From: Streptomyces sp. SAI-127
GTDB taxonomy: Bacteria; Actinomycetota; Actinomycetes; Streptomycetales; Streptomycetaceae
Assembly (NCBI RefSeq): GCF_029894425.1
Contig: NZ_JARXYJ010000001.1
Span: 5,828,001 to 5,892,000, forward strand
Direction: 5' to 3'
DNA length: 64,000 bases
The notes beneath the pieces were generated by a model. That model did not search any database and was not told the DNA's origin. It saw nothing but the letters and a program-made list of their open reading frames with translations. Positions within the stretch are counted from its first letter, which is position 1. The number at the start of each line of letters is the position of its first letter. Position numbers and translations under genes: made by a program. Below are positions 1-64,000 of the stretch, piece by piece.

Positions 1-2032
<2,032 letters not shown>

Positions 2033-2070
2033 GCCGTGCCACTACCGACCTCTGCCGATAGCGGCCCCGG

Positions 2071-3567
2071 CTACAGCACCGTCAGCACCTCCTTGGCCAC
2101 CCGCTCGCCCGACCGCACCGCACCGTCCATGAAGCCCATCCAGTGGATGGACGTCTCCGTACCGGCCCAGTGGATGCCGCCGACGGGGGCGCGCAGGGCG
2201 GGACCGTACTGGGTGAGCACTCCGGGCGCGCCGATGGAGACGGGGCCGCCGCGGGTGTAGGCCTCGTTGTTCCAGCGTTGCAGGACGAAGGAGGTGGGGG
2301 AGGCCGCTTTCGAGCCGAAGTACGTCACGTAGTCCTTGAGGACGGCCGCCTTGACCTCCGCCTCGCTCGCCGCGTCGTACTTACGGGCCTCGTCGGCCTC
2401 GATGAAGCCCATCAGGGCGCCGTAGGAGGCGTCGGGCGGGGAGTTGTCGAAGGTCGAGCTGATCACGCCGGTGTCGCTGACGACCTGGCCGTTGAGGCCG
2501 TCTGCCCGCCAGAAGGGGGTGTCGTAGATCGCGATCGCCTTGCCGACCGAGGCCATCGGGAGGCGCTGGGTGAGCTGGTCGCGGGCGGCGGGCAGCAGCG
2601 GGTCGTAGGTGATGCGGGCCGCGAGCGGCGGCGGTACGGCGACGACGACCCGCTTGGCCGTGACGGTGACCCCGTCGGCCGTGACGACGTACTTCGAGCC
2701 GGACCTGGCGATCGTGCGCACCGGGGCGTTCAGCACCACCCGGTCGCCCAGCGTGGCGGCGAGCTTGATCGGCACCAGCTGGGAGCCGCCGACGAAGCGC
2801 AGTTCCTGGGCGCCGCCCGCGGTCTCGGTGAGGCGTTCCAGGGTGCCGGGAGTGGACTCGTTGCCGGCGGCGGCGATGTAGAAGAGCACGAACAGGAGGG
2901 AGAGTTCACGGGGTTCGGCCGAGAAGATCGACGTGCAGGCCACGTCGAGGAGGAACTTGGCCGACGGGATGACGGCGTTGGCGCGCAGCCAGGTCTCGAA
3001 GGTCTGCCGGTCCCACTCCTCGGCCTTGGCGGCGGTCCAGGGCGCGTCGAGCGGGATCGTCTTGGCCATGTCGTCGAGGGAGGCCTGGACGATCGCCGCG
3101 TTGGCGAGACCGGCCGCGTCGATCGGCGGGACCGAGCCGAGGAGGCCGTCGGTGGCGTAGGCGGTCTTCTTGCCGTCCTTGTAGAGCAGGTTCTTGCCGG
3201 TGTTGTAGGTGGCGAAGGTCCCCACCCCGAGCGAGTCTGCAAGGGCCTTGATGCGGTCCTGGGTGGGGCCGATGAACTCGCCGCCGCCCTCGGTGACACC
3301 GCCGTTGGCCAGGGACAGGTTGAGGACCCGGCCGCCGACCCGGTCACGGGCCTCCAGGACGGCGACGGTCTTTCCGCCCGCGACCAGGTCACGGGCCGCG
3401 GTGAGCCCGGCGAGACCGCCGCCGACGATCGCGACGTCCACGTCACGGGTGGCGGCGGAGGCGGGGGAGGCGGCGGTGCCGGTGAGAGTGACGGCACCGG
3501 CCGCCGCGGCGGCACCGCCGAGCAGGGAGCGCCGGGAGAGCGGGGGGAGCTGTCTTTCGCGTGCCAC
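2071..3567 (-). CDS. Tat-exported flavin amine oxidase (monoamine oxidase-like)
   Basis: FAD-dependent oxidase of the amine oxidase family, which oxidises amines to imines/aldehydes with H2O2 release. The chosen GTG start (3567) follows a GGAGG box. It gives 498 residues and begins just before a twin-arginine signal (SRRSLLGG at residues 11-18, then an Ala-rich stretch ending in AxA), so the protein is probably exported folded with FAD. The Rossmann motif GGGLAG is at 49-54, followed by a Glu-containing second strand (VLEARDRVGGR). The C-terminal GIHWAGTETSIHWMGFMDGA matches the family's FAD-contacting end. It is convergent with ahcY. The substrate is unknown; putrescine or another monoamine oxidase would fit. 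Confidence 0.88.
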   Translation of the reverse strand: MARERQLPPLSRRSLLGGAAAAAGAVTLTGTAASPASAATRDVDVAIVGGGLAGLTAARDLVAGGKTVAVLEARDRVGGRVLNLSLANGGVTEGGGEFIGPTQDRIKALADSLGVGTFATYNTGKNLLYKDGKKTAYATDGLLGSVPPIDAAGLANAAIVQASLDDMAKTIPLDAPWTAAKAEEWDRQTFETWLRANAVIPSAKFLLDVACTSIFSAEPRELSLLFVLFYIAAAGNESTPGTLERLTETAGGAQELRFVGGSQLVPIKLAATLGDRVVLNAPVRTIARSGSKYVVTADGVTVTAKRVVVAVPPPLAARITYDPLLPAARDQLTQRLPMASVGKAIAIYDTPFWRADGLNGQVVSDTGVISSTFDNSPPDASYGALMGFIEADEARKYDAASEAEVKAAVLKDYVTYFGSKAASPTSFVLQRWNNEAYTRGGPVSIGAPGVLTQYGPALRAPVGGIHWAGTETSIHWMGFMDGAVRSGERVAKEVLTVL

Positions 3568-3715
3568 GTGCGTCCTCCGTAGTGGAGAGAGTGTGGAGCT
3601 AGAACATGAGAAGTGTTCACATTCTGGCCCCGCGCGGGGGCACACGACAACGCTCCCGCCACATCTGGCACATGAGTAACGGGAGTCGTACTGAAGAGAG
3701 TTGAGGTTTTCTACG

Positions 3716-4909
3716 TCAGACGGGGAGCCGCGAGAGCCTGCCCGCGCCGTCCTTCGCCACGGCCTTCGCGATCTTCTCCGCGTCGATCGCGACCTCGCGG
3801 AAGGTGCCGCTGATGGGAGTGACGTAACCGGTGAAGAACAGTCCTGGGGCGTCGTCGGGGCAGCGGGAGCCGTTGACGACCGGTCTGCCGTGGGCGTCGA
3901 GGACGCCGAGGTGGCCGACCAGGCCCTCCAGCGAGCGGGCGTAACCGGTGGCCGCGATCACCGCGTCCGGGCCGACGCGGGTGCCGTCGGCGAGCAGCAC
4001 CTCGCCGTCCTCGAAGCCCTCCACGGCGGCCACCACCTCGACCTTGCCCGTGCGGATCGCGTCGATGAGGCCGACGTCCTGGACCGGGATGGCGCCCTCC
4101 TTGACCCGGCTGTAGAGCCCGGTGTCGGGTCGGGGCAGTCCGTGCTCCGACAGGTCGGGCACGCTGAGCTTCGCCATGGGCCGGGCCAGCCGGTCCACGA
4201 GGCCGACCGGCAGCCGCCGTACGAGAACGCCCGTGTACTGGGCGGCCCAGCCGGCCGTGGAGCGGCGGACGATGTGCGGGGCGGTGCGCACCGACAGCCG
4301 TACCCGCGAGGCGCCGCCCTCGACCAGGTCCACGGCGATCTCGGCGCCCGTGTTGCCCACGCCGACGACGAGGACGTCACGGCCGGCGTAGGGCTCGGGG
4401 TTGCGGTACGCGCCGGCGTGCAGGAGCTCGCCCTTGTAGGTGTCGCGGCCCGGCCAGTCCGGCAGCAGCGGGGTGTGGTTGTAGCCGGTGGCGACGACCA
4501 CCGCGGCGCCGGTCAGCTCGCGGCCGCCGGTGGCGTGCAGCAGCCAGCCGGTGCCGTCGGCGGTGCGCTCGACGCGGGAGACCTCGACGCCGGTGACGGT
4601 CTCCAGCTCGTGGAACTCGGCGTACTTCTCCAGGTAGCGCACCACGTCGTCGCGGGCGACCCAGCGGCCGAAGCGGCGGGGCATCGGGAGGCCCGGCAGG
4701 GCCGACAGGCGGCGGGTGGTGTGCAGGTGCAGCCGGTCGTAGTGGCGCCGCCAGGACGCACCGACGTGCTCGGACTTCTCCAGGACGACCGCGCGGATGC
4801 CCCGGGCGCGCAGCGCGTGCGCGACGGAGAGGCCGGCCGGACCGCCGCCGACGACGTAGACGGGGCGATCGGGCTGGTCGGGGCGGTCTGCGGGTGCGGA
4901 GTCGGCCAT
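3716..4909 (-). CDS. flavin-containing monooxygenase-like NAD(P)/FAD oxidoreductase
   Basis: A 397-residue two-dinucleotide-domain flavoprotein. It has an FAD-binding GGGPAG at residues 21-26, a second Rossmann motif GVGNTG at 183-188 for NADPH, and an ATGYNHTP segment at 140-147 typical of FMO/Baeyer-Villiger-type enzymes. These enzymes activate O2 as a flavin hydroperoxide and oxygenate a soft nucleophile or carbonyl. I set the start at the internal ATG (4909, MADSAP), because the open frame upstream has a non-conserved, Arg/Pro-rich composition. It is divergent from the doxX-like gene (248 bp apart), but the regulon palindrome there sits against the doxX start rather than this one. The substrate is unknown. 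Confidence 0.85.
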   Translation of the reverse strand: MADSAPADRPDQPDRPVYVVGGGPAGLSVAHALRARGIRAVVLEKSEHVGASWRRHYDRLHLHTTRRLSALPGLPMPRRFGRWVARDDVVRYLEKYAEFHELETVTGVEVSRVERTADGTGWLLHATGGRELTGAAVVVATGYNHTPLLPDWPGRDTYKGELLHAGAYRNPEPYAGRDVLVVGVGNTGAEIAVDLVEGGASRVRLSVRTAPHIVRRSTAGWAAQYTGVLVRRLPVGLVDRLARPMAKLSVPDLSEHGLPRPDTGLYSRVKEGAIPVQDVGLIDAIRTGKVEVVAAVEGFEDGEVLLADGTRVGPDAVIAATGYARSLEGLVGHLGVLDAHGRPVVNGSRCPDDAPGLFFTGYVTPISGTFREVAIDAEKIAKAVAKDGAGRLSRLPV

Positions 4910-5135
4910 GAGCGCGAGCGTAATCAGGCAGCGCGTTGATGGGTCTCGGTCAAGACGGGAATTGGTTGCGGATCGATCACGGCTGTAGGAGGGGTGGGTG
5001 GGACCTGTGGCGTAGGTCACCTGGTTGTGCGTGTACGGAAAAGTCACGGGGAAAGGCCACGGCGCCGGGTCCGCGGGGTGCGGGCCTCGGCGCCGTGGCG
5101 GTCTCACCGCTGCCGCGGTCTTCCCGGGCTCCGTG

Positions 5136-5154
5136 ATCTGACGTACCGTCAGAT
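5136..5154. promoter_or_regulatory. palindromic operator, copy 1 (perfect 8-3-8)
   Basis: Reads ATCTGACG-TAC-CGTCAGAT, a perfect 8-bp inverted repeat with a 3-base spacer. It ends three bases before the ATG of the DoxX gene, leaving no room for a Shine-Dalgarno site. The transcript is therefore probably leaderless or the operator covers the transcription start. This is the best match to the palindrome repeated at 16377, 25122, 25149, 31080, 34053 and 34118. Confidence 0.75.
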
Positions 5155-5157
5155 TCC

Positions 5158-5604
5158 ATGGACACGATCTGGCTGACCGGCGCGCAATGGCTGGCCGTCC
5201 TGCGCATCGGCCTAGGGCTGTGGTGGCTGGAGAGCTGGCGGCACAAGGACAAGAGAACGTGGTTCGAGGGCGGCGGCATCACCTGGGCCGCGGACATCGC
5301 CGCCAAGCACCGCTGGACCCCGGTCCGCAGCGGCTTCGACGTGCTGGTCGCGCCCCGCCCCAGGACGATGGCGTACGTCGTCGCCTACGCCGAACTCGCC
5401 CTCGGCGCAGGCCTGATCCTCGGCTTCCTGACCCCGCTCGCGCTGGTCGGCGGCCTGCTCCTGAACGTCCTCTACTTCACGCTCATGATCCACGACTGGG
5501 CCGAGCAGGGGCAGAACTCGATGATGGCCCTCATCTCGCTCGTGGCCCTGTTCGCCATGTCCTGGCAGACGTGGTCGCTCGACGCCGCGCTGGGCTGGTT
5601 CTGA
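5158..5604 (+). CDS. DoxX-family integral membrane protein
   Basis: 148 residues with about four hydrophobic segments (around residues 8-25, 68-85, 90-110 and 120-140), matching the small DoxX/DoxD-like membrane family. In other bacteria that family associates with quinone- or thiol-linked redox systems. The exact role here is unknown. The ATG lies immediately after operator copy 1 with no ribosome-binding site, which suggests leaderless translation. Its stop overlaps the next gene's start (TGATG), so the DUF35 protein behind it is co-expressed. Context suggests a membrane component of the catabolic regulon described in the summary. A start further downstream is possible, but the N-terminal aromatic/basic segment looks coding. 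Confidence 0.82.
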   Translation: MDTIWLTGAQWLAVLRIGLGLWWLESWRHKDKRTWFEGGGITWAADIAAKHRWTPVRSGFDVLVAPRPRTMAYVVAYAELALGAGLILGFLTPLALVGGLLLNVLYFTLMIHDWAEQGQNSMMALISLVALFAMSWQTWSLDAALGWF

Positions 5605-6020
5605 TGGGCGCGAGGTACGACCTGCCCGAGGCGGACGCCTTCACGCGGACCTACTGGGACGCGGCGGCGCGGGGCGTCCTGCTGCTCAGACACTGCGGGA
5701 CATGCGACCGGGTCCACCACTACCCCCGCGAGTTCTGCCCGCGCTGCTGGAGCGAGGACGTCTCCTGGTCCGCGGCCACCGGCCACGCCACGCTCCACAC
5801 CTGGTCCGTCGTCCACCGCAACGACCTGCCGCCCTTCAAGGACCGCACCCCGTACGTCGCCGCGGTCGTCGACCTCGCCGAGGGCCCCCGGATGATGACG
5901 GAGATCGTCGACTGCGCACACGAGGAGCTGCGGGCCGGGCTGGAGCTGGAGGCGGTTTTTCCGGACGGGGCGCCGCGGTTCAGGCCGCGCGGGGGGTCTG
6001 TGGCGGTTGGGGGTGAGTGA
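5604..6020 (+). CDS. Zn-ribbon/OB-fold DUF35 protein (first copy)
   Basis: 138 residues. The N-terminal rubredoxin-like zinc ribbon is visible as CGTC then CPRC about ten residues later (residues ~32-50), followed by the OB-fold that binds acyl-CoA. DUF35 proteins pair with thiolase-fold proteins. In actinobacterial steroid breakdown the ChsH2 DUF35 domain forms a complex with the retro-aldolase Ltp2. The start overlaps the DoxX stop by one base. No thiolase lies beside it, so its partner may be the Ltp-like protein at 15166-16335, which itself lacks an adjacent DUF35. A partial duplicate of its 3' end follows at 6077. Confidence 0.85.
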   Translation: MGARYDLPEADAFTRTYWDAAARGVLLLRHCGTCDRVHHYPREFCPRCWSEDVSWSAATGHATLHTWSVVHRNDLPPFKDRTPYVAAVVDLAEGPRMMTEIVDCAHEELRAGLELEAVFPDGAPRFRPRGGSVAVGGE

Positions 6021-6076
6021 CGGGCGTCGGCCTTGCCGGGGATCTGTTGGTGGTGGCGGAGGCGGTCGGTTGTGCC

Positions 6077-6169
6077 TGTGAGGAGCTGCGGGCCGGGCTG
6101 GACCTGGAGGCGGTTTTTCCGGACGGGGTGGCGAAATTCAGGCCGCGCGGGACGTCCGGGGCGGTTTGA
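6077..6169 (+). pseudogene. duplicated 3' fragment of the DUF35 gene
   Basis: Bases 6077-6152 repeat, with few changes, the 3' end of the gene just upstream (5921-5998). Translated, the repeat gives EELRAGLDLEAVFPDG followed by FRPRG, against EELRAGLELEAVFPDG and FRPRG in the intact gene. The stop is at 6167-6169. The copy lies in another frame relative to the parent and has no start or zinc ribbon. It is therefore a leftover of a tandem duplication or of a second DUF35 gene that was mostly deleted. Confidence 0.7.
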
Positions 6170-6177
6170 ATGGGCGG

Positions 6178-6774
6178 ATGACCGACGTCGACGATCAGCA
6201 CCTCATCCGCCCCTTCACCCCGCTGCACGGCCACGGCCTGCGCCTGTGCGCCTGGGACGCCGACTCCGACGCCCAGGCCCAGGAGTGGCTGCGCGGCGCG
6301 CTGGACCCCGAGTTCGGGCGCTGGAACACCCCTCTCACCCTGATCCACGACCTCGACGGCGCCCGTGCCGGCATGCGACGCAGGGCCGAACAGGCGGCGC
6401 AGGGCACGAGCGTGTCGTACCGGATCACGGACGAGTCGAGCGGTACGACGCTCGGACACCTCGGTATCAACGTCATCGACCACGTCCTGCGCACCGCCCG
6501 CGTCGGCTACTGGGTGCTGCCGGAGGCCCGCGGCCACGGGGTGGCCACCCGCGCCCTCCGCCTCGGCGCCCAGTGGGCCCTCACCGACCTCGGCCTGCAC
6601 CGGCTGGAACTGGGGCACGCCCTCGGCCACGGGGCCTCCTGCACCGTCGCCGAACGCTGCGGCTTCCGCTACGAGGGCACGCTGCGGGGCGCGATGTTCG
6701 AGGCGGGGCGGCACGACGCGTTCCGGGACGTCCACCTGCACGCCCGACTGGCGACGGACCCCGAACCGTCGTAA
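6178..6774 (+). CDS. GNAT-family N-acetyltransferase (RimJ/RimL-like)
   Basis: 198 residues with the acetyl-CoA pyrophosphate loop at EARGHGVATRAL, preceded by a VGYWVLPEARG strand and followed by a TDLGLHRLELGH helix/strand. This is the pattern of RimJ/RimL-type acetyltransferases that modify N-terminal amines or small amines. The ATG at 6178 was chosen over an in-frame TTG twelve bases earlier. Neither has a clear Shine-Dalgarno site. The substrate cannot be predicted. A second, longer GNAT follows 39 bp later on the same strand. Confidence 0.85.
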   Translation: MTDVDDQHLIRPFTPLHGHGLRLCAWDADSDAQAQEWLRGALDPEFGRWNTPLTLIHDLDGARAGMRRRAEQAAQGTSVSYRITDESSGTTLGHLGINVIDHVLRTARVGYWVLPEARGHGVATRALRLGAQWALTDLGLHRLELGHALGHGASCTVAERCGFRYEGTLRGAMFEAGRHDAFRDVHLHARLATDPEPS

Positions 6775-6813
6775 TTCGGAGGCGTCCGGCGCGGTCGCGC
6801 AGGATCATGAGAC

Positions 6814-7692
6814 ATGCGTCCCACAGCCTGGTACTCCACCGAAGACCTCGACGAGTTCCTCACCCGCGCCCATGACTTCCTGCGCTCCCGCCCGGACCTG
6901 CACACCGTCGTCCTCACCGTGACCGAGGGGCTGCGCACCCGCGGGCTCCACGCGTACGGCGACGAGGCGCCCCTCTTCGGGCTGCTGGAGGAGGACGGGA
7001 GCGTGCGGGGGGCCTACTTCCGGACACCGCCGTACCGGCTGTATCTCACGCCCCTGACGCCCGCGGGGGCCGACTCCCTCGCCGCCCATCTGACGGCCCT
7101 GGGCGATGCCGTCCCCGGCGTCAGTGGCGAGGCCGCGACCGCGGAAGGTTTCGCCGAGGCCTGGCGGCGCCGGACCGGGGCCGAGGCCGTGCCGTATCAG
7201 CGCCAGCGGCTGTACCGGCTGGACACGCTGACCGAGCCGGAGCCGGTGCCGCAGGGGCGGCCGAGGGTCGCGGGGGAGGGCGACCGGGAGCTGCTGGTGC
7301 GCTGGTTCGGGGAGTTCGTCCGGGACATCGGAGAGAGCGAGAACGACTCCGTGCGGGCCGAGTCCTGGGCCGACGCCCGCCTCGCCTACGGCGGCGTCAC
7401 CCTGTGGGAGGTCCCTGACGGCACCCCCGTCTCCATGGCCGGCCTCACGCCGCCGGTCGCCGGCCAGATCCGGGTGGCCCCCGTCTACACCCCGGCCGGT
7501 CTCCGCGGCCGCGGGTACGCCGGTGCCGCCACCGCCGAGGTCAGCCGGCTGGCACGGGAGCGGGGCGCCGACGAGGTGCTGCTCTTCACCGACCTGGCCA
7601 ACCCGACCAGCAACGGCCTCTACCAGCGCATCGGTTACCGGCCGGTGGCGGATTTCGCGGTGTACGACTTTCAGGGCCAGAGCAGTTCATGA
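6814..7692 (+). CDS. GNAT-family N-acetyltransferase with N-terminal extension
   Basis: 292 residues. The C-terminal half carries the GNAT acetyl-CoA loop (LRGRGYAGAATAEVSR) and the usual final strand (ANPTSNGLYQRIGYRPV). The first ~140 residues form a separate, non-catalytic-looking domain, as in several actinobacterial GNAT proteins of double-domain build. Its stop lies 22 bases inside the 3' end of the convergent PNPOx-like gene. The substrate is unknown. Confidence 0.85.
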   Translation: MRPTAWYSTEDLDEFLTRAHDFLRSRPDLHTVVLTVTEGLRTRGLHAYGDEAPLFGLLEEDGSVRGAYFRTPPYRLYLTPLTPAGADSLAAHLTALGDAVPGVSGEAATAEGFAEAWRRRTGAEAVPYQRQRLYRLDTLTEPEPVPQGRPRVAGEGDRELLVRWFGEFVRDIGESENDSVRAESWADARLAYGGVTLWEVPDGTPVSMAGLTPPVAGQIRVAPVYTPAGLRGRGYAGAATAEVSRLARERGADEVLLFTDLANPTSNGLYQRIGYRPVADFAVYDFQGQSSS

Positions 7693-8336
7693 GTCCAACC
7701 CTGATCCGCGCGGCGGTAGTTGAGCCTGACGTGCCGCCTGCGCTCGTCTCCCTGGAAGAACTCCACCTCGTCCGGAAGGAGCCGGTACAGCGTCCAGGAC
7801 GGGACCGGCACCTCCGGCTCCCGCTGCGCCCGCTCCCAGGCCTCCTCGGATACCCGCGCCAACTCCCCGAGCGAGCCCAGTACTTCGCTCTGCCGTCCGG
7901 TGAGCGCGGCGGCCAGCGCGCCGGTCGAGCGGGCGTGCAGGTCGGCCTGCCCCTCCTCGGAGGGCGCGGCGCTCACCGGCCCCTTCACCCGCACCTGCCG
8001 GCCGAGGACCGGCCAGTAGAAGCCGAGGGCGGCGTACGGCCGTACCGACAGGTGCCCTCCCTTGCGGCTGTGGGAGTGGCTCGCGAAGGCCCAGCCGTCC
8101 TCGTCCGCACCGTGCAGCATCACGGTGCGGACGTCCGGCCGGCCCTCCGCGTCCGCCGTCGCGAGAGACATGGTGTGCGGCTCGGTCTGCCCGGCGGCCA
8201 CCGCCTCCGCGAACCAGGCGGTGAAGAGTTCCAGCGGGGTCGCGGGCGCGGTCGTGGGGTCGAAGGAGGGCAGCGAGGTGACCTCCGGGTCCCACACCCG
8301 CAGTGACCTGAGCAGTTCGTGAAGATCGGTTGCCAT
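7671..8336 (-). CDS. pyridoxamine 5'-phosphate oxidase family protein
   Basis: 221 residues, about the length of PdxH (PNP/PMP oxidase, an FMN enzyme making pyridoxal phosphate). The FMN-binding part is recognisable (VRTVMLHGADEDGWAF, then SRKGGHLSVRPYAALGFYW). The C-terminal PdxH signature is altered, however: EFFQGDERRRHVRLNYRR replaces the usual EFWQ...RLHDR. Substrate contacts may therefore differ, and I do not assign pdxH. It starts three bases after the stop of the upstream PNPOx-fold gene on the same strand, so the two form a likely operon of flavin-type oxidases. Confidence 0.85.
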   Translation of the reverse strand: MATDLHELLRSLRVWDPEVTSLPSFDPTTAPATPLELFTAWFAEAVAAGQTEPHTMSLATADAEGRPDVRTVMLHGADEDGWAFASHSHSRKGGHLSVRPYAALGFYWPVLGRQVRVKGPVSAAPSEEGQADLHARSTGALAAALTGRQSEVLGSLGELARVSEEAWERAQREPEVPVPSWTLYRLLPDEVEFFQGDERRRHVRLNYRRADQGWTHELLWP

Positions 8337-8339
8337 GCC

Positions 8340-8765
8340 TCAGACGGTACCGAGGTCGGACGTCACCCACCTTTCGGGCCGCACCCGGATGATCACCTGT
8401 TCGCCGTGGTTCTTCGAGGCGAACTCCACGTACCCGTCCACCTTCTCGGCCGGCAGGTAGCGGGCGGAGATCTCCCGGAGGTCTTCGATGGTGCCCGGCC
8501 GGGTGTCGACGACCGGCCCCTCCACGGACACGTACCGGATGGTGGGCTCGATGCGCTCGACCAGCAGGGAGAAACGGCCGGCCGCCCGGATCAGTTCGTG
8601 CTTGCGGGAATCGCGCCCGGTCATGATCCAGATGTCACCACCGGGCTTGTACTGGTACCAGATCGGCACAGCGAGCGGCGCGCGCCCCTCTCCTGCGTCG
8701 ACCGCCAGCGCGGCGATATGCGGCTCGGCCAGGAACTGTTCACGTTGCTCACGAGTCAGGGCCAT
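8340..8765 (-). CDS. PNPOx-fold F420/flavin-binding protein
   Basis: 141 residues of the split-barrel PNPOx fold (ALAVPIWYQYKPGGDIWIMTG, later FSLLVERIEP and VSVEGPV). This subgroup in actinobacteria commonly uses coenzyme F420. The ATG at 8765 was preferred over the in-frame upstream start because the family begins MALTxEQxEQFL. It lies directly upstream of the other PNPOx-like gene with a 3-base gap. Since this window also encodes FbiC, F420 should be available. The reaction is unknown. Confidence 0.8.
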   Translation of the reverse strand: MALTREQREQFLAEPHIAALAVDAGEGRAPLAVPIWYQYKPGGDIWIMTGRDSRKHELIRAAGRFSLLVERIEPTIRYVSVEGPVVDTRPGTIEDLREISARYLPAEKVDGYVEFASKNHGEQVIIRVRPERWVTSDLGTV

Positions 8766-8806
8766 ACAGTTCAGGGTACTTCGCACACCTGAGGGAGGGA
8801 GGGTCG

Positions 8807-10129
8807 GTGAATCACTTGTCCGGTACGGCAGTTGGCGCCGCCGGAGTACTTCTGCTCGCGTCCCTCGCCGCCTGCGACTCCGGAGCGGCGCACGCGTCCC
8901 TCACCGTCCCCGAGCTCTATTACCTGCGCCCCTACGGCGACAAGTCCGGCCCGAAGGACAAGATGCCCTTCTCCGTGACGGCCGAGGACGGGAACGGCCC
9001 CGGGGTCCGCCGGCTCACGGTGGAGGTGGCCCCCGACGGGCGGGACGTGGTCCGGCTGAAGAAGTACGGACCCTGCGAGGGCGACTCCGCGCATCTGACC
9101 TGCGAGGTCGACGGCGACTACAGCAACTGGGCGGACAACGCCCGTGCGCAGCCGCACGCCGTCAAGGGCGCCGAGGCCGGTGCCACGGCCGTCGTCCGCT
9201 ACACCTACACCACGAAGAACGGCAGAAAGCTCACCGCACGGACCCGGTTCGTCATCGGGGAGCCGGTGGTCGAGGCGGTGGTGCCCGCGTACGCGAAGGA
9301 GCTTCTGCGGCCCGGCTCCGAGCTGCTCTCCCCGCTCGTCGTGCGGAACACCGGCGAGGTGCCGGTCAAGGGGCTGGGGATCGCGATGAGCGCCGACGGG
9401 ACGGAGTTCACGCAGCGGTACGACAACTGCCGTTACCCCGAGCTGAGCAAGGGCCATCTCGCGGTGTGCGAGCTGCCGGAGGTGACGATCGACCCGGGAG
9501 AGACGCTCGTCGTCCGCCCCGCCATGAGACTGCGCGTCCCCGCCGCGCAGATGTACCCCTCCTACGGCCGGGACGTCTGGGCCCTGGACATGGGCCCGGG
9601 TCAGTACCACAGCTATACGAAGGGCGGCGGCCCCGGCGACGGACCGGCCCTGGAGGCCGAGCCCACCGCCGGGACCGAGGGCACCTTCGTCAAGGGCGGC
9701 GGATCCACCCAGCTCGTCGTCGACACCCACGCCGACTACCAGGTCTCCGACGTCGAACTGCGCGGCGGTCCCGGCACCCGGCGCACCTTCCGTATCGAGG
9801 TCCGCAACAACGGGCCCGCCGACGCCGGCACCGCGGCCGAGCTGGTCTTCGAGCCGCCCTTCGAGCTGCGGGTGGTGAAGGAGCCCATGGAGGAGTACGA
9901 CGACGGCGTCTACCGGGCGTACTGCGACAACAACGGCTTCACCTACACCTGCGAGGTACCCGACCTGAAGCCGGGCGAGACCCGTTCCTTCGAGTTCACG
10001 GCCGAACTCGGCGCCCCCGGCGAGGGCACCCTGAGCCTCCTGGAGAAGAACTCCTCCAGCCCGTGGGACGTGGGCCGCAGGGACCCGGACACCGCCAACG
10101 ACAAGGCGACCATCAGAGTCGTGCATTAG
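8807..10129 (+). CDS. putative secreted lipoprotein with CARDB/DUF11-like repeats
   Basis: 440 residues from a GTG start. A hydrophobic leader ends in the lipobox LASLAAC with Cys23, so it is probably lipid-anchored on the outer face of the membrane. Two segments, around residues 160-250 and 320-425, read as beta-rich modules (PLVVRNTGEVPVKGLGI and FRIEVRNNGPADAG), the pattern of CARDB/DUF11-type Ig-like repeats found in surface proteins. Paired Cys residues occur in YGPCEG/LTCEV and DNCRY/AVCEL. No enzyme motif was seen. It is divergent from the PNPOx pair. Confidence 0.75.
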   Translation: MNHLSGTAVGAAGVLLLASLAACDSGAAHASLTVPELYYLRPYGDKSGPKDKMPFSVTAEDGNGPGVRRLTVEVAPDGRDVVRLKKYGPCEGDSAHLTCEVDGDYSNWADNARAQPHAVKGAEAGATAVVRYTYTTKNGRKLTARTRFVIGEPVVEAVVPAYAKELLRPGSELLSPLVVRNTGEVPVKGLGIAMSADGTEFTQRYDNCRYPELSKGHLAVCELPEVTIDPGETLVVRPAMRLRVPAAQMYPSYGRDVWALDMGPGQYHSYTKGGGPGDGPALEAEPTAGTEGTFVKGGGSTQLVVDTHADYQVSDVELRGGPGTRRTFRIEVRNNGPADAGTAAELVFEPPFELRVVKEPMEEYDDGVYRAYCDNNGFTYTCEVPDLKPGETRSFEFTAELGAPGEGTLSLLEKNSSSPWDVGRRDPDTANDKATIRVVH

Positions 10130-10214
10130 AGGTGCGTTAGAGGCCGTCTTCAAAGATCATCGGATGGTGGCTCATGGCGGGGTGATACGCCGCCATGAAC
10201 TCACGGTACCGCTG

Positions 10215-11217
10215 CTACACCCACCCCCGTTGGGACGCCCGCATCCCCAGCTGGAATCTGCTCGCCGCACCCAGCCGCTCCTGCAGCTCGCTGACCCGCC
10301 GCCGCAGGGTCCGCAGACTCACTCCCAGATGGCGAGCCACCGCCTCGTCCTTCATTCCGGCCGCCAGCAGCCGGGTCAACGTCCTCTCGCTCTCGGAGAG
10401 CCCACCGTCGTCGACCGCCTGACCCAGCGGCGCAGCCTGCTGCCAGGCCAGTTCGAAGAGCTTCTGCAGGGCCTCGGTCACCGCCGAGTGCCACACCACG
10501 ACGGCACAGTAGCCGCCGGCCGCGGAGGCGGTCAGCGGCAGCAGCGCCCGGCATCCGTCGACCACCAGCAGCTTGAGAGGCACGGACGGCAACACCCGAG
10601 CCTGCTCGCCGAGTTCGACCATCCTGAAGGCGCGGGACAGGATCTTCGGATCCTCCAGGCCGGTCGCCGAGTAGATCCCACGAGAGAGGATCCCGCGGCG
10701 GAGCAGATCGGCCTGGAGGTCCACCTGCGGACCGGCCGGGGCGAGATACGGCGGTGTGTCGAAAAGGCACACCTCGTGCTCCGCGCGCGCGTACATCTCC
10801 TCCAGGCGTGCCGCGATGGCGCCCTCGCCGGAGGCCACCTCGACCAGCCGGGACGGTTCCTCGCGCAGCAGCCCCGCCTCGTACGCGGTCGCCATCTCCT
10901 CGGCGGTGGCGGCCAGCAGCTCGGACTCCGTCTCGCGCCGCCGGATCAGCGCGCGGATCGCCACCCCGGGGGTCGACGGCTCGTAACCCGCCCATGGAGT
11001 CCGGTGGTTGCAGCAGCCCGAGCGTGAGCAGCCGGTTGCAGGCCTCACGGACCCGGCCCGGGGAGGCACCCGTCAGCAACGCCCAGCCGGCCGCGCCGGC
11101 GTCGGGTTGGTTGAGGATGGCCTGGTACAGCAGCTCGTCGAACGCGGAGACCCCCACCGCGGCCCAGGGGCTCGCGGCGGGGGTCTGCCCTGCCGTGTCG
11201 TACGCCGTGTTCACCAT
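10215..11217 (-). pseudogene. LuxR-type HTH regulator, interrupted by a frameshift
   Basis: Two overlapping frames together give one regulator. From ATG 11217 the first frame encodes an N-terminal DNA-binding-like segment ending ...LLQPPDSMG. The second frame takes over at ...YEPSTPGVAIRALIRRRE and runs to a C-terminal LuxR-type HTH (LSESERTLTRLLAAGMKDEA, then LGVSLRTLRRRV). The switch is at about 10987-10993, in a CCCGCCC run, where one extra base accounts for the shift. The architecture (N-terminal helical domain, PLD-like middle, C-terminal HTH, ~330 residues) is common in Streptomyces. It could be real decay, a sequencing error or a translational frameshift, and the sequence alone cannot tell. 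Confidence 0.75.
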
Positions 11218-11288
11218 GGCTCGGCACGGTAGGCGATCTTTGTTAAGGCTGTTTGTCCCGGACTGGGAGGCTGTTCACTTCAGGCCGT

Positions 11289-14200
11289 CTACTTCAGGCC
11301 GAACGCCCGCAGCACGGTCTGATCGACCCTGTTGCCGTCCTTGTCGGCGGCCCGCACGCGCAGCGACACGAACGTGGCGCCCTTCGGGTGCTTGAGTTCC
11401 AGCTCGCCCCGCTTGACCTTCACCTCCTTCCAGGACGTGCCGTCGTCGTAGGAGACCCAGACCTTCAGGTCACCGGTTGTGACGCCGCCCGACTGGTTCC
11501 GGACGGAGAGTGCGAGCTTCGACGTGTGCCTCGCTTCGGCACGGCCCAGGAGGTCGAGCCCGTCCACGTCGTAGTCGACCGAGAGCAGCGGCAGCGCCGT
11601 CTGCCGGTCCGTGTGCGCCGAGGCGAAGGACCACTCGGTGTGGGTGCCGGTGGAGTACGTGGCCCAGTCGGCGGTGCGCCGGGCGTCGAGCACGAGGCGG
11701 TACGAGGTCTTCGCCGCCGGGACGTCGAAGGTGCCGAGTCCGCCGAGCGCGGTGTCGCCGACCAGTTGTCCGTCCGCGTACAGCGTGCCCTTCGCGGTGT
11801 CCTGGAGGTTGTCCACCGACCCGTAGTGGCCCGGCGTGGAGTCGCTCAACTCCGGGACGGCGAAGGTGAGTTTGTCGCCGGTGCGCTGGGAGAGGGCGTA
11901 CTGCTCGACGGTCGCCGGGCGGACGACCGGGCGCAGCCAGTCCTCGGTGGGCAGCCTGCCCGCCTTGTCGAAGGTCTGCAGGGAATCCCACTGCGGCTTG
12001 TTCGCCTTCGAGTCGGGATAGACGGCGTGCCAGATCCGGTTGTCGGAGACGTTGTAGTACTCGGTGCGCTCCGTGCCGAGCCGCACGTTGTTGGTGGTCG
12101 CGATGTCGGTCTTCTGCCCGGGACGGAACCTGTACACGGCGTCCTTGCCGACCTGACCGGCCTTGGCCCCGTGGTAGCGCACCGTCTGCTTCACCGTGTT
12201 GGAGCTGTTCAGGTGGTACGTCTGCCGGTCCGAGACGGCACCTGTCTGCGTGAACATCACGCTGTACACGTACGGGCTGACCGCGGTGCCGTCCAGCTTC
12301 AGCTTGACCTTCTTCCCGCTCTTCAGCAGGGCCCCGAGCTTCGCGCCGTCCTCGCCGGTGGCGGTCATCAGCGGGATGGCCGCGCTCTTCACCCAGGAGA
12401 TCCAGTACCCGGGCGTCTCGTGGTAAGCGAGGACGTAACCGGCCCCGGCCGCGGTCGCGTTGGCCAGTGCCTCGTCCGCCGTCGCACCGGCGGCCACCCG
12501 GACGACCGCCACCTTGCCCCGGACATCGAGTCCGTCGAAGTCGGCAGCGCTGCCGCTGCCCGCGTCCACCGCACGGACCGTGCGGGCACCGCTGAACTTC
12601 ACCGGGAACCCGCTGGACGTCTGCGCGTAGTCGAGGGGCAGCGCGTACTTCTCGGGGCTGGTGACGCTCGCCGTCAGCTCCTTGGCGTACAGACGGAACT
12701 TCGAGGAGAACTCCAGCGTGCCCTCGGTGACCTTCTCGGTGGGCGCCACGTAGACGTGGTCGGTCCACCAGCCCTGGCTGTAGGTCAGGCCCCAGTTGCT
12801 GCCCGGGCCCTCTCGGTGCCAGGTGGTGCTGAAGCCCTGGAACTCGGAGTCCTCCTTGGTCTTCGGCTTGATCTCGACCGCCGTGCGGGCGTCGAGGACG
12901 ACCTCGGTGTCCTTGTCGACCTTGATCTGCGGATCGCCGACGACCGAGGTGCCGACCTCCAGACCGGCCGCGTCCCGCTGCGAGATCCAGGACGCCGTGG
13001 AGTACGTACCGGCGGGCACCTTGAAGGTGTATCCGCTGCCGAGGTACCCGTAGGTTTCGTACGCGCCGTTCAGTTCCTGCAGGGTGAAGATCGACGCCGA
13101 GGTGGACGGCTTGCCGTCCCGGCCCACCAGCGACAGCTTCAGGTCGTACGTCTTGGCCAGCTTCTCGAAGCCGACGGCGGTGGTGACCTGGACGCCGTCG
13201 GCGCTCGCGGTGATGTGGCCCGTGTACCGGCCCGTCGCCTCCTCGGCCGGGTCGACGGTGACGGCGACCGTGGCGGTGCCCTTCGCCGGGACGGTCACGG
13301 TGTCCGCGTTCGGGGCGGCCTCGGGGAGCGACGAGGAGATCTTCAACCCCACTGCTTTGTCGGTGGTGTTGGTGTAGGTGATGTCCTTGCCGGCGGTCTC
13401 GGTGTCGCTCTCCTCGAACGTGCCGAAGCTCAGCGCCGGCGTCGCGAAGACGCCCTGCTGGACAGCCCGTACGGCGTCGACCCGGCCGTCGCCCTGCTCG
13501 AACACGGAGTTGACGGTGTTCGTCTTCGCGGTGGTCGCCAGCGCCTGCTTGATCTGCTGGCCCGTCCAGTCCGGATGGGCCTGCGCGACCAGCGCCGCGG
13601 CGCCCGCGACGTGCGGGGTGGCCATCGACGTGCCGCTCGACGTCGTGTAGTAGTCGTCGACCGGCGTGCCCATGGTGGTACCGGCCGCGCGGGCCGCCGT
13701 GATGGCCGCGCCCGGTGCGGTGATCTCCGGCTTGACCGCGGAGTCGCCGATGCGCGGGCCCCGGCTCGAGAACGAGGCCAGCTTGTCGGACTTGTCCACG
13801 GCGCCCACCGTCAGCGCCGAATCGGCGATGCCCGGGGTGCCGACGGTCTGCTCGGACGGGCCCGAGTTGCCCGCCGCGATCACGAAGAGGGTGCCGGTGG
13901 ACGCGGACAGCTCGTCGACCGTCTCACTCAGCACGTCCGAGGGGCCGGACGCGGTGCCGCCCAGCGACATCGACACGATCTTCGCGCCGGAGTGCGCGGC
14001 CCACTCCATGCCCGCGATGATCCAGGAGTCCTGACCCTTGCCCGCGTTGTTCAGTACCTTGCCGACCAGCAGCTCCGCGCCCGGCGCCACGCCCTTGCGC
14101 CTGCCGTCGGAGGCCGAGCCCGAGCCGACGATCGTGGACGCCACATGGGTGCCGTGGCCGTGTCCGTCCTGCACCGCCTCGGCCGGCACGAAGCTCCGCG

Positions 14201-14963
14201 CCTCCCCGATCCTCCCCGCGAGATCCGGGTGACCGGCGTCCACGCCCGTGTCCAGGACGGCGACCTTGACGCCCTTGCCGTCGTAGCCCGACTTCCACAC
14301 CTCGGGCGCGCCGATCTGCGGCACGCTGACATCGAGGGACGCCTCGACCTTGCCGTCGAGCCAGATCTTGTCGATCCCCTCGCCGAGCCGCCGTGCGGCC
14401 TTCGTGGTCGGTTCGGTGCCGAGCGCGGGGGCGATGTCCTTCCAGAAGGCGGTCGACTTCTCCGCGCTGAGCGAGGCGCCGTCGATCGTGGGCAGCTTGA
14501 GTATCCGGCGAGCGCCGTCGGGGGTCGCGTTGCCCTTCGTGTACGTCGCGATCACCGGGGTGTCGCCGGTCTTCGCGTCGGCGTACCCCTGCTTCACCAG
14601 CTGGGTGACGTTGAAGAGGGCCGGGTCGAGACGGCCCGCGTTCACGAGCGGGATCGCGTCCGACGGTAGGACACTGACCTCGCCGTCCTTCTCGCTGGAC
14701 AGGAAGGTGGCGGCCTCGCGGCCCTTGCCGCGCTGGATGTCGACGGCGTGCTTGCCGTCCGGTCCGGCGCTGAGGGACACGGTGTCACCGGTGATGAGGG
14801 TGACGGTCTGCGTACTCGTCGCACCGGTCCCGGCGCCGCTCCGCACGGGCGTGGATTCCGGTGCGGTGACCTGCGATCCGGAACCGGCCGCGGCGGGCGT
14901 GATCGCGCCCGTGAGCAGTCCGGCCGCTCCTGCCACGGCCCAGAAGGCGTGGTGTCTTCGCAT
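11289..14963 (-). CDS. secreted S8-family serine peptidase (subtilase), multidomain
   Basis: 1224 residues from ATG 14963, after a GGGGAGG box. The N-terminal signal peptide (residues 1-27, ending AAAG) is followed by a propeptide region with TQTVTLITGDTV. The catalytic triad is clear: Asp near 238 in AVLDTGVDAGHPDL, His near 272 in GHGTHVAS, and Ser near 443 in GTSMATPHVAG. A protease-associated-type insert lies around 820-930, and long beta-rich C-terminal domains follow. This is a standard extracellular Streptomyces subtilase for protein scavenging. It stands alone on its strand and is not linked to a peptide natural-product cluster here. Confidence 0.95.
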   Translation of the reverse strand: MRRHHAFWAVAGAAGLLTGAITPAAAGSGSQVTAPESTPVRSGAGTGATSTQTVTLITGDTVSLSAGPDGKHAVDIQRGKGREAATFLSSEKDGEVSVLPSDAIPLVNAGRLDPALFNVTQLVKQGYADAKTGDTPVIATYTKGNATPDGARRILKLPTIDGASLSAEKSTAFWKDIAPALGTEPTTKAARRLGEGIDKIWLDGKVEASLDVSVPQIGAPEVWKSGYDGKGVKVAVLDTGVDAGHPDLAGRIGEARSFVPAEAVQDGHGHGTHVASTIVGSGSASDGRRKGVAPGAELLVGKVLNNAGKGQDSWIIAGMEWAAHSGAKIVSMSLGGTASGPSDVLSETVDELSASTGTLFVIAAGNSGPSEQTVGTPGIADSALTVGAVDKSDKLASFSSRGPRIGDSAVKPEITAPGAAITAARAAGTTMGTPVDDYYTTSSGTSMATPHVAGAAALVAQAHPDWTGQQIKQALATTAKTNTVNSVFEQGDGRVDAVRAVQQGVFATPALSFGTFEESDTETAGKDITYTNTTDKAVGLKISSSLPEAAPNADTVTVPAKGTATVAVTVDPAEEATGRYTGHITASADGVQVTTAVGFEKLAKTYDLKLSLVGRDGKPSTSASIFTLQELNGAYETYGYLGSGYTFKVPAGTYSTASWISQRDAAGLEVGTSVVGDPQIKVDKDTEVVLDARTAVEIKPKTKEDSEFQGFSTTWHREGPGSNWGLTYSQGWWTDHVYVAPTEKVTEGTLEFSSKFRLYAKELTASVTSPEKYALPLDYAQTSSGFPVKFSGARTVRAVDAGSGSAADFDGLDVRGKVAVVRVAAGATADEALANATAAGAGYVLAYHETPGYWISWVKSAAIPLMTATGEDGAKLGALLKSGKKVKLKLDGTAVSPYVYSVMFTQTGAVSDRQTYHLNSSNTVKQTVRYHGAKAGQVGKDAVYRFRPGQKTDIATTNNVRLGTERTEYYNVSDNRIWHAVYPDSKANKPQWDSLQTFDKAGRLPTEDWLRPVVRPATVEQYALSQRTGDKLTFAVPELSDSTPGHYGSVDNLQDTAKGTLYADGQLVGDTALGGLGTFDVPAAKTSYRLVLDARRTADWATYSTGTHTEWSFASAHTDRQTALPLLSVDYDVDGLDLLGRAEARHTSKLALSVRNQSGGVTTGDLKVWVSYDDGTSWKEVKVKRGELELKHPKGATFVSLRVRAADKDGNRVDQTVLRAFGLK

Positions 14964-15064
14964 GGGTGGCGTCCTCCCCTGAACACTGACGACGCTTCCG
15001 GCCTGGTGAGCGGAAGCCAGTGATCAGAGTGAGCGCTGCGCGGAAAGCGGCTCAAGGGAATCCT

Positions 15065-15098
15065 GTGGCCGAGGAGTGCCAATGCCCCCTTCGGCCAC
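15065..15098. terminator. possible terminator hairpin
   Basis: GTGGCCGA (15065-15072) pairs with TCGGCCAC (15091-15098) around an 18-base loop. It lies about 70 bases beyond the stop of the Ltp-like gene, so it could end that minus-strand transcript, and it also sits in the upstream region of the subtilase. There is no T-run. Confidence 0.4.
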
Positions 15099-15165
15099 GG
15101 TAATTGGCGGTCTCCGTGGACCTTGAACTCGCTGATCAGGCATGGGAGTTATACGTAGACGGACC

Positions 15166-16335
15166 CTAACGCCCCAGCACCACCGTGCCCGACGAGCAGA
15201 ACCAGCCCCCCGTCCCGGACGCCACCGCCAGCCCCGGCGCCGACCCGTCCGGGCGCCGCACCTGCCGTGCGCCCGCCTCCCCGCGCAACTGCCGTACGGC
15301 CTCCACGAGCAGGAACAGCCCGCGCATGCCCGGGTGCTGGGCGGACAGCCCGCCGCCGTCCGTGTTCACCGGCAGGTCCCCGCCCTCGACCTTCAGGCGT
15401 CCCTTCTCCACGAAGGCACCGCCCTCGCCCTTGGCGCAGAAACCGAGGTCCTCCAGCGTCACCAGCGTCATGTAGGTGAACGCGTCGTAGATCTGGGCGA
15501 GTTCGATCTCCTCGGGCCGCACCCCCGCCCGCTCGAAGGCCAGCCGTCCGCTCACCGCCGCCGGGGACACGGTGAAGTCGGGCCACTCGGACATGCTGAC
15601 GTGCGAGACGTACTCCCCGGTGCCCAGCACCCAGACGGGAGCGGTACGGCAGTCCCGTACGTACTCCTCGGCCGCGAGCAGTACCGCCGCGCCGCCGTCG
15701 GAGCGGATGCAGCAGTGCAGCTTGGTGAAGGGGTCCGCGATCATCGGGCCGGAGAGGACGTCGTCGACGGTGATCGGGTCGCGGAACATCGCGTCGGGGT
15801 TGAGGGCGGCGTTGGCGCGGGCCTGGACCGCGATCTGCGCCAGCTGCTCGATGGTCGTGCCGTGTTCGATCATGTGGCGGCGGGCCGCCATCGCGTACTT
15901 GGCGATCAGGGTGTGGCCGTAGGGCACCTCGAACTGGAGCGGGCCGCGGGCGCCGAAGGAGAGGGTGCCGGTGCGGCGGCCCGCCCTGATGTCGGCGCGG
16001 GCCGTGGAGCCGTAGACGAGCAGGACCGCGTTCGCGTGTCCGGCGGCGATCGCGTCGGCCGCGTGCGCCGCCATGACCTCCCAGGTGGACCCGCCGACCG
16101 AGGTCGAGTCGACCCAGGTGGGGCGCAGGCCCAGGTACTCGGCGATCTCGACGGGGGCGAGGGTGCCGGTGCCGGCCGAGGCGAGGCCGTCGACCAGCGA
16201 GCGGTCCAGGCCGGCGTCGGCCAGGGCGCGGCGGGCGGCCTGGGCGTGCAGGGCGTAGGGGGTCGCGTCGTTCACGCGGCCGCAGTCGGCCAGGGCCACG
16301 CCGGTGATCGCGACTTTCCGGCTCCCGGGGGGCAT
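15166..16335 (-). CDS. thiolase-fold lipid-transfer protein (Ltp2-like), first copy
   Basis: 389 residues of the SCP-x/Ltp thiolase superfamily. The usual thiolase nucleophile Cys is absent; the equivalent region reads SVGGSTWEVM. The AQIYDAFT motif near residues 278-285 and GFCAKGEGG are kept. Proteins of this type include Ltp2, a retro-aldolase acting on acyl-CoA aldols during steroid side-chain removal, which works in complex with a DUF35 protein. I infer similar aldolase rather than true thiolase chemistry. It is divergent from the acyl-CoA dehydrogenase gene with an operator palindrome between them (16377-16395). There is no adjacent DUF35 gene; the one at 5604-6020 is a candidate partner. 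Confidence 0.85.
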   Translation of the reverse strand: MPPGSRKVAITGVALADCGRVNDATPYALHAQAARRALADAGLDRSLVDGLASAGTGTLAPVEIAEYLGLRPTWVDSTSVGGSTWEVMAAHAADAIAAGHANAVLLVYGSTARADIRAGRRTGTLSFGARGPLQFEVPYGHTLIAKYAMAARRHMIEHGTTIEQLAQIAVQARANAALNPDAMFRDPITVDDVLSGPMIADPFTKLHCCIRSDGGAAVLLAAEEYVRDCRTAPVWVLGTGEYVSHVSMSEWPDFTVSPAAVSGRLAFERAGVRPEEIELAQIYDAFTYMTLVTLEDLGFCAKGEGGAFVEKGRLKVEGGDLPVNTDGGGLSAQHPGMRGLFLLVEAVRQLRGEAGARQVRRPDGSAPGLAVASGTGGWFCSSGTVVLGR

Positions 16336-16376
16336 GAGGGCCTCCTGCCTCTGGGCATCTGGTGCGGGCGCTCCTA

Positions 16377-16395
16377 ATATGACGGACCGTCAGAT
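16377..16395. promoter_or_regulatory. palindromic operator, copy 2
   Basis: ATATGACG-GAC-CGTCAGAT, one mismatch from a perfect palindrome. It lies between the divergent Ltp-like gene (start 16335) and acyl-CoA dehydrogenase (start 16417), so it could control both. Confidence 0.72.
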
Positions 16396-16416
16396 CGGGA
16401 GGGAAGAGGAAGAGCC

Positions 16417-17668
16417 ATGGACGCTCGCTTCACCGCCGAACAGGACGAGATCCGAAGTGCCTTGCGGGGAACTGCTGCGCAGGCGTTGCGGGCCCGAGGA
16501 GTCGAGGAGTGCGGTCGACACTCCGGCCGGCTACGACCCGGCGCTGTGGACGGCCCTCGCCGAACAGCTGGGACTGCCGGGGCTGGCGCTGCCCGAGGCG
16601 TACGGCGGTGTGGGGTGCTCGCTGACGGAGCTGGCGCTGGCCTGCGAGGAGACGGGGCGGGCGCTGGCGCCCACGCCGTTGCTGGGCACGGCGGTTCTCG
16701 TGGCCCCGCTGGTGCTGGCCCTGGGGACGGAGAAGCAGCGCGCCGGTCTGTTGCCCCGGATGGCTTCCGGCACGTTGACCGCCGCCCTTGCCGTGCCAAC
16801 GGGGGCGGCACTGGGACTCACCGGCGACAACCGGGCCGAGTGGGCGGGCGGAGGACGTGCGGGCGGGGTCCAGGCCCGGCGGTCCGGCGGCGCGGGTGGG
16901 GGTGTCGTCGCTACGGAGGGGACGGGGAGGTCGGGTCCCGAAGAGCAACCCCGGGCTCCCGGCTGGCGGTTGTACGGCGAGGTCGACCAGGTGCTCGACG
17001 GCCACAGCGCCGACCTCCTGCTCGTGGCCGCCCATGCGGGCGGGTTCGCCCGGTCCCGTACCCTCCTCTTTCTCGTCCCCGGTGATGCCTCCGGGCTCGT
17101 GCGCACCCGGCAGCGCGCCCTCGACGCCACCCGCCCGCAGGCCCGCGTCCAACTGCGGGACGTCGAAGCTGAGTTGCTCGGTGACGACGACGGGGCCGAT
17201 GTCCTGGGTGCCCTCGCCCGCACGGGCAACACCGCCGCCACCGTCCTCGCCTGTGAGGCCGTCGGGGCCGCCGACCGTGTGCTGGAGACGACCGTCGAGT
17301 ACGTCAAACAGCGGGAGCAGTTCGGGCGGGCGGTCGGGTCCTTCCAGGCCGTGAAGCACCGGCTCGCCGATGTGTACGTCCAGCTTCAGGCAGCCCGTTC
17401 CGCGGCCTACTTCGCCGCCTGGGCCGCCGTTCACGACGAGCGGCGGGTCGGCGGGCTCGCCCTCGCCCAGGCCCTCGAAGCCCTGCGCACCGCCGCCGCC
17501 GAGGGCATTCAGCTGCACGGAGGCATCGGGTTCACCTGGGAGCACGAGGCGCAGCGGTACTTCAAGCGCGCCGCCGCGGACGAACTGCTCTTCGGCCCCG
17601 CGCACCGGCTGCGGGCGCACGCCGCCGACGCGGCGCGGCTCTTCGAGCGGGCGGAGGTGTCGGTGTGA
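16417..17668 (+). pseudogene. acyl-CoA dehydrogenase, frameshifted near the 5' end
   Basis: The ATG at 16417, after a GGGAGGGAAGAGG purine stretch, opens a typical ACAD N-terminus (MDARFTAEQDEIRSALR). The rest of the protein continues in another frame (RRRCGPEESRSAVDTPAGYD onward). The shift maps to a GGGG run at 16466-16469; removing one G restores ...LRELLRRRCGPEE. Downstream the ACAD is complete, about 415 residues in total, with KQREQFGRAVGSFQAVKH and EGIQLHGGIGFTWEHE near the end. If functional, it would be an FAD enzyme making an enoyl-CoA. The stop overlaps the Ddn-like gene by 4 bp. An error in the G run is as likely as true inactivation. Confidence 0.8.
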
Positions 17669-18135
17669 TCGGGGCGAGGGTCGTCCAGCGGGTGTCGTCC
17701 ACGCGCGGCTTCGCCAAGGTGGCGCCGCATGTGATTCCGGCCCTGGACCGGGCCGTGCACCGGATCACCCGGGGGAAGTTCCTGCTCAGCGCGCAGATGC
17801 TGCCGGGGGTCGTACTCACCTCGACGGGGGCGAGGAGCGGGCTGCCCCGGCGGACCCCGCTCGCCTGCATGCCCGAGGACGAGGGCCGTACCTGGATCCT
17901 CATCGGCTCCAACTTCGGCCGCGACGGCCACCCCGCCTGGACCGCCAACCTCCTCGCCCGCCCCGAGGCCTCGGTCAGCTGGAAGGGGCGGGACATCGAC
18001 GTGACGGCGACACTGCTGACGGGGGAGGAGCGGGCCGCCGTGTGGAAGACCGCGCTGGCGTTCTGGCCGCCGTACGCCACCTATCAGGCACGGGTCGAGC
18101 GGGAGATACGGCTCTTCCGGATCACCCGGAAGTGA
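17665..18135 (+). CDS. deazaflavin (F420)-dependent nitroreductase-family protein (Ddn-like)
   Basis: 156 residues from a GTG that overlaps the acyl-CoA dehydrogenase stop (GTGA). It belongs to the Ddn/DUF385 split-barrel family; LTSTGARSGLPRRTPL is the characteristic F420-phosphate-binding segment, followed by NFGRDGHPAWTANLLARPEA. Family members use reduced F420 to reduce quinones or enones. In Mycobacterium tuberculosis, ddn (Rv3547) lies beside the KstR2 steroid-ring genes, which parallels this neighbourhood. Translational coupling to the ACAD suggests the two act in one pathway. The terminal hairpin is at 18151-18184. Confidence 0.88.
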   Translation: MIGARVVQRVSSTRGFAKVAPHVIPALDRAVHRITRGKFLLSAQMLPGVVLTSTGARSGLPRRTPLACMPEDEGRTWILIGSNFGRDGHPAWTANLLARPEASVSWKGRDIDVTATLLTGEERAAVWKTALAFWPPYATYQARVEREIRLFRITRK

Positions 18136-18150
18136 CAGCCGGACGCACGA

Positions 18151-18184
18151 CAGGCGGCTGTCCACCCGTGTGAACAGCCGCCTG
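18151..18184. terminator. bidirectional terminator hairpin
   Basis: CAGGCGGCTGT (18151-18161) and ACAGCCGCCTG (18174-18184) form a perfect 11-bp stem with a 12-base loop. It sits between the convergent Ddn-like gene and the tetR gene, and fits as a shared terminator. Confidence 0.75.
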
Positions 18185-18208
18185 CCAGACAGGACTCGAG
18201 TAGGGCCG

Positions 18209-18856
18209 TTATTTCGTCGGCTTCTTGCCCGTCACGCCCAGGTGCACCAACAGCGCCAGATTCGGCTTGAGTTCGGCCTGCTTGACGCCCCAGGTCTGGA
18301 AGCCCTTCTGGTGCGAGGCCACCGCCGCGAGCATCGCGACGAGGGAACCCGCGACCGCGGCCGGGTTGACGTCCTTGTCGACCTTGCCCTTGGACTGGAG
18401 CTCGGTGACCGCGTCCACGAGGGAGTTGTTCACCGAGTTGAGGATCTTCATGCGGATCTTGTAGAAGCGTTTGTCGCCCTCGGCGGCACCGAGGTCGACC
18501 ACGCGCAGGATCGCGTCGTTCTTGCGCCAGAACTCCAGGAAACCGTCCACGAGTTCCTGCGCGGTCTGCCATCCCGCCTTGCCGACCCACGACCGGCCTT
18601 CGAGGAGCTGCGTCAACTGACCGCCCTCGGTGGCCATTTGCTCGGCCACCTCCAGGACGGCGCCCTCGACGTCCGGGAAGTACTGGTAGAAGGTCGCGGG
18701 TGAAGTGCCCGCCTTCCGGGCGACATCGATGACTTTGACGTCCCGGTAAGGGGAGGAGCTGAGCATCTCGCTGAGGCAGTCGAGCAGCTTCTGCCGGGTC
18801 GCCTGCCCACGCCGGCCGGCCACACGGCCGTCGACGGTACGCACTTGTCCTGTCAT
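18209..18856 (-). CDS. TetR-family transcriptional regulator (candidate regulator of the palindrome regulon)
   Basis: 215 residues. The N-terminal HTH (RGQATRQKLLDCLSEML, then VIDVARKAGTSPATFYQYF, residues ~18-62) is typical TetR. The C-terminal ligand domain contains FWRKNDAILRVVDLG and a long helical tail. It is the only TetR gene in the window and lies inside the region where the 19-bp palindrome recurs. A weaker copy (18848-18866) overlaps its own start codon, as expected of an autoregulated repressor. I infer, without proof, that it binds the palindrome and responds to an acyl-CoA or pathway intermediate. It does not resemble the KstR or KstR2 sequences I know. Confidence 0.92.
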   Translation of the reverse strand: MTGQVRTVDGRVAGRRGQATRQKLLDCLSEMLSSSPYRDVKVIDVARKAGTSPATFYQYFPDVEGAVLEVAEQMATEGGQLTQLLEGRSWVGKAGWQTAQELVDGFLEFWRKNDAILRVVDLGAAEGDKRFYKIRMKILNSVNNSLVDAVTELQSKGKVDKDVNPAAVAGSLVAMLAAVASHQKGFQTWGVKQAELKPNLALLVHLGVTGKKPTK

Positions 18857-18866
18857 GCCGTCAGCT
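18848..18866. promoter_or_regulatory. degenerate operator over the tetR start
   Basis: TCCTGTCA-TGC-CGTCAGCT. The right half matches the family palindrome at seven of eight positions; the left half keeps only four of eight. It overlaps the tetR ATG (18854-18856). On its own it would be weak evidence; position and context make autoregulation plausible. Confidence 0.4.
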
Positions 18867-18979
18867 TACCGAGGGGTGATCGGAGCGCGATTCGGCCGAC
18901 TGCAAATGGGGTGCACGGGGCCGGGGAGACGGGTGTGCCTGGTCCTGCGGGGTGCGTGCGTCGCCGTTACTTTGACGGT

Positions 18980-19732
18980 ATGGCCGAAAACAGGGCATCC
19001 GCAGACGGAACGGGATACGGCGAGGGCGTCCCCTGCTGGCTGGACGCGCAGCTTCCCGACGTGGCCGCCGGGCAGCGGTTCTACGGTGAGCTCTTCGGTT
19101 GGACCTTCCACGACCGGCCGGACACCCACGGAGGTTCCGTGTGGGCCCACCACAAGGGCCGCCCCGTCGCCGCCCTCGCCCACAAGACGGACGGCCGGAT
19201 GCCCACCGTGTGGACGGTCTACTTCGCCACCCCGGACATCGAGGGCCTCGCCGACCGGATCTGGGCGGCCGGCGGACAGGTCGTCACCGCGCCCATGCCG
19301 GTGGCGGAGCTGGGTACGTCCGCGCTGGTCACCGACCCGGAGGGGGCCGTGTTCGGTCTCTGGGAGCCGGGCAGCCACCCCGGGTTCGGTGTGCGGCACG
19401 AGCCCGGCACCTTCGCCTGGGCCGAGCTGTACGCGCGGGACACCGAGGCCGCCAACACCTTCTACGGCGGGCTCTTCCACGACGCCCTCTTCGGACCCGA
19501 TGCCCACCCCGACTTCGGCCGCGCCCCGGTCTCCGGCGTGTTCCCCGCCGAGATGCCGCCCCACTTCCTCGTGCACTTCGGCGTCGAGGACTGCGAGGCC
19601 GTGCTCGGGACGGTCGTCCGGCTCGGCGGGCGGGTCCAGGCGCCGCCATTCGAGACGTCGTACGGAAAAGTGGCCGTCGTCACCGACAATCAGGGAGCGT
19701 CGTTCGCCGTTCTGGAGCGATCGGAGCGGTAG
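18980..19732 (+). CDS. VOC (glyoxalase/bleomycin-resistance fold) protein, two tandem domains
   Basis: 250 residues, with the start at MAENRAS (18980). Two VOC domains are visible: residues ~15-120 (CWLDAQLPDVAAGQRFYGEL to VTDPEGAVFGLWEP) and ~130-245 (FAWAELYARDTEAANTFYGG to VTDNQGASFAVLE). Such paired VOC proteins often bind metal and small hydrophobic ligands, but the activity cannot be assigned. The longer open frame upstream crosses the tetR promoter and is unlikely to be translated. No operator palindrome is adjacent, so it may lie outside the regulon. Confidence 0.82.
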   Translation: MAENRASADGTGYGEGVPCWLDAQLPDVAAGQRFYGELFGWTFHDRPDTHGGSVWAHHKGRPVAALAHKTDGRMPTVWTVYFATPDIEGLADRIWAAGGQVVTAPMPVAELGTSALVTDPEGAVFGLWEPGSHPGFGVRHEPGTFAWAELYARDTEAANTFYGGLFHDALFGPDAHPDFGRAPVSGVFPAEMPPHFLVHFGVEDCEAVLGTVVRLGGRVQAPPFETSYGKVAVVTDNQGASFAVLERSER

Positions 19733-19902
19733 AAGATTCCGCTTTGAGGTGAGACACCCCAATTGACCCCGGGTTCGCCACCAGGCCTCCGGCCAGGAAG
19801 AATCAGGGTTGCGTGCCGCCATGGCGGTGCGGTGGTGAGACGCTGCACGGGGTCGCGTACATATGTGGGTGGCGCGGCTTGTACGGGGAGGTGGCAGGCA
19901 GA

Positions 19903-22251
19903 GTGGTGGATCAGCTGACGCAGCACGATCCGCGCAGGATCGGGCCGTTCGAGGTGCTGGGACGGCTGGGTGCCGGCGGCATGGGGCTGGTCTATCTCGC
20001 GCGCTCGGCGTCGGGCCGGCGGGTGGCGATCAAGACGGTCCGTACGGAACTCGCCGAGGACCAGCTCTTCCGGGTCCGCTTCACCCGTGAGGTGGAGGCG
20101 GCCCGGGCGGTCTCCGGTTTCTACACGGCCGCCGTGGTCGACGCCGACCCGCGCGCGGCCGTGCCGTGGCTGGCCACGGCGTACGTCCCCGCGCCCTCCC
20201 TCGAAGAGATAGTGAACGACTGCGGGCCGCTCCCGGCCCAGGCGGTGCGCTGGCTCGCGGCGGGCGTCGCGGAGGCGCTGCAGTCCATCCACGGCGCCGG
20301 GCTGGTCCACCGTGACCTCAAGCCCTCCAACGTGCTGGTGGTCGAGGACGGCCCCCGGGTGATCGACTTCGGTATCGCGTCCGGCGTCTCGAACACCCGT
20401 TTGACGATGACGAACGTCGCCGTCGGCACCCCCGCCTACATGTCCCCCGAGCAGGCCAAGGACTCCCGCAGCGTCACCGGCGCCAGCGACGTCTTCTCGC
20501 TCGGCTCGATGCTGGTCTTCGCCGCCACCGGCCACCCGCCCTTCCACGGCGCCAACCCGGTCGAGACGGTCTTCATGCTGCTGCGTGAGGGCCCCGACCT
20601 CGAAGGCCTCCCGGACGAGCTGCGTCCGCTCATCGAGTCCTGTATGCAGATGGAGGCCACGGGGCGTCCCAACCCGGCCGACCTCCAGGCCCAGCTGGCA
20701 CCCCACCTCTTCGGCTCCGGCTCCGACGACAGCGGTACGGCCTCGGCGTGGCTGCCCGAGAAGGCCGTGGCCATGATCGAGACGCGGCGCGGCGGGCGCC
20801 CGGTGCCCACCCAGGCCGGCGGTGCCCGCAGCGGAGGCGGCCGACCCGCCGTACCGCCGCCGCCCGCCTACGACCCGCCGCAGCCCGCTCCCGTCCCCGT
20901 CGGCGCCCCCGACACCGGTCCCGTGCGGCTCGCCGGTGCCCAGGTGCCCATCGGGCCCGGACCGCGCGTCGCCGACGCCCGTGCCGCCGCCGTGAAGGCG
21001 CCCCCGCCGGAGGCCGGCCTGGTCGCCACCTGGTCCAGGCCGCGCCCCGGCGTCAACGGCACGGAGCCCGCCGTGGGCCCCGCCGTACCGGCGCCCCCGC
21101 CCGCGCCGCCGGAGAACTCGGGCGGCTGGCGGCCCTGGCGGTTCCGCATGTCGAACGACGTGTGGGGCACCCCGGCCGTCGCCGGGGACCTCGTCTACGT
21201 CACCTCCTTCGAGGTGCACGCCCTCGACGTCGGCACCGGCCGCCGTCGCTTCAAGACGCGGGACGTGGCCTGGTCGATGGCGGTCGCGGACGGCCGTATC
21301 CACGCCTCCGACGGCCCCACGCTCTTCGCCCTCGACGCCCGCGAGGGCGCCGACCAGTGGCGGCTGAACACGGACGCGTGGGTGTACTCCCTCAAGGCCG
21401 AACGGGGCACGGTGATCACCGGGACCCGCGGCGGCGGCGTACAGGCCTGGGAGGCCGCCACCGGACAGAAGCTCTGGGAGCTGACCGGCTGCCAGACCGA
21501 CTTCGAGTCCCCCGAGGCCGGCCCCGCGCTCCACGAGGGCACGGTCTACATCTGGCAGGAGGGCCGCCTGCGGGCCCTGGACGCCCGCACCGGCGAGGAG
21601 CGCTGGGCGTTCCCCATCGGCGACGCGGCCTCCTGCGGCGGGGTGCCGGTCCGGGTGGCCCAGGCCCACGACGGGTTCGTGTACATCTCGGCCGGGACCC
21701 GCGTCATGGCCCTCGACGTGGCGAGCGGACGGGTGCGCTGGCACTTCGAGGCCCCGGCGGTCTTCCTGTGCCCGCCGACCTTCGTCCCGGGGGCCGCGGT
21801 CACGGGCGGCGGGGTGTACCTCGCCGACTACCTCGGCACGGTGTACGCCCTCGACGCGACCGACGGCCGCGACCGCTGGCGCATCGCCACCGAGGCCCGG
21901 GCGTCGGTCGAGCCGGTGCTGGTGGCCGGGGGACATGTCCACGTGGGCAGCGGCAAGGGGCTGTACACGCTGGACGCGGTCACCGGGACGCCGAAGTGGC
22001 GGTTCCAGGCGGGCGGGGACATCGTGGGGGCGCCCGCGGTGGCCGAGGGGCGGATCCACTTCGGGTCCACGGACCATCTGCTCTACACCCTGAAGGCCGA
22101 CGACGGCCGGCTGCGCTGGAAGCTCGCGACCGGCGGGGAGATCACCGGGTCGCCGGTGGTCAAGGACGGGGTCGTGTACGCGTGCAGCAAGGACCGGTGC
22201 GTGTACGCGCTGGACGCGGAGAAGGGGACGGGAACGGCCAGGGCCACCTGA
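19903..22251 (+). CDS. Ser/Thr protein kinase fused to a PQQ-like beta-propeller
   Basis: 782 residues from GTG 19903, ten bases after a GGGGAGG box; the family begins VVDQLTQHDPRRIGPFEV. The kinase domain (residues ~10-275) has the glycine loop GRLGAGGMGLVY, Lys in VAIKTV near 43, HRDLKPSN near 135, DFG near 156 and GTPAYMSPEQ. A Pro/Ala-rich linker (~300-405) leads to a propeller of PQQ-type repeats (~415-770) with recurring YALDA..G..RW motifs. There is no transmembrane helix, so it should be cytoplasmic. The propeller probably senses or docks a ligand or partner. The target is unknown. Confidence 0.92.
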   Translation: MVDQLTQHDPRRIGPFEVLGRLGAGGMGLVYLARSASGRRVAIKTVRTELAEDQLFRVRFTREVEAARAVSGFYTAAVVDADPRAAVPWLATAYVPAPSLEEIVNDCGPLPAQAVRWLAAGVAEALQSIHGAGLVHRDLKPSNVLVVEDGPRVIDFGIASGVSNTRLTMTNVAVGTPAYMSPEQAKDSRSVTGASDVFSLGSMLVFAATGHPPFHGANPVETVFMLLREGPDLEGLPDELRPLIESCMQMEATGRPNPADLQAQLAPHLFGSGSDDSGTASAWLPEKAVAMIETRRGGRPVPTQAGGARSGGGRPAVPPPPAYDPPQPAPVPVGAPDTGPVRLAGAQVPIGPGPRVADARAAAVKAPPPEAGLVATWSRPRPGVNGTEPAVGPAVPAPPPAPPENSGGWRPWRFRMSNDVWGTPAVAGDLVYVTSFEVHALDVGTGRRRFKTRDVAWSMAVADGRIHASDGPTLFALDAREGADQWRLNTDAWVYSLKAERGTVITGTRGGGVQAWEAATGQKLWELTGCQTDFESPEAGPALHEGTVYIWQEGRLRALDARTGEERWAFPIGDAASCGGVPVRVAQAHDGFVYISAGTRVMALDVASGRVRWHFEAPAVFLCPPTFVPGAAVTGGGVYLADYLGTVYALDATDGRDRWRIATEARASVEPVLVAGGHVHVGSGKGLYTLDAVTGTPKWRFQAGGDIVGAPAVAEGRIHFGSTDHLLYTLKADDGRLRWKLATGGEITGSPVVKDGVVYACSKDRCVYALDAEKGTGTARAT

Positions 22252-22284
22252 GCGTGAGGCAGAGGCCCCCGTTAGAGTGATCGC

Positions 22285-22764
22285 ATGCATTCACGGGGGC
22301 GTGTTCTCAGGTTTACGGCGGTCATGGCGACGGTGGTGCTCGCGCTGACGGGCTTCTCCAGCGGCCACAAGAGCAGCGGGCGGCACAAGAGCAGCCACAG
22401 GGACAGTGACAGCGGCGGTGGCTGCAGCAGCTCCAGCCAGAAACACGACAGCTATACACCGCGCAGCACCAGCACCCGCCGCAGCTCGGCACTCCAGGAC
22501 GGCACCGCGCTGGTGGTGAGCTGCGCGACGAAGGCGATCCCCTACGCGACGGTCGAGGTCACCAACCCGAACAGCCGCCAGGCCACCTTCGAGGTCGAGT
22601 TCGCCTTCGTGGACGCGGCAGGCAAGTCGCTGAGCTCGCAGACCAATAAGATCTCGGTGCCCGCGAGGGGCACGTCGAACGTCCAGGTGAAGGCGGGTCA
22701 GTCCCTCCTGGCCGAGCTCGACCACTGCCAGGTCGAGCCGGAAGCCGATCTGGTCACGCGCTAG
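22285..22764 (+). CDS. secreted protein with Ser/His-rich spacer, unknown function
   Basis: 159 residues. The N-terminal hydrophobic leader (RFTAVMATVVLALTGFS) has no clear lipobox. A low-complexity Ser/His/Lys/Gly stretch follows at residues ~25-70. The C-terminal ~90 residues read as a small Ig-like/FxLD-type beta domain (TVEVTNPNSRQATFEVEFAFVD, then ISVPARGTSNVQV) with a Cys pair (VVSCATK, DHCQVE). It is similar in style to small Streptomyces surface proteins. It follows the kinase gene by 33 bp. Its last 4 bases overlap the convergent crotonase gene. Confidence 0.7.
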   Translation: MHSRGRVLRFTAVMATVVLALTGFSSGHKSSGRHKSSHRDSDSGGGCSSSSQKHDSYTPRSTSTRRSSALQDGTALVVSCATKAIPYATVEVTNPNSRQATFEVEFAFVDAAGKSLSSQTNKISVPARGTSNVQVKAGQSLLAELDHCQVEPEADLVTR

Positions 22765-23534
22765 CGCGACCTGAAGCCGGACTGCCGGGAACGGAACAGT
22801 TCGGTCTGCCGGTCCGGGGGGAGATTCCCGAGCGAGACGAGGTGCGGGGCCTGCGCGAAGCCCTGTTTCACGGCGGCCTCCTTGGCGGCCCAGAGCGCGC
22901 GGACCGTGCCCTGCACCCCTTCCGGCGGATACCCGGCGATGACCTCGGCGGCGGCGACCGCGGCCGCCGGCGCCCCGCCCGGTGACGTCAGTTCGGTGAC
23001 GAGCCCGACGGCGTGGGCGCGCTCGGCGGAGAGCCGTTCCGCCGTCCCCATCAGCGCCATCCGCGCGGCCTCCCCGTGCGGCATGACCAGCGCCATGAGC
23101 ACCGACTCGTAGGCGCTGACCATCCCGTAGGTGGTGTGCGGGTCGAAGAAGGTGGCGGCCGGGTCGGCGACGAGGAAGTCGCTCTCACCCAGGAGGTAGA
23201 AGGCGCCACCGCAGGCCATCCCGTTCACGGCGGCGATGACCGGTTTCCAGAGGTCGTTGGACTTCGGCCCGATGCGGAGGAGCGGATCATCCGCCATGTA
23301 GGGCGAGTTGGGCTGCGGAACCTCGGCGTCCCGGTCAAGGCCCGTGCAGAAGGCCCGCTCCCCGGCACCGGTCAGGACCACCGCCCGTACGGAGTCGTCG
23401 AAGCGCAACTGCTGCCAGGTGGCGACGAGTTCGTCCCGCATGTCCAGATCGATGGCGTTCAGCCGGTGCGGCCGGTCGAGGGTGACGACGGCGACACCGG
23501 TGTCCTTGTCGGCGGTGACCCGCAGGCCGGTCAC
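22761..23534 (-). CDS. enoyl-CoA hydratase/isomerase-family protein (crotonase fold)
   Basis: 257 residues from the GTG at 23534, which overlaps the DUF35 stop (GTGA). An ATG 12 bases earlier is the alternative. The crotonase fold is clear (VAVVTLDRPHRLNAIDLDMR, then AVVLTGAGERAFCTG). At the positions where enoyl-CoA hydratases carry their two catalytic glutamates the protein reads GGAFYLLGES and FDPHTTYG, so both appear replaced. Chemistry other than hydration (isomerase, hydrolase, C-C cleavage) is therefore possible. It is the last gene of a thiolase-DUF35-crotonase operon controlled from the double operator at 25122-25167. Confidence 0.87.
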   Translation of the reverse strand: MTGLRVTADKDTGVAVVTLDRPHRLNAIDLDMRDELVATWQQLRFDDSVRAVVLTGAGERAFCTGLDRDAEVPQPNSPYMADDPLLRIGPKSNDLWKPVIAAVNGMACGGAFYLLGESDFLVADPAATFFDPHTTYGMVSAYESVLMALVMPHGEAARMALMGTAERLSAERAHAVGLVTELTSPGGAPAAAVAAAEVIAGYPPEGVQGTVRALWAAKEAAVKQGFAQAPHLVSLGNLPPDRQTELFRSRQSGFRSR

Positions 23535-23938
23535 GACAGCACCCATTGCGGAAGCCCGTCGGAGAACACCACGTGCACCCGGGCGCCGATCCGGATCCGG
23601 CCCGGATCGAGGGAGTTCAGCGGCGCCCCGGCCGCGCTGACCAGGTTCCCGACCAGCCGTATCCGAGGAGCCTCCTCCAACTCGACGACCACCACGTTGT
23701 ACGGCGCCTGGGCCGCGTAGTCGGGCAGGAGGGGCGGGTGGGGGACGACGTAGGACCAGACGCGGCCACGCCCGGAGACCGGGCGCCACTCCTCGGCGAA
23801 CGACCGGCAGTGCGGGCAGCAGGGCCGGGGCGGAAAGCGGAGTTCCCCGCAGTCGGCGCAGGCCTGGACGCGCAGTTCACCCCGGGCGGCGTACTCCCAG
23901 AAGGGGACGCCCGTGGTGTCCTTCACCGGTTCGAGCAT
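23531..23938 (-). CDS. Zn-ribbon/OB-fold DUF35 protein (second copy)
   Basis: 135 residues. The zinc ribbon is formed by CADC and CPHC (residues ~27-44), followed by the OB-fold (GRVWSYVVPHPPLLPDY, then FSDGLPQWV). It sits between the Ltp-like thiolase gene (1-base gap) and the crotonase gene (4-base overlap). This tight arrangement matches the known pairing of DUF35 proteins with Ltp2-type aldolases, so I infer a heteromeric complex with the product of 23940-25091. Confidence 0.9.
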   Translation of the reverse strand: MLEPVKDTTGVPFWEYAARGELRVQACADCGELRFPPRPCCPHCRSFAEEWRPVSGRGRVWSYVVPHPPLLPDYAAQAPYNVVVVELEEAPRIRLVGNLVSAAGAPLNSLDPGRIRIGARVHVVFSDGLPQWVLS

Positions 23939-23939
23939 G

Positions 23940-25091
23940 TCAGCTCCTGTTGGTCAGCAGCAGGGCGGAGGTGGGGACGCCCTCGCCGGCGGTGACGAGG
24001 CAGGTGGTGGCGTCCGGTACCTGGGCGGTGCTGGTCCCGCGCAGCTGCCGTACGCCCTCGTCGATGAGGTTGAAGCCGTGCACGTAGGCCTCGGACAGCC
24101 CCCCGCCCCCGGTGTTGATCGGCAGCCGTCCGCCGATCTCCAGGGCCCCGCCCTCCGTGAAGGAACCGCCCTCTCCGCGACCGCAGAATCCGTAGCCCTC
24201 CAGGGAGAGCGGGACGAGGGAGGTGAACGCGTCGTAGATCTGGGCCACGTCGACGTCCTGCGGGGTGAAGTCGGCGTGTTTCCACAGGTGCCGGGCGGCG
24301 GTCCAGGCGGGGCCGGTGAGCGGGTCGTCGTTCCAGTAGTTGACCATGCCGTGGTGCTGGGCGGGCAGGCCCTGGGCGGCGGAGTGGACGTAGACGGGGG
24401 CGTTCGGGCAGTCGCGGGCGCGCTCCCGGCTGACCAGCACACAGGCCAACGCCCCGTCCGTCTCCAGGCAGTTGTCGAAGAGGCAGAGGGGTTCGCTGAT
24501 CCAGCGGGAGGACATGTACATCTCGCGGGTCAGGGGGCGGTCGTACATGATCGCGGCGGGGTTCTGGTTGGCGCGGTTGCGGCAGGCGAGGGCGACGTTG
24601 AAGAGGTGGTCGCGGGTGGCCCCGTACTCGTGCAGGTAGCGGCGGGTGAGCATGGCGATCTCGTCGGCGGGGCGGAGCAGGCCGAAGGGTCTCGTCCACT
24701 GGGCCGGGGTCGGCAGCTGGACGCTGGTGTTGGTCCAGGGACGGGGGCCCGAGCCGCGCTTGCGGGACCGCCAGGCGACGCCGACCGTGGCCTGGCCGCT
24801 CGCTATCGCCGCCGCGAGATGCGCGACCGTCGCGCACGAACCGCCGCCGCCGTAGCCGACCTTGCTGAAGAAGGTGAGGTCGCCGAGGCCGACGGCCTTG
24901 GCCAGCTCGACCTCGTCCGTCTCCTCCATGGTGTACGAGGCCAGGGCGTCGACCTCGCCGGGGGCGATCCCGGCGTCGTCGAGGGCGGCGAGAACAGCCC
25001 GGCAGGCCAGGGTTCTCTCGTCCTCGGCGAGGCGTTTGGCGAAGGGAGTCCGTCCGATGCCGACGATCGCCGTGGCGTCCTTGAGGGTCAC
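23940..25091 (-). CDS. thiolase-fold lipid-transfer protein (Ltp2-like), second copy
   Basis: 383 residues from GTG 25091, which has GGAGG about ten bases upstream. An in-frame GTG seven codons earlier lies on top of that box and is less likely. The fold is that of the first copy: GGGGSCATVAHLAAAI, the AQIYDAFT motif, and GFCGRGEGGSF. Here a Cys does occur in the GGSC segment, unlike the copy at 15166. The role is probably retro-aldol or thiolytic shortening of an acyl-CoA, together with the adjacent DUF35 protein. The promoter region is shared with the divergent FadD3-like ligase and contains two operator palindromes. Confidence 0.88.
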   Translation of the reverse strand: MTLKDATAIVGIGRTPFAKRLAEDERTLACRAVLAALDDAGIAPGEVDALASYTMEETDEVELAKAVGLGDLTFFSKVGYGGGGSCATVAHLAAAIASGQATVGVAWRSRKRGSGPRPWTNTSVQLPTPAQWTRPFGLLRPADEIAMLTRRYLHEYGATRDHLFNVALACRNRANQNPAAIMYDRPLTREMYMSSRWISEPLCLFDNCLETDGALACVLVSRERARDCPNAPVYVHSAAQGLPAQHHGMVNYWNDDPLTGPAWTAARHLWKHADFTPQDVDVAQIYDAFTSLVPLSLEGYGFCGRGEGGSFTEGGALEIGGRLPINTGGGGLSEAYVHGFNLIDEGVRQLRGTSTAQVPDATTCLVTAGEGVPTSALLLTNRS

Positions 25092-25121
25092 GCTGCACGC
25101 ACCTCCGCACACTGTGAGGCC

Positions 25122-25140
25122 TGCTGACAGCCCGTCAGGC
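25122..25140. promoter_or_regulatory. palindromic operator, copy 3
   Basis: TGCTGACA-GCC-CGTCAGGC, 31 bases upstream of the Ltp-like gene start. Core CTGAC and GTCAG are intact. With copy 4 it forms a pair whose centres are 27 bp apart, between two divergent genes. Confidence 0.6.
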
Positions 25141-25148
25141 TACAGCTA

Positions 25149-25167
25149 ATCTGACGGGTAGTCAGCT
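25149..25167. promoter_or_regulatory. palindromic operator, copy 4
   Basis: ATCTGACG-GGT-AGTCAGCT. It lies 29 bases before the FadD3-like start. The left half is perfect; the right half keeps GTCAG. It probably controls the ligase, with copy 3 serving the divergent operon. Confidence 0.68.
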
Positions 25168-25196
25168 AACGTGTTTCCGCTTTCGGGGAGGCCGAC

Positions 25197-26753
25197 ATGG
25201 AGTGGCGGAGCATCCCGGATCTGGTCGCCCGGGCCGCGGAGCGGTACGCCGCCGCGGAGGCGGTCGTGGAGGGCCGGAACCGGGTCACGTACGGCGAGTT
25301 GGGCGCCCGCGTGGAGCGGGCGGCGGCCGCGTGCATGGCGAACGGCGTGCGGCCGGGCGACCGGGTGGCCGTCTGGGCCCCCAACTCCCTGGACTGGATG
25401 GTCTCGGCGCTGGGCGCGGTGTCGGCGGGCGCGGTACTGGTGCCCCTCAACACCCGTTTCAAGGGCGCCGAGGCGGCGGACGTGCTGCGCCGGAGCCGGA
25501 CCCGGCTGCTGTTCGTGACCGGCACCTTCCTGGGGACGTCGTACGTGGCGTCCCTGCGCCGGGCGGTCGCGGAGGGGCCGGAGCTGCCGGAGCTGGAACA
25601 GGTGGTGGTGCTGTCGGACGACGCCCCGGCGGACTTCCGCACCTGGAAGGACTTCCTGGCGAGCGGGGACGGGGTCGGTCGGTCCGAGGTACGGGCGAGG
25701 GCCTCGGCGGTCGAGGGGTCCTGGCCCTCGGACATCGTCTTCACCTCCGGGACCACCGGCCGCCCCAAGGGCGCGGTGATCACCCACGAACAGACCTTGC
25801 GGGCCTACGAGGTCTGGTGCGAACTGGCCGGGCTGCGGCAGGGCGACCGCTACCTGATCGTCAACCCCTTCTTCCACACCTTCGGTTACAAGGCCGGGGT
25901 GATCGCCTGTCTGATGCGCGGGGCGACGATGATCCCGCAGCCGGTGTTCGACGTCGACACCGTGCTGGCGAACATCGCGGCGGAACGCGTCTCGGTGCTG
26001 CCGGGCCCACCGACCCTCCACCAGTCGCTCCTCGACCATCCGGCGCGGGATTCCCACGACCTGTCCGCGCTGCGCCTGGTGGTGACGGGCGCGGCGGTGG
26101 TGCCGCTCAGGCTGGTCGAGCAACTGCACGGCGAGCTGGGCGTGGAGACGGTCCTGACCGCGTACGGCCTCTCGGAGGCGAGCGGCATCGTGACGATGTG
26201 CCGGCGCGGCGACCCGCTGCCGGTGATCGCGTCGACGTCCGGGCGGGCCATCCCCGGGACGGAGGTGCGGGTCGAGGCGCCGGCCGGCGAGCCCGGCGAG
26301 GTCCTGGTCCGCGGCTTCAACGTGATGCGCGGCTACTACGAGGACGAGGCGGCCACCGCGGAGGCCGTGACGGAGGACGGCTGGCTGCGCACGGGGGATG
26401 TGGGAGTCCTGGACGCTTCCGGAAACCTGCGGATCACCGACCGGCTGAAGGACATGTTCATCGTGGGCGGCTTCAACGCCTACCCGGCGGAGATAGAGCA
26501 ACTGCTCGGGCTGCACCCGGCGGTGGCCGACGTGGCGGTCGTGGGTGTGCCCGACGCACGGCTCGGCGAGGTCGGCAGGGCGTACGTGGTCCGCCGCCCG
26601 GGCTCGGTCCTCACCGCCGACGACCTCATCGCCTGGGCCCGTCGGGAGATGGCGAACTACAAGGTGCCGAGAACGGTGGAGTTCGTGACGGGGCTGCCGC
26701 GGAACGCGAGCGGGAAGGTGGTGAAGGGGGAGCTGCGAGGCCGGGTCCGCTAG
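25197..26753 (+). CDS. FadD3-like acyl-CoA ligase (AMP-forming)
   Basis: 518 residues of the ANL adenylating superfamily, activating a carboxylate with ATP and then CoA. Motifs: the P-loop-like TSGTTGRPKG near 183, FFHTFGYKAG, TAYGLSEASG, GWLRTGDVG, and the acyl-transfer Lys in GKVVKGELR near 505. From memory of the family it is closest to FadD3, the HIP-CoA synthetase acting on the steroid C/D-ring propionate: it shares INPFFH/VNPFFH, GYKAG, VLPGPPT..QSLLDHPAR and LRITDRLKDM. The gene follows operator copy 4 with a GGGGAGG box. The true acid substrate is not proven. The terminator is at 26809-26843. Confidence 0.92.
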   Translation: MEWRSIPDLVARAAERYAAAEAVVEGRNRVTYGELGARVERAAAACMANGVRPGDRVAVWAPNSLDWMVSALGAVSAGAVLVPLNTRFKGAEAADVLRRSRTRLLFVTGTFLGTSYVASLRRAVAEGPELPELEQVVVLSDDAPADFRTWKDFLASGDGVGRSEVRARASAVEGSWPSDIVFTSGTTGRPKGAVITHEQTLRAYEVWCELAGLRQGDRYLIVNPFFHTFGYKAGVIACLMRGATMIPQPVFDVDTVLANIAAERVSVLPGPPTLHQSLLDHPARDSHDLSALRLVVTGAAVVPLRLVEQLHGELGVETVLTAYGLSEASGIVTMCRRGDPLPVIASTSGRAIPGTEVRVEAPAGEPGEVLVRGFNVMRGYYEDEAATAEAVTEDGWLRTGDVGVLDASGNLRITDRLKDMFIVGGFNAYPAEIEQLLGLHPAVADVAVVGVPDARLGEVGRAYVVRRPGSVLTADDLIAWARREMANYKVPRTVEFVTGLPRNASGKVVKGELRGRVR

Positions 26754-26808
26754 GTCACCTAAGCCCGGTGGCCCTGGACTGCGAAGTCGACAGTTCAGCG
26801 GCGGTCCC

Positions 26809-26843
26809 GCTGGTGGGGCCGGACTTGGCTCGGCCCCACCAGC
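26809..26843. terminator. strong bidirectional terminator
   Basis: A perfect 13-bp stem, GCTGGTGGGGCCG (26809-26821) with CGGCCCCACCAGC (26831-26843), and a 9-base loop. It separates the plus-strand ligase gene from the convergent minus-strand peptide gene. Confidence 0.85.
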
Positions 26844-26861
26844 CGATCGTTCAGAGCGCGA

Positions 26862-27047
26862 TCAGGTGGCGTGGTTGTCCTGCGGAGTCACGATGGTGGC
26901 GTGGTTGTCCTGCGGAGTCACGATGGTGGCGTGGTTGTCCTGCGGTGAGACGGTGGCGTGGTTGTCGGCCAGTGCCGGGCTCGCGGCGGCGGCAGTGGCG
27001 CCGAGTACCAGAGCGATGGTGGCGAGGACTTTCTTGCTACGGGTCAC
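26862..27047 (-). CDS. secreted DNHAT-repeat peptide (61 aa)
   Basis: The GTG at 27047 follows an AGGAG box. Residues 1-27 are a classical Sec signal peptide (RSKK, hydrophobic core, cleavage after SPALA). The predicted mature peptide of 34 residues is nothing but repeats: DNHAT four times, joined by VSPQ or IVTPQ, and the protein ends exactly on the last DNHAT. It has no Cys, so it is neither a defensin-type nor a lanthipeptide core. The DNA beneath is a 30-bp tandem repeat (26865-26966). It is paired with the DIHAT-repeat gene at 27228 and a SARP/TPR regulator. I do not know a function; signalling, surface display or a modified-peptide precursor are options. Confidence 0.8.
   Translation of the reverse strand: MTRSKKVLATIALVLGATAAAASPALADNHATVSPQDNHATIVTPQDNHATIVTPQDNHAT
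26865..26966. repeat. 30-bp in-frame tandem repeat of the DNHAT gene
   Basis: Units start at 26865, 26895, 26925 (27-base variant) and 26952 (partial). Units 1 and 2 are identical. Each holds GTGGCGTGGTTGTC, the complement of the DNHAT codons. The near-identity at DNA level points to recent slippage expansion. Confidence 0.85.
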
Positions 27048-27227
27048 TTCGTCTCCTGTTGGGAGGGGACCTACGGGCAGCAAGTGACGCTAGCTTCAAG
27101 GGGGACGATTGTTCGAGTCGATCGAATGTTTTGAGTCAGGAAATGGCATGAAGGGCACCCTTGACGCGCCTCGGCCGCGACGGCTCCCCCTCCGCGCCGC
27201 CGCGGCCGATCCCCGTGCGAGGAAGGC

Positions 27228-27392
27228 TTACTTCGTCGGTTCCGAGGTGGCGTGGATGTCGTCGGTCTTCGTGGGTTCGTCGGTGGCGTGGATGTCGCCC
27301 AGGGTGGTCACTTCGCCGTCGGCGACCTCGGTTTCGGCGGGCTCCGACGTGGCGTGGATGTCTTCAGGCTTGACGATCGACTTGTCACTCAT
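27228..27392 (-). CDS. leaderless DIHAT-repeat acidic peptide (54 aa)
   Basis: The ATG at 27392 has GGGGAG nine bases upstream; an ATG two codons earlier is too close to it. There is no signal peptide. DIHAT occurs three times, in PEDIHATSEP, LGDIHATDEP and DDIHATSEP, within an acidic Glu/Thr/Pro-rich chain that should be disordered. The codons for DIHAT (complement GTGGCGTGGATGTC) differ from those for DNHAT next door by one base in this 14-mer, so the two peptides share ancestry. Similar small proteins exist in other streptomycetes under uninformative names, to my recollection. Function unknown. It lies 180 bp upstream of the DNHAT gene on the same strand. Confidence 0.78.
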   Translation of the reverse strand: MSDKSIVKPEDIHATSEPAETEVADGEVTTLGDIHATDEPTKTDDIHATSEPTK

Positions 27393-27438
27393 GGTCATTC
27401 GCTCCCCGCTTGGTGTGCTTCGTGTATGGATCGGCAGA

Positions 27439-27476
27439 GCCCGCCCGGTCACTCCCCCGAGGGTGGCCGGGCGGGC
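27439..27476. terminator. hairpin between the SARP and DIHAT genes
   Basis: GCCCGCCCGG (27439-27448) pairs with CCGGGCGGGC (27467-27476), a 10-bp stem with an 18-base loop. It lies downstream of the SARP gene on the minus strand and upstream of the DIHAT start, so it likely ends the SARP message and leaves the peptide gene with its own promoter. Confidence 0.6.
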
Positions 27477-27621
27477 CTTGGGCCGCTCACTCTAATTCGC
27501 CGGTGTGCGGCCCCTGCGCGCCGATCCGTCTGCCCCCCGACGCGACGGATCGACTGCCCTTGAGGATGGACGTCGGCGATAAACGAATGATGAACGCCGA
27601 ACCGGAGGCCGGGCGGGCTTG

Positions 27622-30600
27622 TCAGGCGGCCTGCACAGGAGCCAGCAGCGCACGGACGGCTGCCGCCTCCGGAGAACCCAACGCCTCGTAGATCCGGATG
27701 GCTTCCTCCCAGCACACCCGGGCGCGGCCCGTGTGACCGATACCGGTGAGGGCATGGCCGAGCACGGTGAGAACGTTGCCGCGCCGCCACTCTCCGCCGA
27801 TACCGCGCAGTACCGTCAGCGCCATCTCGGCGTTCGCTGCGGCCTGGGCGTAGCGACGCCCGGCGATGTCGACTTCCGCCAGGCGGAACAGGGTCATGCC
27901 CTCCCACAGTCGCTGCCTACTGTCGCGGAAGACCTCCAGCGCTTCGAGGAGCCGATCGGCCGCGGAGTCGAGCCGCCCGCTCTGCGTGAGTGCCATGCCG
28001 AGGGCGTACCGGCCGTTCGCGCCGCGCATGGAGTTGCCCGTGACGTCGTAGATCTCCATGCCCTCCTGGGCCAGGGCCACGGCACTGCGGGTGCGTTCCG
28101 TCGCGAGGTGGATCCGGGAGAGATTGCACAGCGCGCTGGCCTCGCCCGGACGGTCGCCGAGTGCGCGGAAGCGCTCCAAGGCCTGGGAGAGGTGCTTCTC
28201 GCCATCCGCGTTGCGGCCCTGGTACAAACCGATGACGCCCCGGGCGTTGTGGGCCCAGCAGACGGGCAGGAGGTCGTCGGCCTCGTGGGCGAGGCGTATC
28301 ACCCTCTCGGCCTCCTGGTCGGCCATGTCGAACCGTCCGCCGTCGAGGTGGGCGTGCGCCAGGGTCATCAGCGCCCGAGCCTCCACCTGCGGTACGTCGA
28401 TCTTCCGGGCGGCGTCCAGCAGGGCCTTCGCGGTGGCTTCGTACTCCTTGGAGTTGGCCCCGGACTCCGAGAGGTCGACCGCGGCCCACAGGAAGTCGAC
28501 GGCCCGCCGGAGGGTGTCCGGCCGGCCGGCGCACTGGCGGGCGCAGGACAGCAGGCAGTTCGCCTCGGTGTACAGCCAGTCCCGCGCCGCCCGGCGGTCC
28601 GGGAAGGTCAGCCCCGGATACTCCGTGGCGGCGAGATGATTCACCAGCCGGTCGCCGGGACGCTCGATGGCGTACACGGCCGCCGCGGTCGCCAGATAGA
28701 AGTCCAGCAACCGCGACAGCGCCGCCTCCCGCTCGCTGGGCGGCCACTCGTCGCGTTCCGCGCACGCACGCGCGTAGAGCCGTACGAGATCGTGGAACCG
28801 GTAGCGGCCGGGCGCCGCCGATTCCAGCAGGGAGGTGTCGACCAGGGCCTCCAGGAGGTCCTCGGTGTCCTCCGCGGGGAGATCCAGCACCGCGGCGGCC
28901 GCGGCCAGCGAGATGTCCGGGCCGTCGGCGAGGCCGAGCAGGCGGAAGGCGCGGGCCTGGGCGGGCTCCAGCTGGCCGTAGCCGAGTTCGAAGGTGGCCT
29001 TCACCGCGAGGTCGCCGGCCTGGAGTTCGTCGAGGCGGCGGCGTTCGTCGGCGAGCTTCGCCGCGAGGACGGAGACCGTCCAGGTGCGGCGGGCCGCCAG
29101 ACGGGAGGCGGCGATGCGGATGGCGAGCGGGAGGAACCCGCAGGCGGCGACCACGTCGAGGGCGGCCTTGCGCTCGGAGGCGACCCGTTCCTCGCCGACG
29201 ATCCTGGTGAACAGCTGGAGGGCCTCGTCGGGGGACATCACGTCCAGGTCGACCAGGTGGGCCCCGGCGAGGTCGACCATGCGGACCCGGGAGGTCACCA
29301 GGGCCGCGCAGCCTTCCGTGCCCGGCAGCAGGGGCCGTATCTGGGCCGCGTCGCGCGCGTTGTCGAGCAGGACGAGGACCCGGCGGCCGTCGAGGACCGA
29401 GCGGTACAGGGCGGACCGCTCCTGGAGGGAGTCCGGGATCGCGGAGTCGGCGGTGCCGAGGGCTCTGAGGAAGGCGCCCAGGACCGTCTCCGGCTCGGCC
29501 GCCCGGGAGCCCGCGCCCTGGAGGTCGACGTAGAGCTGCCCGTCGGGGAAGGCCGCGCGGCACTGGTGGGCCACGTGCACCGCGAGGGTGGTCTTGCCGA
29601 CGCCGCCGATGCCGGCCAGCGCGGAGACCGCCATCACACGGCCCTCGGATCCGGAGGCGAGCACCTGGCTCAGTTCGGTGACGAAGGAAGCGCGGCCGGT
29701 GAAGTCCGGGACGGTGGCCGGGAGTTGTGCGGGCCGGACGGGGGCGGCGACCGGTTCGGGCTGCGGGGAGGCGGGGGCCGCGAGGCCGGGGTCGGCCTGG
29801 AGGATGCGCTGCTGGAGTTCGCGCAGGCCGGGGCGGGGGTCGACGCCGAGTTCCTCGGCGAGCAGGCGGCGGGTGTCGGCGTAGACGGCGAGGGCCTCCG
29901 CCTGGCGGCCGGAGCGGTACAGGGCCAGCATGAGCAGCTCGCGCAGGCGTTCGCGCAGGGGGTGTTCGGCGGTGAGGGCGGTGAGTTCGGAGACCGCCTC
30001 GGCGTGGCAGCCCTGCTCGAGGTCCATGTCGAGGCGGGTTTCGAGGAGTTGCAGCCGCCACTCCTGAAGGCGCACGCGCTGTGCCTCGGCGTACGGCCCC
30101 GGCACTCCCGCGAGTACCTCGCCGTCCCACAGGGCCAGCGCCCGGGTCAGCGCGTCCCGCGCCTGGCACAGGTCCCCGGCGCTGCGGGCCTTCTCCGCCC
30201 GGGTGGCGAGTTCCTGGGCGGCGGCCAGGTCGAGCGCGTCCTCACCGAGCCCACGGATCGCGTAACCGCCGGACTCGCTGACCAGGATCCCGGCGTCGAG
30301 AATCTTCCGTAGCCGTGAGGCGTACGTGCGAACGGCCGCCAGGGCCTGGGAGGGCGGTTCCTCCCCCCACAGGGCGTCGATCAGCTCGGCGGCGGTCGCG
30401 GTACGTCCCTCACGCAGCAACAGGGCGGCGAGCAGGGCACGTTGCTGGGGCGAGCCGGTGTTCAGCACCTCGTCCCCACGCCGGGCACGCACGGGCCCGA
30501 GCACACTGAAGCGCAACGGGGCGGGCGTAGTGGCGGGGTTGGAGTGTCGCTCGGCTCCGGTGGCGGGGTTGGTGTGCTGCCCGGCTCCGGTCGCGGGGCC

Positions 30601-30909
30601 CGTGTCCTCCTCGACTCCCGTCGCGGGGCTGGTGTGGTGCTCGGCTCCGCCGGCGGGGCTGGTGTGCTGCCCGGTTCGCGCCGCGGGGTCCAATTGCTCC
30701 CCGACTCCCGCCGCGGGGCTGGTGTGTTGCCCGGCTCCCGCCACGCCGCCCGCATGTTGCACGGCTCCGCTCGCGGGGTCCGGGCCCTCCCCGACCCCCG
30801 TCGCGAGGCCCATGTGCTGCCCGGCTCCCGCCGCCGGGCCCGTGTCCTCCCCGGCCCCCGCCGAGGAGCCGGGACGCCTCTGCTCCGGCACCCGCGGTAC
30901 ACCGTCCAT
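27622..30909 (-). CDS. AfsR-type SARP regulator: OmpR-like HTH, BTAD, NB-ARC and TPR, with a decapeptide-repeat N-terminus
   Basis: 1095 residues from ATG 30909, six bases after AGGGGGA. Order: residues 18-127 are eleven degenerate decapeptides; ~128-205 a winged-helix DNA-binding domain (LRFSVLGPVRARRGDEV); ~230-370 BTAD; ~410-700 NB-ARC with P-loop GIGGVGKTT near 432 and VLVLLDNARDA; ~750-1090 TPRs. AfsR-like proteins activate secondary metabolism genes, binding direct repeats and hydrolysing ATP. No PKS/NRPS cluster is in view. Immediately downstream are the DIHAT and DNHAT peptide genes, which makes the TPR domain a candidate peptide sensor (inference). The true start could be nearer the HTH, but the repeat zone is open and preceded by a good ribosome-binding site. 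Confidence 0.9.
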   Translation of the reverse strand: MDGVPRVPEQRRPGSSAGAGEDTGPAAGAGQHMGLATGVGEGPDPASGAVQHAGGVAGAGQHTSPAAGVGEQLDPAARTGQHTSPAGGAEHHTSPATGVEEDTGPATGAGQHTNPATGAERHSNPATTPAPLRFSVLGPVRARRGDEVLNTGSPQQRALLAALLLREGRTATAAELIDALWGEEPPSQALAAVRTYASRLRKILDAGILVSESGGYAIRGLGEDALDLAAAQELATRAEKARSAGDLCQARDALTRALALWDGEVLAGVPGPYAEAQRVRLQEWRLQLLETRLDMDLEQGCHAEAVSELTALTAEHPLRERLRELLMLALYRSGRQAEALAVYADTRRLLAEELGVDPRPGLRELQQRILQADPGLAAPASPQPEPVAAPVRPAQLPATVPDFTGRASFVTELSQVLASGSEGRVMAVSALAGIGGVGKTTLAVHVAHQCRAAFPDGQLYVDLQGAGSRAAEPETVLGAFLRALGTADSAIPDSLQERSALYRSVLDGRRVLVLLDNARDAAQIRPLLPGTEGCAALVTSRVRMVDLAGAHLVDLDVMSPDEALQLFTRIVGEERVASERKAALDVVAACGFLPLAIRIAASRLAARRTWTVSVLAAKLADERRRLDELQAGDLAVKATFELGYGQLEPAQARAFRLLGLADGPDISLAAAAAVLDLPAEDTEDLLEALVDTSLLESAAPGRYRFHDLVRLYARACAERDEWPPSEREAALSRLLDFYLATAAAVYAIERPGDRLVNHLAATEYPGLTFPDRRAARDWLYTEANCLLSCARQCAGRPDTLRRAVDFLWAAVDLSESGANSKEYEATAKALLDAARKIDVPQVEARALMTLAHAHLDGGRFDMADQEAERVIRLAHEADDLLPVCWAHNARGVIGLYQGRNADGEKHLSQALERFRALGDRPGEASALCNLSRIHLATERTRSAVALAQEGMEIYDVTGNSMRGANGRYALGMALTQSGRLDSAADRLLEALEVFRDSRQRLWEGMTLFRLAEVDIAGRRYAQAAANAEMALTVLRGIGGEWRRGNVLTVLGHALTGIGHTGRARVCWEEAIRIYEALGSPEAAAVRALLAPVQAA
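30529..30858. repeat. 11 x 30-bp degenerate in-frame repeat at the SARP 5' end
   Basis: Eleven consecutive 10-codon units with consensus G-A/V-G-Q-H-T-S-P-A-A/T. The reading frame is kept across all copies despite divergence at DNA level, which argues that the extension is translated and under some constraint. Confidence 0.8.
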
Positions 30910-31079
30910 CGCCGTCCCCCTAGGGCCTGTTTACAACCCCGTCAGTTTGCCTTGTCCATGGCGGATGCGTCAGCTGTGGAGAGGCTGATCACAGATGGGC
31001 GCGCGGTAAGTCACAAGGTCCTCACCCTCTCTCCGCACACTTCCGCACAGGAACCGTCGTCATCGGCCGCCCCCCACCC

Positions 31080-31098
31080 AGCTGACGGACCGTCAGAT
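31080..31098. promoter_or_regulatory. palindromic operator, copy 5
   Basis: AGCTGACG-GAC-CGTCAGAT, ending 19 bases before the amidohydrolase ATG. It shares the close-to-start placement of copy 1 and would control the amidohydrolase-LLM-SDR operon. Confidence 0.72.
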
Positions 31099-31117
31099 CG
31101 GCGCTACCGTGAGCGCC

Positions 31118-32350
31118 ATGGAGACCACGACGGCACTTCCGAAGATCATCTCCGTCGACGACCACACGGTGGAGCCCTCCGACGTCTGGCAGAACCGGCT
31201 CCCGAAGAAGTACCTCGACACCGGCCCTCGCGTAGTCCGCGCCCCGCTCAAGGAGATCAGCTTCCTGGGCGGCCGCTTCAAGCCCGTGATGGGCGCCCCC
31301 GGGGACGACGGACCCCTGGGCGACTGGTGGCTGTACGAGGGACTCCAGCGCCCCCTCACCCGCCTCGACACCGCGGTCGGCTACAGCAGGGACGAGATCA
31401 AGCTGGAGGTCATCACCTACGAGCAGATGCGCCCGGGGTCGTACGACGTTCCCGCCCGCCTCGCCGACATGGACGTCAACCACGTCCAGTCGGCCGTCTG
31501 CTTCCCGACCTTCCCGCGCTTCTGCGGCCAGACCTTCACCGAGGCCAAGGACCACGAACTGGGCCTGCTCTGCGTCCAGGCCTACAACGACTGGATGGTG
31601 GAGGAGTGGTGCGGCCCCGACGCGCAGGGCCGGCTCATTCCGCTCACCCTCATCCCGCTGTGGGACGCCGAACTGGCGGCGGCGGAGGTTCGCCGCAACG
31701 CCGCCCGGGGCGTCCGCGCCGTCGCCTTCTCCGAGATACCCCCGCACCTGGGCCTGCCCTCCGTCCACTCCGACGACTGGGACCCCTTCCTCGCCGCCTG
31801 CGACGAGACCGGCACGGTCATCTCGATGCACATCGGCTCCAGCAGCCGTATGCCCTCCACCTCCGCCGACGCCCCGCCCGCCGTCGGCTCCACCATCACC
31901 TTCGCCAACTGCTGCTTCTCGATGGTCGACTGGCTGATGAGCGGCAAGTTCGAGCGCTTCCCGAACCTCAAGGTCATGTACGCGGAAGGCCAGATCGGCT
32001 GGATCCCCTACATCCTGGAGCGCGCCGACGTGGTCTGGGAGGAGAACCGCGGCTGGGGCGGCGTCGCCGACAAGGTCCACCGCCCGCCGTCCGAGCTCTT
32101 CACCGAGCACGTCTACGGCTGCTTCTTCGACGATGCCTTCGGGCTGCGCAACCTCGACTCCATCGGCGTCGCCAACGTCCTCTACGAGACCGACTACCCC
32201 CACTCCGACTCCACCTGGCCCAAGTCCCGCGAGGTCGGGGAGGCCCAGATGGGGCACCTGGACGCCGACGTGGTGGAGCGGATCGTCCGCGGCAACGCCA
32301 TCGACCTGCTCGGCCTCACCCCGGACGGCCTCTGGGACGGTCCGAAGTGA
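31118..32350 (+). CDS. amidohydrolase-2 family metal-dependent hydrolase (TIM barrel)
   Basis: 410 residues from ATG 31118; an in-frame GTG at 31109 is the alternative and neither has a good Shine-Dalgarno site. The N-terminal metal-ligand region reads IISVDDHTVEPSDVW. Further landmarks are MHIGSSSRMPS in the middle and NVLYETDYPHSDSTWPKS near the end, supplying the conserved acidic residue. This is the ACMSD-like amidohydrolase-2 family, whose members decarboxylate or hydrolyse ring-derived acids. The gene starts an operon: the LLM oxidoreductase start overlaps its stop (TGATG), and an SDR follows. The reaction on this pathway's substrate is unknown. Confidence 0.87.
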   Translation: METTTALPKIISVDDHTVEPSDVWQNRLPKKYLDTGPRVVRAPLKEISFLGGRFKPVMGAPGDDGPLGDWWLYEGLQRPLTRLDTAVGYSRDEIKLEVITYEQMRPGSYDVPARLADMDVNHVQSAVCFPTFPRFCGQTFTEAKDHELGLLCVQAYNDWMVEEWCGPDAQGRLIPLTLIPLWDAELAAAEVRRNAARGVRAVAFSEIPPHLGLPSVHSDDWDPFLAACDETGTVISMHIGSSSRMPSTSADAPPAVGSTITFANCCFSMVDWLMSGKFERFPNLKVMYAEGQIGWIPYILERADVVWEENRGWGGVADKVHRPPSELFTEHVYGCFFDDAFGLRNLDSIGVANVLYETDYPHSDSTWPKSREVGEAQMGHLDADVVERIVRGNAIDLLGLTPDGLWDGPK

Positions 32351-33264
32351 TGGAGTACGGCATCCAGCTCCCCGTCCAGTCCCAGAGCACGATCTACGCC
32401 GAGCCCTGGGAGGCCGGCGCCGGGCCCGAAGACCTCGCCGAGGTGGCCGGGGCCGCCGACCGCGCCGGGTTCGCGTACATAGCGGCCTGCGACCACGTGG
32501 CCGTCCCACGGCGCCTCGCCTCCGCGATGAGCACGGTCTGGTACGACCCGGTCGCCACCCTCGCCTTCCTGGCGGGCGTGACCGAACGGGTGCGGCTGCT
32601 GAGTCATGTGGCGGTGGTCGGGCTGCGGCACCCCCTGCTCACCGCCAAGCAGTACGCCACCCTCGACCATCTGAGCGGCGGCCGGCTGATCCTCGGCGTC
32701 GGCGCGGGACATGTGCAGGAGGAGTTCGAGGCGCTCGGGGTCGACTTCGCGGGTCGCGGTGCCGTCCTGGACGAGTCGATCGACGCCCTGCGCAAGGCCC
32801 TGGGGCCCGAGGAGTTCCCCGAACACCACGGCAAGTTCTACGACTTCGAGGGTCTCGGTCAGCGTCCCCGGCCCGCGCAGTCCCGCGTACCGGTGTGGGT
32901 CGGCGGGTCCTCCCCGGCCGCTGTACGCCGTGCCGCGCTCAAGGGCGACGGGTGGCTGCCCCAGGGAGACCCCCGGGACCGGCTGCCCGCGCAGATCGAC
33001 CGGATACGGCGGCTGCGGGCGGAGGCGGGCCTCGACGGGCCGTTCAGCGTCGGAGCCATCGCCGAGCCGCTCTACGTCGGCACGCCCACCTGGGACGTCG
33101 GCCGCCGGACGCTCAGCGGCGCGCCCGACGAACTCGCCGAGTCCCTGCGTGCCTACCGCGCGATGGGCGTGGACCAGATCCAGGTGCGCTTCCGCAGCCG
33201 CGACCGAGCCGAACTCATCGACCAGATCTCGGCGTTCGGCGCCGACACCGCCCCCCACCTCTGA
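32350..33264 (+). CDS. LLM-class F420-dependent oxidoreductase
   Basis: 304 residues, bacterial luciferase-like TIM barrel. Typical features are MEYGIQLP at the start, WYDPVATLAFLAGVTERV, QYATLDHLSGGRLILGVGAG, and VPVWVGGSSPAAVRRAA. This subgroup generally uses F420 as hydride carrier, reducing or oxidising C=C or C-O groups. The ATG overlaps the amidohydrolase stop by one base, and the SDR follows 11 bp downstream, so all three should be co-translated under operator copy 5. The substrate is unknown. Confidence 0.9.
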   Translation: MEYGIQLPVQSQSTIYAEPWEAGAGPEDLAEVAGAADRAGFAYIAACDHVAVPRRLASAMSTVWYDPVATLAFLAGVTERVRLLSHVAVVGLRHPLLTAKQYATLDHLSGGRLILGVGAGHVQEEFEALGVDFAGRGAVLDESIDALRKALGPEEFPEHHGKFYDFEGLGQRPRPAQSRVPVWVGGSSPAAVRRAALKGDGWLPQGDPRDRLPAQIDRIRRLRAEAGLDGPFSVGAIAEPLYVGTPTWDVGRRTLSGAPDELAESLRAYRAMGVDQIQVRFRSRDRAELIDQISAFGADTAPHL

Positions 33265-33275
33265 GGAGTCACCGC

Positions 33276-34046
33276 ATGGGCAAGCTGGACGGACGTGTCG
33301 TCCTCGTCACCGGCGCGGCGCGCGGGCAGGGCGAGCAGGAGGCCCGGCTGTTCCGGGAGGAGGGCGCCGAGGTCGTCGTAGGCGATGTGCTGGACGAGCA
33401 GGGGAAGGCGCTCGCCGAGGAGATCGGGGCGCTGTACGTCCACCTGGACGTGAGTCAGGAGTCCGACTGGCGGCGGGCGGCACAGGCCGTCGTCGAGGAG
33501 TACGGCCGGGTCGACGGGCTCGTCAACAACGCCGGCATCCTGCGCTTCAACTCCCTTCTCGACACCCCCCTCGACGAGTTCATGCAGATCGTGAACGTCA
33601 ACCAGGTCGGCTGCTTCCTCGGCATCAGGACCGTGGCGCCGGTCCTGTCCGACGGCGGCACGATCGTCAACACCGCCTCCTACACCGGGGTGACCGGGAT
33701 GGCGGGGGTGGGCGCCTACGCGGCCTCCAAGCACGCGATCCTCGGGCTCACCCGGGTAGCCGCGCTGGAGCTGGCACCGCGCGGTATCCGGGTCAACGCC
33801 ATGTGCCCGGGTGCCGTCGACACCGCCATGTCCAACCCGGCCGTCCTGGACCCGTCGGCGGACGGCGAGGAGGCATCCCGGGGGCTCGACCGGTTCTACC
33901 GCAAGGTCGTCCCGCTGGGCCGGATCGGGCGGCCGGAGGAGGTGGCGGCGCTCGCGCTCTTCCTGACCTCCGCCGACTCCTCGTACATCACCGGCCAGCC
34001 GTTCGTGATCGACGGCGGGTGGCTCGCCGGGGTCTCCGTCATCTGA
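33276..34046 (+). CDS. short-chain dehydrogenase/reductase (hydroxysteroid dehydrogenase-like)
   Basis: 256 residues with the complete classical SDR set: TGAARGQG for NAD(P), LVNNAG, Ser in NTASYTG, and YAASK with Tyr near 148 and Lys near 152. The C-terminal SSYITGQPFVIDGGWLAG is also typical. By eye it resembles 3-alpha/20-beta-hydroxysteroid dehydrogenase of Streptomyces. A GAGGAG box precedes the ATG. It is the last gene of the operator-5 operon; two further operators follow immediately. It oxidises a secondary alcohol or reduces a ketone, probably on a CoA-linked or ring intermediate. Confidence 0.9.
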   Translation: MGKLDGRVVLVTGAARGQGEQEARLFREEGAEVVVGDVLDEQGKALAEEIGALYVHLDVSQESDWRRAAQAVVEEYGRVDGLVNNAGILRFNSLLDTPLDEFMQIVNVNQVGCFLGIRTVAPVLSDGGTIVNTASYTGVTGMAGVGAYAASKHAILGLTRVAALELAPRGIRVNAMCPGAVDTAMSNPAVLDPSADGEEASRGLDRFYRKVVPLGRIGRPEEVAALALFLTSADSSYITGQPFVIDGGWLAGVSVI

Positions 34047-34052
34047 CGGAAC

Positions 34053-34071
34053 ATCTGACTGGCCGTCAGCT
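34053..34071. promoter_or_regulatory. palindromic operator, copy 6
   Basis: ATCTGACT-GGC-CGTCAGCT, seven bases past the SDR stop. Its centre is 65 bp from that of copy 7, so both probably act on the promoter of the LLM-amidohydrolase-aldehyde dehydrogenase operon. Confidence 0.68.
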
Positions 34072-34117
34072 ATTGACGGTGTATGCGCCCGGTGCCACAG
34101 TCGGCGGCAGATCAGGA

Positions 34118-34136
34118 ATCTGACGATGCGTCAGAA
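34118..34136. promoter_or_regulatory. palindromic operator, copy 7
   Basis: ATCTGACG-ATG-CGTCAGAA, one mismatch at the outer base. It lies 39 bases before the TTG start of the LLM oxidoreductase. Confidence 0.72.
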
Positions 34137-34175
34137 ACAGGAGTGTCAGAGACAGACTGGGGACGGTGAACCTCC

Positions 34176-35294
34176 TTGGAATTCGGGCTCTTTGTACAGG
34201 GATACGTGGGCAAGCGTGCCGAGACCGACCCGCTGGCCGAGCACAAGGCGCTGATGGAGGAGACCGAGTACGTCATCCAGGCGGACCGGTCCGGCTTCAA
34301 GTACGCCTGGGCGTCCGAGCACCACTTCCTGGAGGAGTACTCGCACCTCTCCGCCAACGACGTGTTCCTCGGGTACCTCGCGCACGCGACCGAGCGGATC
34401 CATCTCGGCTCCGGGATCTTCAACCCGCTCGCCCAGGTCAACCACCCCGTGAAGGTCGCCGAGAAGGTGGCCATGCTCGACCATCTCACCGAGAACCGCT
34501 TCGAGTTCGGCAGCGGGCGCGGGGCGGGATCGCACGAGATCCTCGGGTTCATACCGGACGTGACCGACATGAACTACACCAAGGAGATCTGGGAGGAGAC
34601 CATCGCGGAGTTCCCCAAGATGTGGCTCCAGGACGAGTACACCGGCTTCCAGGGCAAGCACTGGCAGCTGCCGCCGCGCAAGGTGCTGCCGAAGCCGTAC
34701 GGGAAGTCGCACCCCGCGATGTGGTACGCGGCCGGGTCGCCGCCGTCGTACGCCATGGCCGCGCGCAAGGGCCTCGGGGTGCTGGGCTTCAGCGTGCAGA
34801 AGGTCTCCGACATGGAGTGGGTCCTCGAGCAGTACAAGACGGCGGTGGTCGACGCCGAGCCGATCGGGGACTTCGTCAACGACAACGTGATGGTGACGAC
34901 GACGGCCATCTGCGCGCCGACGCACGCCGAGGCGATCGAGATCGCCGTGAACGGCGGGCTGCACTATCTGCCGTCCCTGGTGTTCCGGTACCACGACACC
35001 TTCCCGCGGCCCGAGGGGTTCCCGGTGTGGCCGGAGACGCTGCCCGAGTACACCGCGGAGTTCGTCGAGGTGCTCATCGAGGAGGAGCTGCTGATCTGCG
35101 GGGATCCCGACGAGGTGGCCCGGCAGTGCAAGCGGTGGGAGCAGGCCGGGGCGGACCAGCTGAGCTTCGGGCTGCCGGTGGGGGTGCCGAAGGAGGAGAC
35201 GCTGCAGACGATCCGGCTCATCGGGGAGCACGTGATTCCGAAGATCGACACGGATCCGGTGCACCGGACGACCCGATTCCGCGAATCCGCATAA
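34176..35294 (+). CDS. LLM-class flavin-dependent oxidoreductase (luciferase-like monooxygenase)
   Basis: 372 residues. The only possible in-frame start after the upstream stop (34167-34169) is TTG 34176, giving the family N-terminus (M)EFGLFVQGYVGKRAE. The luciferase-like barrel is evident: YAWASEHHFLEEYS, VKVAEKVAMLDHLTENRFEFG, and GRGAGSHEILGF. The length and the EHHF motif place it nearer flavin-dependent monooxygenases of the alkanal/limonene type than the short F420 LLM upstream. It is the first gene of an operon with the deacylase-like amidohydrolase and the aldehyde dehydrogenase, controlled by operators 6 and 7. Confidence 0.88.
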   Translation: MEFGLFVQGYVGKRAETDPLAEHKALMEETEYVIQADRSGFKYAWASEHHFLEEYSHLSANDVFLGYLAHATERIHLGSGIFNPLAQVNHPVKVAEKVAMLDHLTENRFEFGSGRGAGSHEILGFIPDVTDMNYTKEIWEETIAEFPKMWLQDEYTGFQGKHWQLPPRKVLPKPYGKSHPAMWYAAGSPPSYAMAARKGLGVLGFSVQKVSDMEWVLEQYKTAVVDAEPIGDFVNDNVMVTTTAICAPTHAEAIEIAVNGGLHYLPSLVFRYHDTFPRPEGFPVWPETLPEYTAEFVEVLIEEELLICGDPDEVARQCKRWEQAGADQLSFGLPVGVPKEETLQTIRLIGEHVIPKIDTDPVHRTTRFRESA

Positions 35295-35308
35295 GGGGGC
35301 TCGGTTCC

Positions 35309-37042
35309 ATGCTCGATCACGTCATCAAGGGTGCGACCGTTGTCGACGGGACCGGTGCGCCCGCCTTCACCGCCGACGTCGGGATCCGGGACGGTCGTAT
35401 CGCCGTGATCGGCCGGGGTGTCGCCGGGGAGGCCCGCAGCAGCGAGGACGCCACCGGACTCGTCCTCGCCCCCGGGTTCGTCGACCCCCACACCCACTAC
35501 GACGCCCAGCTGTTCTGGGACCCGTACGCGACCCCCTCCCTCAACCACGGGGTCACCACGGTCGCCGCCGGGAACTGCGGCTTCACCCTGGCGCCGCTGA
35601 ACCCGGCCCGCCCGGACGACGCCGACTACACCCGCCGGATGATGTCCAAGGTCGAGGGGATGTCGCTGGTCGCCCTGGAGGAGGGGGCACCCTGGAGCTG
35701 GCACTCCTTCGGCGAGTACCTGGACGCCCTCGAAGGCCGGACCGCGGTCAACGCCGGTTTCATGGTGGGCCATTGCGCGCTGCGGCGGTACGTCATGGGG
35801 CCGGACGCCATCGGGGGACAGCCGTCCGAGGAGCAACTCGCTCAGATGCTGCGGCTGTTCCACGAGGCCATGGACGCCGGCGCCTGGGGTTTCTCCACCA
35901 CCCAGTCGTCCACGCACTCCGACGGCGACGGAAAGCCCGTGGCGTCCCGGCACGCGCTCCCCGCCGAGCTGCTCGCCCTGTCGCGGGCCGTCGGGGAGCA
36001 CGAGGGGACGCAGATCGAGGCGATCGTCGCCGGGTGTCTCGATCAGTTCAGCGATGCCGAGATCGAACTGTTCGTGGAGATGAGCGCGGCGGCCGGGCGG
36101 CCGTTGAACTGGAACGTGCTGACCATCGACTCGTCCGTGCCGGAGCGGGTGCCGAGGCAGCTGTTCGCGAGCGAGCAGGCCCGGAAGGCGGGCGGCCGGG
36201 TGGTGGCGCTGACCATGCCGATCCTCACCCCGATGAACATGTCGCTGGGCACCTTCTGCGCGCTGAACCTGATCCCCGGCTGGGGACCGGTTCTCGCACT
36301 GCCGGTCCCCGAGCGGATCGAGAAACTGCGCGACCCCGACGTACAGAAGGAACTGCTCAGGCAGTCCCAGGCCAAGGAGGCCGGGGTCTTCCGGCGGCTG
36401 ACCAACTTCGGGCGGTACGTCATCGGCGACACCTACAGCGAGACGAACCGCGGGCTCAGCGGGCGGGTCGTGGAGGACATCGCGGCCGAGCGCGGGCAGG
36501 AGCCGTTCGCCGCGCTGGTCGAGATCTGCGCGGCCGACTCGTTGCGTACGGTCCTGTGGCCCATGCCCACCGACAACGACCCGGCGTCCTGGGCGATGCG
36601 TGCCGAGGCCTGGCAGCACGAGGACGTGCTGCTCGGCGGGTCCGACGCCGGCGCGCACCTGGACCGGATGTGCGGGGCGCCGTACACGACCCGCTTCATC
36701 GGGGACTGTCTGCGCGGGCGCCGGCTGACGTCGTTGGAGCAGGCCGTGAAGATGCTCACCGACGACCCGGCCCGGCTGTTCGGCCTGCGCGAGCGCGGCC
36801 GGATCGAGGAGGGCTTCCATGCGGACCTCGTCCTCTTCGACCCGGAACGGATCGCCGCGGGCACGGCCACCCTGGTGCACGACCTGCCGGGTGACAGTCC
36901 ACGGCTGGACTCCAAGGCGATCGGGATACGGGCGGTATGGGTCAACGGAGTCGAGGCGATCCGGGACGACGTGGTGAGCGGGGCCGTACCGGGCCGGGTG
37001 CTGCGGTCGGGGCGGGACACGCGGACGGTGAGCACCAAGTGA
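35309..37042 (+). CDS. N-acyl-D-amino-acid deacylase-like amidohydrolase
   Basis: 577 residues from ATG 35309, preceded by AAGGGGG. The composite amidohydrolase fold has the metal-binding HxH in GFVDPHTHYDAQLFWDP near 62, the catalytic-region LLGGSDAGAHLDRM, and a beta-sandwich tail (RGRIEEGFHADLVLFDPERI). The family includes D-aminoacylases, but many actinobacterial members sit in acyl-CoA or ring-degradation operons and probably open lactam, lactone or cyclic intermediates. The stop overlaps the aldehyde dehydrogenase GTG by four bases. The longer frame upstream, from 34166, is unlikely to be the start because the LLM gene is read there. Confidence 0.87.
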   Translation: MLDHVIKGATVVDGTGAPAFTADVGIRDGRIAVIGRGVAGEARSSEDATGLVLAPGFVDPHTHYDAQLFWDPYATPSLNHGVTTVAAGNCGFTLAPLNPARPDDADYTRRMMSKVEGMSLVALEEGAPWSWHSFGEYLDALEGRTAVNAGFMVGHCALRRYVMGPDAIGGQPSEEQLAQMLRLFHEAMDAGAWGFSTTQSSTHSDGDGKPVASRHALPAELLALSRAVGEHEGTQIEAIVAGCLDQFSDAEIELFVEMSAAAGRPLNWNVLTIDSSVPERVPRQLFASEQARKAGGRVVALTMPILTPMNMSLGTFCALNLIPGWGPVLALPVPERIEKLRDPDVQKELLRQSQAKEAGVFRRLTNFGRYVIGDTYSETNRGLSGRVVEDIAAERGQEPFAALVEICAADSLRTVLWPMPTDNDPASWAMRAEAWQHEDVLLGGSDAGAHLDRMCGAPYTTRFIGDCLRGRRLTSLEQAVKMLTDDPARLFGLRERGRIEEGFHADLVLFDPERIAAGTATLVHDLPGDSPRLDSKAIGIRAVWVNGVEAIRDDVVSGAVPGRVLRSGRDTRTVSTK

Positions 37043-38937
37043 GCTCCGCGGGCGGGGGAAGGGACGAGGTGGGCTCCGGGGAGGGCTCTTCGGCGGGGGC
37101 GCAGGTCGGGTCCTCGGTGGATTCGGTCGGTTCGGTGGGTTCGGCGGGTTCGGCGGGCGGGGGGCGGGTCGGTGCCTCGGCCGGTGCTGCGGATGGTCGG
37201 TCGGGCGGGCCCTCGGACGGTCCGTCGACCGATCCCTTGATCGGTCCCGCGGCCGGTCCGTCGAGCGGTCCCTCGGCCGGTGCTGCGGATGGTCGGTCGG
37301 GCGGGCCCTCGGACGGTCCGTCGACCGATCCCTTGATCGGCTCCGCGGCCGGTCCGTCGAGCGGTCCCTCGGCCGGCGCTGCGGATGGTCCCTCGGTGGG
37401 GTCATCGGGCGGGCCCTCGGGCGGCCCCTCGTCCGGTCCCTTGATCGGGCTCGCGGTCGGCCCCGCGGCCGATCCCTCGATCGGCCCCTCGACCGGTCAG
37501 CGGCTCTTCGTCGGCGGCGAGTGGGTCGTGCCGGACGGTGGGCACTACGCGGTGGTCGATCCGGCCACCGAGGAGACCGTCGGGTGGGCGCCGGAGGCCT
37601 CGCGGGATCAGGTGCGCGCGGCCTGTGCCGCGGCCCGCGAGGCCTTCGGGCCGTGGTCGCGTACGCCGGCGGGGGAGCGGGCGGCGATCCTCGCCCGCGC
37701 CTCCGACCTCATGCGCTCCCGCCTGGTGCCGTACGCCGAACTCGCCCAGGCCGAGACCGGCGCGACCACCGCCACGGCCCGCGCGATGCAGGTCGGCGTC
37801 GCCGTCGCCCGCTTCCGGCGGTACGCGCAGGTCGAGCCCGCCGAGTGGGCGATCCCGCCGCAGATCAACGAGGCAGGGCCGATGGGGAAGGCCGCGGTGA
37901 TGGGCGCGCTGGCCGTCCGGCAGCCCGTGGGGGTCGTCACCTGCATCACGTCGTACAACAACCCCTGGGCGAACCCGGCGGGCAAGATCGCCCCCGCGCT
38001 CGCCATGGGCAACACGGTGGTCGTGAAGCCCGCCCCGCAGGACCCCCTCTCCGTCTACCGCATGGCGGAGGCTCTGGAGGCCGCCGGGGTCCCGCCCGGG
38101 GTCGTGAACGTGGTGAGCGGCCGTTCCGTGGAGGTCGGTGAGGCCGCGGTCGACTCCCCGGACGTCGACATGGTCAGCTTCACCGGCTCCACGGCCGTCG
38201 GACAGCGCATCGGCGAGGTGTGCGGGCGCTCCGTGAAACGGCAGTTGATGGAGCTGGGCGGGAAGGGAGCGGCGGTCGTCTTCGAGGACGCGGACCTCGG
38301 ATCCGCCGTGGCCGGGATCGGGACCACCTTCTCCTTCTACAGCGGACAGATCTGCACGGCACCGACGCGGGTGCTGGCGCAGCGGGGGGTCTACGAGCGG
38401 CTCGTCGAGCAACTGGCCGAATACGCAGGCCGGTTGAAGGTGGGCGACCCCAGGGGGGCCGGGACGGTCGTCGGGCCGGTGATCTCGGCGGCGCACCGGG
38501 AGCGGGTGGAGTCGTACGTCGAACTCGGCCGCAAGGAGGGCGCCTCCGTCATCGTGGGAGGTGAACGCCCCGCTCTGGAACGGGGTTTCTACGTCGCCCC
38601 CACCCTGCTCGCCGACTGCGGCCCGGAGATGCGGGTGGTCCGCGAGGAGATCTTCGGCCCGGTCGTGACCGTGACGCCCTTCGACGACGAGGAGGAGGGC
38701 ATCGCGCTCGCCAACGACAGCGACTACGGCCTCATCGACTACGTCTGGTCGGCGGACGTGGCCCGCGCCTTCCGGGTGGCACGGCGGCTACGGGCCGGGG
38801 GAGTGGGGGTCAACACGGTCGGCCGCAACATGGAGGCGCCGTTCGGAGGCTTCCACAGCAGCGGGGTCGGACGGGACTGCGGGTCGTACGCGCTGCATGC
38901 CTACAGCGAGGTGCAGTCGATCGTCTGGCCGGGGTGA
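37039..38937 (+). CDS. aldehyde dehydrogenase with a long Gly/Ser/Pro-repeat N-terminal extension
   Basis: 632 residues from GTG 37039 (GTGA overlap with the upstream stop). The normal ALDH (~480 residues) begins around residue 155 at QRLFVGGEWVVPDGG. It has complete motifs: KIAPALAMGNTVVVKPAP, FTGSTAVGQ, catalytic Glu in MELGGKG near 403, Cys in FYSGQICTAP near 438, and EEIFGPVV. It oxidises an aldehyde to an acid with NAD(P). The preceding ~155 residues are low-complexity repeats, including two nearly identical 32-residue units and a decayed third. They are in frame with the overlapping start, so they are probably translated, but a start inside or after them cannot be excluded. Confidence 0.88.
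   Translation: MSSAGGGRDEVGSGEGSSAGAQVGSSVDSVGSVGSAGSAGGGRVGASAGAADGRSGGPSDGPSTDPLIGPAAGPSSGPSAGAADGRSGGPSDGPSTDPLIGSAAGPSSGPSAGAADGPSVGSSGGPSGGPSSGPLIGLAVGPAADPSIGPSTGQRLFVGGEWVVPDGGHYAVVDPATEETVGWAPEASRDQVRAACAAAREAFGPWSRTPAGERAAILARASDLMRSRLVPYAELAQAETGATTATARAMQVGVAVARFRRYAQVEPAEWAIPPQINEAGPMGKAAVMGALAVRQPVGVVTCITSYNNPWANPAGKIAPALAMGNTVVVKPAPQDPLSVYRMAEALEAAGVPPGVVNVVSGRSVEVGEAAVDSPDVDMVSFTGSTAVGQRIGEVCGRSVKRQLMELGGKGAAVVFEDADLGSAVAGIGTTFSFYSGQICTAPTRVLAQRGVYERLVEQLAEYAGRLKVGDPRGAGTVVGPVISAAHRERVESYVELGRKEGASVIVGGERPALERGFYVAPTLLADCGPEMRVVREEIFGPVVTVTPFDDEEEGIALANDSDYGLIDYVWSADVARAFRVARRLRAGGVGVNTVGRNMEAPFGGFHSSGVGRDCGSYALHAYSEVQSIVWPG
37180..37420. repeat. 96-bp tandem repeat within the aldehyde dehydrogenase 5' region
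   Basis: Copy 1 at 37180-37275 and copy 2 at 37276-37371 differ by only a few bases. A third, degenerate copy starts at 37372 and fades into further Gly/Pro/Ser codons. Each unit encodes 32 residues beginning AGAADGRSGGPSDGPSTDPL. Confidence 0.85.
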
Positions 38938-39014
38938 GGCGGCTTACCGGGACGGGGTTCGGCCAACTGGCCGGTAACCCTCGGGCGGGCCCGTAGAGTC
39001 CCGGACCGGGGGCG

Positions 39015-39030
39015 GCGACATCGATGTCGC
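39015..39030. promoter_or_regulatory. 16-bp perfect palindrome upstream of the DUF3455 gene
   Basis: GCGACATCGATGTCGC, 41 bases before the TTG start at 39071. Unspaced and perfect, it could be an operator or a short 5'-leader hairpin. It is unrelated to the TGACG regulon palindrome. Confidence 0.45.
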
Positions 39031-39070
39031 TGAACTGAAAACCAGTCAAGAACCCTTCCGGAGAACCGAC

Positions 39071-39607
39071 TTGAAGCTCACCAAACGACTCGCCCTGACC
39101 ACCGCGGCCCTCGCCGCCGCGACCGCCTTCCTGGGGACGACCGCCGGTAACGCGGCCCCCGCCGATGCGGCGCTCAAGCCCGTGAAGGCCCCCGCGACCC
39201 TCAAGGTGCCCGACGGCAACAAGCTGACGGGCGTCTACCCGGCCCGGGGCGTGCAGACCTACACCTGCACCGACGGTGCCTGGAAGCTCCTGGAGCCGGC
39301 CGCCACCCTGTCGGACAGGAGAGGCCGCACGGTCGCCCTGCACTCCCGTGGCCCCGTGTGGGTCTCCACGGTGGACGGCAGCGCGGTGAACGCCGCGGCG
39401 ATCGCCAGCTCCCCCAAGACCGGCACCATCCCCGAGCTCCTGCTCCAGGCCACCGCCACCCGGGGCACGGGCGTCTTCGCGGGCGTCTCCTACATACAGC
39501 GCCTGAACACCACGGGCGGGGTCGCCCCGGCCACCGCCTGCACCGGCACGGACCAGGTGAGCGTGGCGTACACCGCGACGTACGCCTTCTACAAGCCGGC
39601 CAAGTGA
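39071..39607 (+). CDS. secreted DUF3455-family protein
   Basis: 178 residues from a TTG with GGAGA seven bases upstream. A Sec signal peptide (KLTKRLALTTAALAAATAFL, ending near NAAPADA) precedes a beta-rich domain of the DUF3455 type. Visible landmarks are VPDGNKLTGVYPARGVQTYTC early and TGTDQVSVAYTATYAFYKP at the end. Two Cys (TYTCTD and TACTGT) may form a disulphide. Related proteins occur as secreted or surface proteins in fungi and actinobacteria with no established function. It is followed by a strong terminator. Confidence 0.85.
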   Translation: MKLTKRLALTTAALAAATAFLGTTAGNAAPADAALKPVKAPATLKVPDGNKLTGVYPARGVQTYTCTDGAWKLLEPAATLSDRRGRTVALHSRGPVWVSTVDGSAVNAAAIASSPKTGTIPELLLQATATRGTGVFAGVSYIQRLNTTGGVAPATACTGTDQVSVAYTATYAFYKPAK

Positions 39608-39625
39608 CACACGTGACCCTCTGAA

Positions 39626-39672
39626 CGGTGCGGCGGCGGCTCCCCGCAGGAGCGGGGGCCGCCGCCGCACCG
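39626..39672. terminator. strong bidirectional terminator
   Basis: Outer arms CGGTGCGGCGGCGGC (39626-39640) and GCCGCCGCCGCACCG (39658-39672) pair over 15 bp. An inner CCCCGC/GCGGGG stem extends it after a one-base bulge. It sits between the DUF3455 gene and the convergent cupin gene. Confidence 0.85.
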
Positions 39673-39694
39673 CTCGCTCATGTGCTCCTGCCCC

Positions 39695-40195
39695 TCACAA
39701 AAACTCGCTCCGGTAGGCCGAGGCCAACTCGGCCGCGCGGCGGCGGCGCTCCGCGAGCTCGTCCTCCGACAGGTGGGGTGGCGGCGCGTCCTTGCCCGCG
39801 ACGACATCGCCGATGCGCGTGAAGTACGCGTCCTGGCCGGCGGGGGTGCACATGCACAGCATGCGGGCCGGCGCACCCGAGACGTTGCGGAAGTTGTGCG
39901 GGGCGTTGGCCGGGATGTTGACCGTGGACCCGGCCCGTACGGTGTGCTTCTCGCCGCGGAAGGTGAACTCGATCTCGCCCTCGAGGATGGTGAACATCTC
40001 CTCGAAGTCGTGCCGGTGCGGCGGCGGGCCGCCGCCGTCGGGGACGCGCATGTCGATCAGGCAGTACCGGCCGTCGGTCTGCTCGCCGGTGACCAGCATG
40101 GCGTACGTGTTGCCCACCAGAGAGATGTACGTCGTGCCGGGATCGTCGGGGTTCGCCACGGTCAGCGAGCGGGACGGGTCGTCGTCGGGGATCAT
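39695..40195 (-). CDS. cupin-domain protein
   Basis: 166 residues from ATG 40195, with AAGGAG seven bases upstream. An in-frame TTG six codons earlier lies on the ribosome-binding site. A single conserved cupin barrel is present: motif 1 GGGPPPHRHDFEEMFTILEGE supplies the two His and Glu ligands, and motif 2 (VNIPANAPHNFRN) the third His. Metal binding is therefore expected. Such small cupins act as dioxygenases, isomerases or storage/sensor domains. It is probably co-transcribed with the quinone oxidoreductase upstream (36-bp gap), suggesting a redox or detoxification role. The terminator is at 39626. Confidence 0.85.
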   Translation of the reverse strand: MIPDDDPSRSLTVANPDDPGTTYISLVGNTYAMLVTGEQTDGRYCLIDMRVPDGGGPPPHRHDFEEMFTILEGEIEFTFRGEKHTVRAGSTVNIPANAPHNFRNVSGAPARMLCMCTPAGQDAYFTRIGDVVAGKDAPPPHLSEDELAERRRRAAELASAYRSEFL

Positions 40196-40231
40196 CGGGG
40201 TCGTCTCCTTCAAGGGACGGTCGGGTGAGGA

Positions 40232-41176
40232 TCAGGTGCCGGGCGCGACGATGACGACCTTGCCGTGCAGCTCGCCCGTGGCGGCCCGGGTGTGGACTGC
40301 CGCCAGCTCCGCCAGCGGCACTCGCTGCGCCACGTCGACGCGCAGCTCGCCGGAGTCGACCAGCGCCACCAGCCGCGACAGCTGTTCGGCGTCGCTGTTG
40401 ACGAACAGGTCGATGCCGCGCACACCGCGTGATTCGTCGCTGGGCGCGGGCATCCACACCGTGGTGTTCACCAGCACTCCACCGGAACCGATCAGCGTGA
40501 GCAGCGCGGCCAGCTGCGCCGGGTCGATCGGCGCGAGGTTGAGCACGACGTCGACCGGCTCGGTCACCGCCGCGGTCACCTCGGTGGCGGTGTGGTCGAC
40601 GACCTCGTCCGCACCCGCCGTCCCGACGTGCTCGCTGCTGCGCGGGCCGGCCGTGGCGATCACGTACGCGCCGGCGTTCTTGGCCAGCTGCACGGCGTAG
40701 CCGCCGACCGCGCCGCCCGCACCGTTGATGAGCACGCGCTGCCCCGGCGCCAGCTTCGCGTGATCGAACAGGGCCTGCCAGGCAGTGAGACCCACCAACG
40801 GCAGCGCGGCGGCGTCGGGCAGCGGGATGCTCCGGGGCGCCGGCGTCAGAATCTCGGCCGGAGCCACCACGTACTCCGCGGCCGCGCCGACGCCCGCCAT
40901 CGGCAGGAAGCCGACGACCTGATCGCCGGTCTCGAGGCCGGTCACGCCCTCACCCAGCGCTTCGACCGTGCCGGAGACGTCGATGCCGGGAGTGTGCGGC
41001 AACGTCACCGGGATGGGGCCCTGCATGAAGCCCCCGCGGATGTTGCCGTCGACACCGTTGAACGACGTCGCGGCGACCCGGATGAGAACCTGCCCGTCGC
41101 CGGGTACTGGCTGCTCGACGTCCTCGTAACGCAGGACGCTCGGGTCGCCGTACTCGTGGAAACGTACTGCCTTCAT
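40232..41176 (-). CDS. NADP-dependent zinc-less alcohol dehydrogenase / quinone oxidoreductase
   Basis: 314 residues of the MDR superfamily, quinone-reductase branch: MKAVRFHEYGDPSVL at the start, the catalytic-domain GIDVSGTVEALGEGV, and nucleotide-binding INGAGGAVGGYAVQLAK. There are no zinc-ligand Cys clusters. It would reduce quinones or enones with NADPH. It starts at ATG 41176, 38 bases after the broken XRE regulator's stop. Because of the 2-bp deletion in that regulator, the reading frame is open from the regulator's start right through this gene, so a regulator-oxidoreductase fusion could be made. Confidence 0.9.
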   Translation of the reverse strand: MKAVRFHEYGDPSVLRYEDVEQPVPGDGQVLIRVAATSFNGVDGNIRGGFMQGPIPVTLPHTPGIDVSGTVEALGEGVTGLETGDQVVGFLPMAGVGAAAEYVVAPAEILTPAPRSIPLPDAAALPLVGLTAWQALFDHAKLAPGQRVLINGAGGAVGGYAVQLAKNAGAYVIATAGPRSSEHVGTAGADEVVDHTATEVTAAVTEPVDVVLNLAPIDPAQLAALLTLIGSGGVLVNTTVWMPAPSDESRGVRGIDLFVNSDAEQLSRLVALVDSGELRVDVAQRVPLAELAAVHTRAATGELHGKVVIVAPGT

Positions 41177-41214
41177 GGGAAATCCTTTCGAAGCACTCTT
41201 GGGTCGTGCGATGC

Positions 41215-42037
41215 CTAACCGCCTACGGCGGGCAGGAGTTGGAGCTTTTCGTAGCTGGGTGAGCCGGGTGTGGCGGAGAAGACGAGCAGTTCCTGGGCCT
41301 GGTCGGGGTCGATCAGGCGCTGGCAGTACAGCTCCAGTTCGCCCAGCTCGGGATGCCGGTAGCGCTTGAGGTCGTTGTGGTGGGTGACGTCCACCTCGTG
41401 CACGCCAGACCTCGGCGAACTCGGCGCTGGTGGCCAGGAGCGCCGCGACGATCTCGCCGGCCCGGCCCTGCGGGTCCGCGGTGTACGCCGCGCGGAGGTC
41501 GACGATGAAGACCCTCCCGCGCAGGGCGTGGTCCTCGACGGGGTAGAGCTCGCGTTGCGCGGGGTCGGTGAACCAGCGGTACACCAGGTAGCGGGACATG
41601 CCGGTGAAGCGGGTGTAGTCGCCCAGCAGAGCGATGGCCGGACGGGTCTGCAGCAGCGTCTCGTTGAACCGTGACATCACCAACGCCGGTGTGTCCGCGA
41701 GCCGTTCGACGATGCGCATCATGGTGGGGCTGACGTGATCCTCGCGCAGGACCCGACGTGGCGCCGAGTGCCCGGCGAGGTCGAAGAGGTGGTCGCGCTC
41801 GCTCAGGCCGAGGTGCAGGCCCCGGGCGAGCCCGGCGAGTACCTGCTCGGACGGCATCGGACCGCGTTGCTGCTCGATCCGGCTGTAGTAGTCGACCGAC
41901 ATGCCGGCCAGCGCGGCGACCTCCTCGCGCCGCAGTCCCCCGGTACGACGCCGTGGCCCGCGGGGAAGCCCCACGTCCTCCGGTTGCAGCACCTCCCGGC
42001 GCGCCCGGAGAAAGTCGGCCAGCAGCGCCCGGTCCAT
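41215..42037 (-). pseudogene. XRE/MmyB-type HTH regulator, copy A, frameshifted by a 2-bp deletion
   Basis: Starts at ATG 42037 after GGGAGG with MDRALLADFLRARREVLQ, and has the XRE HTH (REEVAALAGMSVDYYSRIEQ) and the MmyB-like ligand domain through ...EFAEVWR. Compared with the intact copy at 47186-48010, two bases are missing near 41402. The original last ~62 codons (LHEVDVTHHNDLKRYRH to LLPAV) remain at 41215-41403 in a different frame. The shifted frame does not stop but runs into the downstream oxidoreductase gene. The regulator probably controlled the oxidoreductase and cupin genes. The shared tract (41224-42037 versus 47195-48010) differs by this indel and scattered substitutions. Confidence 0.88.
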
Positions 42038-42288
42038 CTCAGCCTCCCTTGTTCGACTGAGCAAGCGTGGCGTGAGTCGGAACCCGGATGAAGGCATGAC
42101 TTATCCACGGACAAGTTGTCCGTGGCAGAGCGAGCGGGGCAGGTGGAGACGACTCGTACGACCAGGGCGTGTTTCGAAAGTGCTTGTCACAGCCGTGCGG
42201 CGGTCGATCCCGCATTTCGACGGCGTGGCGCTCGTCATGGGCGCCCGAGTCCCAGCCGGGGGATCCGGATCGCGCTCAGCGTCGCCGC

Positions 42289-42453
42289 TCAGTCGCCGTC
42301 GAAGCCGCCCGAGTCCACGTCGGCGCTGTCTCCGCTGTCCCCCCGGTCGGAGCCGCCCGGCGGCCCGGCCGCTCCGCGGAGCCGTGTGCTCACCTTGTTG
42401 GAGACGATCGTCGCGGTGATCCCGCCCGCTATGCAGGCCATCATGAGGTCCAT
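42289..42453 (-). CDS. possible small membrane peptide (54 aa), doubtful
   Basis: ATG 42453 opens MDLMMACIAGGITATIVSNK, one hydrophobic segment, followed by a basic patch and a Gly/Asp/Ser-rich acidic tail. There is no convincing ribosome-binding site. An upstream in-frame ATG at 42615 would give 108 residues with a second hydrophobic stretch. I do not recognise it. It lies in a decayed region, so it may be a remnant. Confidence 0.3.
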   Translation of the reverse strand: MDLMMACIAGGITATIVSNKVSTRLRGAAGPPGGSDRGDSGDSADVDSGGFDGD

Positions 42454-42859
42454 CCCCGAGAAACCACACGGCTGCCCGGGCTGTTCACGTCCACGTCGAA
42501 GAAGGTGAGCAGGGCCCGCGCCCGGGAACACGCCGAAGATCCACGAACCGCCGACGGTGGCCACCGTCAGGATTTGGTGGAGATCGGAGAAACCGGCGAC
42601 GTCCCGTGGCGTCACCGCCCGTCCAGGCCACGCGACCGGGATCAGTGCGACCGCCTGGCAGAGGTTTCGGCAACTCCGGCAGCGGCGCGAACGGCGGCAA
42701 GGTCGGCTTCGACGAGTTCACCCACCGCAGGCTGGTGGCCTCCCGGACGAGCCCTCGCGGCTTCACCGACGACATGGTCGGCTCCGTCCTGCTGGCCACC
42801 CGAGTGCAGTTGGGCATCGATCAGGCGATCAGCGGCGCGGCAGCGGAGATCCGCGATTC

Positions 42860-43150
42860 GTCACCGAACAGTCCGGTGTGGCGCGCGGAGTGTTCACCGA
42901 CGCCGAGGTCCGCCGTCGAGCGGCGGGTCGACGACCTGCCGGCCCGTTCGACGTGTGAGGGGGCGTGTCCGCACGCTCCCGACGACGGCTGCCACTACCA
43001 GGTGCCGGAGCCGGGGCTGATCCTCTGGCGGTCGGACGGGTGTGCACGGCCCCGTCTGAGTGCGTGGTCGTCAGTGACCTCGGCGCGCACGTCGAAGCCG
43101 GCCGCCGGGCGGGCGGCTTCGGCATCCTCGTCTCCTCCGATCGGACCCGC
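42860..43150 (+). pseudogene. relic of a HAD-superfamily phosphatase (GmhB-like)
   Basis: Three pieces in different frames line up with the HAD-IIIA/GmhB order: VTEQSGVARGVFTDAEVRRR (42860 onward, cf. TNQSGVARG), then CPHAPDDGCHYQVPEPGLIL (cf. CPHxPxxxCxCRKPxPG), then APSECVVVSDLGAHVEAGRR (cf. ECVVVGDxxxDxEA). Motif IV has lost residues (VSDLGAH for VGDIGAD). At least two frameshifts separate the pieces, and no N-terminal DxD is visible. The gene is dead. The surrounding region 42100-43260 contains no intact gene that I can recognise; an unexplained open stretch with GFDEFTHRRLV lies at about 42690-42850. Confidence 0.6.
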
Positions 43151-43263
43151 AGTACGCGCGGTACTGAACGGCCCGCCCCAGGGCAGCGTCCCGGTCGACG
43201 AGCGCCCCATCGAGGCTGCCTTCGACACCGGTCCGCGGCCCCGGTGAGAGCCGTCCGCAGGTG

Positions 43264-44733
43264 TTACTGGGCGTAGAACGTGGCGTCCGCCCGGTCCGTG
43301 GCCGTGCTCGGTGTCTGCACGTACAGCAGGTAGTTGAAGTGGCGGAGGTAGCGGCCTGGTGAGCCGTACGACTCGTAGGAGACGCCGGCCGAGTCGGACA
43401 GACCCGCCCGCTTGGAGAAGGTGGCGTCGGACGCGAACTGTGCCGTGCCGTCGTTCTTCTCCAGCCGGACCTCGAAACTCGCGTTGCTTCGCAGGTAGTA
43501 GCCGGGGAAGTTGGCCGACTCCAGCGACACGGTGCCGCTGCCGGTCAGGCCGGTGACCACCCTGAACTGCGAGTCGGCCAGCGGGCTGACGTTGGCGTCG
43601 ATCCGGCCGCGGTAGTCGAAGTGGCGGATGAAGCGGTCCGCGAAGTTGTACGACGAGAAGCGCTGCGGAGTGACACCGTCGGCGACCGGGATGCCGAAGT
43701 CGGGGGTGCCGTCGGCCTTCCAGTACACCTTCTGGACGCGGGTACGGCGGTTGGGGTCGTTCAGCGGGTCGCCGGTGATGTCCTTGTAGCTGCGGTCGTG
43801 GTAGACGAGGATGTCGGACTTGCCGTCCTCGGAGACGGTGAAGGAGTTGTGGCCCGGCCCGTACTGCGAGGTCGCGTCGCTCGACTTGAACACCGGCTGC
43901 GAACCCTTGGTCCAGGACGCCGGGCTGGTCAGGTCGGCCGTCGCGGAGGCGGTCAGCATGCCGAGGCAGTAGTTGGCGTCGGTCGCGCTGGCCGAGTAGG
44001 TCATGAAGACCTTGCCGCCGTGCTGGATCACCGCCGGGCCCTCGTTGACCTTGTAGCCGATCGTCTCCCAGGACAGCGTCGGCTGGGAGATCTCCGCCGG
44101 AGTGCCGGTGATCGTCCAGGGGTTGGCCATCTTGGCGATGAACAGGCTGGTGTTGTTGTTCTCGGCCGGGTTGCGCTGGGCCCAGGAGAGGTAGCGGACG
44201 CCGCCCACGACGAAGGTGGTCGCGTCGAGGGAGAAGCTCTCCCACGTCGTCTTGATCTGGCCCTTCTCGGCCCAGGTGGCGGTGAGCGGGTTGGCTCCGG
44301 TGCCCTCCAGGACGTACATCCGGATCGCCCAGATGTCGCTGGTGGAGCCCGCGGCGAAGTACACGTACCACTTGCCGTCGATGAAGTGGATCTCCGGCGC
44401 CCAGATGTGCGCGCCCATCACGCCGCTGGCGTGCTTGGTCCAGATCGTGGTCTCGGGGGCCGTCGACAGGCCCTGGATGGTGGTGGCGCGGCGCAGCACG
44501 ATGCGGTCGTACTCGGGCACGGTTGCGGTGAAGTAGTAGTAGCCGTCGGTGTGCTTGAAGATGTGCGGGTCGGCGCGCTTCTCGGCGATCGGGTTGGTGT
44601 AGGTCACGCCGGGGGAGGCGGGCACGGCCGCGTGGGCGACGGTGCCGGGCCCGGCGAGGCAGCCCACCAGGGCGAAGAGGACGGCCGTGAGCAGCCGTAC
44701 GGCGTTGCGTCTCAAGGGGTTTCTCCAGATCAC
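43264..44733 (-). CDS. secreted GH43 glycosidase with AbfB arabinose-binding domain
   Basis: 489 residues. A signal peptide (RLLTAVLFALVGCLAGPG, ending VAHAA) precedes a five-bladed GH43 propeller. It carries the catalytic Asp in KRADPHIF, a structural region IWAPEIHFIDGKWYVYFAAG, and the acid Glu in KVNEGPAVI. The C-terminal ~135 residues form an AbfB (CBM42) beta-trefoil (FRVVTGLTGSGTVSLESANF, and again PGRYLRHFNYLLYV). The predicted role is alpha-L-arabinofuranosidase on arabinoxylan or arabinan. The start is uncertain: GTG 44733 lacks a ribosome-binding site, whereas TTG 44718 has GGAG seven bases before it. It lies 16 bp behind the other GH43 gene in one operon. Confidence 0.92.
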   Translation of the reverse strand: MIWRNPLRRNAVRLLTAVLFALVGCLAGPGTVAHAAVPASPGVTYTNPIAEKRADPHIFKHTDGYYYFTATVPEYDRIVLRRATTIQGLSTAPETTIWTKHASGVMGAHIWAPEIHFIDGKWYVYFAAGSTSDIWAIRMYVLEGTGANPLTATWAEKGQIKTTWESFSLDATTFVVGGVRYLSWAQRNPAENNNTSLFIAKMANPWTITGTPAEISQPTLSWETIGYKVNEGPAVIQHGGKVFMTYSASATDANYCLGMLTASATADLTSPASWTKGSQPVFKSSDATSQYGPGHNSFTVSEDGKSDILVYHDRSYKDITGDPLNDPNRRTRVQKVYWKADGTPDFGIPVADGVTPQRFSSYNFADRFIRHFDYRGRIDANVSPLADSQFRVVTGLTGSGTVSLESANFPGYYLRSNASFEVRLEKNDGTAQFASDATFSKRAGLSDSAGVSYESYGSPGRYLRHFNYLLYVQTPSTATDRADATFYAQ

Positions 44734-44749
44734 GGGGTGCGGAGGGAGG

Positions 44750-46258
44750 TCAGGTCGTGGGGACGAGGCGCCACTGCTGGCAGTTGTTGTTCAGCCAGGT
44801 CCACAGCCGTACGTCGGTCCCGTTCGTGGTGCCGCAGTTGGCGACGTCGGCGACCTTGCCGCTGTTCTCGTTCACGATCCGCACGTAGTCGCCGGTGGCC
44901 GTGTAGACCAGTCGGAACTTCTGGCAGTTGTTGTTCAGCCAGGACCACTGGGCGATGTCCGTGCCGTCGGCCGTCGCGCAGTTCGCGGTGTCCATGACCT
45001 TGCCGGTGGCGACGTTGACCAGTCGGCTGGTGTCGTTGCCGAGGTCCTCGACGCGCCACTTCTGGTTGGCGCCGCCGGTACAGCTCCACTGGAAGATGTT
45101 GGTGCCGTCCGTGGTGTTGCCGCCCTCCACGTCCAGGCACTTGCCGCTGTTGCGGTTCACCAGGGTGTACGCGGTCGGGGTCGCCGCGGTCTCGCCCGAG
45201 GGGCCGGGCAGCGTGGTGCCGAGCGCGACCGGGGTGCCGAAGTTCGGCGTGCCGTCCGCGTTCCAGGTGAACTTCTGCGCCCGCGTCGTACGGCCGTTGC
45301 CGCAGCCGCCGTTCGCGGTGTCGTTGGCGTGGTAGACGATCCAGTTCTCGGTGCCGTCCGGCGAGGTGAAGAAGCCGTTGTGGCCGGGGCCGTAGACACT
45401 CGCCGCGTCGTTGCGCTGGAAGACCGGCGTGGACTTCTTCGTCCAGGAGGCGGGGTTCAGCGGGTCGGTACCGGTCAGTTCCAGCTGGCCCAGCTTGTAG
45501 TCCGCGGTCTGGCAGTAGCTGGCGGAGAAGGTGAGGAAGGTGCGGCCGTCGTGGTACAGCGGTTCCGGGCCCTCGTTGACCGCGGCGCCCGAGGTCTCCC
45601 AGCTCGCGGTGGGGCTGGAGATGATGGTGAAGGTGTTGCTGGCCAGCGTGTACGGGTTGCTCATCGGCGCGATGACCAGGCTCTGTTTGCTGCCGTTGAT
45701 GAAGCCGCTGCCGATCAGGTACAGGCTGTTGTTGGCCTTGAGGACGGTGGCGTCGATGAGCCAGCCGCCGGGGGTGAGGTTGGAGCCGCTCAGCTGGTTC
45801 TTGTAGGTGTACGGGCCCATCGGGTCGGTGCCCGCGCTCTCCAGGACGTGGGTGCGCTGGGAGTCGCAGCAGGCGACACCGCTCTGCCCCGCGGAGTAGT
45901 ACAGGTACCAGTGGCCGTCGAGGAAGTGCAGCTCGGGCGCCCAGATGTTGGTGTTGCGGGTGGAGGTGGTGTCACTCCAGACCTGGACGCTGGCAGCGGT
46001 GGAGAGTCCGGCCAGGGTCAGCGACTTCCGCATGGTCAGCACGCCGGTGAAGGACGTGGTGACCAGGTAGTAGTTGCCGTTGTAGTACTCGAGCCAGGGG
46101 TCGGCCCCCTTGACCGACTTGACCGGGTTCGTGTATGGGCGGCCCTCGGCGGCGGTGGCCGGGGTCGTCGCCGACACCATGGCGATCAGTACGGCGAGCA
46201 CACACAGGATCAGGGACCTGTGGCGTCTGGCGGGGGGCTGCTCTGACATCTTTGGCAT
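44750..46258 (-). CDS. secreted GH43 glycosidase with ricin-B lectin domain
   Basis: 502 residues from ATG 46258. A signal peptide ([20 protein letters not shown], cleaved near ATAAEG) is followed by a GH43 propeller: Asp in [37 protein letters not shown], Glu in [10 protein letters not shown]. The C-terminal beta-trefoil (~365-500) has three QxW/QxF repeats (NQKWRV, CQKFRL, CQQWRL), a CBM13/ricin-type sugar-binding module. It should cut arabinofuranosyl or xylosyl links outside the cell and complements the AbfB-carrying partner downstream. The inverted repeat at 46284-46296 may be its operator. Confidence 0.93.
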
Positions 46259-46283
46259 GCGGGACCGTCCCTGTCCGTAATTT

Positions 46284-46296
46284 CGAACCTTGTTCG
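46284..46296. promoter_or_regulatory. inverted repeat upstream of the GH43 operon
   Basis: CGAAC-CTT-GTTCG, 26 bases before the first GH43 start. It sits in a locally AT-richer stretch (46281-46340) suitable for a promoter. It could bind a LacI- or GntR-type sugar regulator; none is encoded nearby. Confidence 0.4.
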
Positions 46297-46559
46297 CAAA
46301 TTCGGTCAGAAGATAAGCGGGGGTAATGATTCCGTCAACGGTTTCGTCCACATGCACTTCACCTACGTGACTTCCCGTGAACCGGACCGAGACCCGGCCC
46401 ACGGGTTGCCGCCCATGGGTCCAGTGACGCCAACGGGCCGGACGCTGCGGAACGGGCCCGGCGCGCGCACGTGGTTGTCCTGAACTGCGCCATCAAGGCA
46501 CGCGATGGCCGCAGCCGCCACCCGGACCCGGAGCTGTTCGGGGCCCTGTGCGACTTCTT

Positions 46560-47188
46560 CACCCGCGCCGTGGTCTTCCCCGGCCAGGTCCGATGCGCGG
46601 CACCCGAACGCGTTCCAGAACGGTCGTGAACTGCGGACTGTCGCCCCGCCGACCGGCCGTCACCAGCAGGGCCAGCGGCCGTTGACCCTGCTCGCAGGCC
46701 AGATGGATCTTTGTGGTGAAGCCTCCCCGGGACCGGCCCAGGGCGTGATCTCCGGGCTCGGCCTCAACCCCACCCGGCGGCTCCTTCTGAGCTTGTCCAT
46801 GACGGCTGGCGCCCGCGGCGTGCTGATGGGCCCGGCAGATCGTGGAGTCGACGTTGACCTCCCATGTGATGAGCCCGGCCGCATCTGCCCGCGCCTGCAA
46901 CCTGGTCAGCAAGACCAGGTGCCGTCCCGCTGCCAGCGGCGAAACAGCCCGTAGACCGTCTGCCACGGCCGTACTCCTGCGGCAGGTCCCGCCACGGAGC
47001 ACCGGTCCGCACCCTCCACCGGATCCCGTTGATCAGCTTCCGTTGCCCCACCGACGGCCGGCCCAACACCACCACCGGCAACAACGGTTCCGGCACCGAC
47101 CACTGCTCGTCGGAGAGATCCCCTCGCCCCACACCGAGATCATCACGGCACAAGCTCGGGACGAGACCAACTTTCACAACACGGCCTA
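46560..47188 (-). mobile_element. truncated, frameshifted IS5-type transposase
   Basis: Reading from 47177 down, three frames are needed to follow one transposase: LSDEQWSVPEPLLP and RVRTGAPWRDLPQEYG, then RPWQTVYGLFRRWQRDGTW, then LTRLQARADAAGLITWEV and GRSRGGFTTKIHLACEQGQ up to VLERVRVPRIGPG. The C-terminal ~100 residues of the DDE domain are missing. The left end, GGCCGTGTTGTGAAAGTTGG on the minus strand (47166-47185), directly abuts the stop codon of XRE copy B, with a CTAG at the junction. No matching right end was seen. Bases 46440-46560 carry an unrelated fragment (HPDPELFGALCDFFTRA, plus strand) that I cannot assign. Confidence 0.85.
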
Positions 47189-48010
47189 GTCCCGTACGGC
47201 GGGCAGGAGTTGGAGCTTTTCGTAGCTGGGTGAGCCGGGTGTGGCGGAGAAGACGAGCAGTTCCTGAGCCTGGTCGGGGTCGATCAGGCGCTGGCAGTAC
47301 AGCTCCAGTTCGCCCAGCTCGGGGTGGCGGTAGCGCTTGAGGTCGTTGTGGTGGGTGACGTCCACCTCGTGCAATCGCCAGACCTCGGCGAACTCGGGGC
47401 TGACCTCCAGCAGCGCGGCGACGATCTCGCCGGCCCGGCCCGTGGGCTCCGCCGTGTGCACCGTCCGGATCTCCGCGGTGAAGACCCTGCCTCGTAGGGC
47501 GTGGTCCTCGGCGGGGTAGAGGTCGCGTTGTGCGGGGTCGGTGAACCAGCGGTAGACCAGGTAGCGGGACATTCCGCTGAAGCGGGTGTAGTCGCCCAGC
47601 AGGGCGACCGCCGGTTGATTCTGCAGCAGCGTCTCACCGAACCGGGACATCACCAACGCCGGTGTGTCCGCGAGCCGTTCGACGATCCGCATCATGGTGG
47701 GGCTGACGTGGTCGTCGCGCAGCTGCCGTCGCGGCGCCGAGTGCCCGGCGAGGTCGAAGAGGTGGTCGCGCTCGCTCAGGCTGAGGTGCAGGCCCCGGGC
47801 GAGTCCGGCGAGTACCTGCTCGGACGGCATCGGACCGCGTTGCTGCTCGATCCGGCTGTAGTAGTCGACCGACATGCCGGCCAGCGCGGCGACCTCCTCG
47901 CGCCGCAGTCCCCCGGTACGACGCCGTGGCCCGCGGGGAAGCCCCACGTCCTCCGGTTGCAGCACCTCCCGGCGTGCCCGGAGAAAGTCGGCCAGCAGCG
48001 CCCGGTCCAT
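47186..48010 (-). CDS. XRE/MmyB-type HTH regulator, copy B (intact)
   Basis: 274 residues from ATG 48010 (GAGAAGG just upstream, GGAGG further back). The N-terminal XRE helix-turn-helix (LRREEVAALAGMSVDYYSRI, residues ~35-55) and C-terminal MmyB-like PAS domain (RYLVYRWFTDPAQRDLYPAE, then FAEVWRLHEVDVTHHNDLKR) are complete. MmyB-type regulators typically sit by and control a short-chain dehydrogenase or oxidoreductase, but here no such target is adjacent. The coding region is almost identical to broken copy A at 41215-42037, with similarity stopping at the start codon and just before the stop. The TAG stop seems to be supplied by the junction with the IS end. Confidence 0.93.
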   Translation of the reverse strand: MDRALLADFLRARREVLQPEDVGLPRGPRRRTGGLRREEVAALAGMSVDYYSRIEQQRGPMPSEQVLAGLARGLHLSLSERDHLFDLAGHSAPRRQLRDDHVSPTMMRIVERLADTPALVMSRFGETLLQNQPAVALLGDYTRFSGMSRYLVYRWFTDPAQRDLYPAEDHALRGRVFTAEIRTVHTAEPTGRAGEIVAALLEVSPEFAEVWRLHEVDVTHHNDLKRYRHPELGELELYCQRLIDPDQAQELLVFSATPGSPSYEKLQLLPAVRD

Positions 48011-48101
48011 CCTTCTCTCATCCTCCGCGAACGAGACACATGCCGAGGGATGTCCGGTCGGCGAATCCACCGTATCTCTTCACCTGATTCTTGCGAGGAT
48101 G

Positions 48102-48121
48102 CCCCGGCGTTCACGCCGGGG
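48102..48121. other. IS605-type end hairpin (first)
   Basis: CCCCGGCG-TTCA-CGCCGGGG followed by AGGA. It has the same design (8-bp GC stem, TTYA-like loop, GGGGAGGA) as the hairpin at 48697-48716 on the other side of the tnpB relic. It is probably an element end or the tail of an omega-RNA-like transcript. Confidence 0.5.
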
Positions 48122-48320
48122 AGGAATCGCATCCCGTGGATGGCGACGCGGAGCGCCCGCGAAGCCGCTGACGGAGCCGGAAGGCGAACGGGTGTGCCCG
48201 TGTTCGCTGGTGGGGGTGGCTTCGCCGTAGTGGGGTACGGATGTGCGCGTGTCGCACGTACGGTCTCTTCAGGGAAGCTGCGGCGATCGGGCGGGGTGTG
48301 GGAGGGGGGATGTCGTGTCG

Positions 48321-48687
48321 GGGGTGAAGGAGAGCGGGGCCGTCGGGCATGCCCGGTGGACGTTCCGGCTGCGTGTGTCGTCGACCGCTGAGCGTGCGCT
48401 GCTGGCGGAGTGGGACCGGTGCCGGTGGGTCGGAGATGGCCCGCAAGCACGGCAGGATCGTGCACCTGGTCCATCCGGCGCACACCACGATGGACTGCGC
48501 CCGGTGCGGAGCGAGAACCAAGCACGCACTACCGCTGTCCGAACGAACCTATGCCTGCGCCGCGTGTGGAACCGTCTCGCCCAGAGACAAGAACTCCGCC
48601 CGTGTGATGCTGGTCCGGGCTGGTCTCAACCCGGCTGGTGCTGATGGCGCAAGACCTGGCGGGACGCTGTTCCGCCAGGCAGCCTGA
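48321..48687 (+). pseudogene. internally deleted tnpB (IS200/IS605-family RNA-guided nuclease)
   Basis: The N-terminal start of a TnpB (WTFRLRVSSTAERALLAEWD, then RCRW) is joined at about 48430, with a frame change, to the very C-terminal part. That part reads HTTMDCARCGARTKHALPLS, then ERTYACAACGTVSPRDKNSA, which is the four-Cys zinc ribbon plus the RuvC-III Asp in PRDKNSAR. About 250 central residues including most RuvC motifs are gone, so no nuclease can be made. Hairpins flank it at 48102 and 48697. No tnpA was seen. Confidence 0.82.
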
Positions 48688-48696
48688 GCCAGGAAT

Positions 48697-48716
48697 CCCC
48701 CTCGTTTACGAGGGGG
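48697..48716. other. IS605-type right-end hairpin (second)
   Basis: CCCCCTCG-TTTA-CGAGGGGG followed by AGGATTCAA. In intact elements this position is the right end and the 3' end of the omega-RNA scaffold. It lies ten bases after the tnpB stop and six bases before the convergent deazaflavin oxidoreductase gene's stop. Confidence 0.6.
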
Positions 48717-48721
48717 AGGAT

Positions 48722-49114
48722 TCAATGGTCCAGATCCACCCGTACGGTCAACTGACCGGCCCCTATAGCCCGTACCGCCGCGCTGTTCATCAGGGGCAGC
48801 GAGCGCAGTCGTACGGCGGTGTCGTCGTCCGGCATGAGATGGGCGGTCCCCGTGTGCCACCGCCCCCGGATGCGCACCCGCACCCGCGGATCGGCCTTGA
48901 TGTTGCGGACGTACTGCGACCGCTCACCGAACTCCGAGACGAGCCAGAAGGACCCGCCGACCCGCTTGCCGCCCACCGGGGTCCGGCGGGGCAGGCCCGA
49001 GGTGCGGCCGGTGGTCTCCAGGACGGTCTGGAGCGGCAGTCGGCGCATGATCGGGTTGAAGCGGCGCTGGAGGGCCGTGGCTGCGCGGTACTTGCGCTCG
49101 GCGTTGCGGGACAT
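48722..49114 (-). CDS. deazaflavin-dependent nitroreductase-family protein
   Basis: 130 residues of the DUF385/Ddn split-barrel family. The signature is LETTGRTSGLPRRTPVGGKR, the F420-contacting loop, followed by FWLVSEFGERSQYVRNIKAD. It is shorter than the Ddn-like protein at 17665 and lacks its N-terminal helix. It probably uses F420H2 to reduce an unknown substrate. Its 3' end is where the tnpB element inserted; the coding frame appears intact. Confidence 0.88.
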   Translation of the reverse strand: MSRNAERKYRAATALQRRFNPIMRRLPLQTVLETTGRTSGLPRRTPVGGKRVGGSFWLVSEFGERSQYVRNIKADPRVRVRIRGRWHTGTAHLMPDDDTAVRLRSLPLMNSAAVRAIGAGQLTVRVDLDH

Positions 49115-49218
49115 GGGTGGTGAGACTCCTGTCTCTGGTCTTCGCTCCGGTCTTCCGTAACCTGACCGACGGACTCGATGATCTCAGGGTGCGGCCGGGT
49201 GGATGAAGGGTGTCGGCG

Positions 49219-50046
49219 ATGCGCGTGGTGACCTGGAACCTGTGGTGGCGCTTCGGCCCATGGGAGGAACGCCAGAAGGCGATCCTGGCGGTGCTGCGGG
49301 AGCTGCGGCCGGATGTCGTCGGCCTCCAGGAGGTGTGGTCGGCGGACGGTTCAGGTGGCGAGAACCTCGCGGAGTGGCTCGCGGGCGAGCTCGGTCTGCA
49401 CTGGGCCTGGGCCGCGTCGCCCGCCTCGGAGCGCTGGCAGCGGCGGATCGGTGACCCGGGGGTGGAGGTCGGCAACGCGGTACTGAGCCGCTGGCCGGTG
49501 GTCGACGAGGCCGTGCTGCGGCTGCCGGCCCCTGAGGAGCTGGACGACGGCCGCCTAGCCTTCCACACCCGGCTGGCCGGCCCGTCGTACGACATCCCCT
49601 TCTTCACCACCCACCTCACCTCGGCCCCCACCGCGTCGGCGATCCGCTGCCAACAGGTCACGGAGCTGGCGGAGTTCGTGGCCGCGCACCGCTCCGGCAC
49701 CGACTTCCCCCCGGTGATCACCGGCGACTTCAACGCCTGGCCCGACTCCGACGAGGTCCGCCTCTTCGGCGGCTACAAGACGGCCCCAGCCGCCCCGGAC
49801 CAACTCTTCCTGGACGCCTGGGAGTACGCGGACCCTACGGCCCCCTCGGCGACCTGGGACCCGGCGAACCCGTACGTCCGCGTGGACCCACCGGTCCGCA
49901 TCGACTACATCCACGTGGGCCCGCCGGGGCCGAGGGGGCTGGGTCATGTCCTGGGCGTCCGGCGCGCGGGCGACGGTCCGGTGGACGGGGTCTGGCCGTC
50001 GGACCATGCGGCGGTGGTGGCGGACCTGGCGGACGGGTCAGAGTGA
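49219..50046 (+). CDS. endonuclease/exonuclease/phosphatase-family protein
   Basis: 275 residues; ATG 49219 has GAAGGG eight bases upstream and is preferred over the GTG at 49210. The EEP fold is complete: MRVVTWNLWWRFG (metal Asn), VVGLQEVW (metal Glu), FFTTHLTSA (His), VITGDFNAWPDSDEV (Asp/Asn), RIDYIHVG and the final His in PSDHAAVVADL. Members cleave phosphodiesters in nucleic acids, phospholipids or inositol phosphates. There is no signal peptide, so it is cytoplasmic. The 3' end overlaps the DUF397 gene by nine bases, in convergent orientation. Confidence 0.92.
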   Translation: MRVVTWNLWWRFGPWEERQKAILAVLRELRPDVVGLQEVWSADGSGGENLAEWLAGELGLHWAWAASPASERWQRRIGDPGVEVGNAVLSRWPVVDEAVLRLPAPEELDDGRLAFHTRLAGPSYDIPFFTTHLTSAPTASAIRCQQVTELAEFVAAHRSGTDFPPVITGDFNAWPDSDEVRLFGGYKTAPAAPDQLFLDAWEYADPTAPSATWDPANPYVRVDPPVRIDYIHVGPPGPRGLGHVLGVRRAGDGPVDGVWPSDHAAVVADLADGSE

Positions 50047-50202
50047 CTTCACCAGGGCGACAAAGGCGGCGTGGCTGACGGTGACGATGGTTTGGGCGGC
50101 GTCGGAGTCCGTGATGTGAACTTTGTTGCGGTCGGTGGATATGTGGACGCAGGCCTCGCCCTCTTGGCAGTAGGTCGACTTCCGCCAGGCGTGCGTGGAC
50201 AT
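50038..50202 (-). CDS. DUF397 small protein
   Basis: 54 residues, too short for many gene finders: MSTHAWRKSTYCQEGEACVH, then a DSD segment and SHAAFVALVKSL. WRKSTYCQEGEACVHI is the DUF397 hallmark. These proteins partner with XRE/DUF5753 regulators in dozens of paralogous pairs in Streptomyces, related to whiJ loci, and may act as antitoxin-like or modulatory partners. The ATG is ten bases after the XRE stop, so the two are one operon. Confidence 0.9.
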   Translation of the reverse strand: MSTHAWRKSTYCQEGEACVHISTDRNKVHITDSDAAQTIVTVSHAAFVALVKSL

Positions 50203-50212
50203 CTCGGCTCCT

Positions 50213-51067
50213 TCACAGGCTGTGGATGATGGAGTGGATCAGATCGCGGGACTTTGCGGGACTGAGGGCGATGGCCTCCACGACGTCCAGGAGGCGCCGG
50301 TACTTCTCCAGATGTGCCTCGGCGTCGAGGAGCACCGGGCCGTGGAATTGGTCCAACTGCACGGTGTCCAGGGGCGGTACGGGGCCACAGAGGTAGTTGA
50401 TCGACTGTCCCGACCCTGGGAACGCCCCGATGTCGAAGGGGAGTACGCGCAGGGTGATGTGCTCTCGCAGGCTCATGTCGATCAGATGCCGAAGCTGATC
50501 CCGTGCCACCCGCGGGCCGCCGACCCGCATGTGCAGGGCGGCCTCATGGATCACCGTGCTGTACGGATTCGGGTCCGCTCGGAACACGAAGTCCTGCCGT
50601 TTGATCCGATGCGAGACACGGTGTTCCACCGCCGGTGGCGTGGGAGCCGGGATCGCCTGGCTGAAGATCTCCCGGGCGTGCTCGGTGGTCTGGAGCATGC
50701 CGGGGATGTGGGCGGTGAAGGCGGTGCGGACGGCTGTGGCGTGGTGCTCCAGCTCGGCCAGTGAGAGGAGCCCGGAGGGCAGTACCTCGCGATACGCCTC
50801 CCACCACCAACCGCGGGACTTCTCGGCCGCCATGTCGGCCAGGGCGTCGACGTAGGGCTGGTTCGTGCAGGAGTACAGCGCGGCCATCGCGCGCACGCGC
50901 TCCGGGCTCACGCCGAACCGGGCGGACTCGACGTTGCTGAGTTGACCCGAACTCGTGCCGAGCAACTGTGCGGCCTCGGTCGAGGTCAGACCGGCCCGCT
51001 CGCGGAGTTTGCGCAGCTCCGTCGCGAGTCGGACGCGTCGAGCCGTAGGCGCGGGCCGGGGTGTCAT
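50213..51067 (-). CDS. XRE-family regulator with DUF5753 domain (WhiJ-like)
   Basis: 284 residues from ATG 51067 with GGAGGAG six bases upstream; the longer frame adds a non-conserved leader. The N-terminal XRE HTH (LRERAGLTSTEAAQLLGTSS, then QLSNVESAR; residues ~20-50) is followed by the DUF5753 ligand domain (~85-275, e.g. HIPGMLQTTEHAREIF, ALHMRVGGPRVARDQL, VRLDAEAHLEKYRRLL-like end). WhiJ-type proteins influence development and antibiotic production. It is co-transcribed with the DUF397 gene and divergent from an ATPase-fold gene, the standard trio. Confidence 0.92.
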   Translation of the reverse strand: MTPRPAPTARRVRLATELRKLRERAGLTSTEAAQLLGTSSGQLSNVESARFGVSPERVRAMAALYSCTNQPYVDALADMAAEKSRGWWWEAYREVLPSGLLSLAELEHHATAVRTAFTAHIPGMLQTTEHAREIFSQAIPAPTPPAVEHRVSHRIKRQDFVFRADPNPYSTVIHEAALHMRVGGPRVARDQLRHLIDMSLREHITLRVLPFDIGAFPGSGQSINYLCGPVPPLDTVQLDQFHGPVLLDAEAHLEKYRRLLDVVEAIALSPAKSRDLIHSIIHSL

Positions 51068-51271
51068 TGGATCTCCTCCTACCGGGCGTCCAGCGGGTTT
51101 GTCACCCACACGAGGGAGAAGAGGCCGAGATCCTTCGAAGTGCCGCAAAGCACCTTTGCGAACCCCCTATCGTCATGTTCAGGCGCCACCCCACCTGGAA
51201 GCGCACCGTGGGACGCCACGGCAGAGACACCAGGCATCTGTCCAACTCCCCTCAGTGACCGGAGACTTCCG

Positions 51272-51703
51272 ATGGCCACCGTATCCCCGTCCTGGAACTA
51301 CACCCTGCATCTCCCGCACGATCCACGCGCACCGGGTATCGCGAGGGGCGCCCTCAGACTGATCCTGGCCGCACACGACCTTCCCGACCTGACCCCCACA
51401 GCGGAGCTGCTCGCAGCAGAACTGCTGACGAACGCGCACTGCCACACGAAGGGCCCGTACGCCTTCCGCCTCCTGTCACCGGCCCCCGGACGGGTCCGGG
51501 TCGCGGTCTGGGACACGGACCCCCGCGTCCCACCTGGCTTCACGACCGACAAGCCTCCCGCCGCCCCGGACGCCGAGAACGGCCGCGGCCTGCACCTGGT
51601 CCGGGCCTGCGCCGACGCGACGGGCGTGTCGGTACTGCGGCAACTGGGCGCGTCGAAGGGCGGGAAGCTGCTGTGGGCGGAGTGCGGGGTGCCGGGGTGG
51701 TGA
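51272..51703 (+). CDS. ATP-binding protein, anti-sigma-factor kinase-like (HATPase_c)
   Basis: 143 residues; ATG 51272 follows GGAG by eight bases. It has the GHKL/RsbW-like fold: AELLAAELLTNAHCHT (N-box), VRVAVWDTDP (G1 Asp), and ENGRGLHLVRACAD (G2). The canonical N-box Asn is present. Such proteins either phosphorylate anti-sigma antagonists or simply pair with XRE/DUF397 modules as the third member. It is divergent from the regulator, with a 204-bp shared promoter region. Confidence 0.9.
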   Translation: MATVSPSWNYTLHLPHDPRAPGIARGALRLILAAHDLPDLTPTAELLAAELLTNAHCHTKGPYAFRLLSPAPGRVRVAVWDTDPRVPPGFTTDKPPAAPDAENGRGLHLVRACADATGVSVLRQLGASKGGKLLWAECGVPGW

Positions 51704-51948
51704 GCCGGGCCCTCCCGGAGATCCGGACCGTGGACGACCTGCGCAGTGCACTCAGCCGATACGGCTTCCCCGGCGACCGGGAGCGCTTCGAGGCGGAGCT
51801 TGCGGCGGCCGTAGGAGCCTCGCCGACCAACGACTTCGCGGGCGCCGCCGCGGTGGTCCGGACCTACCGGCACCGGGTCCTGATCAGGAACTCGCCCGCA
51901 ATCATGACGGCCCTGGAAGATGCCCGTGGCGGAGGCGGCGGTACGTGA
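51700..51948 (+). CDS. hypothetical protein, 82 aa
   Basis: GTG 51700 overlaps the ATPase stop (GTGA), so it is coupled to it. The sequence TVDDLRSALSRYGFPGDRERFEAEL followed by an Ala-rich helix and YRHRVLIRNSPAIMTALEDA is predicted all-helical and soluble. I do not recognise the family. Its size and context suggest a small accessory of the regulatory trio or a toxin/antitoxin-type partner, but nothing proves it. Confidence 0.6.
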   Translation: MSRALPEIRTVDDLRSALSRYGFPGDRERFEAELAAAVGASPTNDFAGAAAVVRTYRHRVLIRNSPAIMTALEDARGGGGGT

Positions 51949-51969
51949 ACGTGGAGAGAGGAAACATCG

Positions 51970-52332
51970 ATGGGCATCTACGTGTCGGTCAGAGGATGGC
52001 TGGAGTGCGACGAGGAACAACTCGCCGCAGCCCAGGAGATCATCTCGTCCCACGAAGACGACCACTACTCCAACGGATGGGGCACTCCCCATCGGCACGT
52101 CAACTGGATTCATTACCTGTTCTACGGCGCCGACATCCGCGAGTCGGGTCTGGACTGGCTCGTTCGTCAGATTCGGGACATGGCGAGGATCCCGGCCAAC
52201 GAGGACGGAGACCGCGTAACAGGCCTCTTCCTCGCCAGCCATGAAGTCGACGGCACGACCGAATGGCAGGTTCGGGACGGCCAACTCTTCGTCTCGCCGA
52301 GCGACGGCAGGTACCACTACCTCAACGCATGA
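51970..52332 (+). CDS. hypothetical protein, 120 aa (possible immunity-type protein)
   Basis: ATG 51970 follows GGAGAGAGGAAAC. The chain is Trp/His/Tyr-rich and acidic (GIYVSVRGWLECDEEQLAAA, HRHVNWIHYLFYGADIRESG, and GTTEWQVRDGQLFVSPSDGR near the end), with no signal or membrane segment. The composition resembles small immunity or phage-derived proteins found in actinobacteria, but no known motif is visible. The coding frame is clear. Function unknown. Confidence 0.65.
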   Translation: MGIYVSVRGWLECDEEQLAAAQEIISSHEDDHYSNGWGTPHRHVNWIHYLFYGADIRESGLDWLVRQIRDMARIPANEDGDRVTGLFLASHEVDGTTEWQVRDGQLFVSPSDGRYHYLNA

Positions 52333-52360
52333 CCGAGCCGTTGAAGCCGGCCCGAGTGGC

Positions 52361-53494
52361 TCACTCGCCCTGTTCGTGTCCGGTGAACATGTCGATCAGG
52401 CCGTGCGGTGTGCTGTCGCCGAACATGAGGGCGTAGAGCTCGATGCCCTCGGTGGCGGTTGCGGCGCTGCGGGGGAACATGGCGCGTTCGTACTCGGTGA
52501 GCGCGGTCTCGGTGTCGTCGGGGTGGGCTGCCAGGGACTGGGCGAGCTCCGCGCCGTCGAGCATGGCGAGGTTGGCGCCCTCGCCGTTCGGGGCGGCGAC
52601 ATGGGCGGCGTCGCCGATCAGCGTCACTCCCGGCACCCGCTCCCACCGGTGTTCGACGGGCAGGGCGGCGAAGGGACGCAGTACCGGTTCGGTGTCGGCG
52701 TCGGTGATCAGCGCGGTGAGTTCCGGAGCCCAGCCGTCGAACTCCGCCGCGATGCGGGCGGTGGCCGCGGCGGAGTCGGTGAAGTCGATCGCGGCGAACC
52801 AGTCCTGCGGGCGGGCGAACATCACGTAGGTGTGCAGGTTGCCGCCCCTCTCCCGGTGCGTCACGAAGCCCTTGCCCGGCGCGAGCACGAAAAGGGCCCC
52901 GCTCCCGACCGCTTTCGCGCTGACCGGGTGCTGGGTGTCGGCGTCGTACAGGTACGCCTCGACGCAGGACATGCCGGTGTACTCGGGCCTCGCGGCGGAG
53001 AGCAGCGGCCGCACCCGTGACCAGGCACCGTCCGCGCCGACCAGCAGACCGGTGACGACGGTGCTCCCGTCGGCGAAGGTCACCTCGTGGCGGCCGTCGC
53101 CGAGCGCACGGGTGCCGCTGACCTTGTGGCCCCAGCGGACCGTCCCGGCCGGCAGCGAGTCCAGCAGGAGCTGCCGCAGCTCGCCGCGCTGCACCTCGGG
53201 ACGGTCGCCGGTGCCGTCGTCGGCCTTCTCGAACAGGAGGGTCCCGTCCAGATCGAGCAGCCGCGTCGCCTCACGCCCCTCCAGAACGAGACCGCGGAAC
53301 TCCTCCATCAGGCCCGCCGCCTCCAACGCGAGCTGGCCGTTGTAGTCATGGATGTCGAGCATCCCGCCCTGCGAACGCGCCGCCGGCGAGGACTCCGCCT
53401 CGTAGACGGTGGACGGGATGCCGTTGACGTGCAGGACGCGGGCGAGTGTCAGGCCGCCGAGTCCGGCGCCGATGATCGTGACGTGGCTGGTCAT
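52361..53494 (-). CDS. FAD-dependent monooxygenase (TetX-like)
   Basis: 377 residues of the PHBH/TetX class A flavoprotein family: HVTIIGAGLGGLTLARVL (Rossmann), RGELRQLLLDSL, LLVGADGAWSRVRPLL (DG motif), and LIGDAAHVAAPNGEGANLAM, the FAD-ribityl GD motif in the TetX-style form. It hydroxylates aromatic or tetracycline-like substrates with NADPH and O2. Whether this one degrades tetracyclines cannot be told from sequence. It is divergent from the LLM oxidoreductase at 53697, with no regulator between them. Confidence 0.9.
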   Translation of the reverse strand: MTSHVTIIGAGLGGLTLARVLHVNGIPSTVYEAESSPAARSQGGMLDIHDYNGQLALEAAGLMEEFRGLVLEGREATRLLDLDGTLLFEKADDGTGDRPEVQRGELRQLLLDSLPAGTVRWGHKVSGTRALGDGRHEVTFADGSTVVTGLLVGADGAWSRVRPLLSAARPEYTGMSCVEAYLYDADTQHPVSAKAVGSGALFVLAPGKGFVTHRERGGNLHTYVMFARPQDWFAAIDFTDSAAATARIAAEFDGWAPELTALITDADTEPVLRPFAALPVEHRWERVPGVTLIGDAAHVAAPNGEGANLAMLDGAELAQSLAAHPDDTETALTEYERAMFPRSAATATEGIELYALMFGDSTPHGLIDMFTGHEQGE

Positions 53495-53696
53495 GGTGAC
53501 TCCCGAGAGGTCGCAGGCCCGGCGGGCGGTCACCCGGCGGGATCTGCGACAAGCCTCCGGGCCCCGGCCGACACGCCGCCGACATCGGACCGACAGCCCC
53601 GACAGACGACCGACAGCGGCCGTCCTTCCGATACGCCCCACAGATGCCGACCAGTCGGTATGGACATCCCCGCCCCGGCCCGGTACAGATGCAGTC

Positions 53697-54539
53697 ATGC
53701 GAATTTCCGTGACGATCTTCCTCACCGACGAGACCATCACCCCGACCCGGATCGCCCGTGAGCTGGAGGCGCGGGGCTTCGCCGGGCTGTATCTGCCCGA
53801 GCACACCCACATCCCCGTCGAGCGGATCACCCCGTACCCGGCCGGCGGCGACCTGCCGCGTGAGTACGGCCGCACCCTCGACCCCTTCGTCGCGCTCGGC
53901 CAGGCCGCCGCCGTCACCGAGCGGCTCGGTCTCGGCACCGGCATCACGCTCGTCGCCCAGCACGACCCGATCGACCTCGCCAAGCAGATCGCGACCCTCG
54001 ACCACCTCTCCGGCGGACGGTTCACGCTCGGACTCGGGTTCGGCTGGAACGTCGAGGAAGCCGCCGACCACGGCGTCGAGTGGCGGACGCGCAGGGAGCT
54101 GGTCCGCGACCGGATGGCGCTCATGCAGGCGCTCTGGGCGGATGAACCGACCGCCTACGAGGGGCAGTTCGGGAGTGTCCGGGCCAGCCACGCCTTCCCC
54201 AAGCCCGTCCGGAAGCGGACCCTCGTGGGCGGTGCCGCAGGGCCGAAGCTGTTCTCCCACATCTGCGAGTACGCCGACGGCTGGCTGCCCATCGGCGGAC
54301 GCGGTCTGACCGAGGCCCTGCCCGTGCTGCGCACCGCCTGGACCGACGCGGGCCGCGACCCGGCCGCCCTCCAGGTCGTCCCGTACGCCGTCGTCCCCAC
54401 CCCGGGCAAGCTCGCCCACTACGCCGAGCTCGGGATCGAGGAGGTCGTGCTGCAGCTGCCCCCGGCGGGGGAGGCCGAGGTACTCAAGGTGCTTGACGAG
54501 TATGACCGTTATGTCCAGGGTGATGGTGAGGGTGTGTGA
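53697..54539 (+). CDS. LLM-class F420-dependent oxidoreductase
   Basis: 280 residues, start MRISVTIFLTDETITPTRIA. Luciferase-like barrel with LYLPEHTHIPVERITPYPAG, KQIATLDHLSGGRFTLGLGF and KRTLVGGAAGPKLFSHICEY. The length and motifs match the F420-type LLM subgroup. It is immediately upstream of fbiC (58 bp), the F420-precursor synthase, which supports F420 dependence by context. The substrate is unknown. In-frame upstream codons lie in the promoter region shared with the TetX-like gene and are unlikely to be translated. Confidence 0.9.
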   Translation: MRISVTIFLTDETITPTRIARELEARGFAGLYLPEHTHIPVERITPYPAGGDLPREYGRTLDPFVALGQAAAVTERLGLGTGITLVAQHDPIDLAKQIATLDHLSGGRFTLGLGFGWNVEEAADHGVEWRTRRELVRDRMALMQALWADEPTAYEGQFGSVRASHAFPKPVRKRTLVGGAAGPKLFSHICEYADGWLPIGGRGLTEALPVLRTAWTDAGRDPAALQVVPYAVVPTPGKLAHYAELGIEEVVLQLPPAGEAEVLKVLDEYDRYVQGDGEGV

Positions 54540-54597
54540 CGTCACCCACCTTCGGTCAGCCCCTCTGTCCTGATCACACCGCTCGTATGCTCGAAGG

Positions 54598-57210
54598 ATG
54601 ACGACTTCCGCGACCTCCGGAACCGGCCCCACCGACCGCCCCGGCGGTACCGGCCCCACCGAGAACTCCATGCGTCGCGCTCTCAAACGTGCCCGGGACG
54701 GCGTCGCCCTCGACGTCTCCGAGGCCGCGGTGCTGCTCCAGGCCCGCGGCCCGGCCCTGGACGACCTCACCGCCTCAGCCGCCCGCATCAGGGACGCGGG
54801 CCTCGCACAGGCCGGCCGCCCCGGTGTCATCACGTACTCGAAGAGCGTCTTCATCCCCCTCACCCGGCTGTGCAGGGACAAGTGCCACTACTGCACCTTC
54901 GTGACCGTGCCCGGCAAGCTCCGCCGGGCCGGCCACGGCATGTTCATGTCCCCCGACGAGGTGCTGGACGTGGCCCGCAAGGGCGCCGCGCTGGGCTGCA
55001 AGGAAGCGCTGATCACCCTCGGCGACAAGCCCGAGGACCGCTGGCCGGAGGCCAGGGAATGGCTGGACGCGCACGGTTACGACGACACCATCGCGTACGT
55101 CCGGGCCATCTCCATCCGGATCCTGGAGGAGACGGGGCTCCTGCCCCACCTCAACCCGGGCGTGCTGTCCTGGACCGACTTCCAGCGGCTGAAGCCCGTC
55201 GCCCCGAGCATGGGCATGATGCTGGAGACGACCGCCGAGCGGCTCTGGTCCGAGCCCGGCGGACCGCACTACGGCTCCCCCGACAAGGAGCCCGCCGTGC
55301 GGCTGCGGGTGCTGGAGGACGCCGGGCGTTCGTCGGTGCCTTTCACGAGCGGCATCCTCCTCGGGATCGGGGAGACGTACGAGGAGCGCGCCGAGTCCCT
55401 CTTCGCGCTCCGGCGCACAGCACGGGCGTACCACAGCGTCCAGGAACTGATCATCCAGAACTTCCGTGCCAAGCCGGACACCGCGATGCGCGGCATGCCC
55501 GACGCGGAACTGGACGAACTCGTCGCCGCGGTGGCGGTGGCCCGCCTCATCATGGGCCCGGCCGCCAACATCCAGGCCCCGCCGAACCTCGTCGACAGCG
55601 AGTACGAGCGGCTGATCGGGGCGGGGATCGACGACTGGGGCGGGGTCAGTCCGCTCACCATCGACCATGTGAACCCCGAGCGGCCCTGGCCGCAGATCGA
55701 GGAGCTCACCGAACGGTCCGCGGCGGCCGGTTTCGAGCTGCGGGAACGTCTCTGCGTGTACCCCGAGTTCGTGCAGCGCGGCGAGCCCTGGCTGGATCCG
55801 AGGCTGCGGCCGCACGTGGCGGCGCTGGCGGACCCGGAGACGGGCCTCGCCCGCCCCGACGCCCTGCCGCGGGGACTGCCCTGGCAGGAGCCGGAGGAGG
55901 TCTTCGTCCCGTCCGGCCGTACGGATCTGCACGCCACGATCGACACCGAGGGCCGTACGTCCGACCGCCGCGACGACTTCGACGAGGTCTACGGCGACTG
56001 GGGCGCCCTGCGCGAGGCGGCCGCACCCGGAATGGTGCCGGAGCGCATCGACACGGACGTACGGCAGGCGCTGCGGGTCGCCGCCGACGACCCCACGCGG
56101 CTGACCGACGCCGAGGCGCTGGCGCTGCTGCACGCGGACGGGCCCGCCCTGGACGCCCTGTGTCAAGTGGCCGACGACGTGCGCAAGTCGGTGGTCGGCG
56201 ACGACGTGACGTACATCGTCACTCGGAACATCAACTTCACCAACGTCTGCTACACGGGCTGCCGGTTCTGCGCCTTCGCCCAGCGACGCACGGACGCCGA
56301 CGCGTACACCCTGTCCCTGGATCAGGTGGCCGACCGGGCCCAACAGGCCTGGGAGGTGGGCGCGGTGGAGGTCTGTATGCAGGGCGGGATCCACCCGGAC
56401 CTGCCGGGGACGGCGTACTTCGACATCGCGAAGGCGGTGAAGGAGCGGGTCCCCGGCATGCATGTGCACGCGTTCTCGCCGATGGAGGTCGTCAACGGCG
56501 CGACCCGCACCGGCATGTCCATCCGCGAGTGGCTGACGACGGCCAAGGAGGCCGGCCTCGGCTCCATCCCCGGCACGGCCGCCGAGATCCTCGACGACGA
56601 GGTCCGCTGGGTGCTGACCAAGGGCAAGCTGCCGACGGCGACCTGGATCGAGGTGATCGAGACCGCGCACGAGGTCGGCATCAGGTCCTCGTCGACGATG
56701 ATGTACGGCCATGTGGACCAGCCGCGCCACTGGCTGGGCCACCTGCGCACACTGGCCGGAATCCAGCAACGCACGGGCGGCTTCACGGAGTTCGTGACGC
56801 TCCCCTTCATCCACACCAACGCCCCGGTGTACCTGGCCGGCATCGCCCGCCCGGGCCCGTCCATGCGGGACAACAGGGCGGTGACGGCGATGGCACGCCT
56901 GCTGCTCCACCCCTGGATCCCGAACATCCAGACCAGCTGGGTCAAGCTGGGTACGGAGGGTGCGGCGGAGATGCTCCGCTCGGGGGCGAACGACCTGGGC
57001 GGCACGCTGATGGAGGAGACGATCTCGCGGATGGCGGGTTCGTCGTACGGCTCGTACAAGTCGGTGAAGGACCTGATCGCGGTGGCGGAGGCGGCGGGCC
57101 GTCCCGCACGTCCGCGCACGACGCTGTACGGGGAGGTGTCCGAGGAGCGGCAGAAGGCGGCGCAGGTCTCCGACGGGCACCTGCCGGAGCTGCTGCCGGT
57201 GCTGGACTGA
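54598..57210 (+). CDS. fbiC: bifunctional FO synthase (CofG/CofH fusion)
   Basis: 870 residues. It condenses tyrosine with the flavin precursor 5-amino-6-ribitylamino-uracil to give FO (7,8-didemethyl-8-hydroxy-5-deazariboflavin), the chromophore of F420. There are two radical-SAM halves, each with a CX3CX2C cluster-binding motif: CRDKCHYC near residue 92 (CofG half) and CYTGCRFC near 551 (CofH half). Other FbiC landmarks are [20 protein letters not shown] and [13 protein letters not shown]. The fusion is the standard actinobacterial form. The gene makes the cofactor for the several F420-type enzymes in this window. The start has only a GAAGG directly before it. Confidence 0.97.
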
Positions 57211-57291
57211 CGGGAGAGGTGTCTCGGCGGGGGCCGGTACGATGATCCGACCCCCGTTCGACGGGGATCCTTAGCCGAGGAGATGCGTGCC

Positions 57292-57843
57292 GTGCCAGCC
57301 CCGAAGGTCTGGGTGACGGGTCTGACCGTGGGGGCGATAGCCGCCGTCGTCGCCCTGGCCGTACAGGCCGACAAGGGAACGAAGCCGACCGTGGCCGCCA
57401 CCGCCCGGCCGAGCGTCTCGGCGTCCCCGCGCGCGTCCGCGCAGCCCGAGCCGTCGGCGACCGCGGTCCCGGACGCCTCCGGGACCGGCCGCCGGATCGT
57501 CTACTCGCTCGGCGACAAGCGGGTCTGGCTGATCGACGCGAGCGAGGCGGCCCGGCGGACCTTCGCCGTCTGGCCGGGGACGGTGGACCCGGCCCCCGGC
57601 ACCTACTCGGTCTCGCTGCGCCGGGGAGATCCGACGACCGGGTCCGACGGCGTGCGGATCGAGCACATCGTGTACTTCACCGCCGTGGGCGGCGTGAACG
57701 TCGCCTTCTCCAACGCGGTGGACGGCTCCTCGCCCCCGCCCGCGAACGGCGCCCAGACCGGCGGCATCCGCATGAAGACGGCGGACGGGTCGGCACTGTG
57801 GACGTTCGGCGAGACGGGGACGAAGGTCGTCGTCGTCAACTAG
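57292..57843 (+). CDS. membrane-anchored or secreted protein, L,D-transpeptidase-like fold suspected
   Basis: 183 residues from GTG 57292, nine bases after GAGGAG; the ATG at 57283 sits on the box. It has one N-terminal hydrophobic helix (VWVTGLTVGAIAAVVALAV), a Ser/Ala/Pro linker (~25-65), then a beta domain (IVYSLGDKRVWLIDASEAAR, GTVDPAPGTYSVSLRRGD, FGETGTKVVVV). The strand order recalls L,D-transpeptidases, but the HGT...SHGC(V/I)R catalytic motif is absent, so it would be non-catalytic if related. It overlaps the convergent DUF2165 gene by eight bases. Confidence 0.65.
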   Translation: MPAPKVWVTGLTVGAIAAVVALAVQADKGTKPTVAATARPSVSASPRASAQPEPSATAVPDASGTGRRIVYSLGDKRVWLIDASEAARRTFAVWPGTVDPAPGTYSVSLRRGDPTTGSDGVRIEHIVYFTAVGGVNVAFSNAVDGSSPPPANGAQTGGIRMKTADGSALWTFGETGTKVVVVN

Positions 57844-58342
57844 CGCTGCGGTCCGGCAGATTGACCACCAGCAGCACGACCCCGCTGAGCACGAACACCC
57901 GCAGCGCCGCGTCCAGGCCGTTCCAGGTGTCCGACTGCCACATGGAGAACCACTCCCCGCCGATCGCGATGAACCCGGCGCCGAAGAGCAGCATGAGCAT
58001 GAGCAGGCCGTAGGTGGAGAAGCGCCGGGCACGCGGATCGTCCCCGCGCACCCACAGCCACGTGCCGTAGATCAGCACGAGCGCCGCGAGCGTCTCCCAG
58101 ACGATGATCGCGACGTACGCCGTGTTCTGAAGTCCCTTGCTGGTGACGGCTCTCCACATCAGATCGTCGTCCTTGAACGTCGTATCCATCGCGAGAACGT
58201 GCTGTACGAACGCCTGGTTGGTCCCGAAGTCCGTGATGTTCCCGAACGCCACGAGCGCTATGTACAGCGCGACGCTCGCGGTGAGGAGGGTGGCGGAGAG
58301 GTGGAGTGCGCTGCGTGTGGTGCGTGGGGGTGTCGATGCCAT
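57836..58342 (-). CDS. DUF2165 integral membrane protein
   Basis: 168 residues from ATG 58342; an ATG three codons earlier is too close to the GGGGAAG box. There are four hydrophobic helices: around 12-32 (LHLSATLLTASVALYIALVA), 75-97 (TAYVAIIVWETLAALVLIYG), 110-130 (LLMLMLLFGAGFIAIGGEWF) and 145-163 (ALRVFVLSGVVLLVV). The WF.MWQSD loop is a DUF2165 feature. Function unknown. It is divergent from the STAND/TPR gene, with ~90 bp between. Confidence 0.85.
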   Translation of the reverse strand: MASTPPRTTRSALHLSATLLTASVALYIALVAFGNITDFGTNQAFVQHVLAMDTTFKDDDLMWRAVTSKGLQNTAYVAIIVWETLAALVLIYGTWLWVRGDDPRARRFSTYGLLMLMLLFGAGFIAIGGEWFSMWQSDTWNGLDAALRVFVLSGVVLLVVNLPDRSAS

Positions 58343-58431
58343 GGGGGCCATCTTCCCCGCGCGGGACGGCGTGATCCAGATCGGTTGCGTCAGAATGAGA
58401 GGCGGACGGGCCGCGACGAGGGGACGGACGC

Positions 58432-61400
58432 ATGACGCAGGCGGAGCCGTCGGCGCAGGAGCTGATCCTGCGGCGCACACGGGCCGGGTTCGTGGGCCGC
58501 GAGAGCGAACGAGCCACGTTCCTGCGGAACTTCGACATCCCGGCCACCGACGCCCGGCACCGCTTCCGGTTCCACGTCCACGGCAGCGCGGGCATCGGAA
58601 AGACCTCCCTGGTCCAGGAGTTGGCGCAGCTCGCCCGTGAACGCGGGGCGCTCACCGCCTACGTCGACGACAGTGTCGGCAGCGTGCCGGAGGCGATGGA
58701 GACCCTGTGCCGTGAATTCGCCGACCAGGGACGGCGGTTGAAGGATCTGGAACGGCGCCTGGCGACCTGGCGGGAGCGGCGGCGCGAGGCGGAGGCGGCC
58801 ACCCTCGCCGCGCTCGCGCCCGAGTCCTCGACGGAGCCGGCGTCGGCCGGAAGCAGGATGGCGGTGGACGTCGGCCTGGGCGCACTGGAGGCCGCCCTGC
58901 CGGGCGTCGGCCTGGTCACCCGGGCCCTTCCCGCCGACCGGCTCGCCCAGGGGGCCGACCGGCTGCGGGCCGGCCTCGGCGCCCGCTTCCGCAACCTCGA
59001 CGACGTCGACCTGGTGCTCACCCCGGAGCGGATCCTCACCCCCGTACTGCTCGGCGAACTGAGGGCCGCCGCCTCCGCCGTACCGTGGATCGCCCTGTTC
59101 TTCGACACGTACGAGCGGACCGGCCCCTTCCTCGACCCGTGGCTGTACGACGTCCTCACCAAGCCCCGCGAGCACGGCCGGCTGCCCGCCGCCGTCGTCG
59201 TGGTTACCGCGGGGCAGCGGCCCCTGGACAGTGCCCGCTGGGGCGGCCTGGACTCGGTGGCGGAGGTGCCGCTCGCCCCCTTCACCGAGGCCGAGTCGCG
59301 CCGCCTGCTCGCCGCGCGGGGCGTCGTGGCCGAGCCGGTCGTCGAGGAGGTGCTTCGCCTGACGGGCGGCCTCCCGGTCCTCGTGTCGACGCTCGCGGCC
59401 AGACGCCCCGACGGCCCGGACGACGTGATCGACCCGAGCAAGACCGCGGTGGAACGCTTCCTGAAGCCGGAACCGGAGGCCCGCCGTAAGGTCGCCAAGG
59501 CCTGCGCGCTGCCGAGACGGCTGGACGCGGACGTCTTCCGGGTGCTCGTCGCCGCCCCCGAAGACGAACTGGACGCCCAGTACACGTGGTTGACCGGGCT
59601 GCCGTTCGTCGCACAGCGCGGGGACCGGCTCCAGTACCACGACGTCGTACGCGCGCAGATGCTCCGGCTGGAGCGGCGCCGGTCCCGGACCGAGTGGACG
59701 ACCCGGCACCGCCGGCTCGCGGAGGCGTTCGCCGAGTGGCGCGAGGACGCCGGATTCGGCCGCCGCGCCAAGGAGTTGTGGGCCGACGAGGAATGGTGCG
59801 AGCTGCGCCTGGAGGAGATGTACCACCTGCTGTGCGCCCGCCCGCCCGCGGCGCTCGCCGAGGCGCTGCGCGGGTTCGTCGTGGCCTGCCGCGAGGACGA
59901 GGTCGTCGCCCGCCGCTGGGCACGGATGCTGGAGGAGGCGGGCGACGCGGCGGACAACGCCGTACTGCGCGAGTGGGGGCGGTCGTTGGCCGCGGCGCTC
60001 GCGGACGAGGAGAGCGGGGTGACCAGGGCGACGGACCTGCTCCTGGCCCGTCCCGGTCTCGACCCGGCGGGGCGGGCGGAGGCGCACGCGCTGCGCGGCA
60101 GGGACCTGCGCAACCGCCAGGAGTACGCGCAGGCGCTCGAGGAGTACGACCGTGCGGCCGAGCTCGACCCGGACCAACCGCTGGCCCACTACGGCCGGGG
60201 CGTCACCCACCAGCTGCTGGAGGACTACCCGGCGGCCCTGGCCGCGCTCGACCGAGCCGTCGAACTGGCCCCCGACAACGGGTGGATCCTCGCCGAGCGG
60301 GCCGAGACCTACCGTCTGGCGTCCCGTCTCGAGGAGGCGGACGCCGACTTCAGCCGTGCCGTCGCCCTCGACCCCACCGACGACATCGCCCTGACCGGGC
60401 GGGCGGTGTGCCGGCACAGCATGGGCCGGCTCGACGAGTCGCTCGCCGACTTCAACCGTGCGCTGAGCATCGACCCGGAGTACCTGTGGGCGCTGGTGCG
60501 CAGGGCCCGGCTGCACCGTGCGCGGGGCGACCTGGACAAGGCGTTCGCCGACCTGGACCGGGCGGCCGCGCTCGCGCCCGAGCTGGCCTGGGTCGCGTCG
60601 GAACGCGGCGACGCGTACCGGCTCGCCGGGCGGCACGAGGAGGCGGTGGCGGAACTGGGGCGCGCGGTCACCCTGGAGCCGGGCTACGCGTCGGCGCTGG
60701 CGAGCCGCGCCCAGTCCCTGTACGAACTCGGCCGGTACGAGGCGGCGCTGGCCGACTTCGACCGGGCCGTCGAGCTGATCCCCGACTACGCCTGGGCGCT
60801 GGCGATGAGATCCCGGGTGAGGAGTCGGCTGGACGACCAGGACGGCATGTTCGAGGACCTGCGGCGGGCCGTCGGGGCGGAGCCGGACGCCCTGTGGATC
60901 CAGGCCGAGCTGGGTTGGGCGTACTGGACAGCGGGGCGGCACGACGAGGCGTCGGCCGCCCTCCAGGCTGTTCTGGCACAGGACCCCGCCCACGAGACCG
61001 CCCTGGCCGGACTGGGAGCGATCCACCACACCCGCAAGTCCTACGAGGAGGCCCTCCACCACCTGGACCGCGCCGTGGCGGCCGACCCCGAGTACGCCTG
61101 GGCCTACGGCCGGCGGGGCCGGGTGTGTCTGGCGATCGGCCGCACGGAGCAGGCTCTGTCGGACCTGGACCGCTGTGCGGCGCTGGACGCCGAGGTGACG
61201 TGGGAGCGGGGCGCGGCGATCGAGCTGCTGATGTGGTGCGGGCGAGGGGAGGAGGCGGGGGAGCGGTTGTCGGCGACCGATTCCGCGGAACTGGACGACG
61301 TCCGGGCGGAACTCCACCGCCACCACGGCGAGTGGACGCAGGCCCGCGCGCTCGCCGAGCGCCTGCGCACCACGGACCCCCTCGTCGGCACCTTCCAACT

Positions 61401-61743
61401 GGCCATGACGGTCCACTGCTCCGAAGGACCGGCCGCCGCCGAACCCCTCTGGCGCGACCTGTCCCACCTGGTCGAGCAGGACCCCGAGATGACACCCGTG
61501 ATGCGAGCCCAGGCCCACTGCTTCCTGGGCTGCGCCCTGTCCGACGACCCGACGGCGGACGCGGGCCTGTCCGAACTCCTCACCCTCACCCCGGAATGGG
61601 ACGACCTGGCGACCCTGGCCGGCATCCTCGCCGAACTCGTGACCGCTCCTGCCCCGGGCCCTCCCTCCCACGCCACCACATACCTGACAGCGGTGACCGA
61701 GGCGAGGGACGCGATTCAGGCCATGTGGGCTGCGAGGAACTGA
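58432..61743 (+). CDS. large STAND-type ATPase with TPR repeats
   Basis: 1103 residues. The N-terminal ~60-430 are an AAA/STAND NTPase: Walker A HGSAGIGKTSL near 52-62, Walker B WIALFFDTYE near 220, a sensor-like VVVVTAGQRPL near 260, and a winged-helix-like LTGGLPVLV region. Residues ~550-1000 are roughly a dozen TPRs (ALEEYDRAAELDPDQPLAHY and repeats), with a helical C-terminus. This build matches signalling NTPases that oligomerise on ligand binding, which includes several antiphage Avs-like proteins, but no effector domain (nuclease, TIR, protease) was recognised. Cytoplasmic. It could equally be a regulatory protein. There is no operon partner on its strand. Confidence 0.85.
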   Translation: MTQAEPSAQELILRRTRAGFVGRESERATFLRNFDIPATDARHRFRFHVHGSAGIGKTSLVQELAQLARERGALTAYVDDSVGSVPEAMETLCREFADQGRRLKDLERRLATWRERRREAEAATLAALAPESSTEPASAGSRMAVDVGLGALEAALPGVGLVTRALPADRLAQGADRLRAGLGARFRNLDDVDLVLTPERILTPVLLGELRAAASAVPWIALFFDTYERTGPFLDPWLYDVLTKPREHGRLPAAVVVVTAGQRPLDSARWGGLDSVAEVPLAPFTEAESRRLLAARGVVAEPVVEEVLRLTGGLPVLVSTLAARRPDGPDDVIDPSKTAVERFLKPEPEARRKVAKACALPRRLDADVFRVLVAAPEDELDAQYTWLTGLPFVAQRGDRLQYHDVVRAQMLRLERRRSRTEWTTRHRRLAEAFAEWREDAGFGRRAKELWADEEWCELRLEEMYHLLCARPPAALAEALRGFVVACREDEVVARRWARMLEEAGDAADNAVLREWGRSLAAALADEESGVTRATDLLLARPGLDPAGRAEAHALRGRDLRNRQEYAQALEEYDRAAELDPDQPLAHYGRGVTHQLLEDYPAALAALDRAVELAPDNGWILAERAETYRLASRLEEADADFSRAVALDPTDDIALTGRAVCRHSMGRLDESLADFNRALSIDPEYLWALVRRARLHRARGDLDKAFADLDRAAALAPELAWVASERGDAYRLAGRHEEAVAELGRAVTLEPGYASALASRAQSLYELGRYEAALADFDRAVELIPDYAWALAMRSRVRSRLDDQDGMFEDLRRAVGAEPDALWIQAELGWAYWTAGRHDEASAALQAVLAQDPAHETALAGLGAIHHTRKSYEEALHHLDRAVAADPEYAWAYGRRGRVCLAIGRTEQALSDLDRCAALDAEVTWERGAAIELLMWCGRGEEAGERLSATDSAELDDVRAELHRHHGEWTQARALAERLRTTDPLVGTFQLAMTVHCSEGPAAAEPLWRDLSHLVEQDPEMTPVMRAQAHCFLGCALSDDPTADAGLSELLTLTPEWDDLATLAGILAELVTAPAPGPPSHATTYLTAVTEARDAIQAMWAARN

Positions 61744-61753
61744 GGAAAGGGAG

Positions 61754-62164
61754 TCACCCCGCCCGCCCGCCGCCCCCGTCCCTGGCGTCATAAGCCCGCC
61801 GGGCCTCCTCCACCCTCTCCAGGTTCGGTGACCAATCCGCCAGTGTCGCGAACAACGGGGCCAGGCTGCGGCCCAGTTCGGTGATCTCGTACTCCACGCG
61901 GGGCGGGACCTCCGGGTGGTACGTGCGGTGGACCAGGCCGTCGCGTTCCAGTTGGCGCAGGCGCTGGGTCAGGACCTTGGGGGTGATGGTGGCGATCCGG
62001 CGTTCCACTTCCACGAAGCGCTGACGGCCGTACTCGTGGAGGGCCCAGAGGATCGGTGTGGTCCAGCGGCTGAAGACGATGTCGACGACGGGGGCGATGG
62101 GGCAGGCGTTCTCCGGAGGGACACCGGTCCTGGGCCCGCGGCCGCGCGCTGTGGTCTCCGTCAC
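61754..62164 (-). CDS. HxlR-family transcriptional regulator
   Basis: 136 residues from GTG 62164, after GGAGAGGG. Winged-helix HxlR features: CPIAPVVDIVFSRWTTPILW, then FVEVERRIATITPKVLTQRL, LRQLERDGLVHRTYHPEVPP and RVEYEITELGRSL. HxlR proteins respond to electrophiles, quinones or redox stress and usually repress a divergent reductase. Here the divergent gene is an NmrA-type NAD(P)-binding protein, 123 bp away, with an inverted repeat between. Confidence 0.93.
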   Translation of the reverse strand: MTETTARGRGPRTGVPPENACPIAPVVDIVFSRWTTPILWALHEYGRQRFVEVERRIATITPKVLTQRLRQLERDGLVHRTYHPEVPPRVEYEITELGRSLAPLFATLADWSPNLERVEEARRAYDARDGGGGRAG

Positions 62165-62200
62165 ATCAACCCTCTCCGTCCATTACTTTCCTCTAGGTAC

Positions 62201-62221
62201 CTACTGGCTTCCCGATAGTAG
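62201..62221. promoter_or_regulatory. candidate HxlR operator
   Basis: CTACT (62201-62205) and AGTAG (62217-62221) form an inverted repeat with an 11-base gap, next to GGTACC. It lies between the divergent HxlR and NmrA genes, the expected place for the regulator's site. The arms are short, so support is modest. Confidence 0.4.
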
Positions 62222-62287
62222 CTTCGCCGTGTGTCCACAGGAATCAGTCCAGGACCTCGGACCAGGACCTCGGAAAAGGGGAGCAAC

Positions 62288-63112
62288 ATGATCGTGGTGA
62301 CCGGTGCTACGGGGAACGTCGGGCGGCCCCTCGTGAGGGAACTCCTCGCGGCCGGGGAGCAGGTGACTGCCGTCTCCCGGCGAAGCCCCCGTGACAACCC
62401 GGCAGGGCTACGGCATCACCAGGCCGACCTCGCCGCACCCCAGACCCTCAAGCCCGCCCTCGAAGGGGCCGAAGCGCTCTTCCTCCTGACCTCCGGCGAC
62501 TTCGTGGCCCAGGGCGGCAACCTCGACGACGTCCTCGAAGTCGTCCGGGCCGGCGGTGTTCGGCGAGTCGTGCTGCTGTCCTCGCAGGGCGTCGCCACCG
62601 GCGACCATCCCACCGAACTGGAGGACGCCGTAAGGCGGTCGGGGCTCGAATGGACCATGCTGCGGCCCGGCGGGTTCCACTCCAACGCCCTCCAGTGGGC
62701 CGGTGCGGTGCGCGCCGAGCGCACGGTGGCGGCGCCGTTCGGGGACGTCGCACTGCCGACCGTCGATCCGGAGGACATCGCCCAGGTCGCCGCCGTGGCG
62801 CTGCGGGACCCCAGCCATGCCGGCCGTATCCACGAACTGACCGGGCCCGCCCCGATATCCCCCCGGCAGCAGACCGCCGCGATCGCGGACGCGGTGGGCG
62901 AGCCGGTGCGGTTCGTCGAGCAGACCCGGGGCGAGGCCAGGGCGGAGATGGTGCGGTTCATGCCGGAGCCGATCGCGGACGCCACCCTCGACATCCTCGG
63001 CAACCCGTCACCCGGCCTGCGCCGCGTCAGCCCGGACATCGAGCGGGTACTGGGCCGTCCGCCCCGCGCCTTCGCCGACTGGGCGGCCCGCAACGCCTCC
63101 GTCTTCCGGTGA
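62288..63112 (+). CDS. NmrA-family NAD(P)H-binding protein
   Basis: 274 residues from ATG 62288, with AAAGGGGAG nearby. Atypical SDR with the N-terminal GATGNVGRPLVREL nucleotide motif, DVLEVVRAGGVRRVVLLSSQ, and WTMLRPGGFHSNALQW; the canonical YxxxK is replaced, as in NmrA/QorB-like redox sensors and quinone reductases. The divergent HxlR regulator suggests induction by quinone or electrophile stress. The upstream in-frame start at 62231 lies inside the promoter and is not supported. Confidence 0.92.
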   Translation: MIVVTGATGNVGRPLVRELLAAGEQVTAVSRRSPRDNPAGLRHHQADLAAPQTLKPALEGAEALFLLTSGDFVAQGGNLDDVLEVVRAGGVRRVVLLSSQGVATGDHPTELEDAVRRSGLEWTMLRPGGFHSNALQWAGAVRAERTVAAPFGDVALPTVDPEDIAQVAAVALRDPSHAGRIHELTGPAPISPRQQTAAIADAVGEPVRFVEQTRGEARAEMVRFMPEPIADATLDILGNPSPGLRRVSPDIERVLGRPPRAFADWAARNASVFR

Positions 63113-63255
63113 CCTGCGATTTCCGGGTGATAGCCGTACTTCGAGGACCAACCGGGTCGCACCTCGCATACCCACACGCCCCCTGAACCTCCCACCCCCC
63201 CGTCGATTACAGTGCTGAGCGTCGTACATACGGACGGTCGCCGTGGGAGGTCTTG

Positions 63256-64000
63256 GTGGGTGCGACAGCCGGGGCCGTCGTCTGGGGGCGTGCCGAGCAG
63301 CAGGACTTCCGTAGCCGGGTGCGTGGGACGCTCCTCGGGGTGGCCGTGGGTGACGCGCTGGGCGCGCCGGTCGACGGGCTCGGACTGGACGAGATCCGGG
63401 AGGCGTACGGCGCCGAGGGGCTCGTGGACCTCGGATTCGGGTACGGCCGCCGCGGCGCCGTCACTCATCTCACCCAGCTCAGCCTCTTCACCGTGGACGG
63501 GCTCATACGGGCCCAGGTCCGCCGGGACACCGGCGCCTGGCATCCGCCCACCGACCTGCACCGGGCCTATCTGCGGTGGGCCGCCACCCAGCGGGACTGG
63601 GGACCCGACGAGCGGCGCAAGGACGATGGCTGGCTGGCCCGGGAGGAGTGGCTGTACGCCCGCCGCGACCCGACCCGGTCCCTGCTCCTCGGGTTCGGCG
63701 ACGACACCATGGGGACGCTGGAGTCGCCCAAGAACCCGGACGAACTCGGGCCCGAGGCCACCGCCCGGTCCGCGGCCTTCGGGCTGCTGGTCGGGTGGGA
63801 GCCGCAGCTCGTCGTACAGCTGGCCGTCGAGTGTGCCGCGCAGACCCACGGGCACCCCGTCGCCTATCTGTCGGCGGGCGCGTACGCCGTGATCGTGCAC
63901 GCGCTGGCCCTCGGCGACAGTCTCGACGGGGCGGTGCAGCGGGCGCTCGCGCTGCTGGCCGCGCGGCCCGGGCACGAGCCCGTGTCGGACGCGCTCCAGC
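63256..64000 (+). CDS. ADP-ribosylglycohydrolase-family protein (3' end outside window)
   Basis: GTG 63256 follows GGGAGG by five bases; the frame is open to the window end (248 codons so far). The all-helical ARH fold starts at GTLLGVAVGDALGAPVDGLG, which matches GDALGxPVE. The next ARH element is normally TDDTQMTL, holding the Mg2+ ligands; here it reads VTHLTQLSLFTVDGLI, so both Asp are replaced. Later, GFGDDTMGTLESPKNP contains an Asp pair in another position. It may be a catalytically altered homologue or an inactive ADP-ribose-binding protein. Removal of ADP-ribose from proteins would be the family reaction. Confidence 0.87.
   Translation, partial: MGATAGAVVWGRAEQQDFRSRVRGTLLGVAVGDALGAPVDGLGLDEIREAYGAEGLVDLGFGYGRRGAVTHLTQLSLFTVDGLIRAQVRRDTGAWHPPTDLHRAYLRWAATQRDWGPDERRKDDGWLAREEWLYARRDPTRSLLLGFGDDTMGTLESPKNPDELGPEATARSAAFGLLVGWEPQLVVQLAVECAAQTHGHPVAYLSAGAYAVIVHALALGDSLDGAVQRALALLAARPGHEPVSDALQ

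What the first reader, a model, noticed from the sequence alone, without database searches (positions are those of the whole stretch)
5136..34136. A 19-bp palindrome defines a local regulon across 29 kb
ATCTGACG-NNN-CGTCAGAT or close variants occur at 5136, 16377, 25122, 25149, 31080, 34053 and 34118, with a weaker one at 18848. All lie in short intergenic gaps just before genes of one functional type (DoxX/DUF35, Ltp-like, acyl-CoA dehydrogenase, FadD3-like, amidohydrolases, LLM enzymes); no good copy was seen elsewhere in the window. The spacing, half-site length and gene set fit a dedicated TetR-type repressor, and the only TetR gene sits in the middle. It is not the KstR or KstR2 motif as I know them.
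Basis: partly seen in the sequence, partly recalled or inferred. Interest (0 to 1): 0.85.

Follow-up and report, generated by a model that had tools for sequence, protein, structure and literature searches.

The report
Genome-wide TetR switch for lipid breakdown
A short mirror-image DNA word marks the promoters of about twenty mostly lipid- and sterol-breakdown gene groups across this Streptomyces-type chromosome, and comparative evidence points to one uncharacterised regulator, encoded in the middle of the window, as the protein that reads it.

Summary
In detail: six strong copies of ATCTGACG-N3-CGTCAGAT lie in the window; two further listed copies (25122, 18848) are weak. Chance gives 0.31 hits.

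The regulon is not local. The genome has 26 copies with at most 2 mismatches; by my reading 20 lie at promoters, including those of a cholesterol oxidase, a FadD3-type ligase, Ltp/DUF35 genes, acyl-CoA dehydrogenases and LLM enzymes.

The window's only TetR gene (18209-18856) is the best candidate reader. Its orthologues co-occur with the motif in two partly overlapping genome samples. 15 of 27 orthologue loci from other genera carry a copy near the TetR gene's own start (0.03 expected), and relatives of target genes carry copies in other families. The cholesterol-oxidase site is present in 20 of 20 close orthologues and 0 of 10 paralogues examined.

The motif is not that of KstR or KstR2. Family f80 has 109-218 core copies per genome that look like a different, hairpin-type repeat.

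Binding, repression and ligand are inferred. A steroid-like ligand is plausible, but no KshA was found, so a full classical steroid pathway is not supported. I found no description of this regulator in the papers searched. New member of a known kind.

The parts
5136..5154 (.). operator, ATCTGACGTACCGTCAGAT, perfect, just before the DoxX-like/DUF35 pair
   Evidence: 32.5 bits
5158..5604 (+). DoxX-like membrane protein (22.9 bits, just under Pfam cut-off 23.6)
5604..6020 (+). DUF35/ChsH2-type protein (zf-ChsH2 + OB_ChsH2_C)
15166..16335 (-). thiolase-like / lipid-transfer-protein-type enzyme, divergent from the 16377 operator
16377..16395 (.). operator, 1 mismatch, between the Ltp-type gene and the acyl-CoA dehydrogenase gene; a site lies within 4.5 kb downstream of the TetR start in 67 of 70 Streptomyces loci that hold that much DNA
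16417..17668 (+). acyl-CoA dehydrogenase gene; first codons and the body lie in different frames (frameshift or assembly error), not mended
   Evidence: C-terminal part 16970-17668
17665..18135 (+). F420H2-dependent quinone reductase family protein
18209..18856 (-). candidate regulator: TetR_N + TetR_C_38, 215 aa, EthR-like predicted fold
18848..18866 (.). weak site across the TetR start codon (CTGAC-N5-GACAG on the minus strand), present in 80 of 80 Streptomyces loci; part of it is coding
22761..23534 (-). enoyl-CoA hydratase family
23531..23938 (-). DUF35/ChsH2-type protein
23940..25112 (-). Ltp-type thiolase-fold protein; best solved relative 6ok1 (342 bits)
25122..25140 (.). weak site (5 mismatches, 8.2 bits) beside the 25149 operator
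25149..25167 (.). operator, 2 mismatches, between Ltp and FadD3-type genes
25197..26753 (+). FadD3-family acyl-CoA ligase (803 bits, cut-off 657)
31080..31098 (.). operator, 1 mismatch, before the amidohydrolase/LLM/SDR genes
31118..32350 (+). Amidohydro_2 protein; a 61% identical relative sits behind a perfect operator in genome G294
32350..33264 (+). F420-dependent LLM oxidoreductase; a 59% identical relative lies beside a site in genome G436
33276..34046 (+). SDR oxidoreductase
34053..34071 (.). operator, 2 mismatches
34118..34136 (.). operator, 1 mismatch, before the LLM gene
34206..35294 (+). LLM (luciferase-like) oxidoreductase; the frame is open from 34176
35405..37042 (+). Amidohydro_3 protein, probably downstream in the same transcription unit (inferred)

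Best explanation
The 19-bp palindrome is the operator of the TetR-type protein encoded at 18209-18856. Shown by computation: the motif is real, sits mainly at promoters, is kept at fixed positions, co-occurs with this protein's family across Actinomycetota, and lies at the family's own gene start in many distant genomes. Inferred: a dimer binds each palindrome, covers the promoter or start region of about 20 lipid/sterol-type catabolic operons and weakly its own gene, and lets go when a hydrophobic acyl-CoA or steroid-like intermediate fills its EthR-like pocket. The pathway looks like oxidation and thioester-based shortening of a branched or polycyclic lipid (cholesterol oxidase, FadD3/CasI-like ligases, acyl-CoA dehydrogenases, Ltp-DUF35 pairs, F420/LLM oxidoreductases). 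Its exact substrate is not known.
For: Site significance; genome-wide 93 hits with at most 3 mismatches versus 3 for the reversed control. Promoter placement. Phylum sample, 296 genomes: 20 with an orthologue (at least 130 bits, a threshold I set after seeing the scores) average 8.65 exact core sites, 276 without average 0.31 (Mann-Whitney p = 4e-20; the 11 orthologue genomes outside the genus, p = 2e-11). Class sample, 296 genomes: at least 5 sites in 31 of 44 orthologue genomes (5 f80 genomes set aside) versus 2 of 247 without. Site at the TetR gene's own start in 15 of 27 orthologue loci from other genera, 0.03 expected; 14 of 22 without f80. At least one site in 75 of 80 Streptomyces loci. 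Cholesterol-oxidase promoter: 20 of 20 orthologues of at least 70% identity (own genome included), 0 of 10 paralogues of 54-64%; 30 of 46 listed matches examined. Relatives of targets behind sites in other families: amidohydrolase 61-67%, acyl-CoA dehydrogenase 61%, LLM 59%, EthD-type protein 33-59%. Enzyme identities. EthR-like fold, mean pLDDT 90.9.
Against: No binding or expression data. In Streptomyces the regulator's own site is weak (5 mismatches) and partly coding. 12 of the 27 orthologue loci have no own-start site, nor has L052 (G050), which was left out of the 27 because its match contains a stop. Some orthologue genomes have few exact sites: G050 0, G372 0, G016 1, G040 1, G400 1, G102 2, G362 3, G436 3, G460 4, and in the own genus G605 0, G481 1, G562 1, G571 2, G613 2, G461 3, G171 4. 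G478 (10), G162 (7), G100 (5) and G480 (5) have sites without a detected orthologue. Two Streptomyces loci with ample DNA (L144, L157) have no site, and some core matches in Streptomyces lie by genes with no evident catabolic role (L091, L092, L093, L095). The genome samples are phylogenetically structured and overlap, and the p-values treat genomes as independent. KshA_C was not found in the own genome, which speaks against a classical steroid-ring pathway.
Confidence: 0.85

Rival explanations
1. The same regulator and operator, but the regulated pathway is not steroid catabolism: it handles another branched, cyclic or aromatic carboxylic acid, with cholesterol oxidase as only one target. (Not exclusive of the best explanation, which leaves the substrate open.)
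For: No KshA_C match in the own genome. Ligase and dehydrogenase hits also resemble cyclohexanecarboxylate-CoA ligase and pimeloyl-CoA dehydrogenase, below cut-off. HsaB-like (191 of 230 bits) and CasI-like (608 of 900 bits) matches are below cut-off. Cyclase, EthD-type, LLM and amidohydrolase genes have no fixed place in known steroid pathways (recalled).
Against: A cholesterol oxidase (756 bits to 1b4v) is a conserved target. The FadD3 match is above its cut-off. The Ltp-type protein is closest to 6ok1 (named there only 'lipid-transfer protein'; that it is a steroid side-chain aldolase is recalled). In genome G400 the orthologue lies about 5 kb from a KstR-like gene (214 bits against cut-off 280; best solved relative KstR, 157 bits).
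Confidence: 0.45
2. A different transcription factor, for example the KstR homologue at C1:7312086-7312619 of the own genome, binds the palindrome and the TetR gene is only a neighbour.
For: A KstR-type homologue is present in 30 of 31 genomes of the genus including this one. Four genomes without a detected orthologue have 5 or more sites.
Against: Published KstR and KstR2 motifs differ. The best site in four KstR-homologue loci (of 30 matches) has 5-6 mismatches. The motif tracks the 18209-18856 family and its own gene starts. Two of the four exceptions (G478, G480) belong to families with orthologues and are 68% and 93% complete. G162 and G100 remain unexplained.
Confidence: 0.08
3. The palindrome is a terminator-type hairpin or repeated element rather than an operator.
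For: Family f80 genomes carry 109-218 copies of the bare core, four of the 16 examined between convergent genes.
Against: In the own genome the copies sit mainly before starts and carry conserved A/T ends, and in its genus they keep positions such as about -26 of cholesterol oxidase. In the f80 loci examined the flanks show no such preference.
Confidence: 0.03

Closest known systems
KstR (Rv3574) cholesterol repressor
   Same: TetR family; palindromic operator; represses itself and a wide lipid regulon (passages of PMC1995591)
   Different: Operator TnnAACnnGTTnnA, 14 bp; a separate KstR-type homologue exists in the own genome; the window protein does not find KstR in the PDB at E <= 0.001
KstR2
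   Same: TetR family repressor of a cholesterol-catabolism gene set (passages of PMC3068626); FadD3 belongs to that set (recalled)
   Different: Operator AnCAAGnnCTTGnT, 14 bp, three promoter regions near its gene; here 19 bp and about 20 promoters
KstR3 of Mycolicibacterium neoaurum (Mn_4965)
   Same: TetR-type negative regulator of an aldolase (atf1) + DUF35 (chsH4) + reductase operon in sterol side-chain breakdown (passages of PMC10398937)
   Different: No operator seen ('motif' and 'palindrom' absent from its main text); only one gene cluster went up in the mutant; orthology not tested because no sequence was at hand
SRTF1 of Nocardioides simplex
   Same: TetR-type steroid-responsive factor with a palindromic site (passages of PMC7062782 and PMC7807495)
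   Different: 22-bp palindrome and three sites in one gene island; letters of the site not seen, so not compared
EthR of Mycobacterium tuberculosis
   Same: Nearest solved fold, TM-score 0.75-0.80 of the query; ligand-binding TetR repressor
   Different: 17-18% identity; different regulon (recalled)

Membership tests
TetR family (TetR_N + TetR_C_38) | Pfam domains above gathering score | tested here: met
   TetR_N 26.7 bits (cut-off 24); TetR_C_38 243.8 bits (cut-off 23.9)
TetR family (TetR_N + TetR_C_38) | all-helical fold with N-terminal HTH | tested here: met
   AlphaFold2 model, mean pLDDT 90.9; EthR-like
TetR family (TetR_N + TetR_C_38) | dimeric binding to a palindromic operator | not testable with these tools
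   palindrome and phylogenetic link only
KstR | match to the KstR equivalog model NF033703 | tested here: not met
   not among the four families with E <= 0.001 for the protein
KstR | operator TnnAACnnGTTnnA | tested here: not met
   consensus is ATCTGACGnnnCGTCAGAT
KstR2 | operator AnCAAGnnCTTGnT | tested here: not met
KstR3 (M. neoaurum) | orthology to Mn_4965 | not tested
KstR3 (M. neoaurum) | controls aldolase + DUF35 genes | tested here: inconclusive
   Ltp-type and DUF35 genes lie behind sites, but control is not shown
classical 9,10-seco steroid catabolism | KshA | tested here: inconclusive
   no PF19298 match in the own genome; among the 14 control genomes only C. glutamicum rang, below cut-off, so sensitivity is not established

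The most novel reading that the evidence does not exclude
This is a further, deeply conserved sterol/lipid regulator of Actinomycetota beside KstR and KstR2: one TetR_C_38 protein with a 19-bp operator governs cholesterol oxidase, Ltp/DUF35 side-chain enzymes and F420/LLM oxidoreductases across Streptomyces and other families of the class and phylum, and marks an unstudied Streptomyces route for sterol or sterol-like lipid breakdown that does without KshA.
Probability: 0.35. Interest if true: 0.72.

Novelty: new member of a known kind. Interest (0 to 1): 0.58.

Why it matters
All 28 genomes of the own genus in the class sample carry this protein, among them all 9 of the phylum sample, yet I found no description of it or of its operator in the papers searched (only openly licensed papers, mostly seen as listings). 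It offers a specific, testable regulator for Streptomyces cholesterol oxidase genes, a ready list of co-regulated enzymes of unknown substrate, and possibly a new lipid- or steroid-responsive sensor.

Tried and rejected
Local regulon: rejected, because the motif is genome-wide. KstR/KstR2 operator: rejected on the published motifs. Terminator or repeat: rejected for Streptomyces, but it is the likely reading in family f80. I first took the 109-218 copies there as possible support for a huge regulon and dropped that. f80 is left out of the class comparison and no f80 genome was in the phylum sample. The five f80 loci are, however, among the 27 own-start loci, with one hit.

Whole steroid pathway: KshA_C not found, so I do not claim it.

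Partial looks. One search saw 16 of 248 f80 sites in two genomes. Of the 21 orthologue genomes outside the own genus, I fetched 17 and had G050; G458, G468 and G570 were not fetched, nor the second copies in G284 and G102. The 30 loci hold one site per genome. In the full 19-mer, the 8 orthologue genomes outside the own genus have 0-2 mismatches; so does G064 (0; 62% complete, no orthologue found). Of 16 other genomes without an orthologue, 13 have 3-4; the exceptions are L073 and L081 (1 each) and L088 (2). The 5 loci of the own genus have 2-3, so not every core match there need be a target; L094 is the SDR/EthD pair.

The class counts (at least 5 sites) were tallied by eye from the table. 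The 75 of 80 was recounted. The 20/4/2 split of the 26 sites is my reading, made with a home-made GC-frame gene finder. For two of the 20 the nearest predicted start is far: 8629457 (462 bp to the Ltp-type gene) and 3792569 (367 bp to the predicted ABC gene start; the DNA printed suggests an earlier one). That the G genomes of the own genus are Streptomyces is inferred from the named relatives. Paper search was badly chosen and gave nothing useful. PMC3511530, seen as passages, has no TGACG or CGTCA in its main text.
Full report
OBSERVATION. The pattern ATCTGACG-N3-CGTCAGAT has 7 hits with at most 3 mismatches in the window against 0.31 expected, and 60 permuted half-sites give 0.10 on average. 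Six are strong: 5136, 16377, 25149, 31080, 34053, 34118. The seventh hit (34041) overlaps 34053 out of register. A TetR profile finds one clear TetR ORF among 333.

GENOME SCALE. The window belongs to a 10.7 Mb genome of three contigs. The closest named relatives of its regulator are from Streptomyces canus and neighbours. The genome has 93 copies with at most 3 mismatches, against 3 for the reversed pattern. Of the 26 with at most 2 mismatches, 20 are at promoters by my reading, 4 are inside predicted genes and 2 are unclear. Twelve of the 20 fall in a 126-kb stretch (5,769,136-5,894,936) that contains the window; eight are scattered. So the regulon is concentrated here but not local.

TARGETS. 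Genes behind the sites include a DoxX-like/DUF35 pair, Ltp-type thiolase-fold enzymes with DUF35 partners, acyl-CoA dehydrogenases, a FadD3-family ligase above its cut-off (803 against 657 bits), amidohydrolases, LLM oxidoreductases and SDRs. Outside the window: a cholesterol oxidase (756 bits to 1b4v), a CasI-like steroid-22-oyl-CoA synthetase relative (608 bits, below its cut-off of 900), an HsaB-like flavin reductase (191, below 230), a nitronate monooxygenase and a putative cyclase. Two targets do not fit easily: an ABC-transporter region and a glyoxalase-type gene.

REGULATOR. The protein at 18209-18856 has TetR_N and TetR_C_38 domains, an EthR-like predicted fold (mean pLDDT 90.9; TM-score 0.75-0.80 of the query at 17-18% identity) and no close solved relative by sequence. 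It is not matched by the KstR model.

LINK BETWEEN REGULATOR AND MOTIF. (a) Phylum sample of 296 genomes: 20 with an orthologue (at least 130 bits, threshold set after seeing the scores) average 8.65 exact core sites, 276 without average 0.31, maximum 7. The 11 orthologue genomes outside the genus have 11, 5, 7, 1, 7, 11, 11, 0, 5, 2 and 1. (b) Class sample of 296 genomes (sharing genomes with the first): 49 have an orthologue at E <= 1e-35; with the 5 genomes of family f80 set aside, 31 of 44 have at least 5 sites against 2 of 247 without. (c) Own-start sites: 15 of 27 orthologue loci from other genera have a copy with at most 3 mismatches between -350 and +20 of the matched start; 0.03 expected. 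Without the five f80 loci it is 14 of 22; with L052, left out because of a stop in the match, 15 of 28. In the five f81 loci the site lies at -40 to -56, in the f79 locus at -22. In five f85 loci, whose open frames reach further upstream, it lies at -246 to -282 and ends about 20 bp before the first possible start. (d) In Streptomyces, CTGAC-N5-GACAG spans the start codon in 80 of 80 loci; part of it is coding, so this is weaker evidence.

CONSERVATION OF TARGET SITES. Of the 80 Streptomyces loci, 75 have at least one site in the DNA held; three of the five without are contigs under 5 kb. A site lies within 4.5 kb downstream of the TetR start in 67 of 70 loci that reach that far, and within 8.5 kb upstream in 44 of 54. 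The cholesterol-oxidase promoter has a site with at most 3 mismatches at -23 to -29 or at -41 in 20 of 20 orthologues with at least 70% identity (the own gene included) and in 0 of 10 paralogues with 54-64%; 30 of the 46 listed matches were examined. In other families, relatives of own targets lie behind sites: amidohydrolase 61-67% identical (G294), acyl-CoA dehydrogenase 61% (G064, where no orthologue of the regulator was found; 62% complete), LLM 59% and EthD-type 59% (G436), EthD-type 33% (G284).

CONFOUNDER. Five genomes of family f80 carry 109-218 exact core copies each. In the 16 loci looked at, of 248 sites in two genomes, the flanks show no A/T preference and four copies lie between convergent genes. 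I read this as a different, hairpin-type element. It is outside the profile figures in (a) and (b); for (c) both counts are given.

AGAINST. Several orthologue genomes have few or no exact sites, and G478, G162, G100 and G480 have 5-10 sites without a detected orthologue. 12 of the 27 orthologue loci have no own-start site. Genomes are not independent samples.

MECHANISM. The placement of sites on starts and promoter regions fits a repressor (inferred). A hydrophobic ligand is inferred from the fold and the gene set. A steroid-like one is favoured by cholesterol oxidase, FadD3, the Ltp/DUF35 pairs and a KstR-like gene about 5 kb from the orthologue in G400, and disfavoured by the missing KshA (sensitivity not established).

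KNOWN SYSTEMS. KstR and KstR2 use different 14-bp operators (passages). The nearest functional analogue in print that I found is KstR3 of M. neoaurum, a negative regulator of an aldolase/DUF35 operon (passages); orthology is untested. SRTF1 (passages) is another steroid-responsive TetR protein, with a 22-bp site whose letters I did not see. In N. simplex two further candidate motifs differ from this one (Lcin1, a TCCCGGT[C/G]ACCGGGA palindrome, and the non-palindromic Lcin2; passages of PMC7593942). A search of the open-licence library for six core spellings gave two unrelated papers, and the listings of the other searches showed nothing that names this regulator. Papers outside that library were not searched.

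VERDICT. A real operator and, very probably, its regulator: a TetR-type lipid/sterol-catabolism regulon of genome-wide extent in Streptomyces with relatives across Actinomycetota. New member of a known kind; binding and ligand remain to be tested.

Noticed in passing
genomes G363, G382, G397, G411, G424 (loci L242-L257): Family f80 genomes have 109-218 exact copies of CTGACG-N3-CGTCAG per genome; of 16 examined, four lie between convergent genes and the flanks are not conserved: a repeated hairpin or terminator-like element of its own.
   Followed up: partly
window 16417-17668: The acyl-CoA dehydrogenase gene begins in one frame and continues in another: a frameshift or an assembly error.
   Followed up: no
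genomes G481, G562, G605, G613: Genomes of the own genus of about 6 Mb keep the TetR gene but have only 0-2 exact core sites; what the regulator still does there is unclear.
   Followed up: no
genomes G162 and G100: 7 and 5 exact core sites but no detected orthologue of the regulator.
   Followed up: no
own genome C1:7312086-7312619: A KstR-type homologue (48% identical to the G400 protein) is present here and in 30 of 31 genomes of the genus examined; its role where KshA was not found is open.
   Followed up: partly
L020:6137-6246 (C1:5769136-5769245): Two operators 91 bp apart between a divergent ligase and acyl-CoA dehydrogenase gene pair about 59 kb before the window.
   Followed up: partly
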